From Escallonia rubra (taxonomy: Eukaryota; Streptophyta; Magnoliopsida; Escalloniales; Escalloniaceae), in assembly GCA_033065855.1 (NCBI GenBank), contig JAVXUO010001311.1, positions 1,550,001 to 1,614,000 on the forward strand: a stretch of 64,000 nt of DNA, read 5' to 3'. The notes beneath the pieces were generated by a model that made no database searches, was not told the DNA's origin, and saw nothing but the letters and a program-made list of their open reading frames with translations. The position numbers and the translations under genes were made by a program. Of the stretch, positions 1 to 64,000 are shown piece by piece (positions within the stretch are counted from its first letter, which is position 1; every line of letters starts with the position of its first letter).

Positions 1-2681
1 GCACCTGATGCTAAATTTAACCCGCTTATGTCCCATTAATTGAGAGACAAATAAAAACAAGAGATTTTTCAGATTTGAATTAGAGAAGGATTTACACGAT
101 CAAACCAAAGAGAGAAACTAATTTGAAGTAGAAGAACCTGCTAGCGGCAAGCGTGAATATAAAAGCTGGAGAACTCTACTCAATAACCCACACACACAAC
201 TGTACTTAATACCCTCAGACTCACATAACTGTTGCAAAATTTACTAGCATAAAGTTCATCCAAATGGCCGATTTGTGCTAACAAATATTTTGTAATATTG
301 CATATGATTAAGTAGTTGAACAAAACGAAAGTGCAATTTTTCATCTATGTACCCAAGAAGCTCGTGGATGAAAAGTCTACCTAGCAATGATAGTAAATTT
401 GTATATTGCTATAGATACATAGTTATGCAAGTACATTATACAAGTATATGTTTATGATCAGTGACGTCAATGCGAAAGAAAGAATATTGGTAATTCAAGT
501 TGTATAGCTGCTATATTATGTTTTACTTGTGTGTAAGTTGTTTTTGGTGGAGTAAGGCGGTAATATTTTGCCCACTTTATGAATTTGAACGTTTCATGTC
601 GCTTTTTTTTTTGTTTTGGCTGGACACATGTTACATGTCATGTTATACTAAGCTTTATTTTCTCATTGCACAAAATTTTTAGCTTTAATCAGCTTGAAGT
701 GGAACTTTACTCATACATCGTCCCAAGGTGAAGTCTTTCGAAGCTCAAGAATAAGTATAACCAGAGATATGTTTTTGTGTAAGACACTCTTTTACCATCT
801 ATAACCCTTTCAAAAATATTTTCCCGTAACCTTCTTTTTATTCTAAAAGTGAAAGTTGCATTTATATAGTTGAATCCAATAGTTAGTGTGTATATTTAGC
901 CTATGAAATTTTGATTTGTTTTCTTATTATTATTCTTTTTGTGTGGCAACATAATCAGCTTATATGAACTTGATAGAAGCGGAAGTTCATGCATGCAGCA
1001 TTGTGGGTCAACTCTTTTAAATCTCAGGAAATCGGACAACAATCCAAAGCTTCAGATAGAATTTTGTGTAAGACAATCTTTATCCTATTTACACACACTT
1101 TACGTTAAGAATTATTCGCACTCATCTGAAACTTTCTCGCGATTGCTATTTTTGCTGCAAATAACCATGCATAAAAGAGTCAAATAACCTCGCAATTTTG
1201 AATGAGATACTATGACATTTCAGCTTAAGGTGATAACATGCACAATTAATGATAACATGCAATTAGGTGAATAACATAGCAGTTTTATTGATCCTTTGAT
1301 AGCATTACAAGAAAGTTTGTCCAGTAGAGTTGATAAATGGCCCAATTTAATTTTATTATAAGTATTGTTGCAAAATTAATAAATATGTAATGTAACCTTC
1401 AAATCGGGATAACATTTTTTTTTCCAATATATGTACTTATTTTCACTTTGAGCCAACTTGGTAAATTATTCACATATGTTTTTGTTGTGTGACCTTTATA
1501 TATAGTTTTCTGGGACATATAAAAGAACACCTTGAAACTCCAAGACAAATTAAAGTCGAGCATTATTTGCCCTAGCAGATTCTTAAAGGTAAAATTTCAA
1601 CAAATCTTATTTATTTTCATAACTTTTACTGTTAGTCCACTTTTTTGCACCAACCATCTAAGAGTCATGTTACACTTGGTATGGATGAATTATCTCTAAA
1701 GTTGGTTAGCAAAAGAAAATTGGAAATTGTTAGAGAATAAGTTGCTTACAAGTTTGAGGAATGAATTTGGACGATAAAAAAAAATGAAAAGGTAAACAAG
1801 AGATGAAAAATATTTTACCCTTAATTGACAACTAAAAGCATAACAAGTATTGCGGGGGTATGTTTTGGGGTTAGCTTGGGGGGCCAATGGCGGTATTTAT
1901 GGTGATGGTACTAGCAAGAAATAAGCGGTAGATTTGGTGGTCGTCTATGGTGACCGTAAAGGTTATAGCGATTATGCACATGGCACTGGTAGTTATCGCA
2001 GTTGTAATTGTTTAGGTGGTAGTTGTTAGTGCTGGTTCATTTATTTATTTTTGACATAATCTTCTAGAACTTTATGAATAACAGTTTTTAACAAATACAA
2101 ACCTGATCAAGTAACTGAGAGTCTGGACTGACGGGTATAGTACTACAAACAATCACATAAATACAACCCATTCAACTTAGAGTCTGGACTGACGGGTAGA
2201 ATTGAAATGAAAAGGTGAAAGAATAACCTATTGCGCCTGCAATTCTCTTTGCCTCCAAGATTGATGCCCTAATGGTAAGTTAAAGTCTACACCCCTCAAG
2301 AAAAAAGCTTGATAGCTCAAGTTTTTGGCAACTCTTTCGAAGAAAACCGATCATAAGATTGTTGTCGTTGTTTTATACTCCGAAGTTTTTGTCTTGAACA
2401 GGTTTGAAATGTAAAAGGGATACTCTTAAGCATAGAAAATGTGAGATCAAATCGTGAACTTAGAGCTTAAGAAGCAGGCAATTTTACAGAAAGAAATGTA
2501 TAACTCGATACAGAAAGAATAATTCAATGAACTATACAGAAAGGATAATTGTAAAATCATGGACTACATTAATATAAAAAATGAACAAATGTATTAGCTC
2601 TCTATGCCCTCCCCTAATGAGAAAAAGAAAAATGAAAACTAGAACTTTAAAGTCCAATACAAAGCATGAACACAAGTCTTA
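1..2681. other. AT-rich intergenic DNA, no gene recognised
   Basis: No reading frame here resembles a known protein; the few open frames are short and of low complexity. A 19-bp direct repeat (gagtctggactgacgggta) occurs at about 2119 and again at about 2181. Around 1865-2035 there is a GGT/GTG-rich patch similar in character to the plus-strand CAC/CCA-rich patch at 14.86-15.11 kb, probably old transposon filler. The last ~150 bp are the 3' flank of the first LEA_2 gene. Confidence 0.6.
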
Positions 2682-3323
2682 TCACTTGCACATCAGATTT
2701 TGGAGTTGCTTTGTGGCGACAGCAATTTCCATGGTGCAATTCATGTTGGTGGCTCTATTCTTCTTCATCATGAACATGATTGTCACCTTCCCCCTTATTC
2801 TTGATTGGCTGCTCAGCGGAATGACCCCGGCACTGATGTCATTTGCTAAGTCCGAAGTGCTTGTTAAATTTAAGGACGACAGATTCACCATAACGTCCAC
2901 CTTCTTCGTGTCCCGAATGTTAACACTGGACTTGCGAACAAAGGCCTCGCCTACCTTTATGTCTCTGTAGTAGAAGTTAACCGTGGCGTTCTGGTACTTG
3001 AAGGGACCAAAATTGTTGTTCCTGACACCGAATTTGGTATTCATTGCAATATTGAACGACGGATTTGCTGCCGTTCCTATGTCAAAAGCACCGTCAAAGC
3101 TGGCAGCCCGCACTCGAAACTTTGGGTTTCTGAACTTCATAATGGTGAGTCCCATGATGGATAAGACAATGACTTGAAATATCACAAAGGCAACACCGTA
3201 TATGACATACTTCTTGATTTTCTGTCGGCGAAGTTCATCAGAAGACAGTGAAGCTGCCTCTTCGTCGCTTTTGGTGTAACCATTGGCTGGTGCCAGAGGG
3301 TAGGCTTGTTGCCGCTCTGCCAT
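2682..3323 (-). CDS. LEA_2-domain membrane protein, array gene 1 (B type)
   Basis: Intronless 213-aa gene of the LEA_2 / NDR1-HIN1-like family, closest in my recollection to Arabidopsis At1g64065-like proteins. Visible layout: an acidic Ser-rich cytosolic head (residues 1-31, with YPLAPANGY), a basic stop (RRQKIKK, 32-38), one membrane segment (about 39-62), then a lumenal or apoplastic LEA_2 beta domain (about 65-200). Possible N-glycosylation sites are N112, N147, N152 and N195, and two cysteines (196, 212) could pair. Family members sit in the plasma membrane and are linked to stress and defence; no enzymatic activity is known. The ATG fits the conserved MAE start seen in all array genes. 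Tail signature SAGVIPLSS marks the B subtype. Nothing looks broken. Confidence 0.9.
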   Translation of the reverse strand: MAERQQAYPLAPANGYTKSDEEAASLSSDELRRQKIKKYVIYGVAFVIFQVIVLSIMGLTIMKFRNPKFRVRAASFDGAFDIGTAANPSFNIAMNTKFGVRNNNFGPFKYQNATVNFYYRDIKVGEAFVRKSSVNIRDTKKVDVMVNLSSLNLTSTSDLANDISAGVIPLSSQSRIRGKVTIMFMMKKNRATNMNCTMEIAVATKQLQNLMCK

Positions 3324-3439
3324 TGAACTTTTGATTCTTCAAGGAGTGTGTGTAGAAGGGGATAATAGATCCGGTAAGGTTGATGAATGTAGTGAACGTT
3401 GGAGCTATGTCCTTGTGGAGGATCAGATGGCGAGCAGGC

Positions 3440-3476
3440 TATATATAGGTGTTTGTCAGATGCTTCCTTAACGCGT
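3440..3476 (-). promoter_or_regulatory. Core promoter of array gene 1
   Basis: A TATA box (tatatata, 3440-3447) lies about 117 bp upstream of the ATG, followed farther upstream by GATGCTTC and an ACGCGT CGCG-box at 3471-3476. A perfect AGAAGCTTCT, which also fits an nGAAnnTTCn heat-shock half-site pair, occurs near 3568-3577. Confidence 0.7.
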
Positions 3477-4733
3477 AGTGTACCTCTCATTCTTGACTCT
3501 TTAAATATGTACATTGGCGTGTAACTGTTGGTCAATAACTTGTTCCTTTACTCCATCCACATTGATAGAAGCTTCTATAGCTAGAGGTGCGGATGCCAAG
3601 GCTGCCAAGTGCATTCATACGCCATTTCACCTCACTCCATCACATTATTCACTTATGCTGCTTAATCTGCCTTTCTGCTTTCAGTCAGAAAGCCGCCAGT
3701 GCTGGCGATTTTCCCTTTTCTCTTTGTGGTTTTGCTTCAGCTGCAGTTCATACTGCAGGTTTTAAATCTGCCAACAACGTCTATAGTAACTTCGATGCCA
3801 TACTTAGGGCCAGTTTGCTCACCAATTTAGCAACTATGCATCAGCAAGTTTCCTCCCTCTTAATGGACACCTTATTAAGAAACTAAACAAGTTACCCAGA
3901 AAATTTACGTAGGCTTATGGCCCTTACGCAGATTAAGACCTCCAAAGTACTTGTGATTGTGTCTATTGTTTGGCCATTGGCGAGAGTGTTATTGTAGCAA
4001 AATCCAATTGCATGTGACCTTTCATTTTTCAAAGGAATTGAAGTTAATAAAATGGTTAAACAAGATGCAAGGTGAATTAAGCAGCAGGAATTTGATCTGA
4101 CACGTATCACTATGTACTTTGTTTTTTTCTGTCTGAATCGGAGAGCATGTTCGTGTTGTATGAGGTATAGTTGCATCCTTCTTGTTTGCTTCATCCATCT
4201 TATGAGGATTATGCACCTCCAGTAAATTTATGTTATTCTTTCGTTTATGTATCCTTTTCCAGAATTTATGTTGGTTTTCGTGTAAGCTTTTTTGTTCGAG
4301 TTGAGACCTCTGGCAACTTAAGTATTTTCAAAGGAAAGAGTTCATTCTCTGAGCAGTCGCGACACAATGGTTCCATCCAGAAACTATAAAACAGAAAGAG
4401 ACCAGCTTTAATTCTACGAATCTGCAAGGCTTTACCAAAACCAAATGGTTTATTTCAATGTTGATCCTATATGCCCTCTTCTGTTAATTTTCAACCTTTG
4501 AAACACAAGGATTCTATAACGGGCGATGAGAAGTGATAAGTGATTGAATTGCACTGCAGGGGAAATGTTGTAGTTGATAGTGATAAGTGATTTTGGAAGC
4601 ATTAAACAGACAAATACCACTCAGTATGTAAGCAAAATTGTACAGGAAATATATATCACTAGCGTGCAAAGAATAAAAAAATACAGGAACTCAAGAGTTC
4701 AAGAAATACTTGAACAACTAGACATAAACTTCA

Positions 4734-5363
4734 TCACTTGCATTTCAAATTCTGGAGCTGCTTCGTGGCGAGAGCGATTTCCATGGTGCAATTCATGTTG
4801 GTAGCCCTGTTCTTCTTCATCATGAACATTATAGTCACCTTACCCCTTATCCTGGATTGGCTGGTCAATGGCAATATCCCAGAACTGATATCATTTGCCA
4901 ATTCCGATGTGCTTGTTAAGTTTAAAGATGACAAATTCACCATGACATCCACTTTCTTCGTGTCTCGGATATTAACACTAGACCTACGAACAAAGGCTTC
5001 GCCTACCTTTGTGCCCCTGTAGTAGAAGTCAACCGTGGCGTTTTGGTACTTAAATGGACCGAAATTGTTGTTCCTGACACCGAATTTGGTATTCATAGCG
5101 ATGTTAAACGATGGATTCGCAGCTGTCCCAACATCAAAAGCGCCATCAAAGGTGGCAGACCGCACACGGAACGTGGGGTTTCTGAACTTCATGATGGTGA
5201 GTCCCATGATGCTCAAGACAATGACTTGAAATATCACAAAGGCAACACCATATATGACATATTTCTTGATTTTCTGGCGGCGAAGCTCGTCTGAAGATAG
5301 TGAAGCTGCCTCTTCATCGCTTTTGGCATAACCATTGGCTGGTTGCTGCTTGTTCTCTGCCAT
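4734..5363 (-). CDS. LEA_2-domain membrane protein, array gene 2 (A type)
   Basis: Intronless 209-aa paralogue lacking the YPLA segment: the head reads MAENKQQPANGY. The basic motif RRQKIKK and the membrane helix (about 35-58) are identical to gene 1 at protein level; the outer domain ends in LQNLKCK. The tail signature SSGILPLTS marks the A subtype, shared with genes 4, 6 and 8. The 5' UTR and promoter resemble genes 4 and 6 rather than its immediate neighbours. Start is the conserved MAE; full length, no defects seen. Confidence 0.9.
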   Translation of the reverse strand: MAENKQQPANGYAKSDEEAASLSSDELRRQKIKKYVIYGVAFVIFQVIVLSIMGLTIMKFRNPTFRVRSATFDGAFDVGTAANPSFNIAMNTKFGVRNNNFGPFKYQNATVDFYYRGTKVGEAFVRRSSVNIRDTKKVDVMVNLSSLNLTSTSELANDISSGILPLTSQSRIRGKVTIMFMMKKNRATNMNCTMEIALATKQLQNLKCK

Positions 5364-5467
5364 TAATTATGTGATTCTGTACGAAGTTTTGTGTATGTGT
5401 ACTGTTTTGTGCAGTTGCTTGATGAAATGAGGGAGATGTTGGTGATGAAATCCATTTATGAGCAGCC

Positions 5468-5505
5468 TATATATAAGTCTGATCAGATGCTTCCTATATA
5501 CGCGT
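5468..5505 (-). promoter_or_regulatory. Core promoter of array gene 2
   Basis: TATA box at 5468-5475 about 105 bp upstream of the ATG; GATGCTTC then ACGCGT at 5500-5505. TTGAC and GGTCA (W-box cores, one per strand) follow within about 65 bp upstream. Confidence 0.7.
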
Positions 5506-5786
5506 ATCTAGTGTCTTTGTTGGTCATTCTTGACCTTTGGATTTATTTTGGCGTGTGACGTTGGTCAATGAACTCCATTTCTTAATTTTTTTTTGTTTTC
5601 CCCAACCATGCGTTGAATTTAATAGATGCTTCTACGGCAGACCATGGTTTGACCTCGCTCCATTATCCTTTCCCCTGTTGAGGCTGCAAACTCTAGTGTT
5701 ATGATATTACAGAGAAAGAAAATCATTTTTCGAGGAGATCAAAGAGGCAAGTTTTGACATAAACCCCTAGCAACATATTTGTGTAC

Positions 5787-6029
5787 GAACAAACGTTGGC
5801 TCTTACCCGGGTTGTAGGAATTTTCCTCCAATCCCTTGTATAATGACAATTAATAGTCGCTAAATATTTCTAGTAGGTTTTCTTTTAACACTTTCAACGA
5901 TAATTTTTAGTAGCATTTTTTTAGCGTCATAAATAAAAGCCACCAGAAACATTTAACGATGATCGATTGTCGTTGTATAGGGGGTAGGAGGAAGATTCCT
6001 CCAACCAGAATATCAACCAAATTTTTTCC
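5787..6029. mobile_element. MITE, family with GAACAAAC/TTTGGCTGCTACC ends, copy 1
   Basis: About 240 bp with inverted ends: the left end (gaacaaacgttggctc) is mirrored by the right end (aaccaaattttttcc side with ggaggaagattcctccaac). The interior folds on itself through taatagtcgctaaat and its partner. Copies with the same ends lie at 19719-19961 and 54617-54855. The homologous site upstream of gene 4 (near 10245) lacks it. Superfamily uncertain. Confidence 0.65.
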
Positions 6030-6317
6030 AAATGTGAATGCTTGATGCTGTTCAGATCATGTTTGAACAATATTTTTTGGTAATTCGTTTCAACCGCTGT
6101 TTAAAGGACTTTTTTTTACGTTCAAGTCCTCATGACATCCTGGGATAGAATCTATACAGTTACATGCAAAGTTTGCAGTGTGCTAACTTTCTCACCAATT
6201 TAGAGATAGTTATCCGAATAAGATCCATGAAACTTTATGGGTGACTTCTTACTAAAAAGGATTCTCTTAAATGGAATGTTTTGATTGCATAGGTGCTGAA
6301 ACGGAGAACATACTTGC

Positions 6318-6548
6318 CCTAACTACCATATCTCAGTTACTCTCTTAGGGTTGTTGAATGTTGGCTGATAGAGGAGGAAATTATAGCCTAAAGGAAACCA
6401 GAAAGAAAAAGAAAAAGCCAAGGTCACGGCTAGCTGCCGGTGATTTTGCAGAAACATTTAGCGACTATTAATTGTCACTATAGTATACACGGGGTTGGAG
6501 AAAGATTCTTACAACGCGGATAGGAGCCAACGTTTGTTCTTCAAATTT
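6318..6548. repeat. Inverted segment of the array's spacer, with a partial MITE
   Basis: The stretch reads as the reverse complement of spacer sequence found near 10248-10390 (upstream of gene 4) and 19970-20110 (upstream of gene 6); for example gctagctgccggtgattttg here against caaaatcaccggcggctagc there. Its right portion (about 6449-6548) is one end of the same MITE family as at 5787, in the opposite orientation. This suggests a local inversion bounded by two MITE copies. Confidence 0.6.
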
Positions 6549-7028
6549 TACAATGTCTAGATGCATTCTTCTTCTTGCTTAATCCATCCAATGAGTATGA
6601 ACAGTTATATGATTTTGTCGCTCCTTTCTTATCAATTTGCTGCAGCGATATAAAAACCTTCACAGGAAGTAATTCCTACTCGGTGAGCAGTGGCTACAAC
6701 ATGGTTCTGCCCAAACATTCACTACATTCACTACATTTGCCATTCATTTTCAGCGAGAGTGAGCCTTATCTCCTCATTCCCAGCTGTGAAACTAATAAAA
6801 TTGTACGCAGTACAAACGCTTGTGTGAATCATAATAAATCAATTGGAAGAATTTTTACAAAAAGAAGGGAATATTACTCGGTAGTATAACTATGATTGTA
6901 CAAAAGAATTTAGATATAAGTTACATTAAAAAGAATAAACAAATATGCTAGCCCTCTCTATTCAAACAACACTAAAATGAAAAGTCTAAGAAACCAGAGC
7001 TCATGACTTAACATGAAGATAACAGATA
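6549..7028. other. Spacer shared between array units
   Basis: No gene. Contains caggaagtaattcctactc and the following ~80 bp that recur near 10800 and 22507, then the 3' flank of gene 3, which resembles the 3' flanks of genes 5 and 7. This supports duplication of whole units including spacers. Confidence 0.6.
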
Positions 7029-7670
7029 TCACTTGCATCTTATATTTTGGAGTTGCTTCGTGGCGATGGCAATTTCCATAGTGCAGTTCATGTTGGAGGC
7101 TCTGTTCTTCTTCATCATGAACATGATTGTCACCTTTCCCCTTATTCTTGATTGGCTGCTAAGTGGAATCACCCCGGCACTGATGTCATTTGCTAATTCC
7201 GACGTGGTTGTTAAATTTAAGGATGATAGATTCACAAGAAAGTCTACCTTCTTTGTGTCTCGGATATTAACACTGGACTTAAGGACAAAGGCGTCGCCTA
7301 CCCTTGTGCCCCTATAGTAGAAGTCAACGGTGGCGTTCTGGTATTTGAATGGGCCGAAATTGTTGTTCCTGACACCAAACTTGGTGTTCATAGCAATGTT
7401 AAACGACGGATTTGCTGGCGTCCCAACATCAAAAGCACCATCAAAAGAGGCAGAATGCACGCGAAACTTGGGGTTTCTGAACTTCATAATGGTGAGTCCC
7501 ATGATGGATAAGACAATGACTTGAAATATCGCGAAGGCAACACCGTATATGACATACTTCTTGATTTTCTGGCGGCGAAGTTCATCAGAAGACAGTGAAG
7601 CTGCCTCTTCGTCGCTTTTGGTGTAACCATTGGCTGGTGCCAATGGGTAAGCTTGTTTCTGCTCTGCCAT
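7029..7670 (-). CDS. LEA_2-domain membrane protein, array gene 3 (B type)
   Basis: Intronless 213-aa paralogue with the YPLAPANGY head, same basic motif and membrane helix (one change, AFAIF in place of AFVIF). Differences in the outer domain include DFLVNLSSLNLTTTS and RASNMNCT. The tail SAGVIPLSS and ending QNIRCK are B-type. Its 5' flank, with gttgatgaatgtagtgaatg, matches genes 1 and 5. Conserved MAE start; apparently intact. Confidence 0.9.
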   Translation of the reverse strand: MAEQKQAYPLAPANGYTKSDEEAASLSSDELRRQKIKKYVIYGVAFAIFQVIVLSIMGLTIMKFRNPKFRVHSASFDGAFDVGTPANPSFNIAMNTKFGVRNNNFGPFKYQNATVDFYYRGTRVGDAFVLKSSVNIRDTKKVDFLVNLSSLNLTTTSELANDISAGVIPLSSQSRIRGKVTIMFMMKKNRASNMNCTMEIAIATKQLQNIRCK

Positions 7671-7792
7671 TGAACTTTTGATTCTTCAAAGAGTGCGTGT
7701 GTGTGTAGAAGGGGAAACTAGATCCGGTAAGGTTGATGAATGTAGTGAATGTTGGTGCTATGCCGTGGTGGAGGATCAGCTGGCGAGCAGGC

Positions 7793-7829
7793 TATATATA
7801 GGTGTTCGTCAGATGCTTCGTAAACGCGT
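7793..7829 (-). promoter_or_regulatory. Core promoter of array gene 3
   Basis: TATA box at 7793-7800, about 123 bp upstream of the ATG; agatgcttc then ACGCGT at 7824-7829; ttggtcaa, a W-box on the minus strand, about 30 bp farther. Confidence 0.7.
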
Positions 7830-7859
7830 AGTGTACCTCTCTGTACATTGGCGTGTGAC

Positions 7860-9221
7860 TTGGTCAATAACTTGTTGCTTTACTCCTTCCACATCGATAG
7901 ACGCTTCTGTAGCGAGAGGTGCCAAGTGCATTCATACGCCATCACATTATTCCTTTATGCTGCTTAAACTGCCCTTCTCCTTTCTATAAGAAAATCACCA
8001 GTACTTGGCGATTTTCCCTATTTCTCGTGGTAGTTTTGTTGTATTTTATTGTTTACAAAAGTTCGATTCTGCTCCAAAAATTATTGTAAACGAATTTATA
8101 TCCAACGAGTTTTGCTTCAGCTACAATTTCCTCCTCCATGGTTTAAGTCTTCCAACGTGTAATACTAATTACTTCGATGCCATACTTATGGCCAGTTTGC
8201 TCATCAATTAAGCAACTATGCATCAGAAAGTTTCCTTTCTCTTAATGGGCACCTTATTCAAGAAACTAAACATGTTACCCAGAATAATACATAAGCTTGA
8301 TGGCCCTTACTCAGATTAAGACCCCCAAAGTACTTGTGATGGTGTCCATTGTTTGGCCATTGGCGAGACAGTTGTTGCAGCAAAATCCAATTGCATGTAT
8401 GTAACCTTTCATTTTTCAAGGGATTTGAAGCTTATAAAATGGTTATACAAGTTGAAAGATGAATTAAGCAGCGGAAATTTCATTTTCACAGATCGATATC
8501 ACTACGTTTTTAATCTTTGTTTTTTTTCTGTCTGCAATCGGAGTGTATGTTCGTGCTGTATGAGGTATAGATGCATCCTTCTTGTTTGCTTCATCCACCT
8601 TATGAGGATTATGCTCCTCCAGTAAACTTCTGTTGTTCGTTAATGTATCCTATTGCAGAATTTAAGTTGGTTTTTATGTAGGTTTTTTGTTTGAGTTGAG
8701 AGCTTCGGCAATTTAAGTATTTTCAAAGGAAATTGTTCATACTCTGAGCAGTCCTGACACAAGGGACACAACGGTTCAATCCAGTACTGGTAAACAGAAA
8801 GAGGTGAGCTTCAATTCCACTAATCTGCAAGGCTTTACCAAAGCCAAATGGTTTATTTCAAATGTTGATCCTATGCCCTCTCCTTTTACTTTTCAATCTT
8901 TGAAACAGAAGGATTCTACCCGATGAGATTGCCATCCCTACTGCAATTAACATTGTCTAGGGACTCGTGATCCGCATCTCTTCAATCGCGGCTGAGAGCT
9001 TAAATCGTGGATCGTGATAAATTGTACTGCAGAGGAACTATGGTAGTGGATCGTGATAAATGATTTTGGAAGCATTCAACATACAAAATACCACTATCTA
9101 AGATTATAATTGTTCAAGAAATATATATCACTCGTGTGCAAAGAATCAACAAATATATGTATAAAAAAATACAGGAACTCAGAGTTCAAGAAATACTTGA
9201 ACAACATAAACATAAATTTCA
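7860..9221. other. Spacer between array genes 3 and 4
   Basis: No gene recognised. The stretch 8220-9130 is closely similar to 3835-4640 (the spacer between genes 1 and 2) and in part to 13490-14093, so the spacer was duplicated together with the genes. Apparent open frames here are not conserved between these copies. Confidence 0.6.
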
Positions 9222-9851
9222 TCACTTGCATCTCAAATTCTGGAGCTGCTTTGTAGCGACGGCGATTTCCATGGTGCAATTCATATTGGTAGCCCTGTTC
9301 TTCTTCATCATGAACATTATGGTCACCTTACCCCTTATCCTAGATTGGCTGGTTAACGGCAAAATCCCGGAAGTGATATCGTTTGCCAATTCCAAAGTGC
9401 TGGTCAAGTTTAAGGATGACAAGTTCACCATAACATCAACCTTCTTTGTGTCTCTGATATTGACACTCGACTTGCGAACAAAGGCCTCACCAACCTTTGT
9501 GCCCCTGTAGTAGAAGTCAACAGTGGCGTTCTGGTACTTGAAGGGACCGAAGTTGTTGTTCTTGACACCGAATTTGGTATTCATAGCAATGTTAAACGAT
9601 GGACTTGCTGGCGTCCCAACATCAAAAGCACCGTCAAAGGAGGCGGAACGCACGCGAAACTTGGGGTTTCTGAACTTCATGATGGTGAGTCCCATGATGC
9701 TCAAGACAATGACTTGAAATATCACAAAGGCAACACCATATATGACATATTTCTTGATTTTCTGGCGGCGAAGCTCGTCAGAAGAGAGTGAAGCTGCCTC
9801 TTCATCGCTTTTGGTATAACCATTGGCTGGTTGCTGCTGCTTCTCTGCCAT
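9222..9851 (-). CDS. LEA_2-domain membrane protein, array gene 4 (A type)
   Basis: Intronless 209-aa paralogue, head MAEKQQQPANGYTKS, followed by the shared basic motif and membrane helix. The tail ITSGILPLTS and LATKQ-like ending are A-type. The segment ITSGILPLTS and nearby nucleotides are nearly identical to gene 8, which suggests recent exchange or shared origin. Conserved start; full length. Its spacer is the cleanest A-type spacer and serves as an empty site for insertions near genes 2 and 6. Confidence 0.9.
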   Translation of the reverse strand: MAEKQQQPANGYTKSDEEAASLSSDELRRQKIKKYVIYGVAFVIFQVIVLSIMGLTIMKFRNPKFRVRSASFDGAFDVGTPASPSFNIAMNTKFGVKNNNFGPFKYQNATVDFYYRGTKVGEAFVRKSSVNIRDTKKVDVMVNLSSLNLTSTLELANDITSGILPLTSQSRIRGKVTIMFMMKKNRATNMNCTMEIAVATKQLQNLRCK

Positions 9852-9957
9852 TAATTATGTGATTCTGTGAAAAGTTTTGTGTATGTTTGCTCTTTTGTGC
9901 AGTTGCTTGAGGAAATGAAGGAAATGTTGGTGGTGAAGGATCCATTCATGAGCAGGC

Positions 9958-9993
9958 TATATATAAGTCTGATCAGATGCTTCCTGTACGCGT
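9958..9993 (-). promoter_or_regulatory. Core promoter of array gene 4
   Basis: TATA box at 9958-9965, about 107 bp upstream of the ATG; agatgcttc (from about 9975) and ACGCGT at 9988-9993. A TTGAC core follows at about 10024, and a second GATGCTTC copy near 10112. Confidence 0.7.
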
Positions 9994-10049
9994 ATAAATG
10001 TCCAGTGTCTTTGTCGTTCATTCTTGACTTTTAGGACTTATTTTGGCGT

Positions 10050-11086
10050 GTGCCGTTGGTCTATGAACTCCATTTCTGATTTTTCGTTTTTCACCTTCGT
10101 TGAAACTAATAGATGCTTCTATGTGACACGATGGCTTGACCGCACTCCATTAGACTTTGCCCCTGTTGAGGCTGCAAATTCGCGTGTTATGATATCACAA
10201 AGAAAGAAAAATTAATTTTCTAGGAGATCAAAGAAAGTTATTTGTGTACAAAAACTACAAAATCACCGGCGGCTAGCCTTGACCTTGGCTTTCTCTTTTT
10301 CATTCTGTTTTCTCTTGGCTAGCCTCCTCTATCAGTTCCCAAATCGGTTATGGGAAACAAGCCTAAGAGAGTAACTGAGATCTGCTCCTTGCGGCTAGCA
10401 TGCTCATCGTTTAGCTGAAGTCTATTAGAGTTTGCACTTTAAGAGACTCCTTATTGTTGAAAATTATAATGGAAAAAAAAAAACAACCATAAAGCAACGC
10501 TGGCTTGATGAAAATACCTCTTTAGGTACTTGGTTGATGAGTACAGTTTTTGGCCATTGGTGATAATCTAATTGTTAACTTCTTTTTCTGGATATTATGA
10601 GGACTTGGACATGAAAACTTGTTTTAAATAATTACTGAAAGCAGTTTAATTACTGAAAGCAGTTACTAAACGAAACTGTTCAAACAAGATGTGAAAGGCA
10701 TTAATCTTGTAAAGATGCATCCTTCTATTTCTTTGTCCATCCATTGAGTATGAACATGTACATTTTTTATATACGCTTAGTGATACGAATACGTTCGCAG
10801 GAAGTAATTCCTGCTCAGTGAGCAGTGGCTACAAAATGGTTCTGCTCAAAACTAGAAAGATGGAAGCTCTCCTCATCCTTCTCACCCCCTGTGCTCTATC
10901 GAAGATAATTTGGGATCTACAGCCAACACAGACAAAATGGTTTCTAAAACTTAATCCGATTCCCTTTCTTCTCAATCATTAAGCTTTGAAACAAAAGATC
11001 CTCCCACCCGCGCCCAAAGAGAAAACGGAAAGCAGAACCGGGATTAGGCCAATTGTGATGGTTAGTATGCACATAATTAATTTGGA
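10050..11086. other. Spacer upstream of array gene 4
   Basis: No gene. It aligns with the pieces 19620-19718, 19962-20500 and 22501-22770 upstream of gene 6, interrupted there by a MITE and an LTR element. It is therefore the uninterrupted reference copy of this spacer. Confidence 0.65.
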
Positions 11087-11091
11087 TTCAC

Positions 11092-12021
11092 TGTTAGTGT
11101 TTTCCAAAATATAGTGTCAACTTTGGTTCATTTTTTTTGTCAAAATGATAAAAGGAATGTGAAGAGGCAAAGAGGGAGGAATCCCACATAAAAGGAAATT
11201 GGAAAAGTAAGTGGGTATATAATAAAGAACTCCACTTACTTTAATACTTATGTGGTATGCTAAGGTGTATGCATGTGCACCGAGTATGTTACGAAGCAAC
11301 ATACGAGGAACGCACGCGCGCGGCAATGGGCTGTGAAGCGCAATGTGCCGCTTTGATGGCGCACTTTGCACAACATCGTCGCGAGACGCCTTTAAGTTTT
11401 CGTGACGAAAACTAGGCCATCGGTATAACGGCTCGGGTCGGATCCGACCGTTAGCAGCTGGGTGGTTACACTTGCACCGGTTCGGGTTATGCCCGAACGG
11501 TTGCACCTGTTGGGCAGCTGGGTGGTTCCAGTTCGGGCCAGACCCAACTGTTGGGAGCTGGGTAGTTACCAGCCCAGATCTGAACCGTTAATCTTAACGG
11601 TTTCTGATCCAACGGTCCAGATTGCTTGGGTGCATGATGAAAGGGTGTGACCATTGATTAGCAACCACTAGTGCTTTATAAATAGAGCACAATGGTCACA
11701 TTTTCGGACCTAGTAATTAGCCTCTACTCTCTTCGTTTTTATTTCCTTTCTGCAGATTTTTTACAACAAGAAATTTCTGCAGAATTTCTTACTTGTAAAA
11801 CCATTATCCAGAATTCCATACACATATCTGGGGGATGAATATCGTGTGTGCAAATGCTATTCACTAAAGTGCTTCGTTGTATCTTGGAGGATATTTGCCT
11901 GCAACCCGCTGCACACCGTTTTTGGTGGGGGCAAATATAAACTTAAGGAAAGCGTTTTACAACGTGCCTCGAAGCCAATTTTCTTTCGGTCACAAAGCCA
12001 TACCAGATTTCTGTTCCAACA
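11092..12021 (+). mobile_element. Solo LTR of an LTR retrotransposon
   Basis: A 930-bp sequence starting TGTTAG and ending CCAACA, flanked on both sides by the 5-bp target duplication ttcac (11087-11091 and 12022-12026). It carries a plausible plus-strand TATA motif (tttataaatag, near 11672). No internal coding region remains, so it looks like a recombined solo LTR. The paralogous spacers near 6720 and 22830 lack it. Family not determined; a Copia origin is possible. Confidence 0.75.
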
Positions 12022-12342
12022 TTCACTACATTTGCCCTTCATTTTTAGCGAGAGTGAGCCTTATCTCCTCACTCCCAGCTTAGGAATTAAATTGCACTGC
12101 ATAGGAATGCTTGTATGAATCATAACTAATCAAATGGGAGAATTTAACAATCAAAAGGGAATACCACTCGCTAGAATGACTGTATGATTGTACAAAGAAT
12201 ATAGATATAAGTTACATTACAAAGAATAAACAAATGTGCTAGCCCTCTGTTCGTCCCTCTCTTTTCAAACAACAACAACGCGTAAAATATGAAACCCGAA
12301 GAAACCAGAGCAGCTCATGACTTAACATGAAGATAACACATA

Positions 12343-12984
12343 TCAGTTGCATCTTATATTCTGGAGTTGCTTCGTGGCGATGGCAATTTCCATGGTGCAA
12401 TTCATGTTGGTGGCTCTGTTCTTCTTCATCATGAACATGATTGTCACCTTTCCCCTTATTCTTGATTGGCTGCTCAGCGGAATGACCCCGGAACTGATGT
12501 CATTTGCTAATTCCGAAGTGCTTGTTAAGTTTAAGGATGACAGATTCACCATGACATCCACCTTCTTTGTGTCTCGGATATTAACACTTGACTTACGGAG
12601 AAAGGCATCGCCTACCTTTGTATTTGTATAGTAGAAGTCAACAGTGGCGTTCTGGTACTTGAATGGGCCAAAGTTGTTGTTCCTGACACCGAATTTGGTA
12701 TTCATCGCAATGTTAAACGAGGGAGTTGCCGGCGTCCCTACATCAAAAGCACCGTCAAAGGAGGCAGACCTCACGCGGAACTTGGGGTTTCTGAACTTCA
12801 TGATGGTGAGTCCCATGATGGACAGGACAATGACTTGAAAAATCACAAAGGCAACACCGTATATGGCATACTTCTTGATTTTCTGGCGGCGAAGTTCGTC
12901 AGAAGAGAGTGAAGCTGCCTCTTCATCGCTTTTGGTGTAACCATTGGCTGGTGCCAAAGGGTGACCTTGTTTCTGCTCTGCCAT
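12343..12984 (-). CDS. LEA_2-domain membrane protein, array gene 5 (B type)
   Basis: Intronless 213-aa paralogue, head MAEQKQGHPLAPANGY. The frame is open 14 codons farther upstream to an ATG at 13026, but the start at 12984 is chosen because it aligns with MAE of every other array member. Membrane helix has one change (KKYAIYG). FYYTNTKVGDAFLRKSS is distinctive; the tail SSGVIPLSS and ending QNIRCN are B-type and very close to gene 7. Intact. Confidence 0.9.
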   Translation of the reverse strand: MAEQKQGHPLAPANGYTKSDEEAASLSSDELRRQKIKKYAIYGVAFVIFQVIVLSIMGLTIMKFRNPKFRVRSASFDGAFDVGTPATPSFNIAMNTKFGVRNNNFGPFKYQNATVDFYYTNTKVGDAFLRKSSVNIRDTKKVDVMVNLSSLNLTSTSELANDISSGVIPLSSQSRIRGKVTIMFMMKKNRATNMNCTMEIAIATKQLQNIRCN

Positions 12985-13111
12985 CAAGCTTTGTCCTTCA
13001 AAGGAGTGTCGGTGTGTGAGTGTCAAGAAAGGGAAACTAGATCCGGTAAGACTGATGAATGTAGTGAATGTTGGTGCTATGTGGTGATGGAGGATCAGAA
13101 GGTAAGCAGGC

Positions 13112-13148
13112 TATATATAAGTGTTCATCAGATGCTTCCTATACGCGT
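13112..13148 (-). promoter_or_regulatory. Core promoter of array gene 5
   Basis: TATA box at 13112-13119 about 128 bp upstream of the chosen ATG; gatgcttcc then ACGCGT at 13143-13148; TTGAC near 13175 and agaagcttct near 13241. Confidence 0.7.
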
Positions 13149-14093
13149 ATAGCGTACCTCTCTTTGGTCATTCTTGACTTTTAATATGTAGCGTGACTGT
13201 TGGTCAAAAGCTTGTTCCTTTACTCCATCCACGCTGATAGAAGCTTCTGTACCTAACATGCCAAGTGCGTTCATACGCCATTTCACCTCACTCCATCACA
13301 TTATTCCTTTATGCTGCTTCGATTGCCTTTTGTTTTTCTATCAGAAAGCCAACAGTGCTGGCGATTTCCCCTTTCCCCTTTGTGGTTTTGCTTCTGCTAC
13401 AATTTCCCCCTGCATGGTTTATATCTTCCAACAGCGTGTAATAGTAACTTCAATGCAATACTTAGAGCCAGTCTGCTCATAGATTTAGCAACTATGCACC
13501 AGAAAGTGTCCTCCCTCTTAATGGACACCTTCTTGTCTGCTTCATCTCCAGTAAACTTATGTTGTTCGTTTATGTATCCTTTCCCAGAATTTATGTTGGT
13601 TTTGATGTGAGTCTTTTTGATTGAGTTGAGAGCTTCGGCAATTTAAGTATTTGCAGAGGAAATTGTTCATACTCCGAGCAGTCGTGACACACTGGACACC
13701 ACGGTTCCATCCAGTACTGTTAAACAGAAAAAGGAAAGCTTTAATTCTAGTCATATCCAAGGCTTTACCAAAACCAAATGGTTTACTTCAAATGTTGATC
13801 CTATGCCCTCTCCTCTTGCTTTTCAATCTTTGAAACCGAAGAATTCTATGTCCCACTCACCCTCCTACCACCCATACGCTCCTCCCCACCAAGCAGGACT
13901 GTAGGCCACCTCGTTAATTGGATGCACTACACTTAATATTGTCCAAGGACTCGCGATCCTCATCTCCTCAGTCGCGACTGAGAAATCAAATTGTACTGCA
14001 GAGGAACTACTGTAGTGGACACTGATTAATGATTTTGGAATAATTAAACAGACAAAACACCACCCAGTATGTAAGATACATTTGTTTAGGAAA

Positions 14094-16210
14094 CGAGCTA
14101 ATATACCCGTGCAAATGCACGGGATAGTGTGCAAGTTGGTTCTATTGCAAATCATATACTTTAGCATGATGAAATAGAACCGATATTTCAAAAGACAAAG
14201 AAATAACACTCACGTCTATAAATTTGTCACATAATTAATTTGACAATCTCATTGACAATAGCTGTTTAAGAAATAAAGAATATTTTTTAGAATGAATTTC
14301 ATAATTACCAATCTATCATCTAAAAGCACTATTGACGGGAAAAAAATGTATCATAAGTTTTGCCAACATGTCGATTGCTAGTAATTCATGTCCTCTTTCG
14401 TTTCCTTGTTTATCTAAATCGTTGCCTTGTATCTTTAGAAGTTTTGTACTGTATGTGTTTCTTTGTTTGATTTATTAAGTGTAATTTTATCAGTGTTCAT
14501 TATTATATTATTCATACATGGCTAGTGAAAGTTGTCTTTAAAAAAATATTCAGACCGTTGCCATTTGGGGTTGGACCAAAGGGTACTTCTTGATTATTGT
14601 ACATGGATACAAAAACATGGTAGGGAGAAAAGCCCTTGTAGTGAAAATTTTAAAAGTTCCAAGTTAGAGGATAGAATTTACATGGCTTTCAAGTTAATTC
14701 AAGAAATTGTATCTAGAATCACCATTGTTTAATTAGGCTATTTGCTTCAATTTTGGATTTCGATCATGATTAGTCTTTTGCTACTACACTACTACTATCT
14801 TAGTCCTACTATTTCCTTTACAATACCGGCCCATCATCATTGACATTGTCTCTCGAGTGGCCACCTCTATCACCACATATGAGTTACTATGCATTAGAGT
14901 TACTGTGGCCATCAACACGGTCACTATATTGTTGCCAAAGAGTTACTACACTATCACCACTACCATCATTACTCCTACAATGATTGGTCATTGCCATATG
15001 CACCATTACCGTCACCATCACCCACTGTATCGCTATTGTATCTGCCTTCATCGTCTTGCTAGTATCATTACCATAACTACAGCCATGGAGCGTCCACGCC
15101 ACCATCACCACATTTGTACGACCAATAGTGTATATATTGCAAAATTATAATTAAAATTGTCTTAGACCTCATATAACTTTTTTATTTTTTTTCCAATTAT
15201 CTACAATTTCCTCTTGTGGTTTAATTTTGAAAAAAATTCCATACTGACAATAACATGTTAGACTTGGTGCATATTATTATAAACTTAGGGTAAAACTTAC
15301 AAAAATGTAACATTCCTTCCAATTTCATTTTCATGTTAGTGTACTTCGTGAAATTAACTATATCTTTTTTCCCAATGTGATACTGTATTACTTTTGTTGC
15401 TCTTCCTGTTTGGAGGTATGCAGTTTAACATTTTGCAAAATACAGTTTGCTTTTGAATCCAGGAAAATTGTAGTTCCATGCTAATTCAATTTTCTATCTA
15501 AATTTTAATGAGATAATTCATGCTATTTAATAGATGCTACACAAACAAACTAATTTTGACCAAGATTATGAGGAAATTGGAAGTGTATTCTCCTAAGGTC
15601 ACATTTCTCCCATTGGCTTAAATTCCCTTTAACATAAATGTTACGGCTAATTTCCTTTATGTTTGTATATCAGATATGCCAAAATGATAGCACACATGCA
15701 TGATACATCTAAGGATGACTATTTCAAGTTTTTTTTTTTAATACTTTTTGGCCCATATTTGCTGCTAAAAGAAATAGTACAGTGATGGAAAGGAAAGATT
15801 TCAACACCAACATTGAAATACCCTAAGTACCTAACCATATGGATAAAGCAGAAATTTCAAATTATTGTTAGTATGTTAATTTCATATAAGTTGAGTGCAT
15901 GCATTACCCACAACATATATAGGCAGAGTGAGAAAGAATGTGTGAGTGGAGGAGAGAAGAAGGAATATAGGTATGGAGGTGTGGAGGTGTACAATGTGAC
16001 TTAAATAAGAGAATAATAAGATAATAAGATGTCTAAACTCAAGGTATAATAAATGGATCAGAAGTCTAGATTCATTGAAATAATATTCAAAAGTTCAGAT
16101 TAAAAGTCTACATTCAAAGTAAGCTGAAACTTCAGCAGAGAGCTAAGAATTCTAGATAAGGACTCGTCTTTTATATATTGAATTGATATTGATTGATTGA
16201 TATTGATTGA
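14094..16210 (-). mobile_element. Helitron-like insertion in the 3' flank of gene 6
   Basis: Comparison with the 3' flanks of genes 2 and 4 (aggaaatatatatcactag) shows about 2.1 kb inserted between aggaaa and tatacatcac, that is between A and T as Helitrons do. Read on the minus strand it begins TC and ends with a hairpin (cccgtgcatttgcacggg) eight bases before a final CTCG; the usual Helitron end is CTRR, so this end is off by one base. No helicase is present, so it would be non-autonomous. A CCA/CAC-rich patch (14.86-15.11 kb) lies inside. Confidence 0.5.
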
Positions 16211-16264
16211 TATACATCACTAGTGTGCAAAGAATCAAAAAATACATGAACTCAGAGTTCAAGA

Positions 16265-16340
16265 AATACTTGAACAATTAACCAAAAAAAAAATAAATAC
16301 TTGAACAATTAACCAAAAAAAAAATAAATACTTGAACAAC
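16265..16340. repeat. Short tandem repeat in the gene 6 3' region
   Basis: A unit of about 36 bp (aaatacttgaacaattaacc plus an A-rich run) is repeated just downstream of the gene 6 stop codon; genes 2 and 4 have a single copy of aaatacttgaacaac there. Confidence 0.7.
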
Positions 16341-16356
16341 ATAAACATAAATTTCA

Positions 16357-16986
16357 TCACGTGCATTTCAAATTCTGGAGCTGCTTCCTGGTGAGGGCGA
16401 TTTCCATGGTGCAATTCATATTGGTGGTCCTGTTCTTCTTCATCATGAACATTATGGTCACCTTACCCCTTATCCTGGATTGGCTGGTCAACGGCAAAAT
16501 CCTAGAACCGATGTCATTTGCTAATTCCGTTGTGCTTGTCAAGTTTAAAGATGACAAATTCACCATGACATCCACCTTCTTCGTGTCTCGGATATTTACA
16601 CTAGACCTACCAACAAAGGCTTCGCCTACCTTTGTGCCTCTATAGTAGAAGTCGACCGTGGCGTTCTGGTACTTAAATGGACCGAAGTTATTGTTCTTGA
16701 CACCGAATTTGGTATTCATAGCAATGTTAAACGATGGATTCACAGCTGTCCCAATATCAAAAGCACCGTCAAAGGTGGCGGACCGCACGCTGAACTTGGG
16801 GTTTCTGAACTTCATGATGGTGAGTCCCATGATGCTCAAGACAATGGCTTCAAAAATAACAAAGGCAACACCATATATGACATATTTCTTGATTTTGTGG
16901 CAGCGAAGCTCGTCAGAAGATAGTGAAGCTGCCTCTTCATCGCATTTGGTAAAACCATTGGCTGGTTTCTGCTTCTTCTCTGCCAT
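16357..16986 (-). CDS. LEA_2-domain membrane protein, array gene 6 (A type)
   Basis: Intronless 209-aa paralogue, head MAEKKQKPANGFTKCDEE. The reading frame is full length but carries changes at positions invariant in the others: RCHKIKK in the basic motif, FEAIVLS in the membrane helix (an acidic residue inside it), GSRILPLTS in place of SGILPLTS, and a threonine at the C-terminal end. Together with a displaced promoter (next entries) this suggests relaxed constraint, though no stop or frameshift is seen. Confidence 0.85.
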   Translation of the reverse strand: MAEKKQKPANGFTKCDEEAASLSSDELRCHKIKKYVIYGVAFVIFEAIVLSIMGLTIMKFRNPKFSVRSATFDGAFDIGTAVNPSFNIAMNTKFGVKNNNFGPFKYQNATVDFYYRGTKVGEAFVGRSSVNIRDTKKVDVMVNLSSLNLTSTTELANDIGSRILPLTSQSRIRGKVTIMFMMKKNRTTNMNCTMEIALTRKQLQNLKCT

Positions 16987-17024
16987 TAATTATGTGATTC
17001 TTTACAGAATTGTGTATGTGTGTA

Positions 17025-17964
17025 CAGTGAAGAAGCCAGGAAAATCTCTTAAGGTGGGTACCAAATATATAAGAGAGAAATTGTCACAAAAATTGCCGAA
17101 CTCTCAATCCAAAATTAGGAATCTTAACAAGCCTTAATTGAAAACCTATACACCCACCACCCTTGAGCAATAACTGCAATCTGAAATTAAAATTCCAAAA
17201 TTTTAATCTGAAATTAAGACCACGAGCAGTCCCAATTCCGAATTGCAAATTGTAAATTCTAAAACTCAATTGTCAAATCCTAAATTGAAAAAAAGGGGGG
17301 TTCAAGTTCAAGGAATTAGAAAATTTAAAAATAAACACTGGAAGTCTGGATCTTACCTAGTGGGAGGATTAGGGTTTGCGAATTGCGACTTTGCGTGGAG
17401 GCAGTGGAGCAAGGATGGTGGCTTTATATTTGGAAAAAAGAGCTAGGGTTCTTCATGATTCGTGATGGAGAAAATAAGGTGAGATACCGAGAATCAAGAA
17501 AAGAAAAGATGAAGAGAGCATCACTGATCACTGGATCTACCGTCTACGCGAATACGCCAGTTGCCAGATGTGGACGGGTGGATGGCTGTGGCGTTGACGG
17601 CGTGAGACTGGTGAGGGGACCGAGGAGACGATGTGCTATGTCTGTTATGTGGTTTTCTGACTTTGAAAAGAGAGAGGCTTTAAAAACAGTAGAGAATAAA
17701 GAGGATTTTTTGTGGTGACTTAATGTGTGGACTTTGATTTTTTTTGGTTTATTTGTGTAAGTTTAGCATTTTAAATGACTAAAAAGATTTTTTTTTACTA
17801 TCTTTAAAATTTGTAGGTGGCTTAACATATAAAATGATTAGAGATATATATTATTTAAGTATTTTTTAGATTTTTAGTTGGAAACTTTATTCTTGGGATA
17901 ATATATATACCATATAAAATGGAGGGATCACGGAAAAGCAATGGCTCCCACTCCCTTCGCCACT
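17025..17964. mobile_element. Mutator-like insertion between gene 6 and its promoter
   Basis: The 5' UTR of gene 6 matches those of genes 2 and 4 up to about 17024 and resumes near 17985, so about 0.94 kb is inserted. Its ends (cagtgaagaagcc and cttcgccactt) are imperfect inverted repeats, flanked by the similar 9-mers gtgtatgtg and gtgtatata, fitting a Mutator-like duplication with mismatches. An open frame at 17243-17718 has no recognisable family. Confidence 0.5.
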
Positions 17965-18051
17965 TGTGTATATATCTGTGAAGAGGCTTGTCTCAGTTGC
18001 TTGGTGGAATGAGGGAAATGTTGGCGGTGAAGGATCCATTAATGAGCAGGC

Positions 18052-18084
18052 TACATATAAGTCTCAGATGGTTCCTATACGCGT
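18052..18084 (-). promoter_or_regulatory. Displaced core promoter of array gene 6
   Basis: The ancestral promoter now lies about 1.07 kb from the ATG. The TATA position reads tacatata (18052-18059), a weaker match than tatatata in genes 2 and 4, while ACGCGT is kept at 18079-18084. Confidence 0.6.
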
Positions 18085-18241
18085 ATCCAGTGTCTTTGTT
18101 GGTCATTCCTGACTTATAGGACTTATATTATATATATTTTGGCGTGTGATGTTGGTCAGTAAACTCCATTTCTGGCTTTTTTTTTTCCCCACCTTCATTG
18201 AAACTAATAGATGCTTCCATGTGGCACGATGGCTGACCGCA

Positions 18242-19617
18242 TGTTGCAAATTTTCTAAAAATTGAACCTTTCACTTCACGGTTTAATGTCTAAAAAAAAA
18301 AAAATCAATTTTATTAATTGATTAAAGAGATATAATGTCTCAAAGTTGGGCATTTAATAAGGTTTGAAAAGAGTCATAACTCATGTTACTCAAAAAATAG
18401 AAAGGTTAAGGGTATTTGAGTAATCATGTGATATACCTTATTGTTCTAAAAACACAAGTATGCATGGCCATACTTTTGCACATGTGCGGTGCATCGTGCG
18501 CACCCAATGTTATTTTGGGAATGGAAATATTAGATCATTGGATTCTATTTCTTTGTCACTGTCTCATTATATTGAGATAATATTAAAGAAATTTAATTAC
18601 GAGAAATTAAGAACAAATAAAGGGAAATGTGTTTCACAGCTAGAGTACTCTAGTGCTATTGACAATTTGATGTATGTCACGCACTGTACCCAGCCAAGCA
18701 TAACCTTTGCAGTTGGTGTTTTAAGTAGGTTTACACATAACACCGAGCAAGTCCATTGGAATGCAGTATTTAGGGTGTTTAAAAACCTTAAAGGCACAAT
18801 AGAATTTGCATTAACTTACAAGGAATTTCCTGCGGTATTGGAAAGGAACACGGATGCAAGCTGGATCACGGACTCGGATGAAACAAAGCCAAAAGTGATT
18901 CGATATTTATCATAGATGGATGTGCTATTTCTTGGGATTCCAAGAAACTAACTTTGATTTTACATAATACTATGGATTCTAAATTTATTGCTTTGGCAAT
19001 GGCAATAAAATAGGCGGAATGGCTTAGAGACCTATTAATAGATATTTCTCTATAGCCTAAGTCAATGTCTGATATTTCTACATTCTGTGATAACGAGATA
19101 GCGGTGTCACGAGCATACAATAAGTGTATAATGAGAAGTCCAAACATATAAGTCCTAGACATAGCTACGTACGTAAAAGAACAATTGAGTAAATGAGTTG
19201 TTACTATTAGCTATGTGAAGTCCAAATCCCTCTACAAAAGGCCTAGACTGGGATATAATATGGAAGACTTTTCGGGAGATGGGTTTAAAGCTCGTAAAAT
19301 AAGAGAAGTAGCGTACACGTGAGAACCAACTTGACACTAGAGTAACTTCTAGTCTTCTATTTCAATGGAAAAACGCGTTGTATTTATAACCAAAGATGCA
19401 CTAAAAGATGAAAATGTTGATCTTCATGTCATTTCAAGGTAGTGATACTTGAATGGAGAATAAGAAGAAGGTGTAAATTATTTCCTTAATAAAAACACAT
19501 TGTATTTATAACCAATGATGCACTTTGATCTTCATGTCATCTCAAGGAAATGCATACTTGTATGGAGAACAAGAGGATGGTAGAAATTATTCCCTTAATA
19601 AATCTATATTTCCAACA
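18242..19617 (+). mobile_element. Truncated Copia retrotransposon fossil
   Basis: The 1.4-kb insertion begins TGTTGC, ends CCAACA, and is flanked by ccgca / ccaca, a 5-bp target duplication with one difference; the gene 4 spacer gives the empty site (gaccgcactccatt). Inside, the 18.58-19.3 kb part codes plus-strand for the end of Copia reverse transcriptase and RNase H. It is broken, with most of gag and pol absent and several breaks in what is left. The 3' end shows an internal ~100-bp tandem repeat. Probably old. Confidence 0.75.
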
Positions 19618-19718
19618 CCACACTCCATTTTCCTTTGCCCTTGTTGAGGCCGCAAATTCAAGTGTTATGATATCATAGGGAAAGAAAATTAATTTTCTAG
19701 GAGAGCAAAGAAACATAC

Positions 19719-19961
19719 GAACAAACTTTGGCTCCTACCTGGGTTGTAGGAATATTCCTTCAACCCCATATATAGTGACAATTAATAGTCGCTAAATGTT
19801 TCAAGCGACTTTTCTTCTAACACTTTCAGCGACAATTATTAGCAGCACTTTTTTAGCGTCACTAAATAAAAGCCACTATAAACATTTAGAGACAATTGAT
19901 TATCGCTATATAAGGGGTAAGAGGAAGATTCCTCCAACCGGAGTAGCAGCCAAATTTTTTC
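19719..19961. mobile_element. MITE, same family as at 5787, copy 2
   Basis: About 243 bp; ends gaacaaactttggctcc and its inverted partner near ggagtagcagccaaat. The interior has complementary arms (cgacaattaatagtcgctaa against a partner near 19885). It sits at the same spacer position as copy 1 upstream of gene 2, while the gene 4 spacer is empty there. Confidence 0.7.
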
Positions 19962-20500
19962 TTATGTACTGAAACTACAAAATCACCGGCGACCAGCCTT
20001 GACCTTGGGCTTGGCCTTTTCTTTTCCATTCTGGTTTCTCTTGGCTAGCCGCCTCTATGAGTTCCCAATCGGTTATGGGAAACAAGCCTGAGAGAGAAAC
20101 TGAGATATGCTCCTTGGGGCTAGCAACTATGCAATCACAAAGTTTCCACTTTAAGAGACTCCTCATTGTTGACAAACTGAAAGGAAAAAAAAAAGAACCA
20201 AAAACAAAGCGACGCAGGCTTGATGGAAATACCTCTTAAGTACTTGTTGTTAAGAAAATTAGCACATTGCAGCATAAGAACATTAATTTGCATCTGACTG
20301 TTAACTTCTCTTCCGGGACAGTATGAGGACTTGAATACGAAAACTTGTGTTACATAATTACTGAAGCCAGTTACCAAACGAAACTGTTCAAACAAGATGT
20401 GAAAGGCATTAATCTTGTAAAGATGCATCCTCCCTGTTTCTTTGTCCATCCAATGAGTATGAACATGTTTTCCGATATAAGCTTCAGTGATATGAATACC

Positions 20501-22500
20501 TGTTGTAAACAAATGATCACTCAAGCTCACACTTTGTTGCACTCAAACTCATACATTCACTTATATGAGGAGGACATGGAGAGAACTTGAAGAGAACACA
20601 TAATATACCTTAAAAAATTTATCTCATAGTTCTTCCTCTCCTTACACTTGCATCATCTTATACATTTTTATAGTACTTCTAAGTAACGCTTAGACATGTA
20701 ATAAATATACCACTAACCCACTATTTCAACAATATAATAGCCACTACTTCCACTAACACATAACAATAATGCACTTGTAACTTATGCACTCACTAAGACA
20801 TAACTTAATAACCCACTAACATGTCACATTAATCACCACTCTAAAAAACTAAATCAAGTTTATTTTCCAACACTCCCCTTTAAACTTGATTTGTGTCTTC
20901 AATTATTCTTCTTGATTGAGGGGCTTGATAAGTGCCAATAATGGTCTTCATCTCCAATTCCATCAACAGCAACAATCTTCTTTGCCATTTCTTTTGACGT
21001 GTATCGTATGTGGCACATCTTTTTGTTGCACCTCTGGCATTTCTTCGTCACTTGTGTGCATATTGGATCTTAACCATTTTCTCTGAACATTTCAAGTAAC
21101 TCCTCTAGGTCAAAAAACATCTCCATGTTTACCCAACCTGTGTCACTCAACAAATTCTCCACGCCAAGTTGAGGATAATAACTCGTTCGACTTTCAACAA
21201 AATCATTGTCCTTCCTAGTCATAAAAAACAACTCCCTAGGATGATTTTCAATGAAATAAGTTTTCAAAACATCAACCTTAGCTGCATATTCTTGTGGCAC
21301 TATCACATCATTCTTAGCCATGAGAAAGTAATCATTACTCTCTTCTTCAAAATTTGAGAGGCTGTATAGTGGACATGACCCAACCACATTTTCTTCTCTT
21401 AAAGAAACATCAAAGGTCATACCTGAGTTGTTCACGTTTTGACCTCCGTGAACTCTTACATCTTTGTCAATGCTCTCATCTTCCATCTCTTCATATTGAG
21501 CATTATCATCACCATCTGTGTTCTCGTTCTCTTCTATCTTTTCAACTGGCTCTTCTCCATTTGTCAACTTGTCGTTCTCACTGGCTTTAAAAGCCTTGAA
21601 CTCTTGTTCAGCCTTTGTCTCCTCTGTTTCTTTAGCTTCGGATATGTGAAACTCGTTTTCATCCTGCATTAGAGTTTCTTCCTTGAGATGTTCACAATCT
21701 TCATTTGTGAACTCATCTTCTTCCCAGCTTTGTACCCAATACTCCTTGGGTAAGAAGTCACGTCTACGGTTGGAAGCAATGACCTTGATCATTTGCCAAA
21801 CATCACTTGGAGATCTTACATCTCCAATACGCATCCATATGTCTGTATGGACGACCTTTTGCAACACTCAAAGTGCATTTTCTTCCTTTTTTCTTCCTTC
21901 TTTTGTCGAACTCCTTTTGACAAGCTACCATGTGGTTCTTCACTGACCACATCCCACAAATCACATGATTTGAGATACAACGAAAGGACACTCCGCATTC
22001 TCACATAATTTGAGAACAACAGTTTCTCACAGCAAATATCCATTTCAGATACTTTTTTCTACAACCGTAGTGACTAAAACATTAACGCCACAACATCCAC
22101 TAGGACCGTTGTGGCTCTGATACCACTTTGTTGTAAACAAATGATCACTCAAGCTCACACTTTGTTGCACTCAAACTCATACACTCACTTATATGAGGAG
22201 GACATGGAGAGAACTTGAAGAGAACACATAATATACCTTAAAAAATTTATCTCATAGTTCTTCCTCTCCTTACACTTGCATCATCTTATACATTTTTATA
22301 GTACTTCTAAGTAACTCTTAGACATGTAATAAATATACCACTAACCCACTATTTCAACAATATAATAGCCACTACTTCCACTAACACATAACAATAATGC
22401 ACTTGTAACTTATGCACCCACTAAGACATAACTTAATAACCCACTAACATGTCACATTAATCACCACTCTAAAAAACTAAATCAAGTTTATTTTCCAACA
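20501..22500 (-). mobile_element. Young non-autonomous LTR retrotransposon
   Basis: Two 372-bp LTRs (20501-20872 and 22129-22500) differ at about three positions. A 5-bp target duplication atacc flanks the element. On the minus strand the initiator-methionine tRNA primer site (tggtatcagagcc) lies a few bases after the 5' LTR, and a purine tract (aaaggggag) precedes the 3' LTR, so all structural parts of a whole element are present. There is no gag or pol, so it must have moved with enzymes from elsewhere. The low LTR divergence implies an age under about one million years at usual plant rates. The gene 4 spacer near 10800 is the empty site. Confidence 0.9.
21070..21867 (-). CDS. Acidic 265-aa reading frame inside the LTR element
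   Basis: The only long frame of the 2-kb LTR element, in its sense direction. The protein is rich in Glu and Asp over residues 50-140 (many E/D with interspersed K) and ends with FFDLEELLEMFRENG. I recognise no gag, protease, reverse transcriptase or integrase motif. It could be a captured host fragment or element-specific filler. Its start is unsure because the frame follows the primer site by about 250 bp. No function is assigned. Confidence 0.45.
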   Translation of the reverse strand: MLQKVVHTDIWMRIGDVRSPSDVWQMIKVIASNRRRDFLPKEYWVQSWEEDEFTNEDCEHLKEETLMQDENEFHISEAKETEETKAEQEFKAFKASENDKLTNGEEPVEKIEENENTDGDDNAQYEEMEDESIDKDVRVHGGQNVNNSGMTFDVSLREENVVGSCPLYSLSNFEEESNDYFLMAKNDVIVPQEYAAKVDVLKTYFIENHPRELFFMTRKDNDFVESRTSYYPQLGVENLLSDTGWVNMEMFFDLEELLEMFRENG

Positions 22501-23132
22501 ATACCTTCGCAGGAAGTAATTCCTACTCGGTGAGCAGTGGCTACAAAATGGTTCTGCTCAAAACTAGAAAGAGAAGCTATCCTCATCCTTCTCACACCCC
22601 TGTGGTTAATCGAAGAGAGTTTTACAGCCAACACAAAGACAAAATGGTTTATTTCTAAAACTTGATCCGATTCCCTTTCTTCTCAATGTTTAAGCTTTGA
22701 AGCATAAGATCCTCCCGCCCGTGCCAAAAGAGAAAAGGGAAAGCAGAACCGGAATTAGGCCAATTGTGACAGCTTCCCTTTTTGTCCTAAAGAAGGAGTA
22801 TGCAAACAATTATTTTGGATGCAGTACATTTGCCATTCATTTTCAGCGAGAGTGAGCCTTAGCTCCTCATTCCCAGCTGAAGAATTCAATTGTACAGCGT
22901 AGGGACGCTTGTGTGGATCATAATTGATCAATTGAGAGAATTTAACAAACAAAAGGGAATACCACTCAATAGTATGACTGCATGATTATACAAAGAATTT
23001 GGATATAAATTACATTACATTACAAAGAATAAACAAATATGCTAGACTTCTGCCCCCCTTGTCCCTCACTTTTCAAACAACACTGAAACGTACAATTTGA
23101 AGTCTAAGAAAATCAGACTAAACAGATACATT
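22501..23132. other. Spacer between the LTR element and array gene 7
   Basis: No gene. It continues the spacer interrupted at 20500 and matches 10800-11080 and 6655-7028. The last ~230 bp match the 3' flanks of genes 3 and 5 (B type). Confidence 0.6.
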
Positions 23133-23762
23133 TCACTTGCATCTTATATTCTGGAGTTGCTTCGTGGCGATGGCAATTTCCATGGTGCAATTCATGTTGG
23201 TGGCTCTGTTCTTCTTCATCATGAACATGATTGTCACCTTTCCCCTTATTCTTGAATGGCTGCTCAGCGGAATGACCCCGGAACTGATGTCATTTGCTAA
23301 TTCCGAAGTGCTTGTTAAGTTTAAGGATGACAGATTCACCATAACATCCACCTTCTTTGTGTCTCGGATATTAACACTTGACTTACGGACAAAGGCATCG
23401 CCTACCTTTATATTTCTGTAGTAGAAGTCAACAGTGGCGTTCTGGTACTTGAATGGACCAAAATTGTTGTTCCTGACACCGAATTTGGTATTCATAGCAA
23501 TGTTAAATGAGGGATTTGCCGGCGTCCCACCATCAAAAGCACCGTCAAAGGAGGCAGACCGCACGCGAAACTTGGGGTTTCTGAACTTCATGATGGTGAG
23601 TCCCATGATGGACAGGACAATGACTTGAAATATCACAAAAGCAACACCATATATGACATACTTCTTGATTTTCTGGCGGCGAAGCTCGTCAGAAGAGAGT
23701 GAAGCTGCCTCTTCATCGCTTTGAGTAATACCATTGGCTGGTTGCTGTTCCTTCTCTGCCAT
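23133..23762 (-). CDS. LEA_2-domain membrane protein, array gene 7 (A head, B tail)
   Basis: Intronless 209-aa gene. Its head, MAEKEQQPANG, is of the short A type, whereas the outer domain and 3' flank (SSGVIPLSS, ending QNIRCK) are B type and nearly the same as gene 5. It therefore looks like a recombinant or conversion product between the two subtypes. Distinctive ITQSDEE and FDGGTPANPSF. Full length with conserved start. Confidence 0.9.
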   Translation of the reverse strand: MAEKEQQPANGITQSDEEAASLSSDELRRQKIKKYVIYGVAFVIFQVIVLSIMGLTIMKFRNPKFRVRSASFDGAFDGGTPANPSFNIAMNTKFGVRNNNFGPFKYQNATVDFYYRNIKVGDAFVRKSSVNIRDTKKVDVMVNLSSLNLTSTSELANDISSGVIPLSSHSRIRGKVTIMFMMKKNRATNMNCTMEIAIATKQLQNIRCK

Positions 23763-23810
23763 TACTTGTCTGATTCTTCAGGTATATCTCTCTGTTTCTT
23801 TGGTTTCAAG

Positions 23811-23976
23811 TGCTAAAATGAAATGAAACAAGCAGATGTTGGTGGTGATAGAGGATGTTTTTGTAAGGAGGGTTTATATAAGTTTTGATCAACTGCTAAA
23901 ATGAAACGAAACAAGCAGATGTTGGTGGTGATAGAGGATGTTTTTGTAAGGAGGGTTTATATAAGTCTTGATCAGA
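23811..23976 (-). promoter_or_regulatory. Tandemly duplicated promoter segment of array gene 7
   Basis: An 83-bp unit starting tgctaaaatgaaa occurs twice in direct tandem (23811-23893, 23894-23976). Each copy has a TATA motif (about 23875 and 23958), so the gene has two candidate TATA boxes, about 115 and 197 bp from its ATG. The CGCG-box ACGCGT follows at 23987-23992. Confidence 0.8.
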
Positions 23977-24009
23977 TGCTTCCTGTACGCGTATGGCGTA
24001 CCTCTGGTA

Positions 24010-24674
24010 GGTCATTTTTGACTTTTAGGATGTATTTTGGTAAAAAATACTCCTTTTCTTTTTGTTAACTTCAGATGCTTCTGTGGGACAACGGCGGCAT
24101 GACAAAGTCCATTCCCATCAGGAATGTCTAGCTTGTTTTACCAGGATAACATTTGGGGGATAAGTTCCTAACGTATCAGGCCCCATGAGAATCTACATAC
24201 ATTCCTGGGTAAGGTCTACACGGCTACATCGAAGAATGTACACCTGACTCCTCTTTTCCTTTTTTCTTGCTCTTTATGGTTTTGTTTAGGCTGCAACATT
24301 ACGGCAAATTTATCTACGATCCCTTGTATAGTAACTGTTAATGATCATAAAATATAATTAGTGGCCTTATCTGAACAAAATTATTACACAACTAAATGTA
24401 TATGATTATATGTAGACTGAAGTAGGTGTCATAAATCTTGCACCCATTAACACTGCCAACTTGTTAGTTGTAGTTTGGCCATGGGCGAGACTGCTAATGT
24501 CTTTAATTGCCGCAATGAATTTTGCATGACCGTCAAATCTTATATAAAAAAAAAATTCCGCACATCACAAAGACGACTTGAGGTTTATAACTTTGTTTAA
24601 GGCATAAGCGAGCTAACTCGCGGAAGAAAAAAAAAGCATCAATTTCATTCTTACAAGATCACTGTTGCTTAAAA
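24010..24674. other. Spacer upstream of array gene 7
   Basis: No gene seen. It is less similar to the other spacers than those of genes 1-6 and contains only short open frames. Confidence 0.5.
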
Positions 24675-24964
24675 TGTTGGAGACAAATGGTCACTTGCAT
24701 ACTTTAGACTTATAAATTTGGAGGGGGCATCGGAGAGTATATTAAAAAAATATTTTCATTTCACTTGAAGAAGCTCCTAACCATGTAATAACAACAATAT
24801 TATTCACCCACCGGTCCCACCCACTATTTAAGATACAGTATTTCTACTACAACAGTAACACATAACACCTGTAACTCATGCACCACTAACACGCACCTTA
24901 ATGACCCGCTAACATATGACACTAATCACGACTTTAAATAATTGAAGCAAGCTTATTTTCAACA
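24675..24964 (-). mobile_element. Older solo LTR related to the 20.5-kb LTR element
   Basis: The sequence starts tgttggagacaaatggtcac, comparable with tgttgtaaacaaatgatcac of the young LTR, and its second half follows that LTR through taacccac-type repeats to the end ttttcaaca. It is flanked by taaaa / gaaaa, a possible 5-bp target duplication with one difference. It is shorter and more diverged than the 372-bp LTRs, so it is an older, broken relic of the same family. Confidence 0.6.
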
Positions 24965-25593
24965 GAAAAATGCCTGTTGTGTATCATGGGAATGTCTGTT
25001 TTTGTTGTGTATCCCATCTGTTATGAGGCTTGTGAACATTGGCTATCAAAGCAGAGCTTTTCAAGTGTTTGGGAGGAAAAGATTCTCACTCAATCAGCAA
25101 AAAAAAAAAAAAATCATCAGTGGCACTGGCTACAGCATATGCACTCAACACTAAGAAACAGAAGGAGAAGCTATCCTCATCCCACTCCCTTCCCCAATGC
25201 GGTTGGCTCTGCAAGGCTTTACAAAAGCCTAGTGGTTTATTTCAAATATCCGATCCAATGACCTCTAACCGAAGATACTGCACAAACGAAACGGAAATTA
25301 GACCAATTTTGATGAGAAGGAAACCGAGGTCCATTTGCACATAGCTGTCACATTAGCCATAGTCTGGTAGCTGAGAAATCAAAGTTTAAAATCGGCCGGA
25401 GGACTGAAAGCATTTAACAGAAAATAAAATGGAAATACCAGTCCAGTGTATATAAGTATATTTGTACAAGCTCACGTATATAACTAGAATTTTACAAAGA
25501 AACAACATATTCTACCACTACAGTTCCAATTCCCACGCCCTTGCAAATAGTGCCAAAAAGCATAAAAGAAATCCGAGAACTCAAGAAGAGATA

Positions 25594-26241
25594 TCACTTG
25601 CATTTCAAATTCTGGAGCTGCTTTGTTGCCAGGGCAATGTCCATGGTGCAGTTCATATTGGTAGCCCTGTTCTTCTTCATCATGAACATTATGGTCACCT
25701 TACCCCTTATCCTAGATTGGCTGGTCAACGGCAAAATCCCGGAAGTGATATCGTTTGCTAACTCCGAAGTGCTGGTCAAGTTTAAGGATGACAAGTTCAC
25801 CATAACATCAACCTTCTTTGTGTCTCTGATATTGACACTCGACTTGCGAACAAAGGCCTCGCCGACCTTTGTGTCCCTGTAGTAGAAGTCAACAGTGGTG
25901 TTCTGGTATTTGAAAGGACCGAAATTGTTGTTCTTAACACCAAATCTGGTATTCATAGCGATGTTGAACGAGGGATTCGCGGCTGTCCCGACATCAAAAG
26001 CACCGTCAAAGGAAGCAGACCGCACGCGGAACTTGGGGTTTCTGAACTTCATGATGGTGACTCCCATGATGCTTAACACAATGACTTGAAATATCACGAA
26101 GGCAACACCATATATGGCATACTTCTTGATCTTCTGGCGGCGAAGCTCGTCAGAAGACAGTGAAGCTGCCTCTTCATCGCTTTTGGTGTATCCATTGGCT
26201 GGTGCCAAAGGGTTGGCCTGCTGCTGCTCTCTCTCTGCCAT
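25594..26241 (-). CDS. LEA_2-domain membrane protein, array gene 8 (B head, A tail)
   Basis: Intronless 215-aa gene. The start at 26241 gives the conserved MAE; a longer frame to 26379 exists but would begin at or upstream of the TATA box (26364) and is rejected. The head MAEREQQQANPLAPANGY is of the long B type, while ITSGILPLTS and the ending QNLKCK are A type, the mirror image of gene 7. Membrane helix has KKYAIYG and MGVTIMKF. Intact. Confidence 0.9.
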   Translation of the reverse strand: MAEREQQQANPLAPANGYTKSDEEAASLSSDELRRQKIKKYAIYGVAFVIFQVIVLSIMGVTIMKFRNPKFRVRSASFDGAFDVGTAANPSFNIAMNTRFGVKNNNFGPFKYQNTTVDFYYRDTKVGEAFVRKSSVNIRDTKKVDVMVNLSSLNLTSTSELANDITSGILPLTSQSRIRGKVTIMFMMKKNRATNMNCTMDIALATKQLQNLKCK

Positions 26242-26363
26242 TGATTTGTTTGTTCTTTGCAAAGTTTGCGTCTGTGTGAAGAGCTTCGTTTGCTTAAACT
26301 GCTTGATAAAATACTGGAAATGGTGGTGGTGGTGATGGAGGATCCCTTTAAGAGTAGCTAGGC

Positions 26364-26399
26364 TATATATATGTCTCATTAGATGCTTCCTATACGCGT
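26364..26399 (-). promoter_or_regulatory. Core promoter of array gene 8
   Basis: TATA box at 26364-26371 about 123 bp upstream of the ATG; agatgcttcc and ACGCGT at 26394-26399; TTGAC near 26425 and ttggtca near 26457; aatagatgcttctatgagg near 26499. Confidence 0.7.
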
Positions 26400-26529
26400 T
26401 CGGTGTACTTCTTTTTGGTCATCCTTGACTTTGAAAATGTATTTTGGCGCGTGACATTGGTCACGAAACTCTGTTTCGTTCTCCATTCGTCCCCATCAAT
26501 AGATGCTTCTATGAGGAAGACGACGGCTT

Positions 26530-26860
26530 GACCCCACGCCTTTGTTCTTCGTTTAGTGCTATGATTAATTTCACAATTGTCGCTAAAGTGTTATCTTAAA
26601 TGAATTAAAATCCTTTTTGTGATAAATTTTCGTCGCTAAAAGAGGGTCGAGTCAACTTCCTCCAGCTTTATACCTAGCAACAAAATATCGTTGCTAGATC
26701 CTACTGGGGTGATGATTCTAAATCACTTTTAGCAACAAAATGTTACTTCAAATATTGCAATTGTTGTTAATGTATTTTCAAAAGTGCACTGAAAGTTGGC
26801 AATAAACTTTGGTTACTGAAAACAGGGAATTTCCGCTAGGAAGGATTATGCATCACAAGT
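26530..26860. repeat. MITE-like stretch with gtcgctaaa motifs
   Basis: Contains cacaattgtcgctaaagtg, cgtcgctaaaagagg and agcaacaaaatgttac, short complementary motifs like the interior of the MITE family above. Clear ends were not found. Confidence 0.3.
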
Positions 26861-27040
26861 TTTTCCCGTATTTCCTTGCTACTTTTGCTTATTATGCCCA
26901 TTCATGAATACACCACGATTGGGTACATGGTGATACATTGTTAAACACCAACACCTACACCTGTTGTATGTTTTAAATCTTGTTTTGAATATTTGTACAT
27001 TGTTAATGACTTCTACTGTCATGACTTTTCATACCGTTGC

Positions 27041-27600
27041 TGTTAAAAATATGCTCCGGAATCTTAGTCTGAACCGATAACTTGTAAGATAGAAAGCACT
27101 GAAGCCCTTCAACTAGCTGCAAGTCGTCTTCATCCGACCAAGCTTCAAGCCCGGATTCGAAGGTCAACGTAACATCGTCTGGTTGAATATCAAGCTCTGA
27201 AACCCTTCAACTAGCTACAAGTCGTCTTCATTCGATCAAGCTCGATGCCCAAAGTGTAGACCGTGGGTTTTCGGCGGAGAACTCTCTGATGCTTAAGTCA
27301 GACCACAGTTACAAAAAAATAATAAAAAGACTGTCTTTGTGTGTGTAGTTGTCTGCGCATCTGGGGTAACTCTCTTTATATATAGATGTAGGTAAAGACC
27401 CCTAATATTATTGGGCCGTGGACCCCTAATGTGTTAGGATCACGTTAAATCTTTGAGAATCACGTCACGATTATTGAATACTCTTTTAGAATCCTAATCA
27501 ATCTCGTGGTAAATTAACCCAGTTTAATTAGATTGTTGGGTGTCTTCTAATTATTGGGAGTTATTTATGAGTTATATCACATACAACTAACAATTTAACA
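27041..27600 (+). mobile_element. Possible solo LTR
   Basis: About 560 bp from TGTTAA to AACA, with a TATA motif (ctttatatatag, near 27373) and an internal tandem repeat of the motif cccttcaactagctgcaag (near 27105 and 27197), features typical of plant LTRs. No matching target duplication was found, so the ends are uncertain. No coding part; broken. Confidence 0.35.
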
Positions 27601-27714
27601 AAACCTGGTCTATGAATGGCATCCAATCCCCTACCGTTTGCCTGTTTTAGGAGATAAAATTCTAAGGTTCTAAATCAACCACCAAAGCCTTTTACGTTGC
27701 AAAGTGATTGTAAC

Positions 27715-29870
27715 TAGGCCCTGTTTGTTTCACAGAAATCATTTTCTGGAAAACGTATTTTCCGATATTTGGTGCATTCATAAGATTTTCTGAAGGAAAA
27801 TAATTTTTGGTCAGCCTTATTTTAAAGAACAAAATGTCAGAAAATCACTTACGAATTTTAAAGGGCAAATTACACCTATGTTCCTGAGGTTAGGGTATAA
27901 TTACAGTCAAGGACATTAAGTTTTAAAATGTAACATACCGTGACCAAACACTTTTAAAATGTATCAGCCGTGTCCATCCGTCAGGGTTCCGTCCAAAAAG
28001 TGTATTTTTTTATGATGTCATCAATACGTATTTTTAAAATGACGATACTACCCCTTGTACTGTATATGTTGAATATTTTTCAAAATTTTAAATTAAGAAT
28101 TCAAGCCTTAATTAAAGATTAGGGTTTTGTTGAAACCCTAATTTGCAAATTAGGGTTTTCTTGAAACCCTAATTTCCAAATTAGGATTTTCTTGAAACCC
28201 TAATTTCCAAATTAGGCCCAATCCCTCACCCCGGCAGCCCCTGCCTCCCCGCCGGCAGTTCCCTTCCCCCCGGCAGTCCTCTTCCCTTCCCCGGCAGTCC
28301 ATTTCCCTCACCTCGGCAGCCCTTCCCCTCCCCGCCGGCAATCCATTTCCCTCACCCCGGCAGCCCCTTCCCTCCCCGCCGGCAGTCCCCTTCCCCGCCG
28401 ACAGCCCCTTCTCTTTCCCCGGCAGCCCCCTTCTTCGCCGGCAATCCCTACTGTTATTCGTCGAACAAAAAAGACCCACCACCGGCGACGTCAATGTCGT
28501 TTTTCCCCCTCCATCTCTTCTCTCCTCTCCCGCAGCAGGGGTGCGGCGATTGGGGGTTGTCCTTGACCCCGTTCATGCAGAAGTGACATAAATGGGGTTG
28601 AGGGTTGGGGGTTGGGGGTTGGGGGGGGGGGGGGGATTAATCTTTCTTTTTCTTTTTTTTTAAAGATAAAATAATGGCATGAAAAAAATAGGGTTCTAAC
28701 TTAAGGGCAATAAAGTCTTTTCATTGAAACCGTTAAGGTTTTATATTTTCCGTTTGGAACGGTTAACATTTATTTTATCCAAACTATTGTCCTTAACTGT
28801 AATTATACCATAACTTTAGGGACATAGGTGTAATTTGTCCAATTTTAAAACTTCGTGAGTCATTTTCCAGCAGCTGACCCCGACATTTATCAGACAGCTG
28901 AACGCACACATCTCTCTCACACACACGCACCCTCTCTCCCACCGATCTCGGTACTCTCATACTCCGACGACCATCACGTTAAATATTCTTGCCCGACTCC
29001 ATTGCCTCTGCCACACTGCCTCCACCACTGATGCCTCCGCCGCTTCTTCCTCCTCGAAATGAAGGGCTGGGGGCTGAAGAAAATGACCTGGAACCCAAAC
29101 TTGAGCCACCGTTGACGATGACGTTCATAGGACGCAGCCATGGAGAGAGGCGGCTGTGGTGACTACAGCTGCTTCGGTGGCCGAAAATCCCAAAAGCTAG
29201 CCACTGTGAGGAGGGGGATGAAAGGTTTGGGTGTTACACATGGTTGGTTAGATGTTTCTTGGGAAGGATGGATGAAATGGGTTTGGTCTTAAGGGCTTTG
29301 AGGGTGTTGAGGGTAGTGCAGATGAGGTATTCGACGAAAGTCCCAACCGACTCTTGGCCTGATTGATGAGGGTCTGCTGTTGACTTTTTGGTGATTTTGT
29401 AATTTTACATTGTTTTGTTCCTTTTTTGCGTGTCAATGGCTGGCTTTAAAATTCACTTTGCTCTGAACAACGGTTGTGGAACTGCTGCTGGCCGGATGTT
29501 GTTAAATAAACGCATCTTTTTGTTGTTTTGGTGTTGGTCCCTCGTTACTACATATAGGTAAGGGTGAGTTCTGAAGCTAAGTGGGTGTTAGTGCAGGTGA
29601 GCCGAACTTGTATTGCTAGTATGTCTTGTTTCTGTGAGTTTTTTGCATGCGAGATAAGTACTATCAGGGTTCCTGAAGTCTATTAGTTGTTTACTTTCAT
29701 TTTGAGTTTTTTTTTTCCTTCAGTATAGGCAGTTTGATTATCTTATGTTCGTCGCCCAAACGGTTGAAAATGAAATTCATGAAAATGATTTCAGAATTGC
29801 TATTTTCTTGAAAAGCATATTCTGAAAAGTATTTTTTGTGATACATTTTCCGTGAAACGAAGAGGGCCTA
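27715..29870. mobile_element. hAT-like non-autonomous transposon, interrupted
   Basis: The ends are imperfect inverted repeats: taggccctgtttgtttcac on the left, and on the right the reverse complement of taggccctcttcgtttcac. Without its nested insertion it would be about 1.17 kb. No transposase is visible. The right half (28.9-29.5 kb) includes CT-rich and gene-like sequence of unknown origin. Superfamily is inferred from the GGCCCTG-type ends. Confidence 0.55.
27863..28840. mobile_element. Nested non-autonomous Mutator-like element
   Basis: 978 bp with about 50-bp inverted ends (left ggcaaattacacctatg, right the inverse of ggacaaattacacctatg) and a perfect 9-bp target duplication aattttaaa (27854-27862, 28841-28849). 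The interior has a repeat around attagggttt/aaaccctaat (28.12-28.21 kb) and a GC-rich minisatellite of ccggcag units (28.23-28.45 kb). It has no transposase. The GC-rich core may be captured gene sequence, as in Pack-MULEs. Confidence 0.8.
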
Positions 29871-31700
29871 GATCCCGAATCTAACCAACAGCTAGAAAAA
29901 GGGGAGAAGTCACATCTCAGTTTTAAGGGGCTATTTTAGTAAAAGCATCAGGAATGTATTAAATTATTTTCTTTAACTCCCCTCTCTCTGCTGCTCCCTC
30001 CTCGCCACCCTGGTCTCCGGCCTCCACCATCACCACTGTAGATGGTATTTTCAATTTCAGTCACAATTAAAAGCAAATCAATAACCACAGGAGACCTCGA
30101 CTACCAGAGATCACCAAATTAGGCATTCAAATATCAAGCTCCAAACGTGGTTGACGCAACTGCCCAATTTACTTACCATTATAGCTGGTAGCAGCACCAC
30201 CACACAACCACCATTTCCACCACTACCTTCATCATCCTCACCCAGATGTGCCCGAAACAAATTACTTCGCTGATGTTGACAGTTGCTAAAAAAATTTATG
30301 TGTTAGATTATGGCAACAATGGATTTAATTCGTAATGGTAATAGCAGTGGTGGTGGTGGAGGTTTCAAGTTGTGATTCGTTTAGTGACGATGGGATTGAG
30401 TTGCGTTTGATTTGTGCTGAAGAGGGTTTCTTGGGATGGAGTTAGGATGGGGCAATGAATGATGGGCTAGCGAAGAAATTGGTGGTAATTTGGTGATGGG
30501 TGGCGCGGCCAATGGCGGTGTCGTCACGGGTGGTTAGAGAGGTTCGTGCGGTTTTGGTCACGAACGTTGGTGGCGGTCTTGACCATGAGTGAGCATGAAG
30601 GTTGGTGGCTTTGTTCGTCTCGGAGGCCGATGGCCGTGAAGCTCATCGAGGCCGGTGGCCATGGAGGCCAAGGCGAGGCAATGACGGTGGGAGTGTTGAC
30701 CATGGGTGGCCATGGTGATTGATGGCTATTTTCGTTAGGGAGGCTGATGGCCGTGGAGGTCATGGAGGCTGATGGTCGCAGAGGTCAAGGAGGCAGTGAC
30801 GGTGGCGGTATGGACAATGGGTAGCTATGTTAGTCACGGAGGCCGACGGCCAGGTCATGGAGGTCAACGAGGCAGTGACGGTGGAGTAGAAAGAAGAATT
30901 AATTTGTTTAGATATCCAGTAAAAAAATTTGCCACGTGGCTGATCCTTTAAATTTTTGACATGAAGAATTAATTTGGTAATTTTCGTCCACTTTTTTTAA
31001 CTGCTATTTAATTTTGGACTTAATTACAATCATTTTGTAAAGCTCAGCGTTAAGTGCTTGATTAACAATCTCAGGGTTTTATTTTGCAAAATCGGCAAAC
31101 CATAAGGGGTTAAATGTCATTTAACCTTTTTAGAAAAATATTTCTTTTGATAGTCCGACTTGAAAGTTGTAAATTAGTTAAACGAGACGGAATTAGATAA
31201 AAACTTCCAAATAAAGGACTTGTAAGCATTAAGCAAGAGAATATCCTAACAGAAATAATTTATATAAACCTATTAATTTTAATAAACTTCAATTAAGAAC
31301 TTCATTAGGCCACTTAAAGATACAAATATACATGGGCATCCGATTAACCTGTACAAAATTAAGAAACTAACGGCAGACAATACAAAAACAATAACACCTC
31401 CACAAGCTAGAGATATACACTTGATTTGGTTCGTAAAATCATGTTATTGTATGGTGTCATTAGGTTGTTTCCTTGTTTCTCATCGTTTACACAGAAAGCA
31501 AAGGATCGGGGGAAGAGAAAAAAACTTTTATCTTGAAAATTGCAAACAATGCCCTTTTATTCAAATGTTTCTTTGAAACAAAAGATTCTACAAAGAGAAA
31601 CGGGAGTTAGGTGCATGCAACCTTAGGGTACCATCGTATTACTACACGTATTCATGTTCATATAATATTACTCTAGTCAATTACTCATTTTTAAGGAAAG
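29871..31700. other. Gene-free stretch with GC-rich transposon-like filler
   Basis: No supportable gene. From about 30500 to 30900 a motif of the kind gtggccatggaggcc recurs irregularly, giving low-complexity open frames on both strands. The surroundings are AT-rich. It is probably another captured-DNA transposon, but I could not find matching ends. Confidence 0.45.
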
Positions 31701-31945
31701 AATTTGGTTGCAACCTTGGTAAAGAATAGTCGACGACCTCGCATATAGTATCATTATTTATTGCTAGTATTGCTGGCAACATTTATGTATGTATATATTT
31801 TTAGCAACCATTCTAAATATCAACTTATTTAACGTCTCTAATTAAAAGTCACTAAGTACACTTTTAGTAATCATGACTTGTCGCCATATGCAGGGGTTGC
31901 AATGAGGCTCTTTCTACTATCCGGTTATCAGCCAAAAAAAAATTC
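31700..31945. mobile_element. Diverged MITE of the GGCTGCTACC family
   Basis: The right end (ccggttatcagccaa) and interior (gtctctaattaaaagtcact) resemble the right end and interior of the MITE at 54617-54855. The left end is decayed. Confidence 0.4.
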
Positions 31946-32397
31946 CTTTTAAATGACAGACATATTGTTTTCTAGAGGCCGCTTTTGGCAACGCTATTTT
32001 TTTCTTTTCTGGATCGAAAAAATAAAGATGAGCTATTATATATGCCTAGCTATTTTGAACTGATCACCCCGTTTCCCATTCATTATTAAGCTTAACGTTC
32101 TCACTCCACCAATTTGATAGTAGCTCAGATCGAGGAACTCTTTAGTGAGTAAATTGGTTTGGTTTGGAAGCTCTTAACAGACAGACGAAAGCACCATTCA
32201 CTTCATAGGAGTATATATAACAACAAAACCATATGGCATATGTATCAAAGAATCATCAAATAAGGTAGTCCACCTCTGCCCTCGTCTCTTCAAACATAAG
32301 AATAACGAGCCATTAAGAATGAAAGTTGCAGTTTAATCCTGGTGAAGTGAAGGCGATTCCACCGAGCCATTAACTTTGGCATCAAAAGTAAGACTTC

Positions 32398-32490
32398 ACA
32401 CTAGAACAAAAATGGACTGTAAGGACCTTACAAGTATGATGTAAGGACGTTTTTTTTTTTACGTAAAGGCGCTTTGGATCACGAATAACA
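32398..32490. mobile_element. CACTA-derived fragment near the 3' end of gene 9
   Basis: Begins cactagaacaaaaa, close to CACTA transposon termini, and continues with accttacaagtatgatgtaa and aaaggcgctttggat, matching the subterminal repeats of the CACTA end at 61557. Only about 90 bp are present, 15 bp beyond the gene 9 stop, so it is likely in the 3' UTR. Confidence 0.55.
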
Positions 32491-32505
32491 TAAACCTTCA
32501 TAAAA

Positions 32506-33147
32506 TCACTTGCAGTTTAAAATCTGGAGCTGCTTTGTAGCGAGGGCGATTTTCATGGTGCAATTCATATTGCTGGCTCTCTTCTTCTTCATCATGAACA
32601 TTATCGTCACCTTTCCTCCTATTCTGGAGTTGCTGGTCACCGGCAAAAACCCAGAAGTGATGTCGTTTCCTAATTCCGATGTGCTTGTTATATCGGTAGA
32701 GGAGAGATTCACCATTACGTCCACCTTCTTCGTGTCCCGAATGTTGACGCTGGACTTGCGAACAACGGCCTCGCCTACCTTTGTGCCTCTGTAGTAGAAG
32801 TCAACCGTGGTGTTCTGGTACTTGAAGGGACCGAAGTTGTTGTTCCTAACGCCAAACTTGGTGCTCATGGCAATGTTGAACGATGGATTTGCAGCTGTCC
32901 CGACCTCGAAAGCACCGTCGAACGTGGCAGACCGCACGCGGAACTTGGGGTTTCTGAACTTCATGATGGTGAGTCCCATGATGCTCAAGACAATAACTTG
33001 AAATATCACGAAGACAACACCATATATGACATACTTCTTGATCTTCTGGCGGCGAAGCTCGTCGGATGACAAAGAACCGGCTTCTTCGTCGCTCCGGGAA
33101 TAGCCATTGGTGGGTGCCAAGGGGTAGGCTTGTTGCTTGTCTGCCAT
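32506..33147 (-). CDS. LEA_2-domain membrane protein, array gene 9 (D type)
   Basis: Intronless 213-aa paralogue, head MADKQQAYPLAPTNGYSRSDEE, shared in form with gene 11 (D subtype). Basic motif and membrane helix conserved. The outer domain diverges most toward the end: LSSTDITSTSELGND, GFLPVTSNSRIGGKV and QILNCK. Conserved start; no defects. It is the first gene after the ~6-kb transposon block, so it begins the older half of the array. Confidence 0.9.
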   Translation of the reverse strand: MADKQQAYPLAPTNGYSRSDEEAGSLSSDELRRQKIKKYVIYGVVFVIFQVIVLSIMGLTIMKFRNPKFRVRSATFDGAFEVGTAANPSFNIAMSTKFGVRNNNFGPFKYQNTTVDFYYRGTKVGEAVVRKSSVNIRDTKKVDVMVNLSSTDITSTSELGNDITSGFLPVTSNSRIGGKVTIMFMMKKKRASNMNCTMKIALATKQLQILNCK

Positions 33148-33249
33148 TGAGTACTGATTCTTGACAATGTCTGTGTGTGTATGTGTACAAAAGAAAGGAG
33201 GAGTTTCAAGTTTACTGATGTTAGAATGAAGGAGAATGTTGATGAGCAG

Positions 33250-33307
33250 GCTATTTGTAAGTGTTGAGGTTAGGGTGTCTGCATTATTAGATTGTTTCCA
33301 AACGCGT
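33250..33307 (-). promoter_or_regulatory. Core promoter of array gene 9
   Basis: At the TATA position it has ctatttgtaag (33251-33261), a degenerate TATA compared with gene 11's ctataaataag. The CGCG-box ACGCGT is at 33302-33307, and aatagatgcttctaag near 33420. Confidence 0.55.
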
Positions 33308-33429
33308 GAGATGTGCCAGAATTTTTGCCTTTTTTGACTTGCACAAAAAAAAGTTGTTCTCTTGCGTGGGTTTTCAGTTTCTCGACAAAAACAGCTCCTC
33401 TTGTTTGACTTGATCCAACAATAGATGCT

Positions 33430-35279
33430 TCTAAGTTGAATGGACCTGGATTACACGGGACCTATAACAGGGAAAGCAGCCACTATAAAGTTTACAATAG
33501 TCAGTTCTAATGACTTTTTAACCTTTTTTTGGTGTCCTTTCTAGTCATGTAAGATACACTGCAAGGAAGGGTAGAGTGTCAGGGAGCTAAAAAGTTACAC
33601 GCAATATAATAAAATTAATTGAACATGCAGCGATTAATAAAATTAATCGAGCAACGTCTAATAAAGTTAAAGTATTTTTAGATCTTTAATTTCTTTGGAA
33701 CACGTAATGAATTGTATGTCTATGTGTATACTAATACTGGTATCACATCTATTTACATGAAAAAAGTTAATAAATCTGGATACATTTCAGGATTCTAGCC
33801 TCACTTCTTATTTTCAGACACACGCATAATATATTACAACAAATAGCATTTCATTGACTATACTATATACATATATGAAAATTGTTTACGTATACGATAG
33901 TTTTGTACAATGAGATCAAGTATATAGAGTGAAAAAGTGTTAGCTAGTCAAACTCTATCTTATATGAGATCGAGGAGGAAATTTATAACTCCACTTTAAA
34001 TTTAAACTCTTCCAAACTCCAAATAACTTTTAGTGACACATCTTAATGACACAACTTTAACTTTTAGTGAGAAAAGTGGAAGTGAGAGTTCACACTTAAA
34101 GAGTAAAGTTATCAGTTTTTCAAAATATATCCCAGCATCTTTCAGCATTTTTACTTCAAGACTTTAACCATATGCATGTAGGTAAAATGTACAACTTTTC
34201 GTGATAAATACAGAGGAAGACCATGGTTCCAGACCTACAATAGGTATGTGGCTTACTGTGAGTAGTGTTGATTGAGAAAGACAAGTACAAGTAGTGTTAT
34301 GAATAGAAGTAATTGAAAGAAATAATCTGAATCCTGAACTTCAGTTACCAAATTTAAGTCAAAAAATAAGAATATGGTAAACACTGCATTTCCATCTTTT
34401 AGTTTTCTTTGGTTCCAACTGCAGTAGTTCCCTTCACTTTAGCCACCCGCTATCAGCTAAAGAGGAAAACTAGTTCAAATAAATCTGGTCACTGGGAGTA
34501 AACACCAGATGAACTGGGCCTACTTAATCACAAGTGCTAGTAAAAGTCAATATACGGAGTACTATTTTACCTTCTAAGCAACACTTGAAGTAGCTTTCGT
34601 GATAATAGAATTGGTGGCTATTTACTAGCCCACTGGTGGTCCGTGAAGCTACTCCTTTTTTTTTTCTTTGGTACATCCGTGAAGCTACTACTCCTAAGGA
34701 GCTAAAAATATTTCCAGAAATGGAGGGCTTTGATTCAGCCACTCTCCCTTGCCATTGAAGATTTGTGTGATCTGAAGCGATTATTCTCAGAGAAAGTTTG
34801 GCAGCAATATGGTGCCATTAAAACTTCACTAGTAGCTGCAAACTTGACTTTTAGTGGCCTTTGCTACCTGAATCAGCAGGAAACAATCCATATTGCTAAC
34901 TTGGGGTGTCTACATTGTTGATACTGAATGGGAATTTGTTGCTCAACATGTTATCAAAGCATGCCAACTCAATTGGTTGCTGCTTTACCCTCCTACTGAA
35001 AACAACATTAGTTAAGAATATGAATTAGACTTCGCGAAATTGCATTGGTGTGGTCGGAAGAGATTTGTATGTCAAAAAAATTTCATATCATGCCTCAGGA
35101 ATATGAATTAGAACTGATGAAATTGAAAATCAAGTGACTTAAAGAAAAGAAGCTAAGAATCAAAAACTCTACTGGAGTGGAATCAAAACAGAATCCTGGG
35201 AATAGGTGAACTCTGGACAATTGTGCCACAACTCTCATTGCTGTAAAATGGAGGACATAAAGCAAACAGGTTTATTAGA
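33430..35279. other. Gene-free spacer between array genes 9 and 10
   Basis: AT-rich; only short, unconserved open frames. A 15-bp direct repeat (ccgtgaagctactcc type) occurs near 34640 and 34675. No transposon ends recognised. Confidence 0.5.
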
Positions 35280-35924
35280 TCACTTGCACTTTAAGTTTTG
35301 AAGTTGCTTTGTGGCGAGGGCAATTTCCATGGTGCAGTTCATGTTTGAGGCTCTGTTCTTCTTCATCATGAACATAATTGTCACCTTTCCTCTAACCCTG
35401 GACTGGCAACTCAACGGCAAAATTCCTGAGCTGATATCATTTGCTAGTTCCGAAGTGCTTGTCAGATCGGCGGATGACAGGTTTACATTTACATCTACCG
35501 TTCTTGTGGCTCGTATATTAACTGTCCTACGACGAATAAATGCATCGCCTACCTTTGTGCCCCTGTAGTAGAAGTCAACCGTGGTGTTCTGGTACTTGAA
35601 AGGCCCGAAATTGTTGTTCTTGATACCGAATTCGGTGTACATAGCGATCTTAAAGGAAGGATCTGCTGCTGTACCAACCTGAAAGGTGTCTTCGAACATG
35701 GCAGACCGTACACGAAACTTGGGGTTTCTGAATTTCATTATGGTCATACCCATGATGGTCAAGACAAAGACTTGAAACACCACAAATACAACGCCATATA
35801 CGATGTACTTCTTGCGCTTTTGGCGGCGAAGCTCATCGGTCGACACTGAAGCCTCCTCTTCGTCGCTTCGGGCGTAACCATTGGCTGGTGCCAAAGGGTA
35901 GGCTTGCTGATGCTTCTCTGCCAT
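35280..35924 (-). CDS. LEA_2-domain membrane protein, array gene 10 (C type)
   Basis: Intronless 214-aa paralogue. The start at 35924 is chosen for the conserved MAE; the frame is open a further 37 codons but without similarity to the family. The C subtype, shared with gene 12, has MAEKHQQAYPLAP, RRQKRKKY and a helix with FVVFQVFVLTIMGMTIMKF. The outer domain has FEDTFQVGTAADPSFKIAMYTEF and RRRTVNIRATRTVDVNV, so an arginine-rich loop replaces RKSSVNIRDTKKVD. Intact. Confidence 0.9.
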   Translation of the reverse strand: MAEKHQQAYPLAPANGYARSDEEEASVSTDELRRQKRKKYIVYGVVFVVFQVFVLTIMGMTIMKFRNPKFRVRSAMFEDTFQVGTAADPSFKIAMYTEFGIKNNNFGPFKYQNTTVDFYYRGTKVGDAFIRRRTVNIRATRTVDVNVNLSSADLTSTSELANDISSGILPLSCQSRVRGKVTIMFMMKKNRASNMNCTMEIALATKQLQNLKCK

Positions 35925-36036
35925 GTAAGTACTGGTTCTTGACAAAGATTTGAGAGAGTAAAGGGTCTGGCTTAATGCTTGATGAAATGAATGGGGAAAT
36001 GTTGGTTTTGATGGGGAGTAAGTGAACATGTGCAAC

Positions 36037-36091
36037 TATATATACAGGTATTGGTATGCTTTCTAGAAAGTCTGCTGGTTTCTAAACGCGT
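36037..36091 (-). promoter_or_regulatory. Core promoter of array gene 10
   Basis: TATA box tatatata at 36037-36044, about 113 bp upstream of the ATG; ACGCGT at 36086-36091. The intervening gctttctaga and gctggtttc are shared with gene 12. Confidence 0.7.
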
Positions 36092-36099
36092 CACAAAAG

Positions 36100-37190
36100 T
36101 TCCTCGGTTTTGCCATTTTTTCCTTTGACACAGCCACTTATTGGACCATAAGCTTGACATTTACAACGCAAAGACTTTTCTTCATTTTCTTTTTCTTTAT
36201 CTTTCTTTTGTTGGTCGAGTTTATTGCAAGGCAGATACTCTTGTAAAGTTGTAGCCATCCCAGAAGGTACTACAAAATAAGACCAACTTCGAATTTAAAG
36301 GCAAAGTAGACTACTTGGGGAGTATTCATTTCGTCTTTTCAGGTCCTCGCTACTACCGTGTCGCGGCAAGCAACCACCGCTCGATCACCTAGAGGCTCGG
36401 GACAGCCAGTCTTCAATAGGAAAGAACCCAGGCCGCAACTCAGTTTCGCTCTGTGGAGTATTTGGATATTCAGAAATTCATAAATGAACTGATTATTAGT
36501 TTGATGTCTTCTTAAGAACCTCAATTTTAATCAATGTAGGTTTACATTAACGGAAAATATAGTGTACTCGTATGATGCCAGTGTCTAGATTCTCTAGAGA
36601 ATCTACACTGCTGCATTTAGAATTCCTTAATTACTTCTTTTGTTGTTAATCAACTATGGCAATTTTAAGGCGTCTATTAAGGCCTTCACTAACAGTAAGA
36701 ACTGTAAGGGATTCTTTTTGTTGACAATAAGCTATGATCAATACTTCCGTTATTACTTGCAGAGGTATGCAGAATATAATGTTGATATTGCGGTGTATTA
36801 TCAAAGAAGGAAGAACTGGAGAACCCAAATGAAGTACATGTAATCGAGTTGTTTTCTTGCATCTATATTGTGTAGATGTTCATTTACAGGCATCGATAAT
36901 CGATCCTACTTTCATCCAAATTTGACATCTCATGTTGGTCAATCTCAGAGTCATGTTCGACTAATGCACTGTGAATATGCTCTGTGTACCAGGCCATAGA
37001 ATTGGTTTGGATGGACCAAACAAAAGAATAGTTCAATGAATCAAAATTTTATAGAAAACATTACAAAAGATTATGGAAGCAATGAGGTCACAATATCCAC
37101 ATCCAGTCTTGTCTCCTTAAAAAAAAAAAAGGGACAAAAATCTTGGAGAACTGCCGACAAAGTTCAGGATATAACATGAACAATCATGGA
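36100..37190. other. Gene-free spacer between array genes 10 and 11
   Basis: No gene recognised. A GC-richer patch at about 36340-36460 (around ggctcgggacagccagtc) stands out from the AT-rich surroundings and might be of organellar or transposon origin; this is a guess. Confidence 0.4.
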
Positions 37191-37832
37191 TCACTTGCAT
37201 TCTAGATTTTGGAGTTGCTTCGTTGCGATGGCAATTCCCATGGTGCAATTCATATTGGTAGCTCTGTTCTTCTTCATCATGAACATTATTGTAACTTTTC
37301 CTCTTATCCTAGATTGGCTGGTCAGAGGCAAAATTCCAGAACTGATATCGTTGGCTAATTCTGATGTGCTTGTTAAATTTGAGGATGACAAATTCACCAT
37401 AACATCCACCTTCTTCGTGTCTCGGATATTAACACTCGACTTGCGAACAAAGGCCTCGCCAACCTTTGTGCCCCGGTAGTAGAAGTCGACCGTGGCGTTC
37501 TGGTACTTGAATGGACCGAAATTGTTGTTCCTGATACCAAACTTGGTATTCATAGCAATATTAAAGGACGGATTTGCTGATGCGCCGACATCAAAAGCAC
37601 CATCGAAGGACGCAGACCGCACGCGGAACTTGGGATTTCTAAACTTCATAATGGTGAGCCCCATGATGCTTAGGACAAAGACTTGAAATATCACGAACGC
37701 AACACCATATATGACATACTTCTTAATTTTCTCGCGGCGAAGCTCGTCGGATGACAACCAAGAAGCCTCTTCGTTGCTTCGGGAATAACCATTGGATGGT
37801 GCCAATGGGTAGGCTTGTTGCTTGTCTGCCAT
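37191..37832 (-). CDS. LEA_2-domain membrane protein, array gene 11 (D type)
   Basis: Intronless 213-aa paralogue, head MADKQQAYPLAPSNGYSRSNEE. The basic motif is RREKIKK (one change) and the helix has FQVFVLS. The outer domain is closer to A-type genes than gene 9 is (SSGILPLTS), but the head, 5' UTR and promoter match gene 9. Ends QNLECK. Intact, conserved start. Confidence 0.9.
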   Translation of the reverse strand: MADKQQAYPLAPSNGYSRSNEEASWLSSDELRREKIKKYVIYGVAFVIFQVFVLSIMGLTIMKFRNPKFRVRSASFDGAFDVGASANPSFNIAMNTKFGIRNNNFGPFKYQNATVDFYYRGTKVGEAFVRKSSVNIRDTKKVDVMVNLSSSNLTSTSELANDISSGILPLTSQSRIRGKVTIMFMMKKNRATNMNCTMGIAIATKQLQNLECK

Positions 37833-37955
37833 TTGATATTGATTCTTGCAGAAAGTCTGTGTGTGTATGTGCGAGAGAGAGTAGAGATTTTAGTTGGTTG
37901 ATTTTGGGATGAAAGAAAATGCTGGTGGTGATTGAGAAATTCTTGATGAGCAGGC

Positions 37956-38011
37956 TATAAATAAGTGTTGAGGTTAGTGTGTCTGCATCACTAGATTGTT
38001 TCAAGCCGCGT
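37956..38011 (-). promoter_or_regulatory. Core promoter of array gene 11
   Basis: TATA-like tataaata at 37956-37963, about 124 bp upstream of the ATG. The CGCG-box reads CCGCGT (38006-38011), still within the CAMTA consensus VCGCGB. aatagatgcttctatgagg lies near 38090. Confidence 0.6.
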
Positions 38012-38109
38012 GCAACCTACTATACATTTGGCCCTTTTTTGACTGTCACATGGTTGTTCTTTTGCAACTCTTATCTGATTTTGTCCAACAATAGATGCTT
38101 CTATGAGGA

Positions 38110-39452
38110 AGATTCACTGTAAACACTAAACTTCTTAGTCCGAATTCACGTCACTGCACTGAATGATCCTGATTTCATTTAACCACAAGGAAGGAAAAAT
38201 CTGAAGGTCGACGGTACTCTTTAGCGACCTTTATAATTCTCAGTAACATTTCGATGATATACAGTACATTGCAAGAGGTGTTTGATGTGAAAGGTAAGTC
38301 TAGTGCCAAAATATTTTTAAAATGTTTTTGTTCCAAATCAATCCTTCTTGGTTCGATATGTGCACTAGGAAAAAACTTACCACCAAAGTAGTTTAGTAGG
38401 TTTGACAACAAATGACTAAATATATGCTTTCTACAACCACAAGGTGCCTCTATCCCTTACTCGTGTCGCTAAAAGACAGTTTTAAGCGCGGTCTTTGGAG
38501 ACTAATGTTGTCTCTTGGTGGCGATAGCATTCATTTTCCATTTTGTTAAGACAGACTTGAAGTTTCAACAAACTATTTGCCAGTGAGTTGTAGCTTTCCT
38601 AGCATCCACCAGATGCAGGCATAAGGGTCAAGTCTTTAGGAGCAGCGTGTAATTAGTGCGTCAGTGTTCAATTCTTGTAGCTCTACCAATGGGTTTTATA
38701 AGCCGTCACTGCCTAACTTTCATAACCTGCCACGATTCCAATCAAGGGTTAACAAGTAGTCCATGGCGGTCACCAGGGTAAAAGGTTGCTATAATTGAGC
38801 CACTTCTCCATAATTAGAACGTCCTTTTTGGGCAAAAATGATTGCTTGAACGTAAAGTTGCCCTCTAGTGGAGCAAGATTCTGTGTTCTTTAAACAGTTC
38901 TTCAAAGCATGTATAATCACTTGACTGCTGCTTTAGAACCTCCTCAGTAGAACATCTTTAACTAAAATCAGGTAACTTCTCTTTGTGGCAAACTGATCAT
39001 GGTCATAGGATTAGCAAGAAGGGATTTTTATTTTTTGTTTTGTTTGTTCAAACAGCTGATTGTGTAGCTTCCCGCTACATGCACGATTTGTAAGTGAGTA
39101 TCTATTTCCGCTTAGAAGAACAAAGCCTAAGACTTCAATCTGTAAGCTAGATGAATCTATCTATTCGTGAAGCAAGTAACTTGCAGGATATGCTGTGGAG
39201 ACGAAGTGTAGTGTGAAAGAAGAACTCGTGAAATTCCAAACCAGATTACAATGTCGACAGAACTTATAATGAAAAGGATAAACATTTCACTAGAGTGTAA
39301 TGCAACATATGTTCAGCAGCCTAAAGAATAGGCCAACCGCGGATGAGAGTACTATCAATGCTCTCAGCCGCCACCCCTCAAAAAATCAATCACAAAAAGA
39401 CAAGTCTTGGAAAAATCGTAAGTGTAGAACATAATCATTCATGTACGCACGA
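38110..39452. other. Gene-free spacer between array genes 11 and 12
   Basis: No supportable gene. At about 38363 cactaggaaaaaa resembles a CACTA terminus and ctaaaagaca follows, but no second end was found. The 38.57-38.83 kb stretch looks like transposon-derived sequence of unknown class. Confidence 0.45.
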
Positions 39453-40097
39453 TCACTTGCACACCAAATTTTGGAGTTGCTTCGTCGCGATAACTACTTC
39501 CATGGAGCAGTTCATGTTTGAGGCTCTGTTCTTCTTCATCATGAACATGATTGTCACTTTTCCTCTGATTCTGGAGTGACTAGTCAATGGCAAAATTCCG
39601 GAGCTGATGTCATTTGCTAACTCGGAAGTGCTTGTTAAATTGGTTGATGACAAGCTCACCGTAACGTCAACCTTCCTTGTAGCTCGGATATTAGCCGTCC
39701 TTCTACGAATAAAGGCATCGCCTACCTTCGTGCCCCTATAGTAAAAGTCTACCGTGGTGTTCTGGTACTTAAAAGGACCGAAGTTGTTGTTCTTGATTCC
39801 GAATTGGGTATTCATAGCAATGTTAAAGGAAGGATTTGCCGCGGTACCAACTTCAAAAGTCTCGCCAAAGGTGGCGGACCGGAGACGAAACTTGGGATTT
39901 CTGAACTTCATGATGGTCATTCCCATGATGGTTAAGACAAAGACTTGAAACACCACAAACACAACTCCGTATTTGATGTACTTATTGCGCTTCTGGCGGC
40001 GAAGCTCGTCGGATGACAGCGAGGCCGCCTCTTCGTCGCTCCGGGTATAGCCATTGACTGGTGCCAATGGGTAGGCTTGTTGATGCTTCTCTGCCAT
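39453..40097 (-). CDS. LEA_2-domain membrane protein, array gene 12 (C type)
   Basis: Intronless 214-aa paralogue, head MAEKHQQAYPLAPVNGYTRS. Like gene 10 it has RRQKR-KKY-type basic residues (RRQKRNKYIKYG) and the FVVFQVFVLTIMGMT helix, FGETFEVGTAANPSF, and the arginine-rich RRRTANIRATRKVD. The ending is MEVVIATKQLQNLVCK. Conserved start; full length. Confidence 0.9.
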   Translation of the reverse strand: MAEKHQQAYPLAPVNGYTRSDEEAASLSSDELRRQKRNKYIKYGVVFVVFQVFVLTIMGMTIMKFRNPKFRLRSATFGETFEVGTAANPSFNIAMNTQFGIKNNNFGPFKYQNTTVDFYYRGTKVGDAFIRRRTANIRATRKVDVTVSLSSTNLTSTSELANDISSGILPLTSHSRIRGKVTIMFMMKKNRASNMNCSMEVVIATKQLQNLVCK

Positions 40098-40181
40098 TTG
40101 AGTACTTTTGAGGTCTAGATTGCTTGCTTGAGATGAAGGAGAAGTTGGTTGTGATGAAGTGTGTGTGTGAATATGTGCAGC

Positions 40182-40239
40182 TTATATGCAAGTGTGGCGT
40201 GGTGTGCTTTCTAGATGGTCAGCTGGTTTCCAAACGCGT
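40182..40239 (-). promoter_or_regulatory. Core promoter of array gene 12
   Basis: Minus-strand CATATAAG at about 40181-40188 serves as TATA box, about 85 bp upstream of the ATG; ACGCGT at 40234-40239; cagatgcttc near 40317. Confidence 0.6.
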
Positions 40240-41204
40240 AGAAAATTACCTCGGTTTTGCCTTCGTTTTCTTCGACACCTTGACGCGTAACGTTCACCCA
40301 AAAGATGTTCTAATTCAGATGCTTCAATCTAGAAGCCCATAACCTTGACATTTTACAAGGCAAAGACTTTTTCCTTTTTTGTTCTCTTTTTTTTTTTTTT
40401 TTGTCTGGGCTATCAAGTTACATGGAAATTTAATTCTCGTGGAAAATAAGAATTTTTGTCCCGTCCCGTTAAGAAATGTCGATGACATATGTAACTTCGT
40501 CTTAAATCAAGGACGATAACTATTTTGGGAAAAAAGGATCGTGCTAACGTGTGTCTTAGGACACATGTGAAAAATGTTTTTTTCCAAATGTAAAACAGAA
40601 ATGGATTACCTAATAGGGTTACCGTAATCATTTGTGGGTTAGTAAAGCAGAATTAATTAGTCGTGTATGACTCATGTGAAATTTAAGAAACCAAGTCATT
40701 CGTTCATTAAAAGTAGAGGTATGTTAAGTCTCTTAAATGTTGCTTATCATGTGCCCTTGTGCCACGAGCTAGCATTTGCCATAATGATGTAAGATTAATT
40801 GCCAATCACGGACATCTGCACTCGGCATGAGAGGAGGACCTTCTCAACAATGTCCCTCCCTTCTCTGCTAAGAGGGGCGGTCTAACTTTTCAACTTCTCC
40901 GATATCCTTCCATTGAATGATTATGCTGGAGCTTTGACAAGCAACTGGTTGTTTCAGCCTTCTCTTGTACCATCTCACTTTGCCCAGCTTATGGCTTGTA
41001 ACTCAAAATAAGCAACCAACACTAGACCATGACCATCCTTCTTTGTGAAAGCAAGCTTCTAAGCCTCCTGCTGGCTGCTCCCTAGAATTTGAAGAAAGCA
41101 GGTGTTTTCCTGCTTGCAATAACTGAAGAGAAACAAACCCTCGAACTGATATTATGTACAAAGTAGACGAATAATTCCACTTTGCGTACATTTTCCTGTA
41201 ATTT

Positions 41205-41700
41205 TGCTCATGTCCAGTTAATTTTTGTTGTGTAACAACTCTTTTTGATCTTCTCTAGCAAAGACATTACATTACATGGATAGAAAGGAAGGCCATATAG
41301 GCAAGTTTCCTATTCTTCCCTTTTATCTTCTCTTGTAGAACTAATTTCCGGTCTTTTCCTAGATGGTATCAGAGTTATCGTCAGCCATGCATTCTCATAT
41401 TCTCTTCCTACAGATATCAGCATTTTCTGATCATCTCTTTCAGATCGCCATGGCTAAAAGCAACTTCATGCCGCGGCGATCTTATGTTCAAGATTTGCTG
41501 TGTCTTCTATAACCTCGAAGGCAATGATACACTTCAGTGCTACCAACTAAAACTCCAACGCTGTACTAGCATTTGAGGCTTCCTCTCCAAAGCAGCAGCT
41601 AGCAAAATTATTCCGACAAACTATCCTATTTTCGGCCAAATTTTTGCTGCAATTCTCACATTCCCATCTTTCATGTTATTAATTTGTTAATTCAAAGAGT
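41205..41700 (+). mobile_element. Fragment of an LTR retrotransposon 5' end
   Basis: tggtatcagag at about 41364 matches the initiator-methionine tRNA primer site used by Copia elements, and about 85 bp later a short gag-like start (MAKSNF) follows. The LTR before it and the rest of the element were not recognised, so this is a broken remnant. Confidence 0.4.
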
Positions 41701-41896
41701 AGGAGTAAAGCAATGAGGAAAAACTTGTGTAGGGGAGGATTGCAGATATTCGGATGCATCTTGGATCTAACAAACAAAAGAATACTTCGCATTGAAATCA
41801 AAATATGTAGAACACTTTACAATCAAGAAAGATGAAAACCAGCGACAATCAACACCAGTGTCAGTCTACACAAAGTTCACCTAACATACAGACCTA

Positions 41897-42535
41897 TCAC
41901 TTGCACGTCAAATTCTGGAGTTGCTTTGTGGCGACAGCAATTTCCATGGTGCAATTCATGTTGGTCGCTCTGTTCTTCTTCATCATGAACATGATTGTCA
42001 CCTTCCCCCTTATTCTCGATTGGCTGCTCAGCCGAATGACCCCGGCACTCATGTCATTTGCTAAGTCTGAAGTGCTTGTTAAATTTACGGACGAGAGATT
42101 CACCAGAACATCCACCTTCTTTGTGTCCCGAATGTTAACGCTGGACTTGCGAACAATGGCCTCACCTACCTTTGTGTCTCTGTAATAGAAGTCAACCGTG
42201 GCGTTCTGATACTTGAAAGGACCGAAGTTGTTGTTCTTGATGCCAAACTTGGTGTTCATGGCAATGTTAAACGATGGACTCGCAGTTGTCCCGACATCAA
42301 AAGTACCATCAAACGAGGCAGACCGCACAAGAAATTTGGGGTTTCTGAACTTCATGATGGTGAGTCCCATGATGCTCAAGACAATGACTTGAAATATCAC
42401 AAAGGCAACACCGTATATGACATACTTCTTGATTTTCTGGCGGCGCAGGTCGTCGGCTCTAGACTGGGCCACTTCTTCGTCGGCTCGGCCGTAAGGATTG
42501 GTTTGTTGGGGAAGCTGTGCTTGTTTCTCAGCCAT
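41897..42535 (-). CDS. LEA_2-domain membrane protein, array gene 13 (divergent singleton)
   Basis: Intronless 212-aa paralogue at the end of the array. The head is unlike the others (AQLPQQTNPYGRADEEVAQSRADDL), lacking YPLAPANGY and SLSSDE, but the basic motif and membrane helix are the array consensus and the outer domain resembles B genes (SAGVIRLSS, ending QNLTCK). It may be the nearest to an ancestral form or may have converted its tail from a B gene. Intact. Confidence 0.9.
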   Translation of the reverse strand: MAEKQAQLPQQTNPYGRADEEVAQSRADDLRRQKIKKYVIYGVAFVIFQVIVLSIMGLTIMKFRNPKFLVRSASFDGTFDVGTTASPSFNIAMNTKFGIKNNNFGPFKYQNATVDFYYRDTKVGEAIVRKSSVNIRDTKKVDVLVNLSSVNLTSTSDLANDMSAGVIRLSSQSRIRGKVTIMFMMKKNRATNMNCTMEIAVATKQLQNLTCK

Positions 42536-42668
42536 CGTATATTTGCTTCTTGAGAGGGTGAGAGAAATATTACACCTTTGTTTTGGTGTGTTGTGTGTGA
42601 GGCAGAGATTACAGAGAGAAGATTTGATGGATGGTGTGGTTGGCTATGGAAGAAGGGGTGTGAGCAGC

Positions 42669-42750
42669 TATTTATGGAGCAAGAGTTGCATTAAAGAAGG
42701 GCTAAAGGTATACTTTCTCGGCGAGTCTTGAGAGGGTTCACAAGCGTGTA
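42669..42750 (-). promoter_or_regulatory. Candidate promoter of array gene 13
   Basis: A minus-strand CATAAATAG (about 42668-42676) is a plausible TATA box about 135 bp upstream of the ATG. No ACGCGT is present; aagcgtgtag at 42742 is at the corresponding position, so this gene lacks the box kept by the other twelve. Confidence 0.45.
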
Positions 42751-42779
42751 GACTGCTTTGGTGTTTTGTTTGACGTTCG

Positions 42780-43706
42780 AGAAGGAAAGCAGAAAAGGAG
42801 GGTTCTTGGCACCCCCCACTGTGTGTATTCGTTGGAGTCTGAAAGATACTACTTGTCCAAATGTTTAGAGTTTGACCGAGCGTTGAGAATTTGGGTTTCT
42901 TTCACAATTTTATGAGTTGGATGTGAACTTTTCATCAACTTTCGGCTTTAGTTTTGGGTTTTTTCTCATTTCATCTACTACCACTATTTGGTCTATGATC
43001 CGTTGGAAATTCTAACATGCAAGTTTATAGGTATCTACGATATTTTTATGTTATTTAACATACAAATGGTTGCGTACAACATCCTTTCTAGTTTTTTTTC
43101 TTAAAAAGTTATTAGTAATCTATATATTCAGAAACGTAGTACATGCATCTTTTCTAGTCTGAGAGCAAGATGGTCAATGAACCACGTACAAGGGTAACGT
43201 TACACTCTTAACCTTTGTGCGTTACCTGCTCCAACCTTTGCCTCGAAAGGTCTATGCAACCGATGACCGAACTGGAAACGAGACGGAAAGCATGTTGAGC
43301 TATTACAGTTGTACCAACGCTAGTTTTGACGTTACATTCCGTATGGATAGAGAACATTGGATGGTCTATTCTTTATGGGAGTAAATTCGAAAGAGTGGGG
43401 GGTATAAATTGTAACATGCACCTGAACAAAGTACTACACGCTCTAATAAAACGTAGAAGCAATTCATCAGCAATTTAGAGGTTTGTTGTTTCCCTTCAAG
43501 TTCTCCTCTTTTATTGGGCTAAGATAAATATACATAACTAACTCCACCAAGAAAGGAATCACACTCCATTTCCTTCGGAAACTTGCATCAAGGTAGAAAT
43601 GCAAGAATGCCTCGTCTCTCACGACTGTGGTCAAACAAAAAAAAATTGTGAAAAAAAAAAGCACGATCAAACCGGCAACGCTGCAGATATTTTGCAAAGA
43701 TAGGCT
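42780..43706. other. Gene-free spacer between the array and the DUF7722 gene
   Basis: No gene recognised; the last ~250 bp are the 3' flank of the small gene that follows. Confidence 0.5.
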
Positions 43707-43961
43707 CTAATGTTGCCAGAGAAAAGCACCCATAGCAAACTTCCTCTTTTGTTCGACACTACCGGTGACCGGAAGGCCGTATTGCAAAAGAAGGCAATCG
43801 AGCTTCCACTCAGGCATGCTCTCGTAGTCGGACTTAGAGTACCTCGGGTAATGCAGTGGCATTCGGAAGTTTCCACCCCCACCTGATCTCCCACCCTGCC
43901 TGCACAAGCTGCCGCCTACTTTCAAAATAGGCTCCCCAGTCGACTCCGTGGCTGCACCCAT
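43707..43961 (-). CDS. Small DUF7722-type protein
   Basis: Single-exon 84-aa gene. Residues 34-84 read MPLHYPRYSKSDYESMPEW through KRKFAMGAFLW, the signature I associate with the plant DUF7722 family, whose members are short soluble proteins of unknown function. The 33-residue head is Gly- and Ser-rich. The start MGAATES at 43961 is preferred over a 56-codon upstream extension because a good TATA box (tatataaaag on the minus strand, 44011-44020) lies about 50 bp upstream, within that extension. It is not included in the later segmental duplication. Confidence 0.8.
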   Translation of the reverse strand: MGAATESTGEPILKVGGSLCRQGGRSGGGGNFRMPLHYPRYSKSDYESMPEWKLDCLLLQYGLPVTGSVEQKRKFAMGAFLWQH

Positions 43962-44822
43962 CACTCTCTGTTTCTCTCCTCTTTTAACAGATTCAAAGCA
44001 AAAAGTGGGGCTTTTATATAGAGATGGAAAGTGGTCTGGATTGAACTGGACTACGCATTGTTGAGGACAGCAATGTATAACTGAGAAAACAAAGTTTTCA
44101 ACTCTGGATCTATAAACAAAGCCTACCAAGGTAGAAAGCTACTGTGCGCGAGGGGAGTTGTTGTGTAAGGTTTACCAACCATAATTAACTTTCCAGCTTG
44201 CTAAGCAACCCAACTTCAGCGAATTAAATACTATAATTAGACTTGAAAATTCCTACTATGTCCAATGATTTGTACACAAGGATAGGAGAGAACCCAAAAG
44301 CAAGCCGTGGAAAGTGTGGCTAAAGACTCTCCAGCAGTTGGCAAGTGATGATGACTGCTTAAACCGCAGAAACAAAAATAAGAACTAAGACATACGAAAG
44401 CCACCACGTATCATATGTGACAGTTTATGTACCAGAGACTAATTTAACATTAAGCGTGCCTTCGAGTAACAAAATAATACGTGGTTTACTTGCTCTCAGA
44501 AGGCACCAATAGATGAAATATACACAACCACTACAGAGCCAGAACTTTCATCACTGAATAACAAAACATAAAGGCAAAATATGCAATCAGAAAGACCCCT
44601 CTTTCCCACAATATTCCAAACAAGGAGCGCACCACCAGATTAGTAACAAGGAACTTTACGACACTAGCATTTACAGCAATATATATATGTACAAATACAA
44701 GCTCATAATATTCTAGGAGCAATATTTTGATACCTCCCAGCGAATGGAACACCAACAGCATACAACGACACAAAATCCACCACCTCTAGCATCTTCGCAG
44801 TGGCATCCTAGGCAGCACCCTC

Positions 44823-47800
44823 TCATGAAGGGAGAAAAAGGGGATCCTCTTTGTTCTTGTAGATTTCAAACAGTTGCTTAGAGTAGTGAGTTGCCAGTGT
44901 TCTGCACAGTTCAACCCCCTTGGAATTATACTGTTTCAACTCCTCCACAGATTTCTTCAGATCGCCGTGTGGGTCTCCATCAGTAAGAAACTCGGCCAGC
45001 TTACTGCCCCTGTAAGAGCATGTGATGAATTAGATCTTAGATGAAAACATTGTTGGAGAAAATGCATTTTTTGTCCGTTAACTTTGACCTAATATTTTTA
45101 AAGGTGAGGCCTGTATCTTTTAAAGTCTAAAAAAAAAATCAATTCTCAAGGTGATAGGAATAACTTTCTTTCTTCTGCCAAGAAAGTTCAGTTGATATAT
45201 ACGAAATCATAGCAAAAAGAGAATTGACATTGTATATGAAATAGAGAGAGAGAGAGAGAGAGAGACATGGATTCACAGAAAGGGAATGAAGTTGCAGTGT
45301 GCAATTTCAAATTGGGAGATCAAAGATGCCATTTGATTCTCTCTCTACATATATCTATATAATACATGAATCATGCACGTCTCTTCAGGTACATATATAG
45401 ATGCATGTAGACACATGAATGCTTACGGCTTTGCAGCAAAATCTTAACCTGAGTGCACACACTAGGTATACCCCCGCTGTATAATACATGAATCATGCAC
45501 GTATCTACAGGTACATATAGATGCAGCAAAATTTTAACCTGAGTGCATCACACTGGCTAAATCCTCGCTGATTGGAGTGTATTGTTTCTTTACTTGATTG
45601 TTCATCGGATGTTTGCTGCCGATAGAGAGCGCAAACAGCCTTCATACAAAGTTCAGGATCCTTGCCAAAGTCAGCAAGCATTTCTCCCTCCAATTCCCAC
45701 TTTGAAGTACGATGCCGCCTCCTCTGAAAGCTAGATATAATGTCCTTAAAGACAATATTGTCATCTGACACATCTTCGGACTCACCAGAGTGATCACCAC
45801 TCTCAGAACCATGAGAACTGTCGACGATAAATCCACCCAAGCTTTCACTGTCACTATCTGACTCATCATCTTCCATTTCATCGTCCTTCAATACCTCATT
45901 TGGTCCAGGAGAGCTTCTTTCTGGCTCACTTTTCAATTGAGATTTCCTCAATGTCATAAGGTGCCTCCTCGATACAGATTTCCTGCCTTCGTCCCCAGAA
46001 ACAGTAGAATTCACTGCACTGTTGTTGAATTCCGTATCCGCATCTGACAAATCTTCCAATTCATCAACGTCACTGTCAGAAACATCAGAGCTATCAACAA
46101 TAAATCCACCCACGCTTTCGCCCTCTCTTTCAGGCCCATCATCTTCATCCACATTAGGAGAGCATCTCTCTGGCTCATTTTTAATTTCCACTTTTCTCAA
46201 CTTACGGAGGCGCTTCCTGGATACAGTTTTCCTGACTTCATCCCCAGAAACAGCAGTCACTGGACAGTTATTTAAACAAGCATCTGCATTTGAATCCTGA
46301 AGATGCTTATTCTTGAGCTTACAAATTGGAGCATTATCATCGTCGCTCTCACTATCAGTATTAACAATATTGGACGCTCTTTTTCTTTTAGGGGTCGAAG
46401 TAAATGGGGAACTCCCTTTGTAGCCACCCATATCCTCCTCATCGCTCAGGTCTACAAGAGTCCTCTTCAAATTGTTGTCAGAAGCAGTATCAGTTTTGGG
46501 CAGAGTACCTCTTAGCGCACAACCGCTTGAAACAGAAGCCACTTTATTTCCTTGAATCTCGAGAGTAGGCATTTGAAGCGTGGTAGTATATGGCTCACCA
46601 TCGCTGTCGCTGATGTCAACGAGACCAACAGAATCAGGTCTCGCACCACCTGGCGTAGACGGAGCAATTTTCTTGTTGGGGCTCCCTTCCCCAAATGCCA
46701 ATTTTTTCCTAACTTGTCTACCATTGTCCAAATCAGTTCCAGCCAATTGCTTTGTAACTTGGCTACTATGGTCTGATTCATTTACAGAAAGAACACCTTT
46801 CTTTCCTCCCTCAACATGTATGGCCTGCTTACATGGTGTGTCAATTGGAGGTGTGCCTGCAAAACAGCAGCAAACATGACTAACTCGTAGCTCTTAACTA
46901 AGCTGACCAAAAGATTGCATAATTGCTCGTACAATGTGAAACAATTTCACCCAAAACAGCCCTAGAGATGGTTCATCCCACACCCCCAAAGCCCCACCTG
47001 AAAGAATACACCACCAGCATACCAAAAGCAATGTAAGAAAATGGAAAGTAAAAACTAAAAACAAACATACAGGAACCTAGGTATCTCCATAACATGATTC
47101 TTGAATCAATATGGGTCCCACTGAAGGCACATAAACTAGTTAATACGAACTAAAGACGTGAAAGCCTCCATAAAATGAGTCCCAATAAGATGACACAGAT
47201 TCGTGGTTTGTTAACCGGGTGGTCAAAAAGCAAATACAATCAGAATTGCCCAACAGTCTAGTATTTTGGATCAAAAAAAGAATCATATTCAAGTTTGCAT
47301 CAATCATCCCTGTGCAACCCTGTATGTGAATATTTGTGGAGTTAAAAAGAGGCGATGAGACGAAAATTTTCAACCTTTGAGGCTGCATAAACTTGAAATA
47401 GAGCTACTAGATAACATAACCAGTGGCAAGTGCTTTAGTACCTGATGCTTGCAGATGTTCAATTCCATTATCAGAGTCCGCCATTCCAGCCTCTGAATGC
47501 AATCGTCTTGAGCTTGCTGCAACTTCGGATCCATCTTTAGAGCCCTGTACTGGTACTCCTGATCCCCCTACCGAATTTCCAGCCAAAGGACATACCCCGC
47601 CTCTCAACAATGAGCTTCCCTCCAACCTTATCAACCGTGACTCCAGCTCTTTACACTTAGCCTTCCAAACTTGAACCTCGCTCTCAGCCTTTTTCTTCTC
47701 GTAGTCCAAAACGTTGTTCTCAAGCATCAGCTCAAAAACCCTATCTGCCTCATCCTTTTCCCCAGTTAAATCAACTACAACTTCCATCCCCTTCTCTCCT

Positions 47801-48093
47801 TCACTTACAACTTTTTTACCAATCATCTGCTCTTCGAGTTCAACATTCCTCTTTTTCAAAACCCAAAGCTCGGCTTCTATGGCAAACTTTTCAAGTTCCA
47901 GTTCCTCAAACCTACTCTCCAGCGACTCAAACTCGCTCTTCTTCTTCTGAACCTCCGAATCCAAAGCCGCACACCGCTCCTCCGGCCTCTTACTCCTCTC
48001 CTCAAATTCAAGACATCTATTCCTGCAATCTCCGAGTTCTCTCTCTGAACCTCTCTCAAGATCCACAATATCTTTGCCGACCACCGCTTCCAT
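44823..48093 (-). CDS. Acidic coiled-coil, probably nuclear protein, three exons, 718 aa
   Basis: Exons 48093-47442, 46856-45539 and 45009-44823, all with GT-AG introns, join in frame to 718 codons. Residues about 10-160 form a Glu/Lys-rich coiled coil. The middle has acidic Ser-Asp clusters (DISDSDGE, DSESDDD), a basic TPKRKR nuclear-signal-like motif near 372, and two related modules (about 420-475 and 503-566), each starting VSGDE, then basic R/K, then EPERxSP and ending GGFIVDSS. The last exon encodes a short helical end (LAEFLTDGD, LCRTLATHYSKQLFEIYKNKEDP). I do not recognise the family; a nuclear or chromatin role is inferred only from composition. Confidence 0.75.
45243..45266. repeat. 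GA microsatellite
   Basis: Run of about ten to eleven ag/ga units in intron 2; the duplicated locus has a shorter run near 55751. Confidence 0.85.
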
Positions 48094-48571
48094 GGTAACT
48101 GCAAAATTCCGCCAAAAAAAAGAATCTTGTTAGTCGGCAATTGGTCATCAAGGTATTTATTGGGGTAAAAGAAAACATATCTTCAAATGATTCTTTTGTT
48201 TTTGGGGGAGGAGGAAAAACCCTAAATGCGAATAATAATATTCAGGATTCCACAAAAACTAATAATAATAACAATTGCAATTAGTCTGATCAAGAACAAA
48301 ACAAAGACGAGTTTCAATACATTGATGCTTCTACGCTAAGTATAAAGGGTACTCACGAGTATGAAGATCTGGTTACGCCAAAGAATAGCATTAAGAGGCC
48401 ATCTCCCGCTCTTTTCTCTCTCTTAGGGTTTGCAATTCACTGAACAGGCGAGTGTGTGTGACTGTGTGTGGGAAAACTGAAACGTTATGCATCCGGTTTT
48501 GCCACGATTCCGCTAGCCACTTCGCCAGTTCGATGTAATAGCATATGTACCCGAGGCAGTTATAAGTCTTA

Positions 48572-49860
48572 GGATAAATTACGCACGATAATCCTAAAAT
48601 TTATCATAAGTTACATACTGCGCTTACTAAGTTTTTTATTACGTTAAGGTACACATTTCTTATTGTTCAGTTAACAGAGTCAACATAATCGATGAAAAGA
48701 CGTTAATATCCCTCATAAACAAATAAATTTACTCAAACACCATTTCATTCCCACAGCAGTTGTACATGTCTCTCACCAGTCATCGCATCGAATCAATTTC
48801 TGATCACCCTTCCTAAAGTAGTGGCGAGATCATTATCATGTGAACACAAAATTATCTCAAATTTTACCAACTGATGAAATAATATTGATATCATTAGCAG
48901 GTTCGCCGGCGGCATCACCAACACAACTACATCATCATTATAAAAATCACGACCACCCCACGGCTTCACTTCACACCCCCATGGCTTCACCTAAATCACT
49001 GTCAGTGTCAGTCTCATCACAGCACTGCCGGCTCCAACATCGGCCACCAGCGCCAAGAAAACAATCACCGCTGCAGCACCACTATCACCAGTCACCACCA
49101 TATGCCCAATCACCCTCTGCGGTCTCCTTCGATTGACATCCTCATCGATGGCGCATCACCAACATCATCGCCGTTGATCACCTGTGCAACTAACTGATAC
49201 ACAGTTGCGGTCAAACTCCTAGGAAATCTTCTTCGCCTCGAGAGCCACCGTCACTAGTGGTCACAGATAGTCGTCGGTGGTTCCAATCGACGCTAATGGA
49301 TGTAACTTGTTGTCGACTTTCGTTGCCTTCGATGTCGGCGGTCACCGGGGTCAATCACACGTTCACTGATCATCCTTGTTCGATGCTCACCGGCAGTGGA
49401 GGACACCACTGCCCCGGCAATCTGCTCGATCTTTTTCTCACTTCATATGCTCTCTCTGTTTCCTGTCCTCCTTTGTTTCTCTCTTTGCCTTGCTTCTTTT
49501 ATTTATTTATTTATCTGCCTCCGATCTTTCTATCTTTTTATTTTTCTCCCACGAATCTATATGTGTGTGTGCCTGAGGGTCTGTGTGGGCAATGGCTGGC
49601 CGTCGGCGGCGGCGATGGCGGGCATTAGTGGCGGCGGTATCTGGGTTTTTTGTGATGAGAAAGAGGAGGAAGACATAAGGGCGTTTTTAATATATCGCAA
49701 TAAATTAATGTTGCCAAATTTTTTCTCATGTTGCCATAAGGGAAATGGGTCTTATATAACACAATGACAAACTATAGGGGGTGGGGAGTAATGAAAATAC
49801 TTAATAGGCGTCGTGTATAGTTTATGATAAACCTCAAGAGTGAAGTGTGTAATTTATCCC
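48572..49860. mobile_element. Candidate Mutator-like non-autonomous element
   Basis: The left end ggataaattacgcac and the right end gtgtgtaatttatcc are inverted repeats and the similarity continues to tttatcataa on both sides. Inside is GC-rich sequence with Pro/His/Ser-rich open frames, like the element at 51029. No matching target duplication was seen, which lowers confidence. Confidence 0.5.
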
Positions 49861-51028
49861 AAATTTTATAAGCAAAACATAAAAGAATTAAAAGAAAATG
49901 TACAAATCCCAAAAATCATTTCTTCTCATTAAAACATAAGCTATGGATAGATGCTTGTTTTCAATTAAATTAAAAAGAAAGAACCTTATTGTTTATTGAT
50001 AATAAAAACTGATTTATGATATATTGAGTAGTGGTTCTAAATTTAAGTAAAATAATTGCAAAAGAATGCAATATGATGTGCATTTTCTTCTATTGAGGTT
50101 ACAAGCATTGGGTAATAGATGCTAATCAGAAGCAATATCAATGTAACAACAAGATAAGATCGGTTGTTATTTGGTTTAAGTCTCAACGAAGTTATAACAC
50201 ATTTTTGCTATTATTTGTTATTTTTCAAGTTACACATCTTTGTAAAAATTTGCAAGCTTTTCATTCAATTTGATGTTTATCTATATCTATACTATATATA
50301 ATGAGAAATTTTTTTTTACTTTTAGTGTAATACCCTTTTGATGTTACATTGAGAGTGATTTCGATACTGACACGTTTCCAAAATGAGAGTAAAATTGTAA
50401 AAATAAAAATAAAAAATTTTGTGTTGCATAACTACCTACATATGGTGGTGACAAGTGGCGTTATAAGAGAAATTATAAAAGGTGACAAAATAAAGATCTT
50501 AATTAGTAAGTAACTATCTATAACAATATGTTTAATTTTACAAGTTTACATTTTAATAAAATTTGCACTATTAATTTTATTTTTGCACACGCATCGTATG
50601 TGCACCGTGACTCGTTTTGTCTAATAGGAGAATTCGAAGGGAGTTAATCTCTAATAAGAGTCTAAATTCAATGTATAAAGTATTACACTTTGAAAGTTAA
50701 TAAAGTTAAGTTGTTTTATACTTTCATTCTTTACGTTCATGAATAGTCCAACTTAAGCTCCGGACTAACAAATATATTTTCCACTATTAAAGACAGGACT
50801 ATCGCTAATTTGTAGTTTGCTATTTCACTAGCCTAATTGTACCATAGAGTCAAGCTAATATCATTGAAATATTTTCATCTACAAAAAATTAGTGAGGATA
50901 TATATCTCTTTATCATTATTGCACATTTACAAATGGTGTATTCTTGCGTGTCCAACTTGTTGGAACACTTTTTTAGAGAGGATAAAAAAGAAAAATATAT
51001 GTAGGTAAAATCTGGTGTATTTAGTCTA
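49861..51028. other. AT-rich gene-free stretch
   Basis: No gene recognised. It contains the possible small Helitron-like element at 50286-50624. Confidence 0.5.
50286..50624 (+). mobile_element. Possible short Helitron-like element
   Basis: Starts tctatactatatataatgag, typical of plant Helitron 5' ends, and ends ctaa between an A on the left and a T on the right. A short hairpin (gcacacgcatcgtatgtgc) lies about 20 bp before the end. Non-autonomous at 339 bp. Confidence 0.4.
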
Positions 51029-52442
51029 GGGGAAATTAGCTAATGACCCATGTATTATAGGCGGTGTGCGATTTCTCCCTCTCTACTTCACACTTAAGCA
51101 CTAAACTCTCTCCCCCCCCCCCCCCCACACTGACAGAAATTGGGCACGTTAGACGGAAAACATCAATTTTAACACCGCGTGGTCAACAAACACGTTGACT
51201 AACCTTTTTTAAAAAAAGACATTTTTGCCCTTCTTCTTCTTCTTCACTCCCTCCATCAGACCCCCAACACCGCCCCGCCCACCTCTTTCTTTCCAAATCC
51301 GCCGCACACACTTCCCTCTGTCAACCCAATCTCCCACCCCCTCCTCTCCCCCTTATTCGAACTCTACACACACTCCCCCGTCAAACATTCTCTCCCCCTT
51401 TTGCCGTTTCTTCCTCTCTCTCGTTGGTCAGACCTGCACAAACCAAGAAGCTGACCATCGCCGGCCACCACCGTCGTCGACCAGCCTCTACACCGGCCAC
51501 TTCTATTTACCGCCTTCGTCACCGCCCGTCCTCCATCATCACTGTCATGTGGAATCCCTAATTGAGGGAGACCTTTCGCCGCCCTAAATTTGATCTTCAA
51601 CCCGTCACTGCCCAATCGCCGGCGACACTCTCTGTCATCAGTGCCCGCACCGTCAACAACCAGCCAGTGCTTGATCTGTTTCTCAAAGATTTCCCCCTAA
51701 GACTACCTTTCCAAGGCCCTGCCAAGAGCCGAGAACCACCACGACCTTCGTCGTCGGCAGTCATCCATCATTGTTGTTGCCTCCGTCTCTTGCCGGCCTT
51801 CATCGCCGGCAACCCACCACTCTACCAACACAAACAACAACCACCATACATAGACATAGCTCAATCGCCAGCCTCCGTCACGGCCATTCTCTGTCGCCGA
51901 TGACACACCACCCACTGCTATTACAGACTAGCCAATTTGAGAAATTAATTCACGATTTTTCTAAATATTTCCGATTCAACAAATTTAAGTTAAAATTAAT
52001 CTATTCATCAATAAAATTTTGGATTTCAAAAGGGGCGCTGTGATGGGTTTGTGCGATATGGTGGTTGGTTTTGGGGGGAGTTTGTGGGTGTGGGTGTGTT
52101 GGGCATGTTTATGTTATATGCTGTGGGGTGGGGGTTTGGGGGGGGAACCCTTGTGCGTGGTGCGGGGATGGGGGTGGGTGTGCTGATGGGTGGTCGGCAG
52201 GCAAGGTGGGAGATATGGGTAAAAGAAATGAGAAAGGATAGATAAAGGAGTTGAAAGAGTGGCATCTAGCTAAAATATGGTAACGACATAAGGGCATTTT
52301 GGTCATTTCATGCAATTTATAACGGATCCGTCTAACGTGTCCAATTTTCGTAAGTGTGGGGGGTTTTAGTGCCTAAGTTTGGAGTAGAGGGGGGGAAATC
52401 GCACACCGCCTATAGTATAGGGGGTCATTAGCTAATTTTCCC
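51029..52442. mobile_element. Non-autonomous Mutator-like element with 9-bp target duplication
   Basis: 1414 bp. The ends are inverted repeats (left ggggaaattagctaatgacc; right gctaattttccc preceded by ggcggtgtgcgattt in inverse) extending about 90 bp. Perfect 9-bp target duplication tttagtcta at 51020-51028 and 52443-52451. The interior is GC-rich on the left and G-rich on the right, with Pro/Ser/Thr-rich frames and no transposase, so it resembles a Pack-MULE. Confidence 0.8.
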
Positions 52443-52451
52443 TTTAGTCTA

Positions 52452-54524
52452 TTGGTAATTTAATATACTGAATCGAATTTCCTTAGTTACAATACAATCC
52501 ATCTACACAAATTCAATAAAAAAATAAATAGAATATGAAAAGATGACATTTAGCGTAGAACCAATATCAATTGATGCTACGGTGTCCCTCATGAGTTAAT
52601 ATCTAACAATAGTCTACATTTCAAAGGCGAGGTGACAAACTTTATAGTAAAAGACTAAGGCATTACTAGACACCGATAAGCCCCCCACTGCCCGCAAGCT
52701 ACTGGGGAAATAAAAAAATAGATAGAATATGAAAAGATGACATTTAGTGCAGAACCGAAGATAAACTTGTCTTTTACATATTTCTATTAGTGTTATTATC
52801 ATTTTTATGTAAGATAAACTCGACTTTTATATATTTGTATCGATACATAAGAATGTAAAAACTATATGAATAAATCCAACATTAGCGAAATTTAATAAGA
52901 CGGAGGGGGTAATTCTTCTTCTAATTGATATTCTAAAATTTGACTTGTAAACTTGTATCTTTAATTTCATTTTGACTGAACGGGGTGGTAGATTTTTTGT
53001 TCATGCATTTTATGAAGAAAAAAAAAAGGTTTTGGTGTCGCTGAAATCAATGACTCGCATTTTTTGCATGTTATACTTCTTATTATTATTTTTTTCTTTG
53101 AAATCAAACTTTCACCCAAAAAAAAAAAAAGTTAACGCTGATATCGCTTGTAGCATGAGCAAAGAATCCAAAAACGAAGATAGCATTGTTGATTTCGTTT
53201 GCTTGTTTCTAAAATCGTGAAAAATATTTATTTATTTATTTTGTGGAAAGGATGTGAACAAGCATGGGCCTTGTTTGATTACGCTTTCCCAATGTGATAA
53301 AATAAAAAAATTCCAAAGAAAATGCATAAATGTTGTTTTCCATCCATTTTTTAACCCTAATTTTGTTGAAAAGAGTTTGGGAGGATTTCAAGAAGGGGTA
53401 TCACTCACTCATGATTACGAGGATCTAAGTGAAAATGCTTTTCTTTTTTGGCATACATTTTAAGTTAAAACCAATGATATTAATTTTTTATTCAGATAGC
53501 GTTTGAAACCACTTTTTCTTTTTTAGTTTTTTGTTCAGCTTTAAAAGTGGAAAAGGATATCGATGTTTAACAGACAATTTTTATTTTATTTTTTCTCCTT
53601 CAGTTTTATAAACCAGTTTTCACTTTTCAACATGGAGCTATTTTTTAAAACTCTTTTTTCGAGTTTTTTTTTAATCTATCTATCAACTTTTGTTCGAAAG
53701 CAATTCTTCCTTTCAATCTTCATTACCAACACCTATCAGCGTCAAACACCAAACCCACCAAAACTGCCAACCACAATAGTCACTGACTGTCGATCTGTCA
53801 CAGCCACCACCTCCACTGGTGATGTCCAACATCCCTGAACACCTAACCCTCCCCACTGCTAATCACCACGTCCACAGTCCAACACCTCCAAACATCAAAC
53901 ACCACCACCACATCCGTAAACATCACCACCACCATAAATATTGTTGCCGTCGTCGTTACTATCCAACACCACCACCATAAATATTGTTGTCGTCGTCGTT
54001 ACTATCCAACACCACCACTCCTAACCACATGATATCACCACTACCCGAAAAACCAACACAAATCGTAACTGCTATAACCACAACTACAATCCATCATCCT
54101 TATCACCATATCCCTAACCACCTCCCATCACAATATAACTGCCATCATATACTGAACAACCACCACCTGTCCATTAATGGTAACCACCATTTGCGGAGCC
54201 AAAATATAAAAAAAGTTAAAGATTTGTAGTTCTTCTCCGATTTTACAGATCTATGCCAGATGTGCATGAAAATGGCACTTCGCCAGTGGCTGCAAGGACG
54301 GAGACGACAGGTGGTCACACCGCAATGGCGGTAGGTGGGCATGAGCGGTGATGGCATCATGGCTAATGAGTGGTTGTTGGTGGCAATCTGTGTGTGAGGC
54401 TAACATGGGATATATCAACCACAAGGAAAAAAAGAAAAGAAGTGAAAACTGATTTTGACAATATTTTGTATCAAACAATCACTAGTTTTCGCCCAAAATT
54501 TGTCACACACACTCTTTATTAATT
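52452..54524. other. Gene-free stretch with repeats
   Basis: A direct repeat of about 46 bp (tagaatatgaaaagatgaca core) lies near 52525 and 52721. From 53.72 to 54.4 kb is a CCA/CAC-rich patch resembling captured sequence, with a tandem pair of a 43-bp unit at about 53934-54019 (ataaatattgttg core). No gene supported. Confidence 0.5.
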
Positions 54525-54616
54525 AAGGTTTACCAACCATAATTAATTTGCCAGCTTGCCAAGCAACCCCACTTTGGCGAATTAAATACTATAATTAGAC
54601 TTGAGAATTTCTTCCT

Positions 54617-54855
54617 GAACAAACTTTGGCTGCTACTCAAGGAATCTTCCTCCAACCCCGTATATAGTGATAATTAATAGTCACTAAATATTTCTAGTGG
54701 CTTTTCCGCTAATACTTTCAATGACAATTCTTAACAGCATTTTTTTAGCGTCACTAATTAAAAGCCACTAGAAACATATGTCAACCATTAATTGTCGTTA
54801 TATGAGGGGTAGGAGGAAGATTCCTTCAACCGGGGTAGCAGCCAATTTTTTTCCG
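54617..54855. mobile_element. MITE of the GAACAAAC/GGCTGCTAC family, copy 3
   Basis: 239 bp with inverted ends (gaacaaactttggctgctac; gtagcagccaatttttttcc) and ttcct on both sides (54612-54616, 54856-54860). The original locus at about 44250 (aaaattcctactatg) is an uninterrupted empty site, so insertion followed the duplication or was absent from the donor copy. Confidence 0.75.
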
Positions 54856-55848
54856 TTCCTACTATGTCTAATGGTTTGTACACAACCCAAAAGCAAGCCG
54901 CGGAAAGTGGCTAAAGACTCTCCAGCAGTTATCAAGTGATGATGAGTGCTTAAACTGCAGAAACAAAAATAAGAACTAAGACATACGAAAGCCACCACGT
55001 ATCATATGTGACGGTTTAACGTTAAGCGTGCCTTCGAGTAACAAAATAATACTCCGTACATGGTTTACTTGCTCTCAGAAGGAACCAATAGATGAAATCT
55101 ACGCAACCACACTGAATAACAAAACTTAAAAGGCAAAAGATTCATCAATCAGAAAGACCCCTCTTTCCCACAATATTCCAAACAAGGAGCACACCACCAG
55201 ATTAGCAACAAGGAACTTTACGACACTAGCATTTACAACAATATATATACAAGCTCATAATATTCTAGGAGCAATATTTCGATACCTCCCAGCGAATGGA
55301 ACACCAACAGCATCCAAAGCAGCACCCTCTCATGAAGGGAGAAAAAGGGGATCCTCTTTGTTCTTGTAGATTTCAAACAGTTGCTTAGAGTAGTGAGTTG
55401 CCAGTGTTCTGCACAGTTCAACCCCCTTGGAATTATACTGTTTCAACTCCTCCACAGATTTCTTCAGATCGCCGAGTGGGTCTCCATCAGTAAGAAACTC
55501 GGCCAGCATACTGCCCCTGTAAGAGTATGTGATGAATTAGATCTTAGATGAAAATATCGTTGGGGCAAAATGCATTTTTTGTCCGTTAACTTTGACCCAA
55601 TATTTGTAAAGGTGAGGCCTGTATCTTTTAAAGTCTAAAAATAACATCGGTTCTCAAGGTGATAGGAATAACTTTCTTTCTTCTGCCCAGAAAGTTTCGT
55701 TAATATATACGAAAATCATAGCGCAAGGAGAATTGACATTGTATATGAGATAGAGAGAGAGAGACATGGATTCACAGAAAGGGAAAGAAGTTGGAGTACT
55801 TCGCAATTTCAAATTGGGAGATCGAAGATGTCCATTTGATTATGTCTC

Positions 55849-55892
<44 letters not shown>
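55849..55892. repeat. TA microsatellite
   Basis: About 20 ta units in intron 2 of the duplicated locus; the original has only short tatata there (near 45350). Confidence 0.9.
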
Positions 55893-55895
<3 letters not shown>

Positions 55896-56745
55896 GTATA
55901 ATACATGAATCATGCACGTCTCTTCAGTTACATATAGATGCATGTAGACACACGAATGCTTACGGCTTTGCAGCAAAATTTAAACCTGAATGCGTCACAG
56001 TAATTATACCCCCGCTGTATAATACATAAATCATGCAAGTAATTAAATCTTTTTTTTGAAAGAATGTCGACTACATCCGAGGATACTTTGGACTTCGAAG
56101 AAGCTCACGGAACAACAAAGTCAGGAGTGTGGAATTTTTATAATCTACTCCTAAATTACACTAAACTGAATGCAATTGATATGTGACTTGAAATACCTTC
56201 ATCACATAACTTTTTGCAAATTGTCAAGAAATCGTGTCTGAAGCACGTTAGACATCATAAATACAACAGGTTGAAGTCTGTTTATCTAGGATAATTAGGA
56301 AAGTTACACACACAGGCAGGTTCCATAACTTATGCTAGCCTAAGGTCTAGTTGATGTGTTTTGGTGTTGATTATAGCCACCCTGTGCATTGTTAAAAAAA
56401 CTAAGTTCATTGATTATAGCCACCCTGTGCATTGTTAATCTCCGGAAAGCAAACGGAGCATGTTAATTGTTAAACGTTGATACTAGCAGCAAATGTACTA
56501 TAATGACCCTAGTACTGGATAACTTGGCATTATATAAAGAAATGTTTTCAGCAATTGAAATTCAGTAGCATCTATGAGATTCATTGAGATACATCTGCTT
56601 TATCAGTGGCCATGGAGGTTCTATTTGCGAGCACTGAATTGTTCATTTCAAATTCCTTTAGCTGCTTCATCTTGGACTAAGTTTGGACGGTTTTTCTTCT
56701 TGTCTTTGCAGGATTTGGCACTTGCGAGTATCCTTCAGGGTTCTG

Positions 56746-56839
56746 ATGACTAGACAGGGGAACGGATGGAAGCATTTGAATAAGTTGATAGGATGACTAG
56801 ACAGGGGAACGGATGGAAGCATTTGAATAAGTTGATAGG
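56746..56839. repeat. Tandem pair of a 47-bp unit
   Basis: atgactagacaggggaacgg begins at 56746 and again at 56793; the units are identical over 47 bp. It lies in the DNA that replaces the 3' half of exon 2 in the pseudogene. Confidence 0.85.
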
Positions 56840-57249
56840 ATTCAGATAGGGATTAGTTGGGTTTAGCTCTTTTATTTTTTTCTTGGACTATTTATATATG
56901 TTGTGTTGTTTGGGAGACATTTTTCCTGCTCAGATTTCTTCTTCTCCGGCATATATAATACCATAGTTTGCTTTGATTGGTCTCATCAGCATTTGACTCT
57001 CTTCTCTGCAGTGGCCATGCAGATTCATTGAGATACGTAGTTGTGTGGTTGGCTACAAATGTAAAGATTGTCATGTGTTTTGGGTTTCATGAAACTTTAA
57101 CTATGTAAAAGGTAATGTTTTCCCTTTTAGTAGTTTTAGTTTGCAATATGTGTTGATTAATTTTTTGTTAATTTGTAATATAATGGGATGGAAATACCTT
57201 CTTCATGATAACAGTATCAATTGCACAGGGGAAAAAAAGGGAGAAGGAA

Positions 57250-57399
57250 ACAAAATAAAATTAAAAAAAGACGGGTCGGGCCGGGTCTCACTGTTGGACC
57301 CGTTCCTGACCCAACCCGCCTTAACCCAAGTCTTGTTGGACCCGTTCCTGACCCAACCCGTTTCTGACCCAACCCAACCCTCCCATTGCCACCCCTAGT
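57250..57399. mobile_element. Terminal part of a hAT-like element in the pseudogene
   Basis: cccattgccacccctag at the right border is the reverse of ctaggggtggcaatggg, a common hAT-type end, and the preceding gacccaacccg repeats are typical subterminal repeats of such elements. Gene homology resumes at gtcataaggtgcc immediately after. The other end was not identified. Confidence 0.5.
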
Positions 57400-58393
57400 C
57401 ATAAGGTGCCTCCTCGATACAAATTTCCTGCCTTCGTCCCCAGAAACAGCATCATTCACTGCACTGTCGTTGAAGTCCGAATTGTCATCTGACAAATCTT
57501 CCAATTCATCAACGTCACTGTCAGAAACATCAGAGCTATCAACAATAAATCCACCCAAGCTTTCGCCCTCGCTTTCAGGCCCATCATCTTCATCCACGTT
57601 AGGAGAGCATCTCTCTGGCTCATGTTTAATTTCCACTTTTCTCAACGTACTGAGGAGCCTCCTGGATACAGTACTTTTCCTGACTTCATCCCCAGAAACA
57701 GCAGTCACTGGACAGTTACTTAAACAAGCATCTGCATTTGAATCCTGAAGGTGCTTGTTCTTGAACTTACAAATTGGAGCATTATCATCATCGCTCTCAC
57801 TATCAGTATTAACGATATTGGACGCTCTTTTTCTTTTAGGGGTCGAAGTAAACGGGGAACTCCCTTTGTAGCCACCCATATCCTCCTTATCGCTCAGTTC
57901 TACAAGAGTCCTCTTCAAACTATTGTCAGAAGCAGTATCAGTTTTGGGTAGAGTACCTCTTAGCGCACAACCGCTTGAAACAGAAGCCACTTTATTTCCT
58001 TGAATCTCGAGAGTAGGCATTTGAAGCGTGGTAGTATATGGCTCAACGAGACCAACAGAATCAGGTCTCGCACCATCAGAATCAGGTATTTCCTCCGACT
58101 CTATCAACCGTGACTCCAGCTCTTTACACTTAGCTTTCCAAACCTCAACCTCGCTCTCAGCCTTTTTCTTCTCGTATTCCAAAACCTTGTTCTCAACCAT
58201 CAGTTCAAAAACCCTATCTGCCTCATCCTTTTCCCCAGTAAAATCAACTTCAACTTCCATCCCCTTCTCTCCTTCACTTACAACTTTTTTACCAATCATC
58301 TGCTCTTCGAGTTCAACATTCCTCTTTCTCAAAACCCCAAGCTCAGCTTCTATGGCAAGCTTTACGAAACAAAGACGAGTTTCAATACATTGA

Positions 58394-61300
58394 TGTTGGC
58401 AATCAAAAATAAATTGCCTCAAGAACAAACGAATTTTAATAACCCAAAATCCAACACTCAATATATTATTTATTAACACACAAAGTACAAGAACCTTGTC
58501 TCTAACTCAGCTCGTAGGAGCCTTTTCGTTTCAAATTCACTCGTTACAAATGCCTGGGCCCAAGTCCCTTTATATAGGAAAGAAGAGGCGGTGGCCAAGG
58601 GAGAGGCGGTGACTACAAGCTGACTAAACAGCTAAGATCTTGCTGGCTTTCTTCTCCATGAAGGATGGCTTTCTTCTCCATAAAGAATGTGAACTCTTCA
58701 CGGTGAAGGAAGAAAAGAGAAAAGGAGGTGCCTACAATTGTTGACTCAGTCAACAACATAAAACCAAGTTTAATTTCCTAACATCCTCCCTTAAACATGG
58801 TTTGATCACTTCGACCATTTTTTTCGACTTGAAAAATAAATCAGCTTTAAGCGGCTTCGTAAAGATATCTACAATTTAATTTTCTGATGCACAATACTCA
58901 ATCATGATCTCTTTGTCTTTCACCAAGTCTCGGATGTAGTGATGTTTAATATCAATATGCTTGTTGCAACCATGAAATATCGGATTCTTTGTTAAGGCAA
59001 TTGCTGACTTGTTATCACGGAAAATTCTCGTATAACCATTTTGTTGATGTTGTAGTTCACTGAGCATTCTCCGCAACCAAACTGCTTGAGTAGCACAACT
59101 TGTTGCTGCTATGTACTCCGCTTCCGTTGTTGAAAGAGTCACTACTTGATGTTTCTTTGAAGACCAAGAAATTACTCTCGAACAAAGATAAAATACATTA
59201 CCTTAAGTGCTTTTTCATTTTTTAGTGTCACCGGCCCAATCACTATCGGTATATCCAACTAGCTCCATGTTATTAGCACTAAAGTAAAATATATCATCAT
59301 CAAGTGTACTTTTAACGTATCTTAAATGCAACTTGCTAATGAGACTGTTGTGGTGAATTCATAAATCTGCTTACAATCTCAACTCCATAGACAATGTCAG
59401 GTCTAGTTGTTGTTAAGTACCTTAAGCTTCCAACAAGTCTCCTAAAATTTGTTGCATTAATCAAATCACCACTTCCATCTTTCACGAGCTTTAACTTATC
59501 TTCAACTGGTATTAGAATTGGATTGCAAGCTTCCATCTTAAATTTCTTCAAGATATCTCTTGCATATTTCTTTTGTGAAATAAATATGCCTTTGTTTGTC
59601 TGCTTCACCTCTGTGCCAAGAAAGTAAGACATTAAACCTATATCTGTCATCTCAAATTGAGCAATCATATCCTCCCTGAATTCTGACAAAAACTTTAAAT
59701 TGTTGCTGGTGAAGATTAAATCATCCACATAAAGGCAAACAATGGCAATGTCTCCATCCTTATTGGTTTTGACATACAAAGTATGCTCATATGGACACTT
59801 ATGAAAACCATGATCAAGAAAATAGGTGTCAATACGAGTATACCACGCCCTCGGTGCTTGTTTCAAACCATATAAAGCCTTTTTTAACCAATAAACTTTA
59901 TCTTCTTCTCCTTTCTTCTTATAACCTAGTGGTTTTTTTTTTGGTGCAATCTTTTTTTTATTTTGTGGTGCAATCATAACCTAGTGGTTGCTCAACATAA
60001 ATTTCTTCTTCAAGTATACCATTTAGGAATACAGACTTGACATCCATTTGATGTATTTTTCAGTGATTTTGAGCAGCTAGAGAAATGATTAAACGAACCG
60101 AATCCAATCTAACAACAGGATCAAATACATCAAAGTAATCAATACCTGGCTTTTCTTGTATCATTTTGCCACTAACCTTGCTTTATAGCGTTCCACTTCA
60201 CCATTGGGCTTGTACTTTGTTTTGTACACCCACTTGACTCCAATTGGCTTCTTTCCTTTTGGTAGAGTAGTTAACTCCCATTTATTGTTATTCTCAATGG
60301 CATGAATTTCTTCATTCATTGCTTTAATCCAACGATCATCAGGCAGAGATGACTCTTCAGGAACAACAGGAGATGACTCTTCAGGAACTGGAGGAGAAGA
60401 CGGCTCACCCATTTGATTAATTGTTTCTACTTCATTGTTTATGAATATCGGTGCTGGCAACAATCTCTTTTCTTCTTCTGACCAATCACATACTCCATCT
60501 TCGTCAAAAGTAACATCCCGACTAATAATTATCTTTTTAATCTTTGGGTTATATAGCTTGTAACCCTTTGTTTCCAAACTATTATCAATAAATTAAAGAT
60601 GCATTTTTCAGCCTTGCCATCAAGCTTCTTTCTCAGCTGATCAGGTACATGTGAATAGGCAATACAACCAAACACCCTTAGATGACTAATATTAGGCATT
60701 TGTCCACTCCATGCTTTCTTGTGGAGTTTTATCATGAATACTTCTAACATGGCACCTGTTCAAAATATAAATTGCACATGCCACGGCCTCCGCCCAAAAA
60801 CTTTTAGGTAATTTCTTACAATGCATCATTCTTCTCACCATATCCATAATAGTTATGTTTTTTTTTTATGCCACTCCATTTTGCAAAGGAGTATACCTGG
60901 CCGTCAATTGATGCTTAATTCCATGCTTTCTCAAGTAATCATCGCAAACCATATATTCAGTTCCCCTATCAGTTTTCAAAGTTTTGAGAGAATAACCGCT
61001 TTGTTTTTCAACATATATATGCGACAAAATTATTGAGTACTTCACATGCATCGGATTTTTGTTCAAAAAATAGATCCATGCCCCTCTACTGAAATCATCA
61101 ATGAAAGTAATTAATAAAGTATTTGTTACCTCCATTAGATGGAACTTCCACATAGCATAAGTCGGAATGCACAAGTTCAAGTAGACTTTTGCATGCATGC
61201 ATGCCTTGTAGGAAATAGATTTCTATGCTTCTTTCCCATAACACAGGGCTTACAAACTTGATCAGGAACTTAAATAGTTGGCAAGCCTAAAACTCATTCC

Positions 61301-61556
61301 TCATTTGCAAGGAACTTGATGCTTCCAAAATTCAAATGCCCAAGGCGCATATGTCATAACCAATTATTATCGATAATCACATAATTACAGTAAGAAGAAT
61401 TACCATAATTAATATTCGTCGAAAATAAACGGTTGGTTGACATCTTTGTCTTCAATATCGTGCCCTTCTTTTGTATCACTCAGAGTGCATTCGTGCTTGT
61501 TAAAACACAAATCATAGCCCTTTTTTCTGCTAGCTGTCCCACACTTAACATATTTT
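58394..61556 (-). mobile_element. Broken Copia LTR retrotransposon
   Basis: The 3' LTR is 58394-58783 (TGTTGG to CTAACA), followed by the purine tract in inverse (tcctcccttaaa). Minus-strand coding parts follow in Copia order when read right to left: integrase (around 60.87-61.2 kb), reverse transcriptase (around 59.34-60.6 kb) and RNase H (58.88-59.14 kb, with the TEAEY motif). It is broken in several places, and its 5' part is cut off by a CACTA insertion at 61557 and the window end. Because only one LTR is visible its age cannot be estimated. Confidence 0.85.
58569..58576 (-). promoter_or_regulatory. TATA box in the Copia 3' LTR pointing into the pseudogene
   Basis: Minus-strand TATATAAA lies inside the LTR in the element's sense direction; transcripts would run leftward into the duplicated coiled-coil sequence. 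Activity is not shown by the sequence. Confidence 0.5.
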
Positions 61557-62299
61557 CACTACAACAAAATCAAGATGTTAGGACGCCTCCTAGCGTCCTT
61601 ACAAGTATTGTATAAGGACGCTTTTGACATAAGGACGCTTTGAATAGCGTCATAACGTCGCCCCATTAGACGCCGTCACAATAAGTTATTACGACGCACA
61701 AAAGCGACTCAACAAGGGTAAGGCCTAACAAGGCGCAAGGTGAGCGTCCTATAAAGTGCACCACATCAGACCCTATTGGGACGCTTTTTAGCGTCCCAAG
61801 ATAATTCCTTTTTTGAAAAAAAAATATAATGTAATATTATTCTGTTACAACTTCTAATATTCAACAAATGAGCTTGTAGTAAACCAATTTCAAATCACAA
61901 GAACTTATAACCGTAATATCAAAGAAAGACGTTATTTACTTGTAAAATATACAACTCATACAATTATGAGATCAACAAATGATAAGCGCATATCAATACA
62001 AATATTATCGACTATCATAGAAACAATTGGGCAAGTCCAAAGATCTACTTGCGTAAGGAAACATTGTTCCAATGATAACGCTGGACATAGCTATTTTCTC
62101 AACATGTGATTCACAAGGAAATACATTTAGCCTCAAACCAAATTCAATACCCCAATGTACTAGAATTAATCCTGTGGTACATATCATGTCACGCAATGCT
62201 GAAAGAAGTTAAAGGGAAGATAGTTCAGGGTTCGGATGATTAAACACAATTATGTAAAAGTAGAAAACAAAAAAGCGTATGGTAGCACCAAATATCTTC

Positions 62300-63695
62300 A
62301 TAGACTCACTGACCATAAGCTAAGCTATATTTATAGCTCTTTCCATCTTGTCCCCCCGTCAACACCCAGATCTTGATTCCAGCTCTTGATAGAGTTTCTA
62401 TGCATGATGGTACTCCTTCTTGAAGCTTGTCTTCAGAGTAAGATCTCTTTCGATGAGTTCCGCAACCTGTAAGTTCCAGATGTTTTTAGGTAATGGAAAC
62501 CCCACATAAAGAAAGCTGGCATAGATGTTAGGGTGCACTTATGCACTGAGCTGGAATCCCAGCAAATAGATAATACAAACGACGAATGTTCAGAAAATTC
62601 TAAGTGCAGGGAGTTTCACGTACTACATAACGTCCACTAACAAACAATAACAATCCCACCCCCTACCCCCACCCTTACCCTCTCATCTTCTACTTTCTCT
62701 TCCAAACGCTAATTCTCAATAGCTAAGAAAACTTCAATACGCTCAAAAGTCCGAAATGAAGCATTTTACAAACTTTCCACCAAGTTGTTGCTTCAAATGC
62801 AGACTATTGTGCAACTAATAAGAGAAAGTTTGCAATCTGAAACGAAGACATGCAAGCAAATATTCATTTGAAAGATTCATTATCGACAGAATGTAATAGA
62901 GATCACAATTACACCTTCAGAAACAGAGTACGAGGAAATACGATGTGATACTGTATTCTTCCACCCGAGCAGTTAAGCAAAATTTGGTGCTTTTCCAGTT
63001 AAGTCACTCAAAACACATTCATGAAAGAAGATAAGATAAAAATAACATTGCAACGCTCCAATTATTGATGTTAAGGCTCCCATAAACATGCAAATTCAAG
63101 GGAAAAAGTAAACAAATAAAGATAATCTAGTTCAACCCCCACAAATACCTCATCTACTTTCTTCTCACGATCTCGAAGGGAAGATTTTGCCTGAATGAAT
63201 TTCTCGTTCCAACTTTCGTACGTATTCGAACTTAGAGTTCGCAATCCAGCAGCTCCTTATTGTTCCATGTGCTCCTTGGTTATGTTTCTTAAGTCATTGT
63301 TTCCACCAGTAAGCCTTTCGTAGATAACGGTATCAGGACCCTGCAAGTGATAAGTCTTGTCCACGTGTTAATATATACCTTAAAGCAATTTAAGTTCTGA
63401 TCTACATGAGAGTTCTCATAAAGCTCTACTTTGCAATACAATACATGCCTTCCATCTGGATAATGGCATATAACAGACTGGCGCTTCCTCATACTGCAAA
63501 AACAACAAACTACATATCAAACAAAGAATCGTCCAGAGGGAACTTAAAGCGATAAACTGAGTCAGAAGAAAACACCCACATGTTGAAAGAACATTCAGGA
63601 TCTCATATGAAACATCTTGAACCTTCCCCATTTTCTCAACATGTGATTGAAGAACATATATCATAGCAAGCGTGCGCCTGAGGAAATACATTTAG
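62300..63695 (-). pseudogene. Fragment of an ALA3-type phospholipid-transporting ATPase gene
   Basis: Four exon-like blocks, in correct 5' to 3' order on the minus strand with introns between, match the middle of plant P4-ATPase flippases: about 63695-63590 ([20 protein letters not shown]), 63493-63433 ([19 protein letters not shown]), 63340-63149 (DTVIYERLTGGNNDLRNIT; YESWNEKFIQAKSSLRDRE) and about 62475-62300 ([27 protein letters not shown] in another frame). The third block has an in-frame TAA after EHMEQ and lacks about ten residues after GLRTL; the fourth has a frame break. Intact relatives move phospholipids across Golgi-type membranes. This is a non-functional piece kept with its introns, hence copied as DNA. 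Confidence 0.75.
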
Positions 63696-63866
63696 CCAGT
63701 TTTCTTCTTATCCAATTTTCTTCCAGAAATAAAGATCATGCAGGGATATTTGAATAAATGACCAATAAATTGTGTATTTGTATTCAAAATTTTAGGCCAA
63801 GTAACCAAATATATGTAGTATGGCTATGAAAATTGATAAATAGGTGTACATAGAAAAAGGGTTACC

Positions 63867-63888
63867 AAAAAAAAAAAAAAAAAAAAAG
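63867..63888. repeat. Poly-A run
   Basis: Run of about 21 A residues, with a second near 63918; both in transposon interior sequence. Confidence 0.8.
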
Positions 63889-64000
63889 GGTTATCAAACA
63901 CCCACTTGTTTTTGTAAAAAAAAAAAAACAAAATTAAGCTGCTCTTTAAAAACTGCTCTTTAAAAATTGAAAACAAAAAAAATAAATTTGTCAAACGAAT

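Follow-up and report, generated by a model that had tools for sequence, protein, structure and literature searches.

A two-gene period in a tandem array of 13 LEA_2 genes with mosaic coding sequences in Escallonia rubra

The window that was analysed, 64,000 nucleotides of Escallonia rubra contig JAVXUO010001311.1, contains 13 LEA_2 genes with open frames, all on the minus strand at positions 2682 to 42535, where the sequence-only reading had placed them. Each ORF had one stop, at its end (13/13), and protein identity ranged from 70.8 to 93.8% over all 78 pairs. Gene 1 (2682–3323, with a tail in common with gene 13), gene 3 (7029–7670) and gene 5 (12343–12984) are of type B, and gene 2 (4734–5363), gene 4 (9222–9851) and gene 6 (16357–16986) of type A. 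Gene 7 (23133–23762) is a mosaic in which an A-like promoter and head, without PLAP, are joined to a B tail; gene 8 (25594–26241, start at 26241) has an A-type tail and promoter and a head with PLAP. Type D is represented by genes 9 (32506–33147) and 11 (37191–37832), and type C by genes 10 (35280–35924) and 12 (39453–40097). Gene 13 (41897–42535), which is divergent and has a B-like tail, stands alone as described earlier. No extra LEA_2 fragment was detected elsewhere in the window with tblastn (E ≤ 0.01). Hidden pseudogene copies in the spacers were looked for and not found, with none by tblastn at this threshold and only short matches in a nucleotide search (best E 0.033). Rfam gave 0 matches to structured RNAs in the window at the gathering score.

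The Pfam LEA_2 domain (PF03168) was recognised in the three proteins scanned of the 13, with 33.9, 38.8 and 36 bits for genes 1, 10 and 13 against a cut-off of 25.4. Such proteins carry the annotators' name At1g64065-like. The LEA_2 fold is a beta-sandwich of the LEA14/WHy type; an AlphaFold2 model made with the 13 close paralogues as input (mean pLDDT 51.8) showed one long helix at the N terminus and mainly strands after it. A PDB fold search with this weak model gave no match at E ≤ 0.001, and phmmer to E 10 returned 14 matches (best 0.29), none of them credible and none naming a LEA_2 structure. One transmembrane (TM)-like segment was found in each of the four genes scored, with a hydropathy maximum of 2.46–2.54 over 19 residues starting at residue 40–45, and two sequon columns and two cysteines were conserved in all 13 proteins. 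With the TM segment in the four genes scored and the LEA_2 domain in the three scanned, the proteins have the layout of NHL (NDR1/HIN1-like) proteins, an N-terminal TM segment and then a LEA_2 domain. They also resemble them in a motif-1-like RNPKFRVRSA, but the NPNKRIGIYYD motif is replaced by NNNFGPFKYQN (by eye; available part of PMC12223711). By eye on the alignment, motif 1 alone of the NHL motifs given there was approached, and motif 1 only is what that part of the source gives for NHL type 5. The products would be type II membrane proteins with a luminal or apoplastic LEA_2 domain.

In the alignment the tails of genes 1 to 8 alternate B, A four times. Chance alone would produce strict alternation in 2 of the 70 orders in which four A and four B genes can stand (arithmetic). 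The stronger evidence for the four B-A dimers suggested earlier is therefore the homology of the spacers. Spacers 1-2, 3-4 and 5-6 are mutually homologous nearly end to end, and spacers 2-3, 4-5 and 6-7 form a second class that is likewise homologous. Spacer 1-2 aligned over its full length with spacer 3-4 (3324–4733 with 7671–9221, 73.7%), and the regions upstream of genes 2, 4 and 6 matched at 75–82%, for gene 6 only beyond an insertion. Exceptions to the rule that adjacent units are closest were also observed: the B promoters 3-5 (78.1%) did not exceed 1-5 in similarity, nor did 4-6 (75.4%) exceed 2-6. Distances from ATG to ATG between same-type genes were 4347, 4488, 5314, 4685 and 4173 bp where no large insertion intervenes, and 7135, 10778 and 9255 bp across insertions. 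Direct spacer homology (positions 1–44000, matches of at least 50 bases) amounted to 775, 1468, 6441, 1016, 2651, 846, 491 and 70 bases for gene offsets 0 to 7. After masking of the flanks of every CDS (350 bp on the upstream and 60 bp on the downstream side), offsets 0 to 6 gave 683, 937, 3390, 239, 1378, 207 and 61 bases. The spacer diagonals are thus strongest at a displacement of two genes instead of one, as in a higher-order repeat of dimers.

The first unit, genes 1-2, extends over 2680–6715, and the spacer beyond gene 2 has an inverted segment (6042–6451) flanked by MITE-like copies. Unit 3-4 lies at 6724–11058, unit 5-6, enlarged by insertions, at 12019–22769, and unit 7-8 at 22819–26549, with a 59-bp relic of the B-to-A spacer at 25208–25266. 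The order D-C-D-C, also proposed for genes 9 to 12, was borne out by the promoters and in part by the tree but not by the spacers, which are eroded; the central parts of spacers 9-10 and 11-12 can no longer be aligned. The case for two D-C dimers therefore comes from the promoter classes, from the C clade and from similar dS values, and not from the spacer bodies.

Phylogenies of the coding regions and of the 600-bp 5' flanks mostly clustered genes of the same type, the exceptions being genes 6 and 7 in the flanks and genes 9 and 11 in the CDS. The CDS tree contained A (genes 2, 4, 6 and 8; support 88/94), B (1, 3, 5, 7 and 13; 95/98) and C (10 and 12; 100/99); genes 9 and 11 were ungrouped, yet their grouping was not rejected (p 0.48). 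In the promoter tree B (1, 3 and 5; 100/100), C (10 and 12; 97/99) and D (9 and 11; 100/99) were recovered, gene 7 was placed with type A, and the flank of gene 6 had no firm placement, grouping weakly with gene 13. In the downstream-flank tree only 2+4 and 3+5 were resolved (star support). A closest relationship between immediate neighbours, which would contradict the dimer reading, was rejected by AU tests for all six within-unit pairs, the pairs covered (1+2, 3+4, 5+6, 7+8, 9+10 and 11+12, as distinct from across-unit neighbours such as 2+3; p 4e-153 to 1.9e-4). Duplication within a unit between neighbours is thereby ruled out for these six pairs. For adjacent dimers dS agreed in three of four comparisons (1-3 0.44 and 2-4 0.44; 3-5 0.37 and 4-6 0.36; 9-11 0.74 and 10-12 0.80) and disagreed in the fourth (5-7 0.13 vs 6-8 0.57). 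Disagreement was also found for non-adjacent dimers (1-5 0.41 vs 2-6 0.22; 3-7 0.40 vs 4-8 0.31; 1-7 0.42 vs 2-8 0.58).

The LEA_2 genes of the array are mosaics: A and B separate in tails and flanks, but the two types are hardly distinguishable in the middle of the coding sequence. Over codons 73–144, in 24-codon windows, the synonymous difference was 0.26–0.33 within A, 0.21–0.31 within B and 0.25–0.35 between A and B, as opposed to 0.12–0.18 within types vs 0.35–0.43 between A and B over codons 169–215. The segment trees were incongruent: genes 1 and 13 grouped (98/98) at the 3' end, a relationship rejected at the 5' end (p 0.018), and 2+4 was rejected over codons 73–144 (p 0.0012), though promoters and spacers unite units 1-2 and 3-4. 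Conversion-like tracts were detected in five of the 78 pairs (global p ≤ 0.05), three involving gene 13 (1-13, 4-13 and 2-13) and two within type (1-3 and 2-4). None of them links A with B dimer genes, so the case for A-B exchange is made by the segment trees and the windowed synonymous differences. Because the coding sequences are mosaic, the gene tree differs from the unit tree; ectopic conversion or crossing-over has probably uncoupled genes from units.

The median dN/dS over the 78 pairs was 0.11 (range 0.06–0.27). Gene 6 has an insertion of about 0.95 kb (17020–17976, limits by eye) roughly 35 bp ahead of its ATG. The earlier description of all 13 frames as intact holds for the frames but not for undamaged genes, since in gene 6 the promoter is displaced by about 0.95 kb and dN/dS is raised. 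Gene 6 is probably under relaxed constraint: its triplet dN/dS estimate was 0.53 (bootstrap 5–95% 0.22–1.86) vs 0.06 (0.01–0.14) for gene 2, where such estimates on short branches have wide ranges, e.g. 0.28 (0.10–1.99) for gene 5. This estimate was preferred to the private changes of gene 6 (13 nonsynonymous, 2 synonymous), which are biased by the use of otherwise invariant columns. Private-change counts for gene 13 were left out because they include artefacts at gapped columns, where stop codons appear. The core promoter of gene 7, its TATA-like site included, carries an 83-bp tandem duplication (23806–23971, minus strand). In unit 5-6 an LTR element (20501–22500, minus strand) was inserted after the dimer duplication; it has the target duplication ATACC, and unit 3-4 retains the empty site near 10790.

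A CGCG box, which fits CAMTA factors, was found upstream of 12 of the 13 genes and GAAGCATCT upstream of 11; in gene 1 both lie upstream of the TATA box (3458–3476, minus strand). ACGCGT precedes 11 genes, being displaced in gene 6 to 1.1 kb away; gene 11 has ACGCGG, and gene 13 is without a CGCG box at the aligned place. The CAMTA motif is VCGCGB (available part of PMC4890006), and by such promoter sites the genes are putative CAMTA targets. Among the literature matches listed, GAAGCATCT was not recognised as a named element.

Very probably, this plant locus is a tandem array of LEA_2 genes organised as a higher-order repeat of two-gene units, in which dimers were duplicated in register and coding sequences were then made mosaic. 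A single LEA_2 gene would have been duplicated into distinct lineages, and an adjacent B-A pair would have given the four dimers by in-register duplication, through unequal crossing-over between like types. An older D-C pair would have been duplicated once. Conversion or crossing-over within coding sequences, between and within types, would then have produced the mosaics, so that type identity persists mainly in flanks and tails, with protein similarity kept by purifying selection. Unequal crossing-over and conversion are the mechanisms we infer; of the former, the expected product is seen, in one sequence. The array probably provides dosage of a stress-induced (Ca2+/CAMTA-type) protein.

Addition of single monomers, with the A/B alternation arising by chance or by conversion to alternate neighbours, could account for promoter-proximal stretches of about 60–300 bp common to both types, and alternation alone leaves it the chance given above. 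It is nevertheless highly improbable, as there are two distinct spacer classes, in each of which the homology between units runs over almost the whole length, and these require two-gene duplications. We also consider it unlikely that the array last grew by the doubling of a block of four genes (1-4 into 5-8) instead of single dimers. The CDS sisters 2-6 (97/96) and 4-8 (96/94) imply such a four-gene offset, and genes 2 and 6, but not gene 4, each have a MITE-like element at nearly the same upstream point (by eye). The CDS sisters conflict with the spacers, however, in which adjacent units are usually closest (3-4/5-6 88.4% vs 1-2/5-6 80.6%), as they are for promoters 1-3 (87.5%) vs 1-5 (78.6%) and for 2-4 (82%) vs 2-6 (75.5%). 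Moreover, two insertions are possible, since the MITE-like copy of gene 6 is nearer to an unrelated one at 54617 (82.7%) than to its counterpart at gene 2 (77%).

That B-A and D-C descend from a single ancestral dimer, with A orthologous to C and B to D, is likewise doubtful. An A+C clade was not rejected (p 0.21) but B+D was (p 0.019), both tests being weakened by mosaicism, and in the CDS tree C lies on a long branch away from A, B and D. Tentatively, the in-register dimer array may also be one of shuffled modules: promoters (CGCG box, GAAGCATCT) and type-specific tails would be fixed in the two-gene register and coding cores swapped between types, the register being kept because recombination pairs like-type flanks. 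Core exchange between types would leave synonymous divergence in the cores above the divergence of the neighbouring flanks; the core values were 0.21–0.33 of same-residue codons within types and dS 0.44 for genes 1-3, the neighbouring flanks of which diverge mostly by 7–18%.

A multi-gene period copied in register is known from the alternating alpha/beta-tubulin arrays of trypanosomes and from RCCX modules, whereas in the LEA_2 array the two genes of a unit are themselves close paralogues from a single family, with sequence exchange between them. Among the matches listed for dimer-unit gene arrays (title and start of abstract), there was no plant LEA_2 case, and a search on LEA_2 with tandem duplication and At1g64065 gave no match. 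In Eucalyptus grandis, LEA2 (LEA-like) genes were likewise amplified in large duplication events, with 15 on chromosome 10 and 21 on chromosome 5; two-gene units or mosaics are not described in the available part of the source (PMC4419795). Large clusters of the families studied there sometimes contain pseudogenes (same part of PMC4419795). The suggestion that intact frames are unusual for so long an array has to be tempered, as larger LEA2 clusters are already described in that part. The array shows a known mode of growth, ordinary in kind and unusually legible. It offers a compact plant case of a two-gene period, in which duplication units (spacers) can be separated from gene histories (coding mosaics). 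It also calls for caution, as the order of duplications may be misstated by gene trees in tandem families and by dating from dS, and its promoter elements are testable candidates for this branch of LEA_2.

Thirteen related open reading frames of 209-215 residues each, all on the minus strand, were found in the window and are here numbered from left to right as genes 1-13 of the LEA_2 array (2682-42535). The Pfam scan covered genes 1, 10 and 13, and all three exceeded the cut-off for LEA_2. The other genes are close paralogues, with 74.5-95.1% identity between coding sequences and 70.8-93.8% between proteins across all 78 pairs. Median dN/dS over these pairs was 0.11. The gene family, together with the transposons, points to plant DNA. 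As tblastn (E ≤ 0.01) detected no further LEA_2 pieces in the 64-kb window, the array seems to be contained in it, with its left end just 2.7 kb from the window edge.

The sequence-only reading had proposed an array built from two-gene units, in which type B genes (1, 3, 5, 7) alternate with type A genes (2, 4, 6, 8), and type D genes (9, 11) with type C genes (10, 12), leaving gene 13 on its own. For genes 1-8 this was right. Direct spacer homology was highest between spacers two genes apart: with coding sequences masked, 1468, 6441, 1016 and 2651 bases matched at offsets of one to four genes, and 937, 3390, 239 and 1378 with promoters and 3' flanks masked as well. Spacers 1-2, 3-4 and 5-6 were mutually homologous almost end to end, as were spacers 2-3, 4-5 and 6-7, and matches across the two classes were chiefly promoter-proximal and 3'-flank stretches. 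In spacer 7-8 a remnant of 59 bp still belongs to the first class. For genes 9-12 two-gene units are likely, since the promoter classes are plain and the dS values similar (0.74 and 0.80), but the flanking match of genes 9 and 11 was short (271 columns at 67%). Spacers 10-11 and 12-13 gave matches of 163, 72 and 63 columns at 76-81%.

Like types were mostly grouped in the trees. The coding tree united genes 2, 4, 6 and 8 (88/94), genes 1, 3, 5, 7 and 13 (95/98), and genes 10 and 12 (100/99). The upstream tree united 9+11 (100/99), 10+12 (97/99), 1+3+5 (100/100) and 2+4 (97/97), placed genes 7 and 8 close to 2 and 4 (83/95), and joined genes 6 and 13 weakly (77/78). In the downstream tree only 2+4 and 3+5 had star support. 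The competing pattern, in which immediate neighbours are closest relatives, was rejected for all six within-unit pairs, the pairs covered by this clade test. The dS of both dimer genes agreed in three of the four adjacent-dimer comparisons, and was discordant for 5-6/7-8 and for all three non-adjacent comparisons.

The coding sequences were mosaic. The synonymous difference between A and B was strong in codons 169-215 (in B from codon 145 on) and partly retained in codons 1-72; in codons 73-144 the within-type difference almost equalled that between types. For this middle segment the AU test rejected A as a clade (p 0.039) and did not reject B (p 0.067); genes 2+4 were rejected (p 0.0012), yet spacers and promoters unite them. 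Gene 7 has a promoter that groups with A genes, a head weakly with A genes (49/73; 5+7 not rejected, p 0.19), and codons 73-144 grouped with gene 5 (98/95). Genes 1 and 13, at opposite array ends, share a tail (98/98) and not a head (p 0.018), and their tract was reached in 0 of 300 permutations. Only five of the 78 pairs had a global p ≤ 0.05 in the tract test, three including gene 13 and two (1-3, 2-4) within type. As no significant pair links an A gene to a B gene of the dimers, it is the trees of coding segments, along with the profile of synonymous differences, that suggest A-B exchange. Genes 1 and 3 differed by mostly 7-18% in upstream bins (single bins 24 and 28%), and by 35-42% in same-residue codons of 73-144, with a whole-CDS dS of 0.44, so that their coding core looks older than its flanks. 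This would be expected if the core was imported from another type, of which no close donor is left among the array genes.

Unit 5-6 was enlarged by insertions. One is a 2-kb LTR element (20501-22500) with 372-bp LTRs 99.2% identical, TG..CA ends and the target duplication ATACC; the matching empty site lies near 10790 in unit 3-4. Its 254-codon ORF (21070-21834, minus strand) had no Pfam match at E 0.1, and the element is probably non-autonomous. The stretch adjoining one LTR resembles a tRNA primer-binding site. About 0.95 kb of sequence separates gene 6 from its promoter, and dN/dS on the gene 6 branch was 0.53 (bootstrap 5-95% 0.22-1.86) versus 0.06 (0.01-0.14) for gene 2. Close downstream of gene 6 is an exact 31-bp repeat (16264-16339, 2.5 copies, 100% match).

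Partly palindromic MITE-like elements with ends like TTGGCTGCTAC occur at 5787-6029, 19717-19961 and 54617-54854; units 1-2 and 5-6 each contain one of them, at roughly corresponding positions. Compared with units 3-4 and 5-6, spacer segment 6042-6451 of unit 1-2 has the opposite orientation (62% identity), and it is flanked by the copy at 5787-6029 and a partial opposed copy at 6450-6539. A copia-like fragment at 18460-18915 was recognized by eye only, without a Pfam match, and a Copia-type retrotransposon fragment at 59336-59977 carries RVT_2 (at 59336, E 9e-43). A second duplication, unrelated to the array (44166-48093 and 54524-58363, mainly 82-94% identical, with internal repeats), holds acidic and coiled-coil-like ORFs, none of which matched a Pfam family above cut-off.

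Upstream of the genes, promoter motif copies are related by descent, so the following hits are not independent. ACGCGT occurred 14 times in the window versus 3.1 expected from shuffles, with 12 of the 14 sites upstream of LEA_2 genes, 11 genes in all; gene 11 carries ACGCGG, and gene 13 had no CGCG box in the aligned place. The box is kept across types A-D despite upstream identity of ~42-53% (600-bp regions, global alignment, gene 6 left out). GAAGCATCT occurred 15 times versus 0.5 expected, always upstream of LEA_2 genes; it is present in 11 of the 13, twice without a change in each of genes 2, 4, 7 and 8, and is missing upstream of genes 10 and 13. In seven genes (1-5, 7, 8) its unaltered form follows the CGCG box, the gene 6 version has a single change, and after these copies (genes 1-8) a TATA stretch comes next. 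A simple TATA pattern lay within 400 bp upstream in nine of the 13 genes and not in genes 9, 11, 12 and 13; that of gene 6 sits only inside the insertion. Tandem duplication of the gene 7 core promoter (23806-23971; 83 bp, 96%) gave two TATA-like sites. As the CGCG box fits VCGCGB, given as the SR1/CAMTA3 binding site in PMC4890006, the array may be induced by stress or Ca2+.

One hydrophobic segment within residues 40-63 (four genes scored), together with two N-glycosylation sequons (columns 114 and 197) and two cysteines (columns 198 and 214) shared by all 13 genes, fits a predicted type II membrane protein with the LEA_2 domain outside the cytosol. NHL proteins are described with such a topology in PMC12223711, whereas the array proteins lack the NPN motif of that family. 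LEA2 clusters larger than this array are reported in PMC4419795, and this kind of structure is already known. The advance here is that unit history is told apart from gene history; the conserved promoter elements and the displaced promoter of gene 6 are also added.
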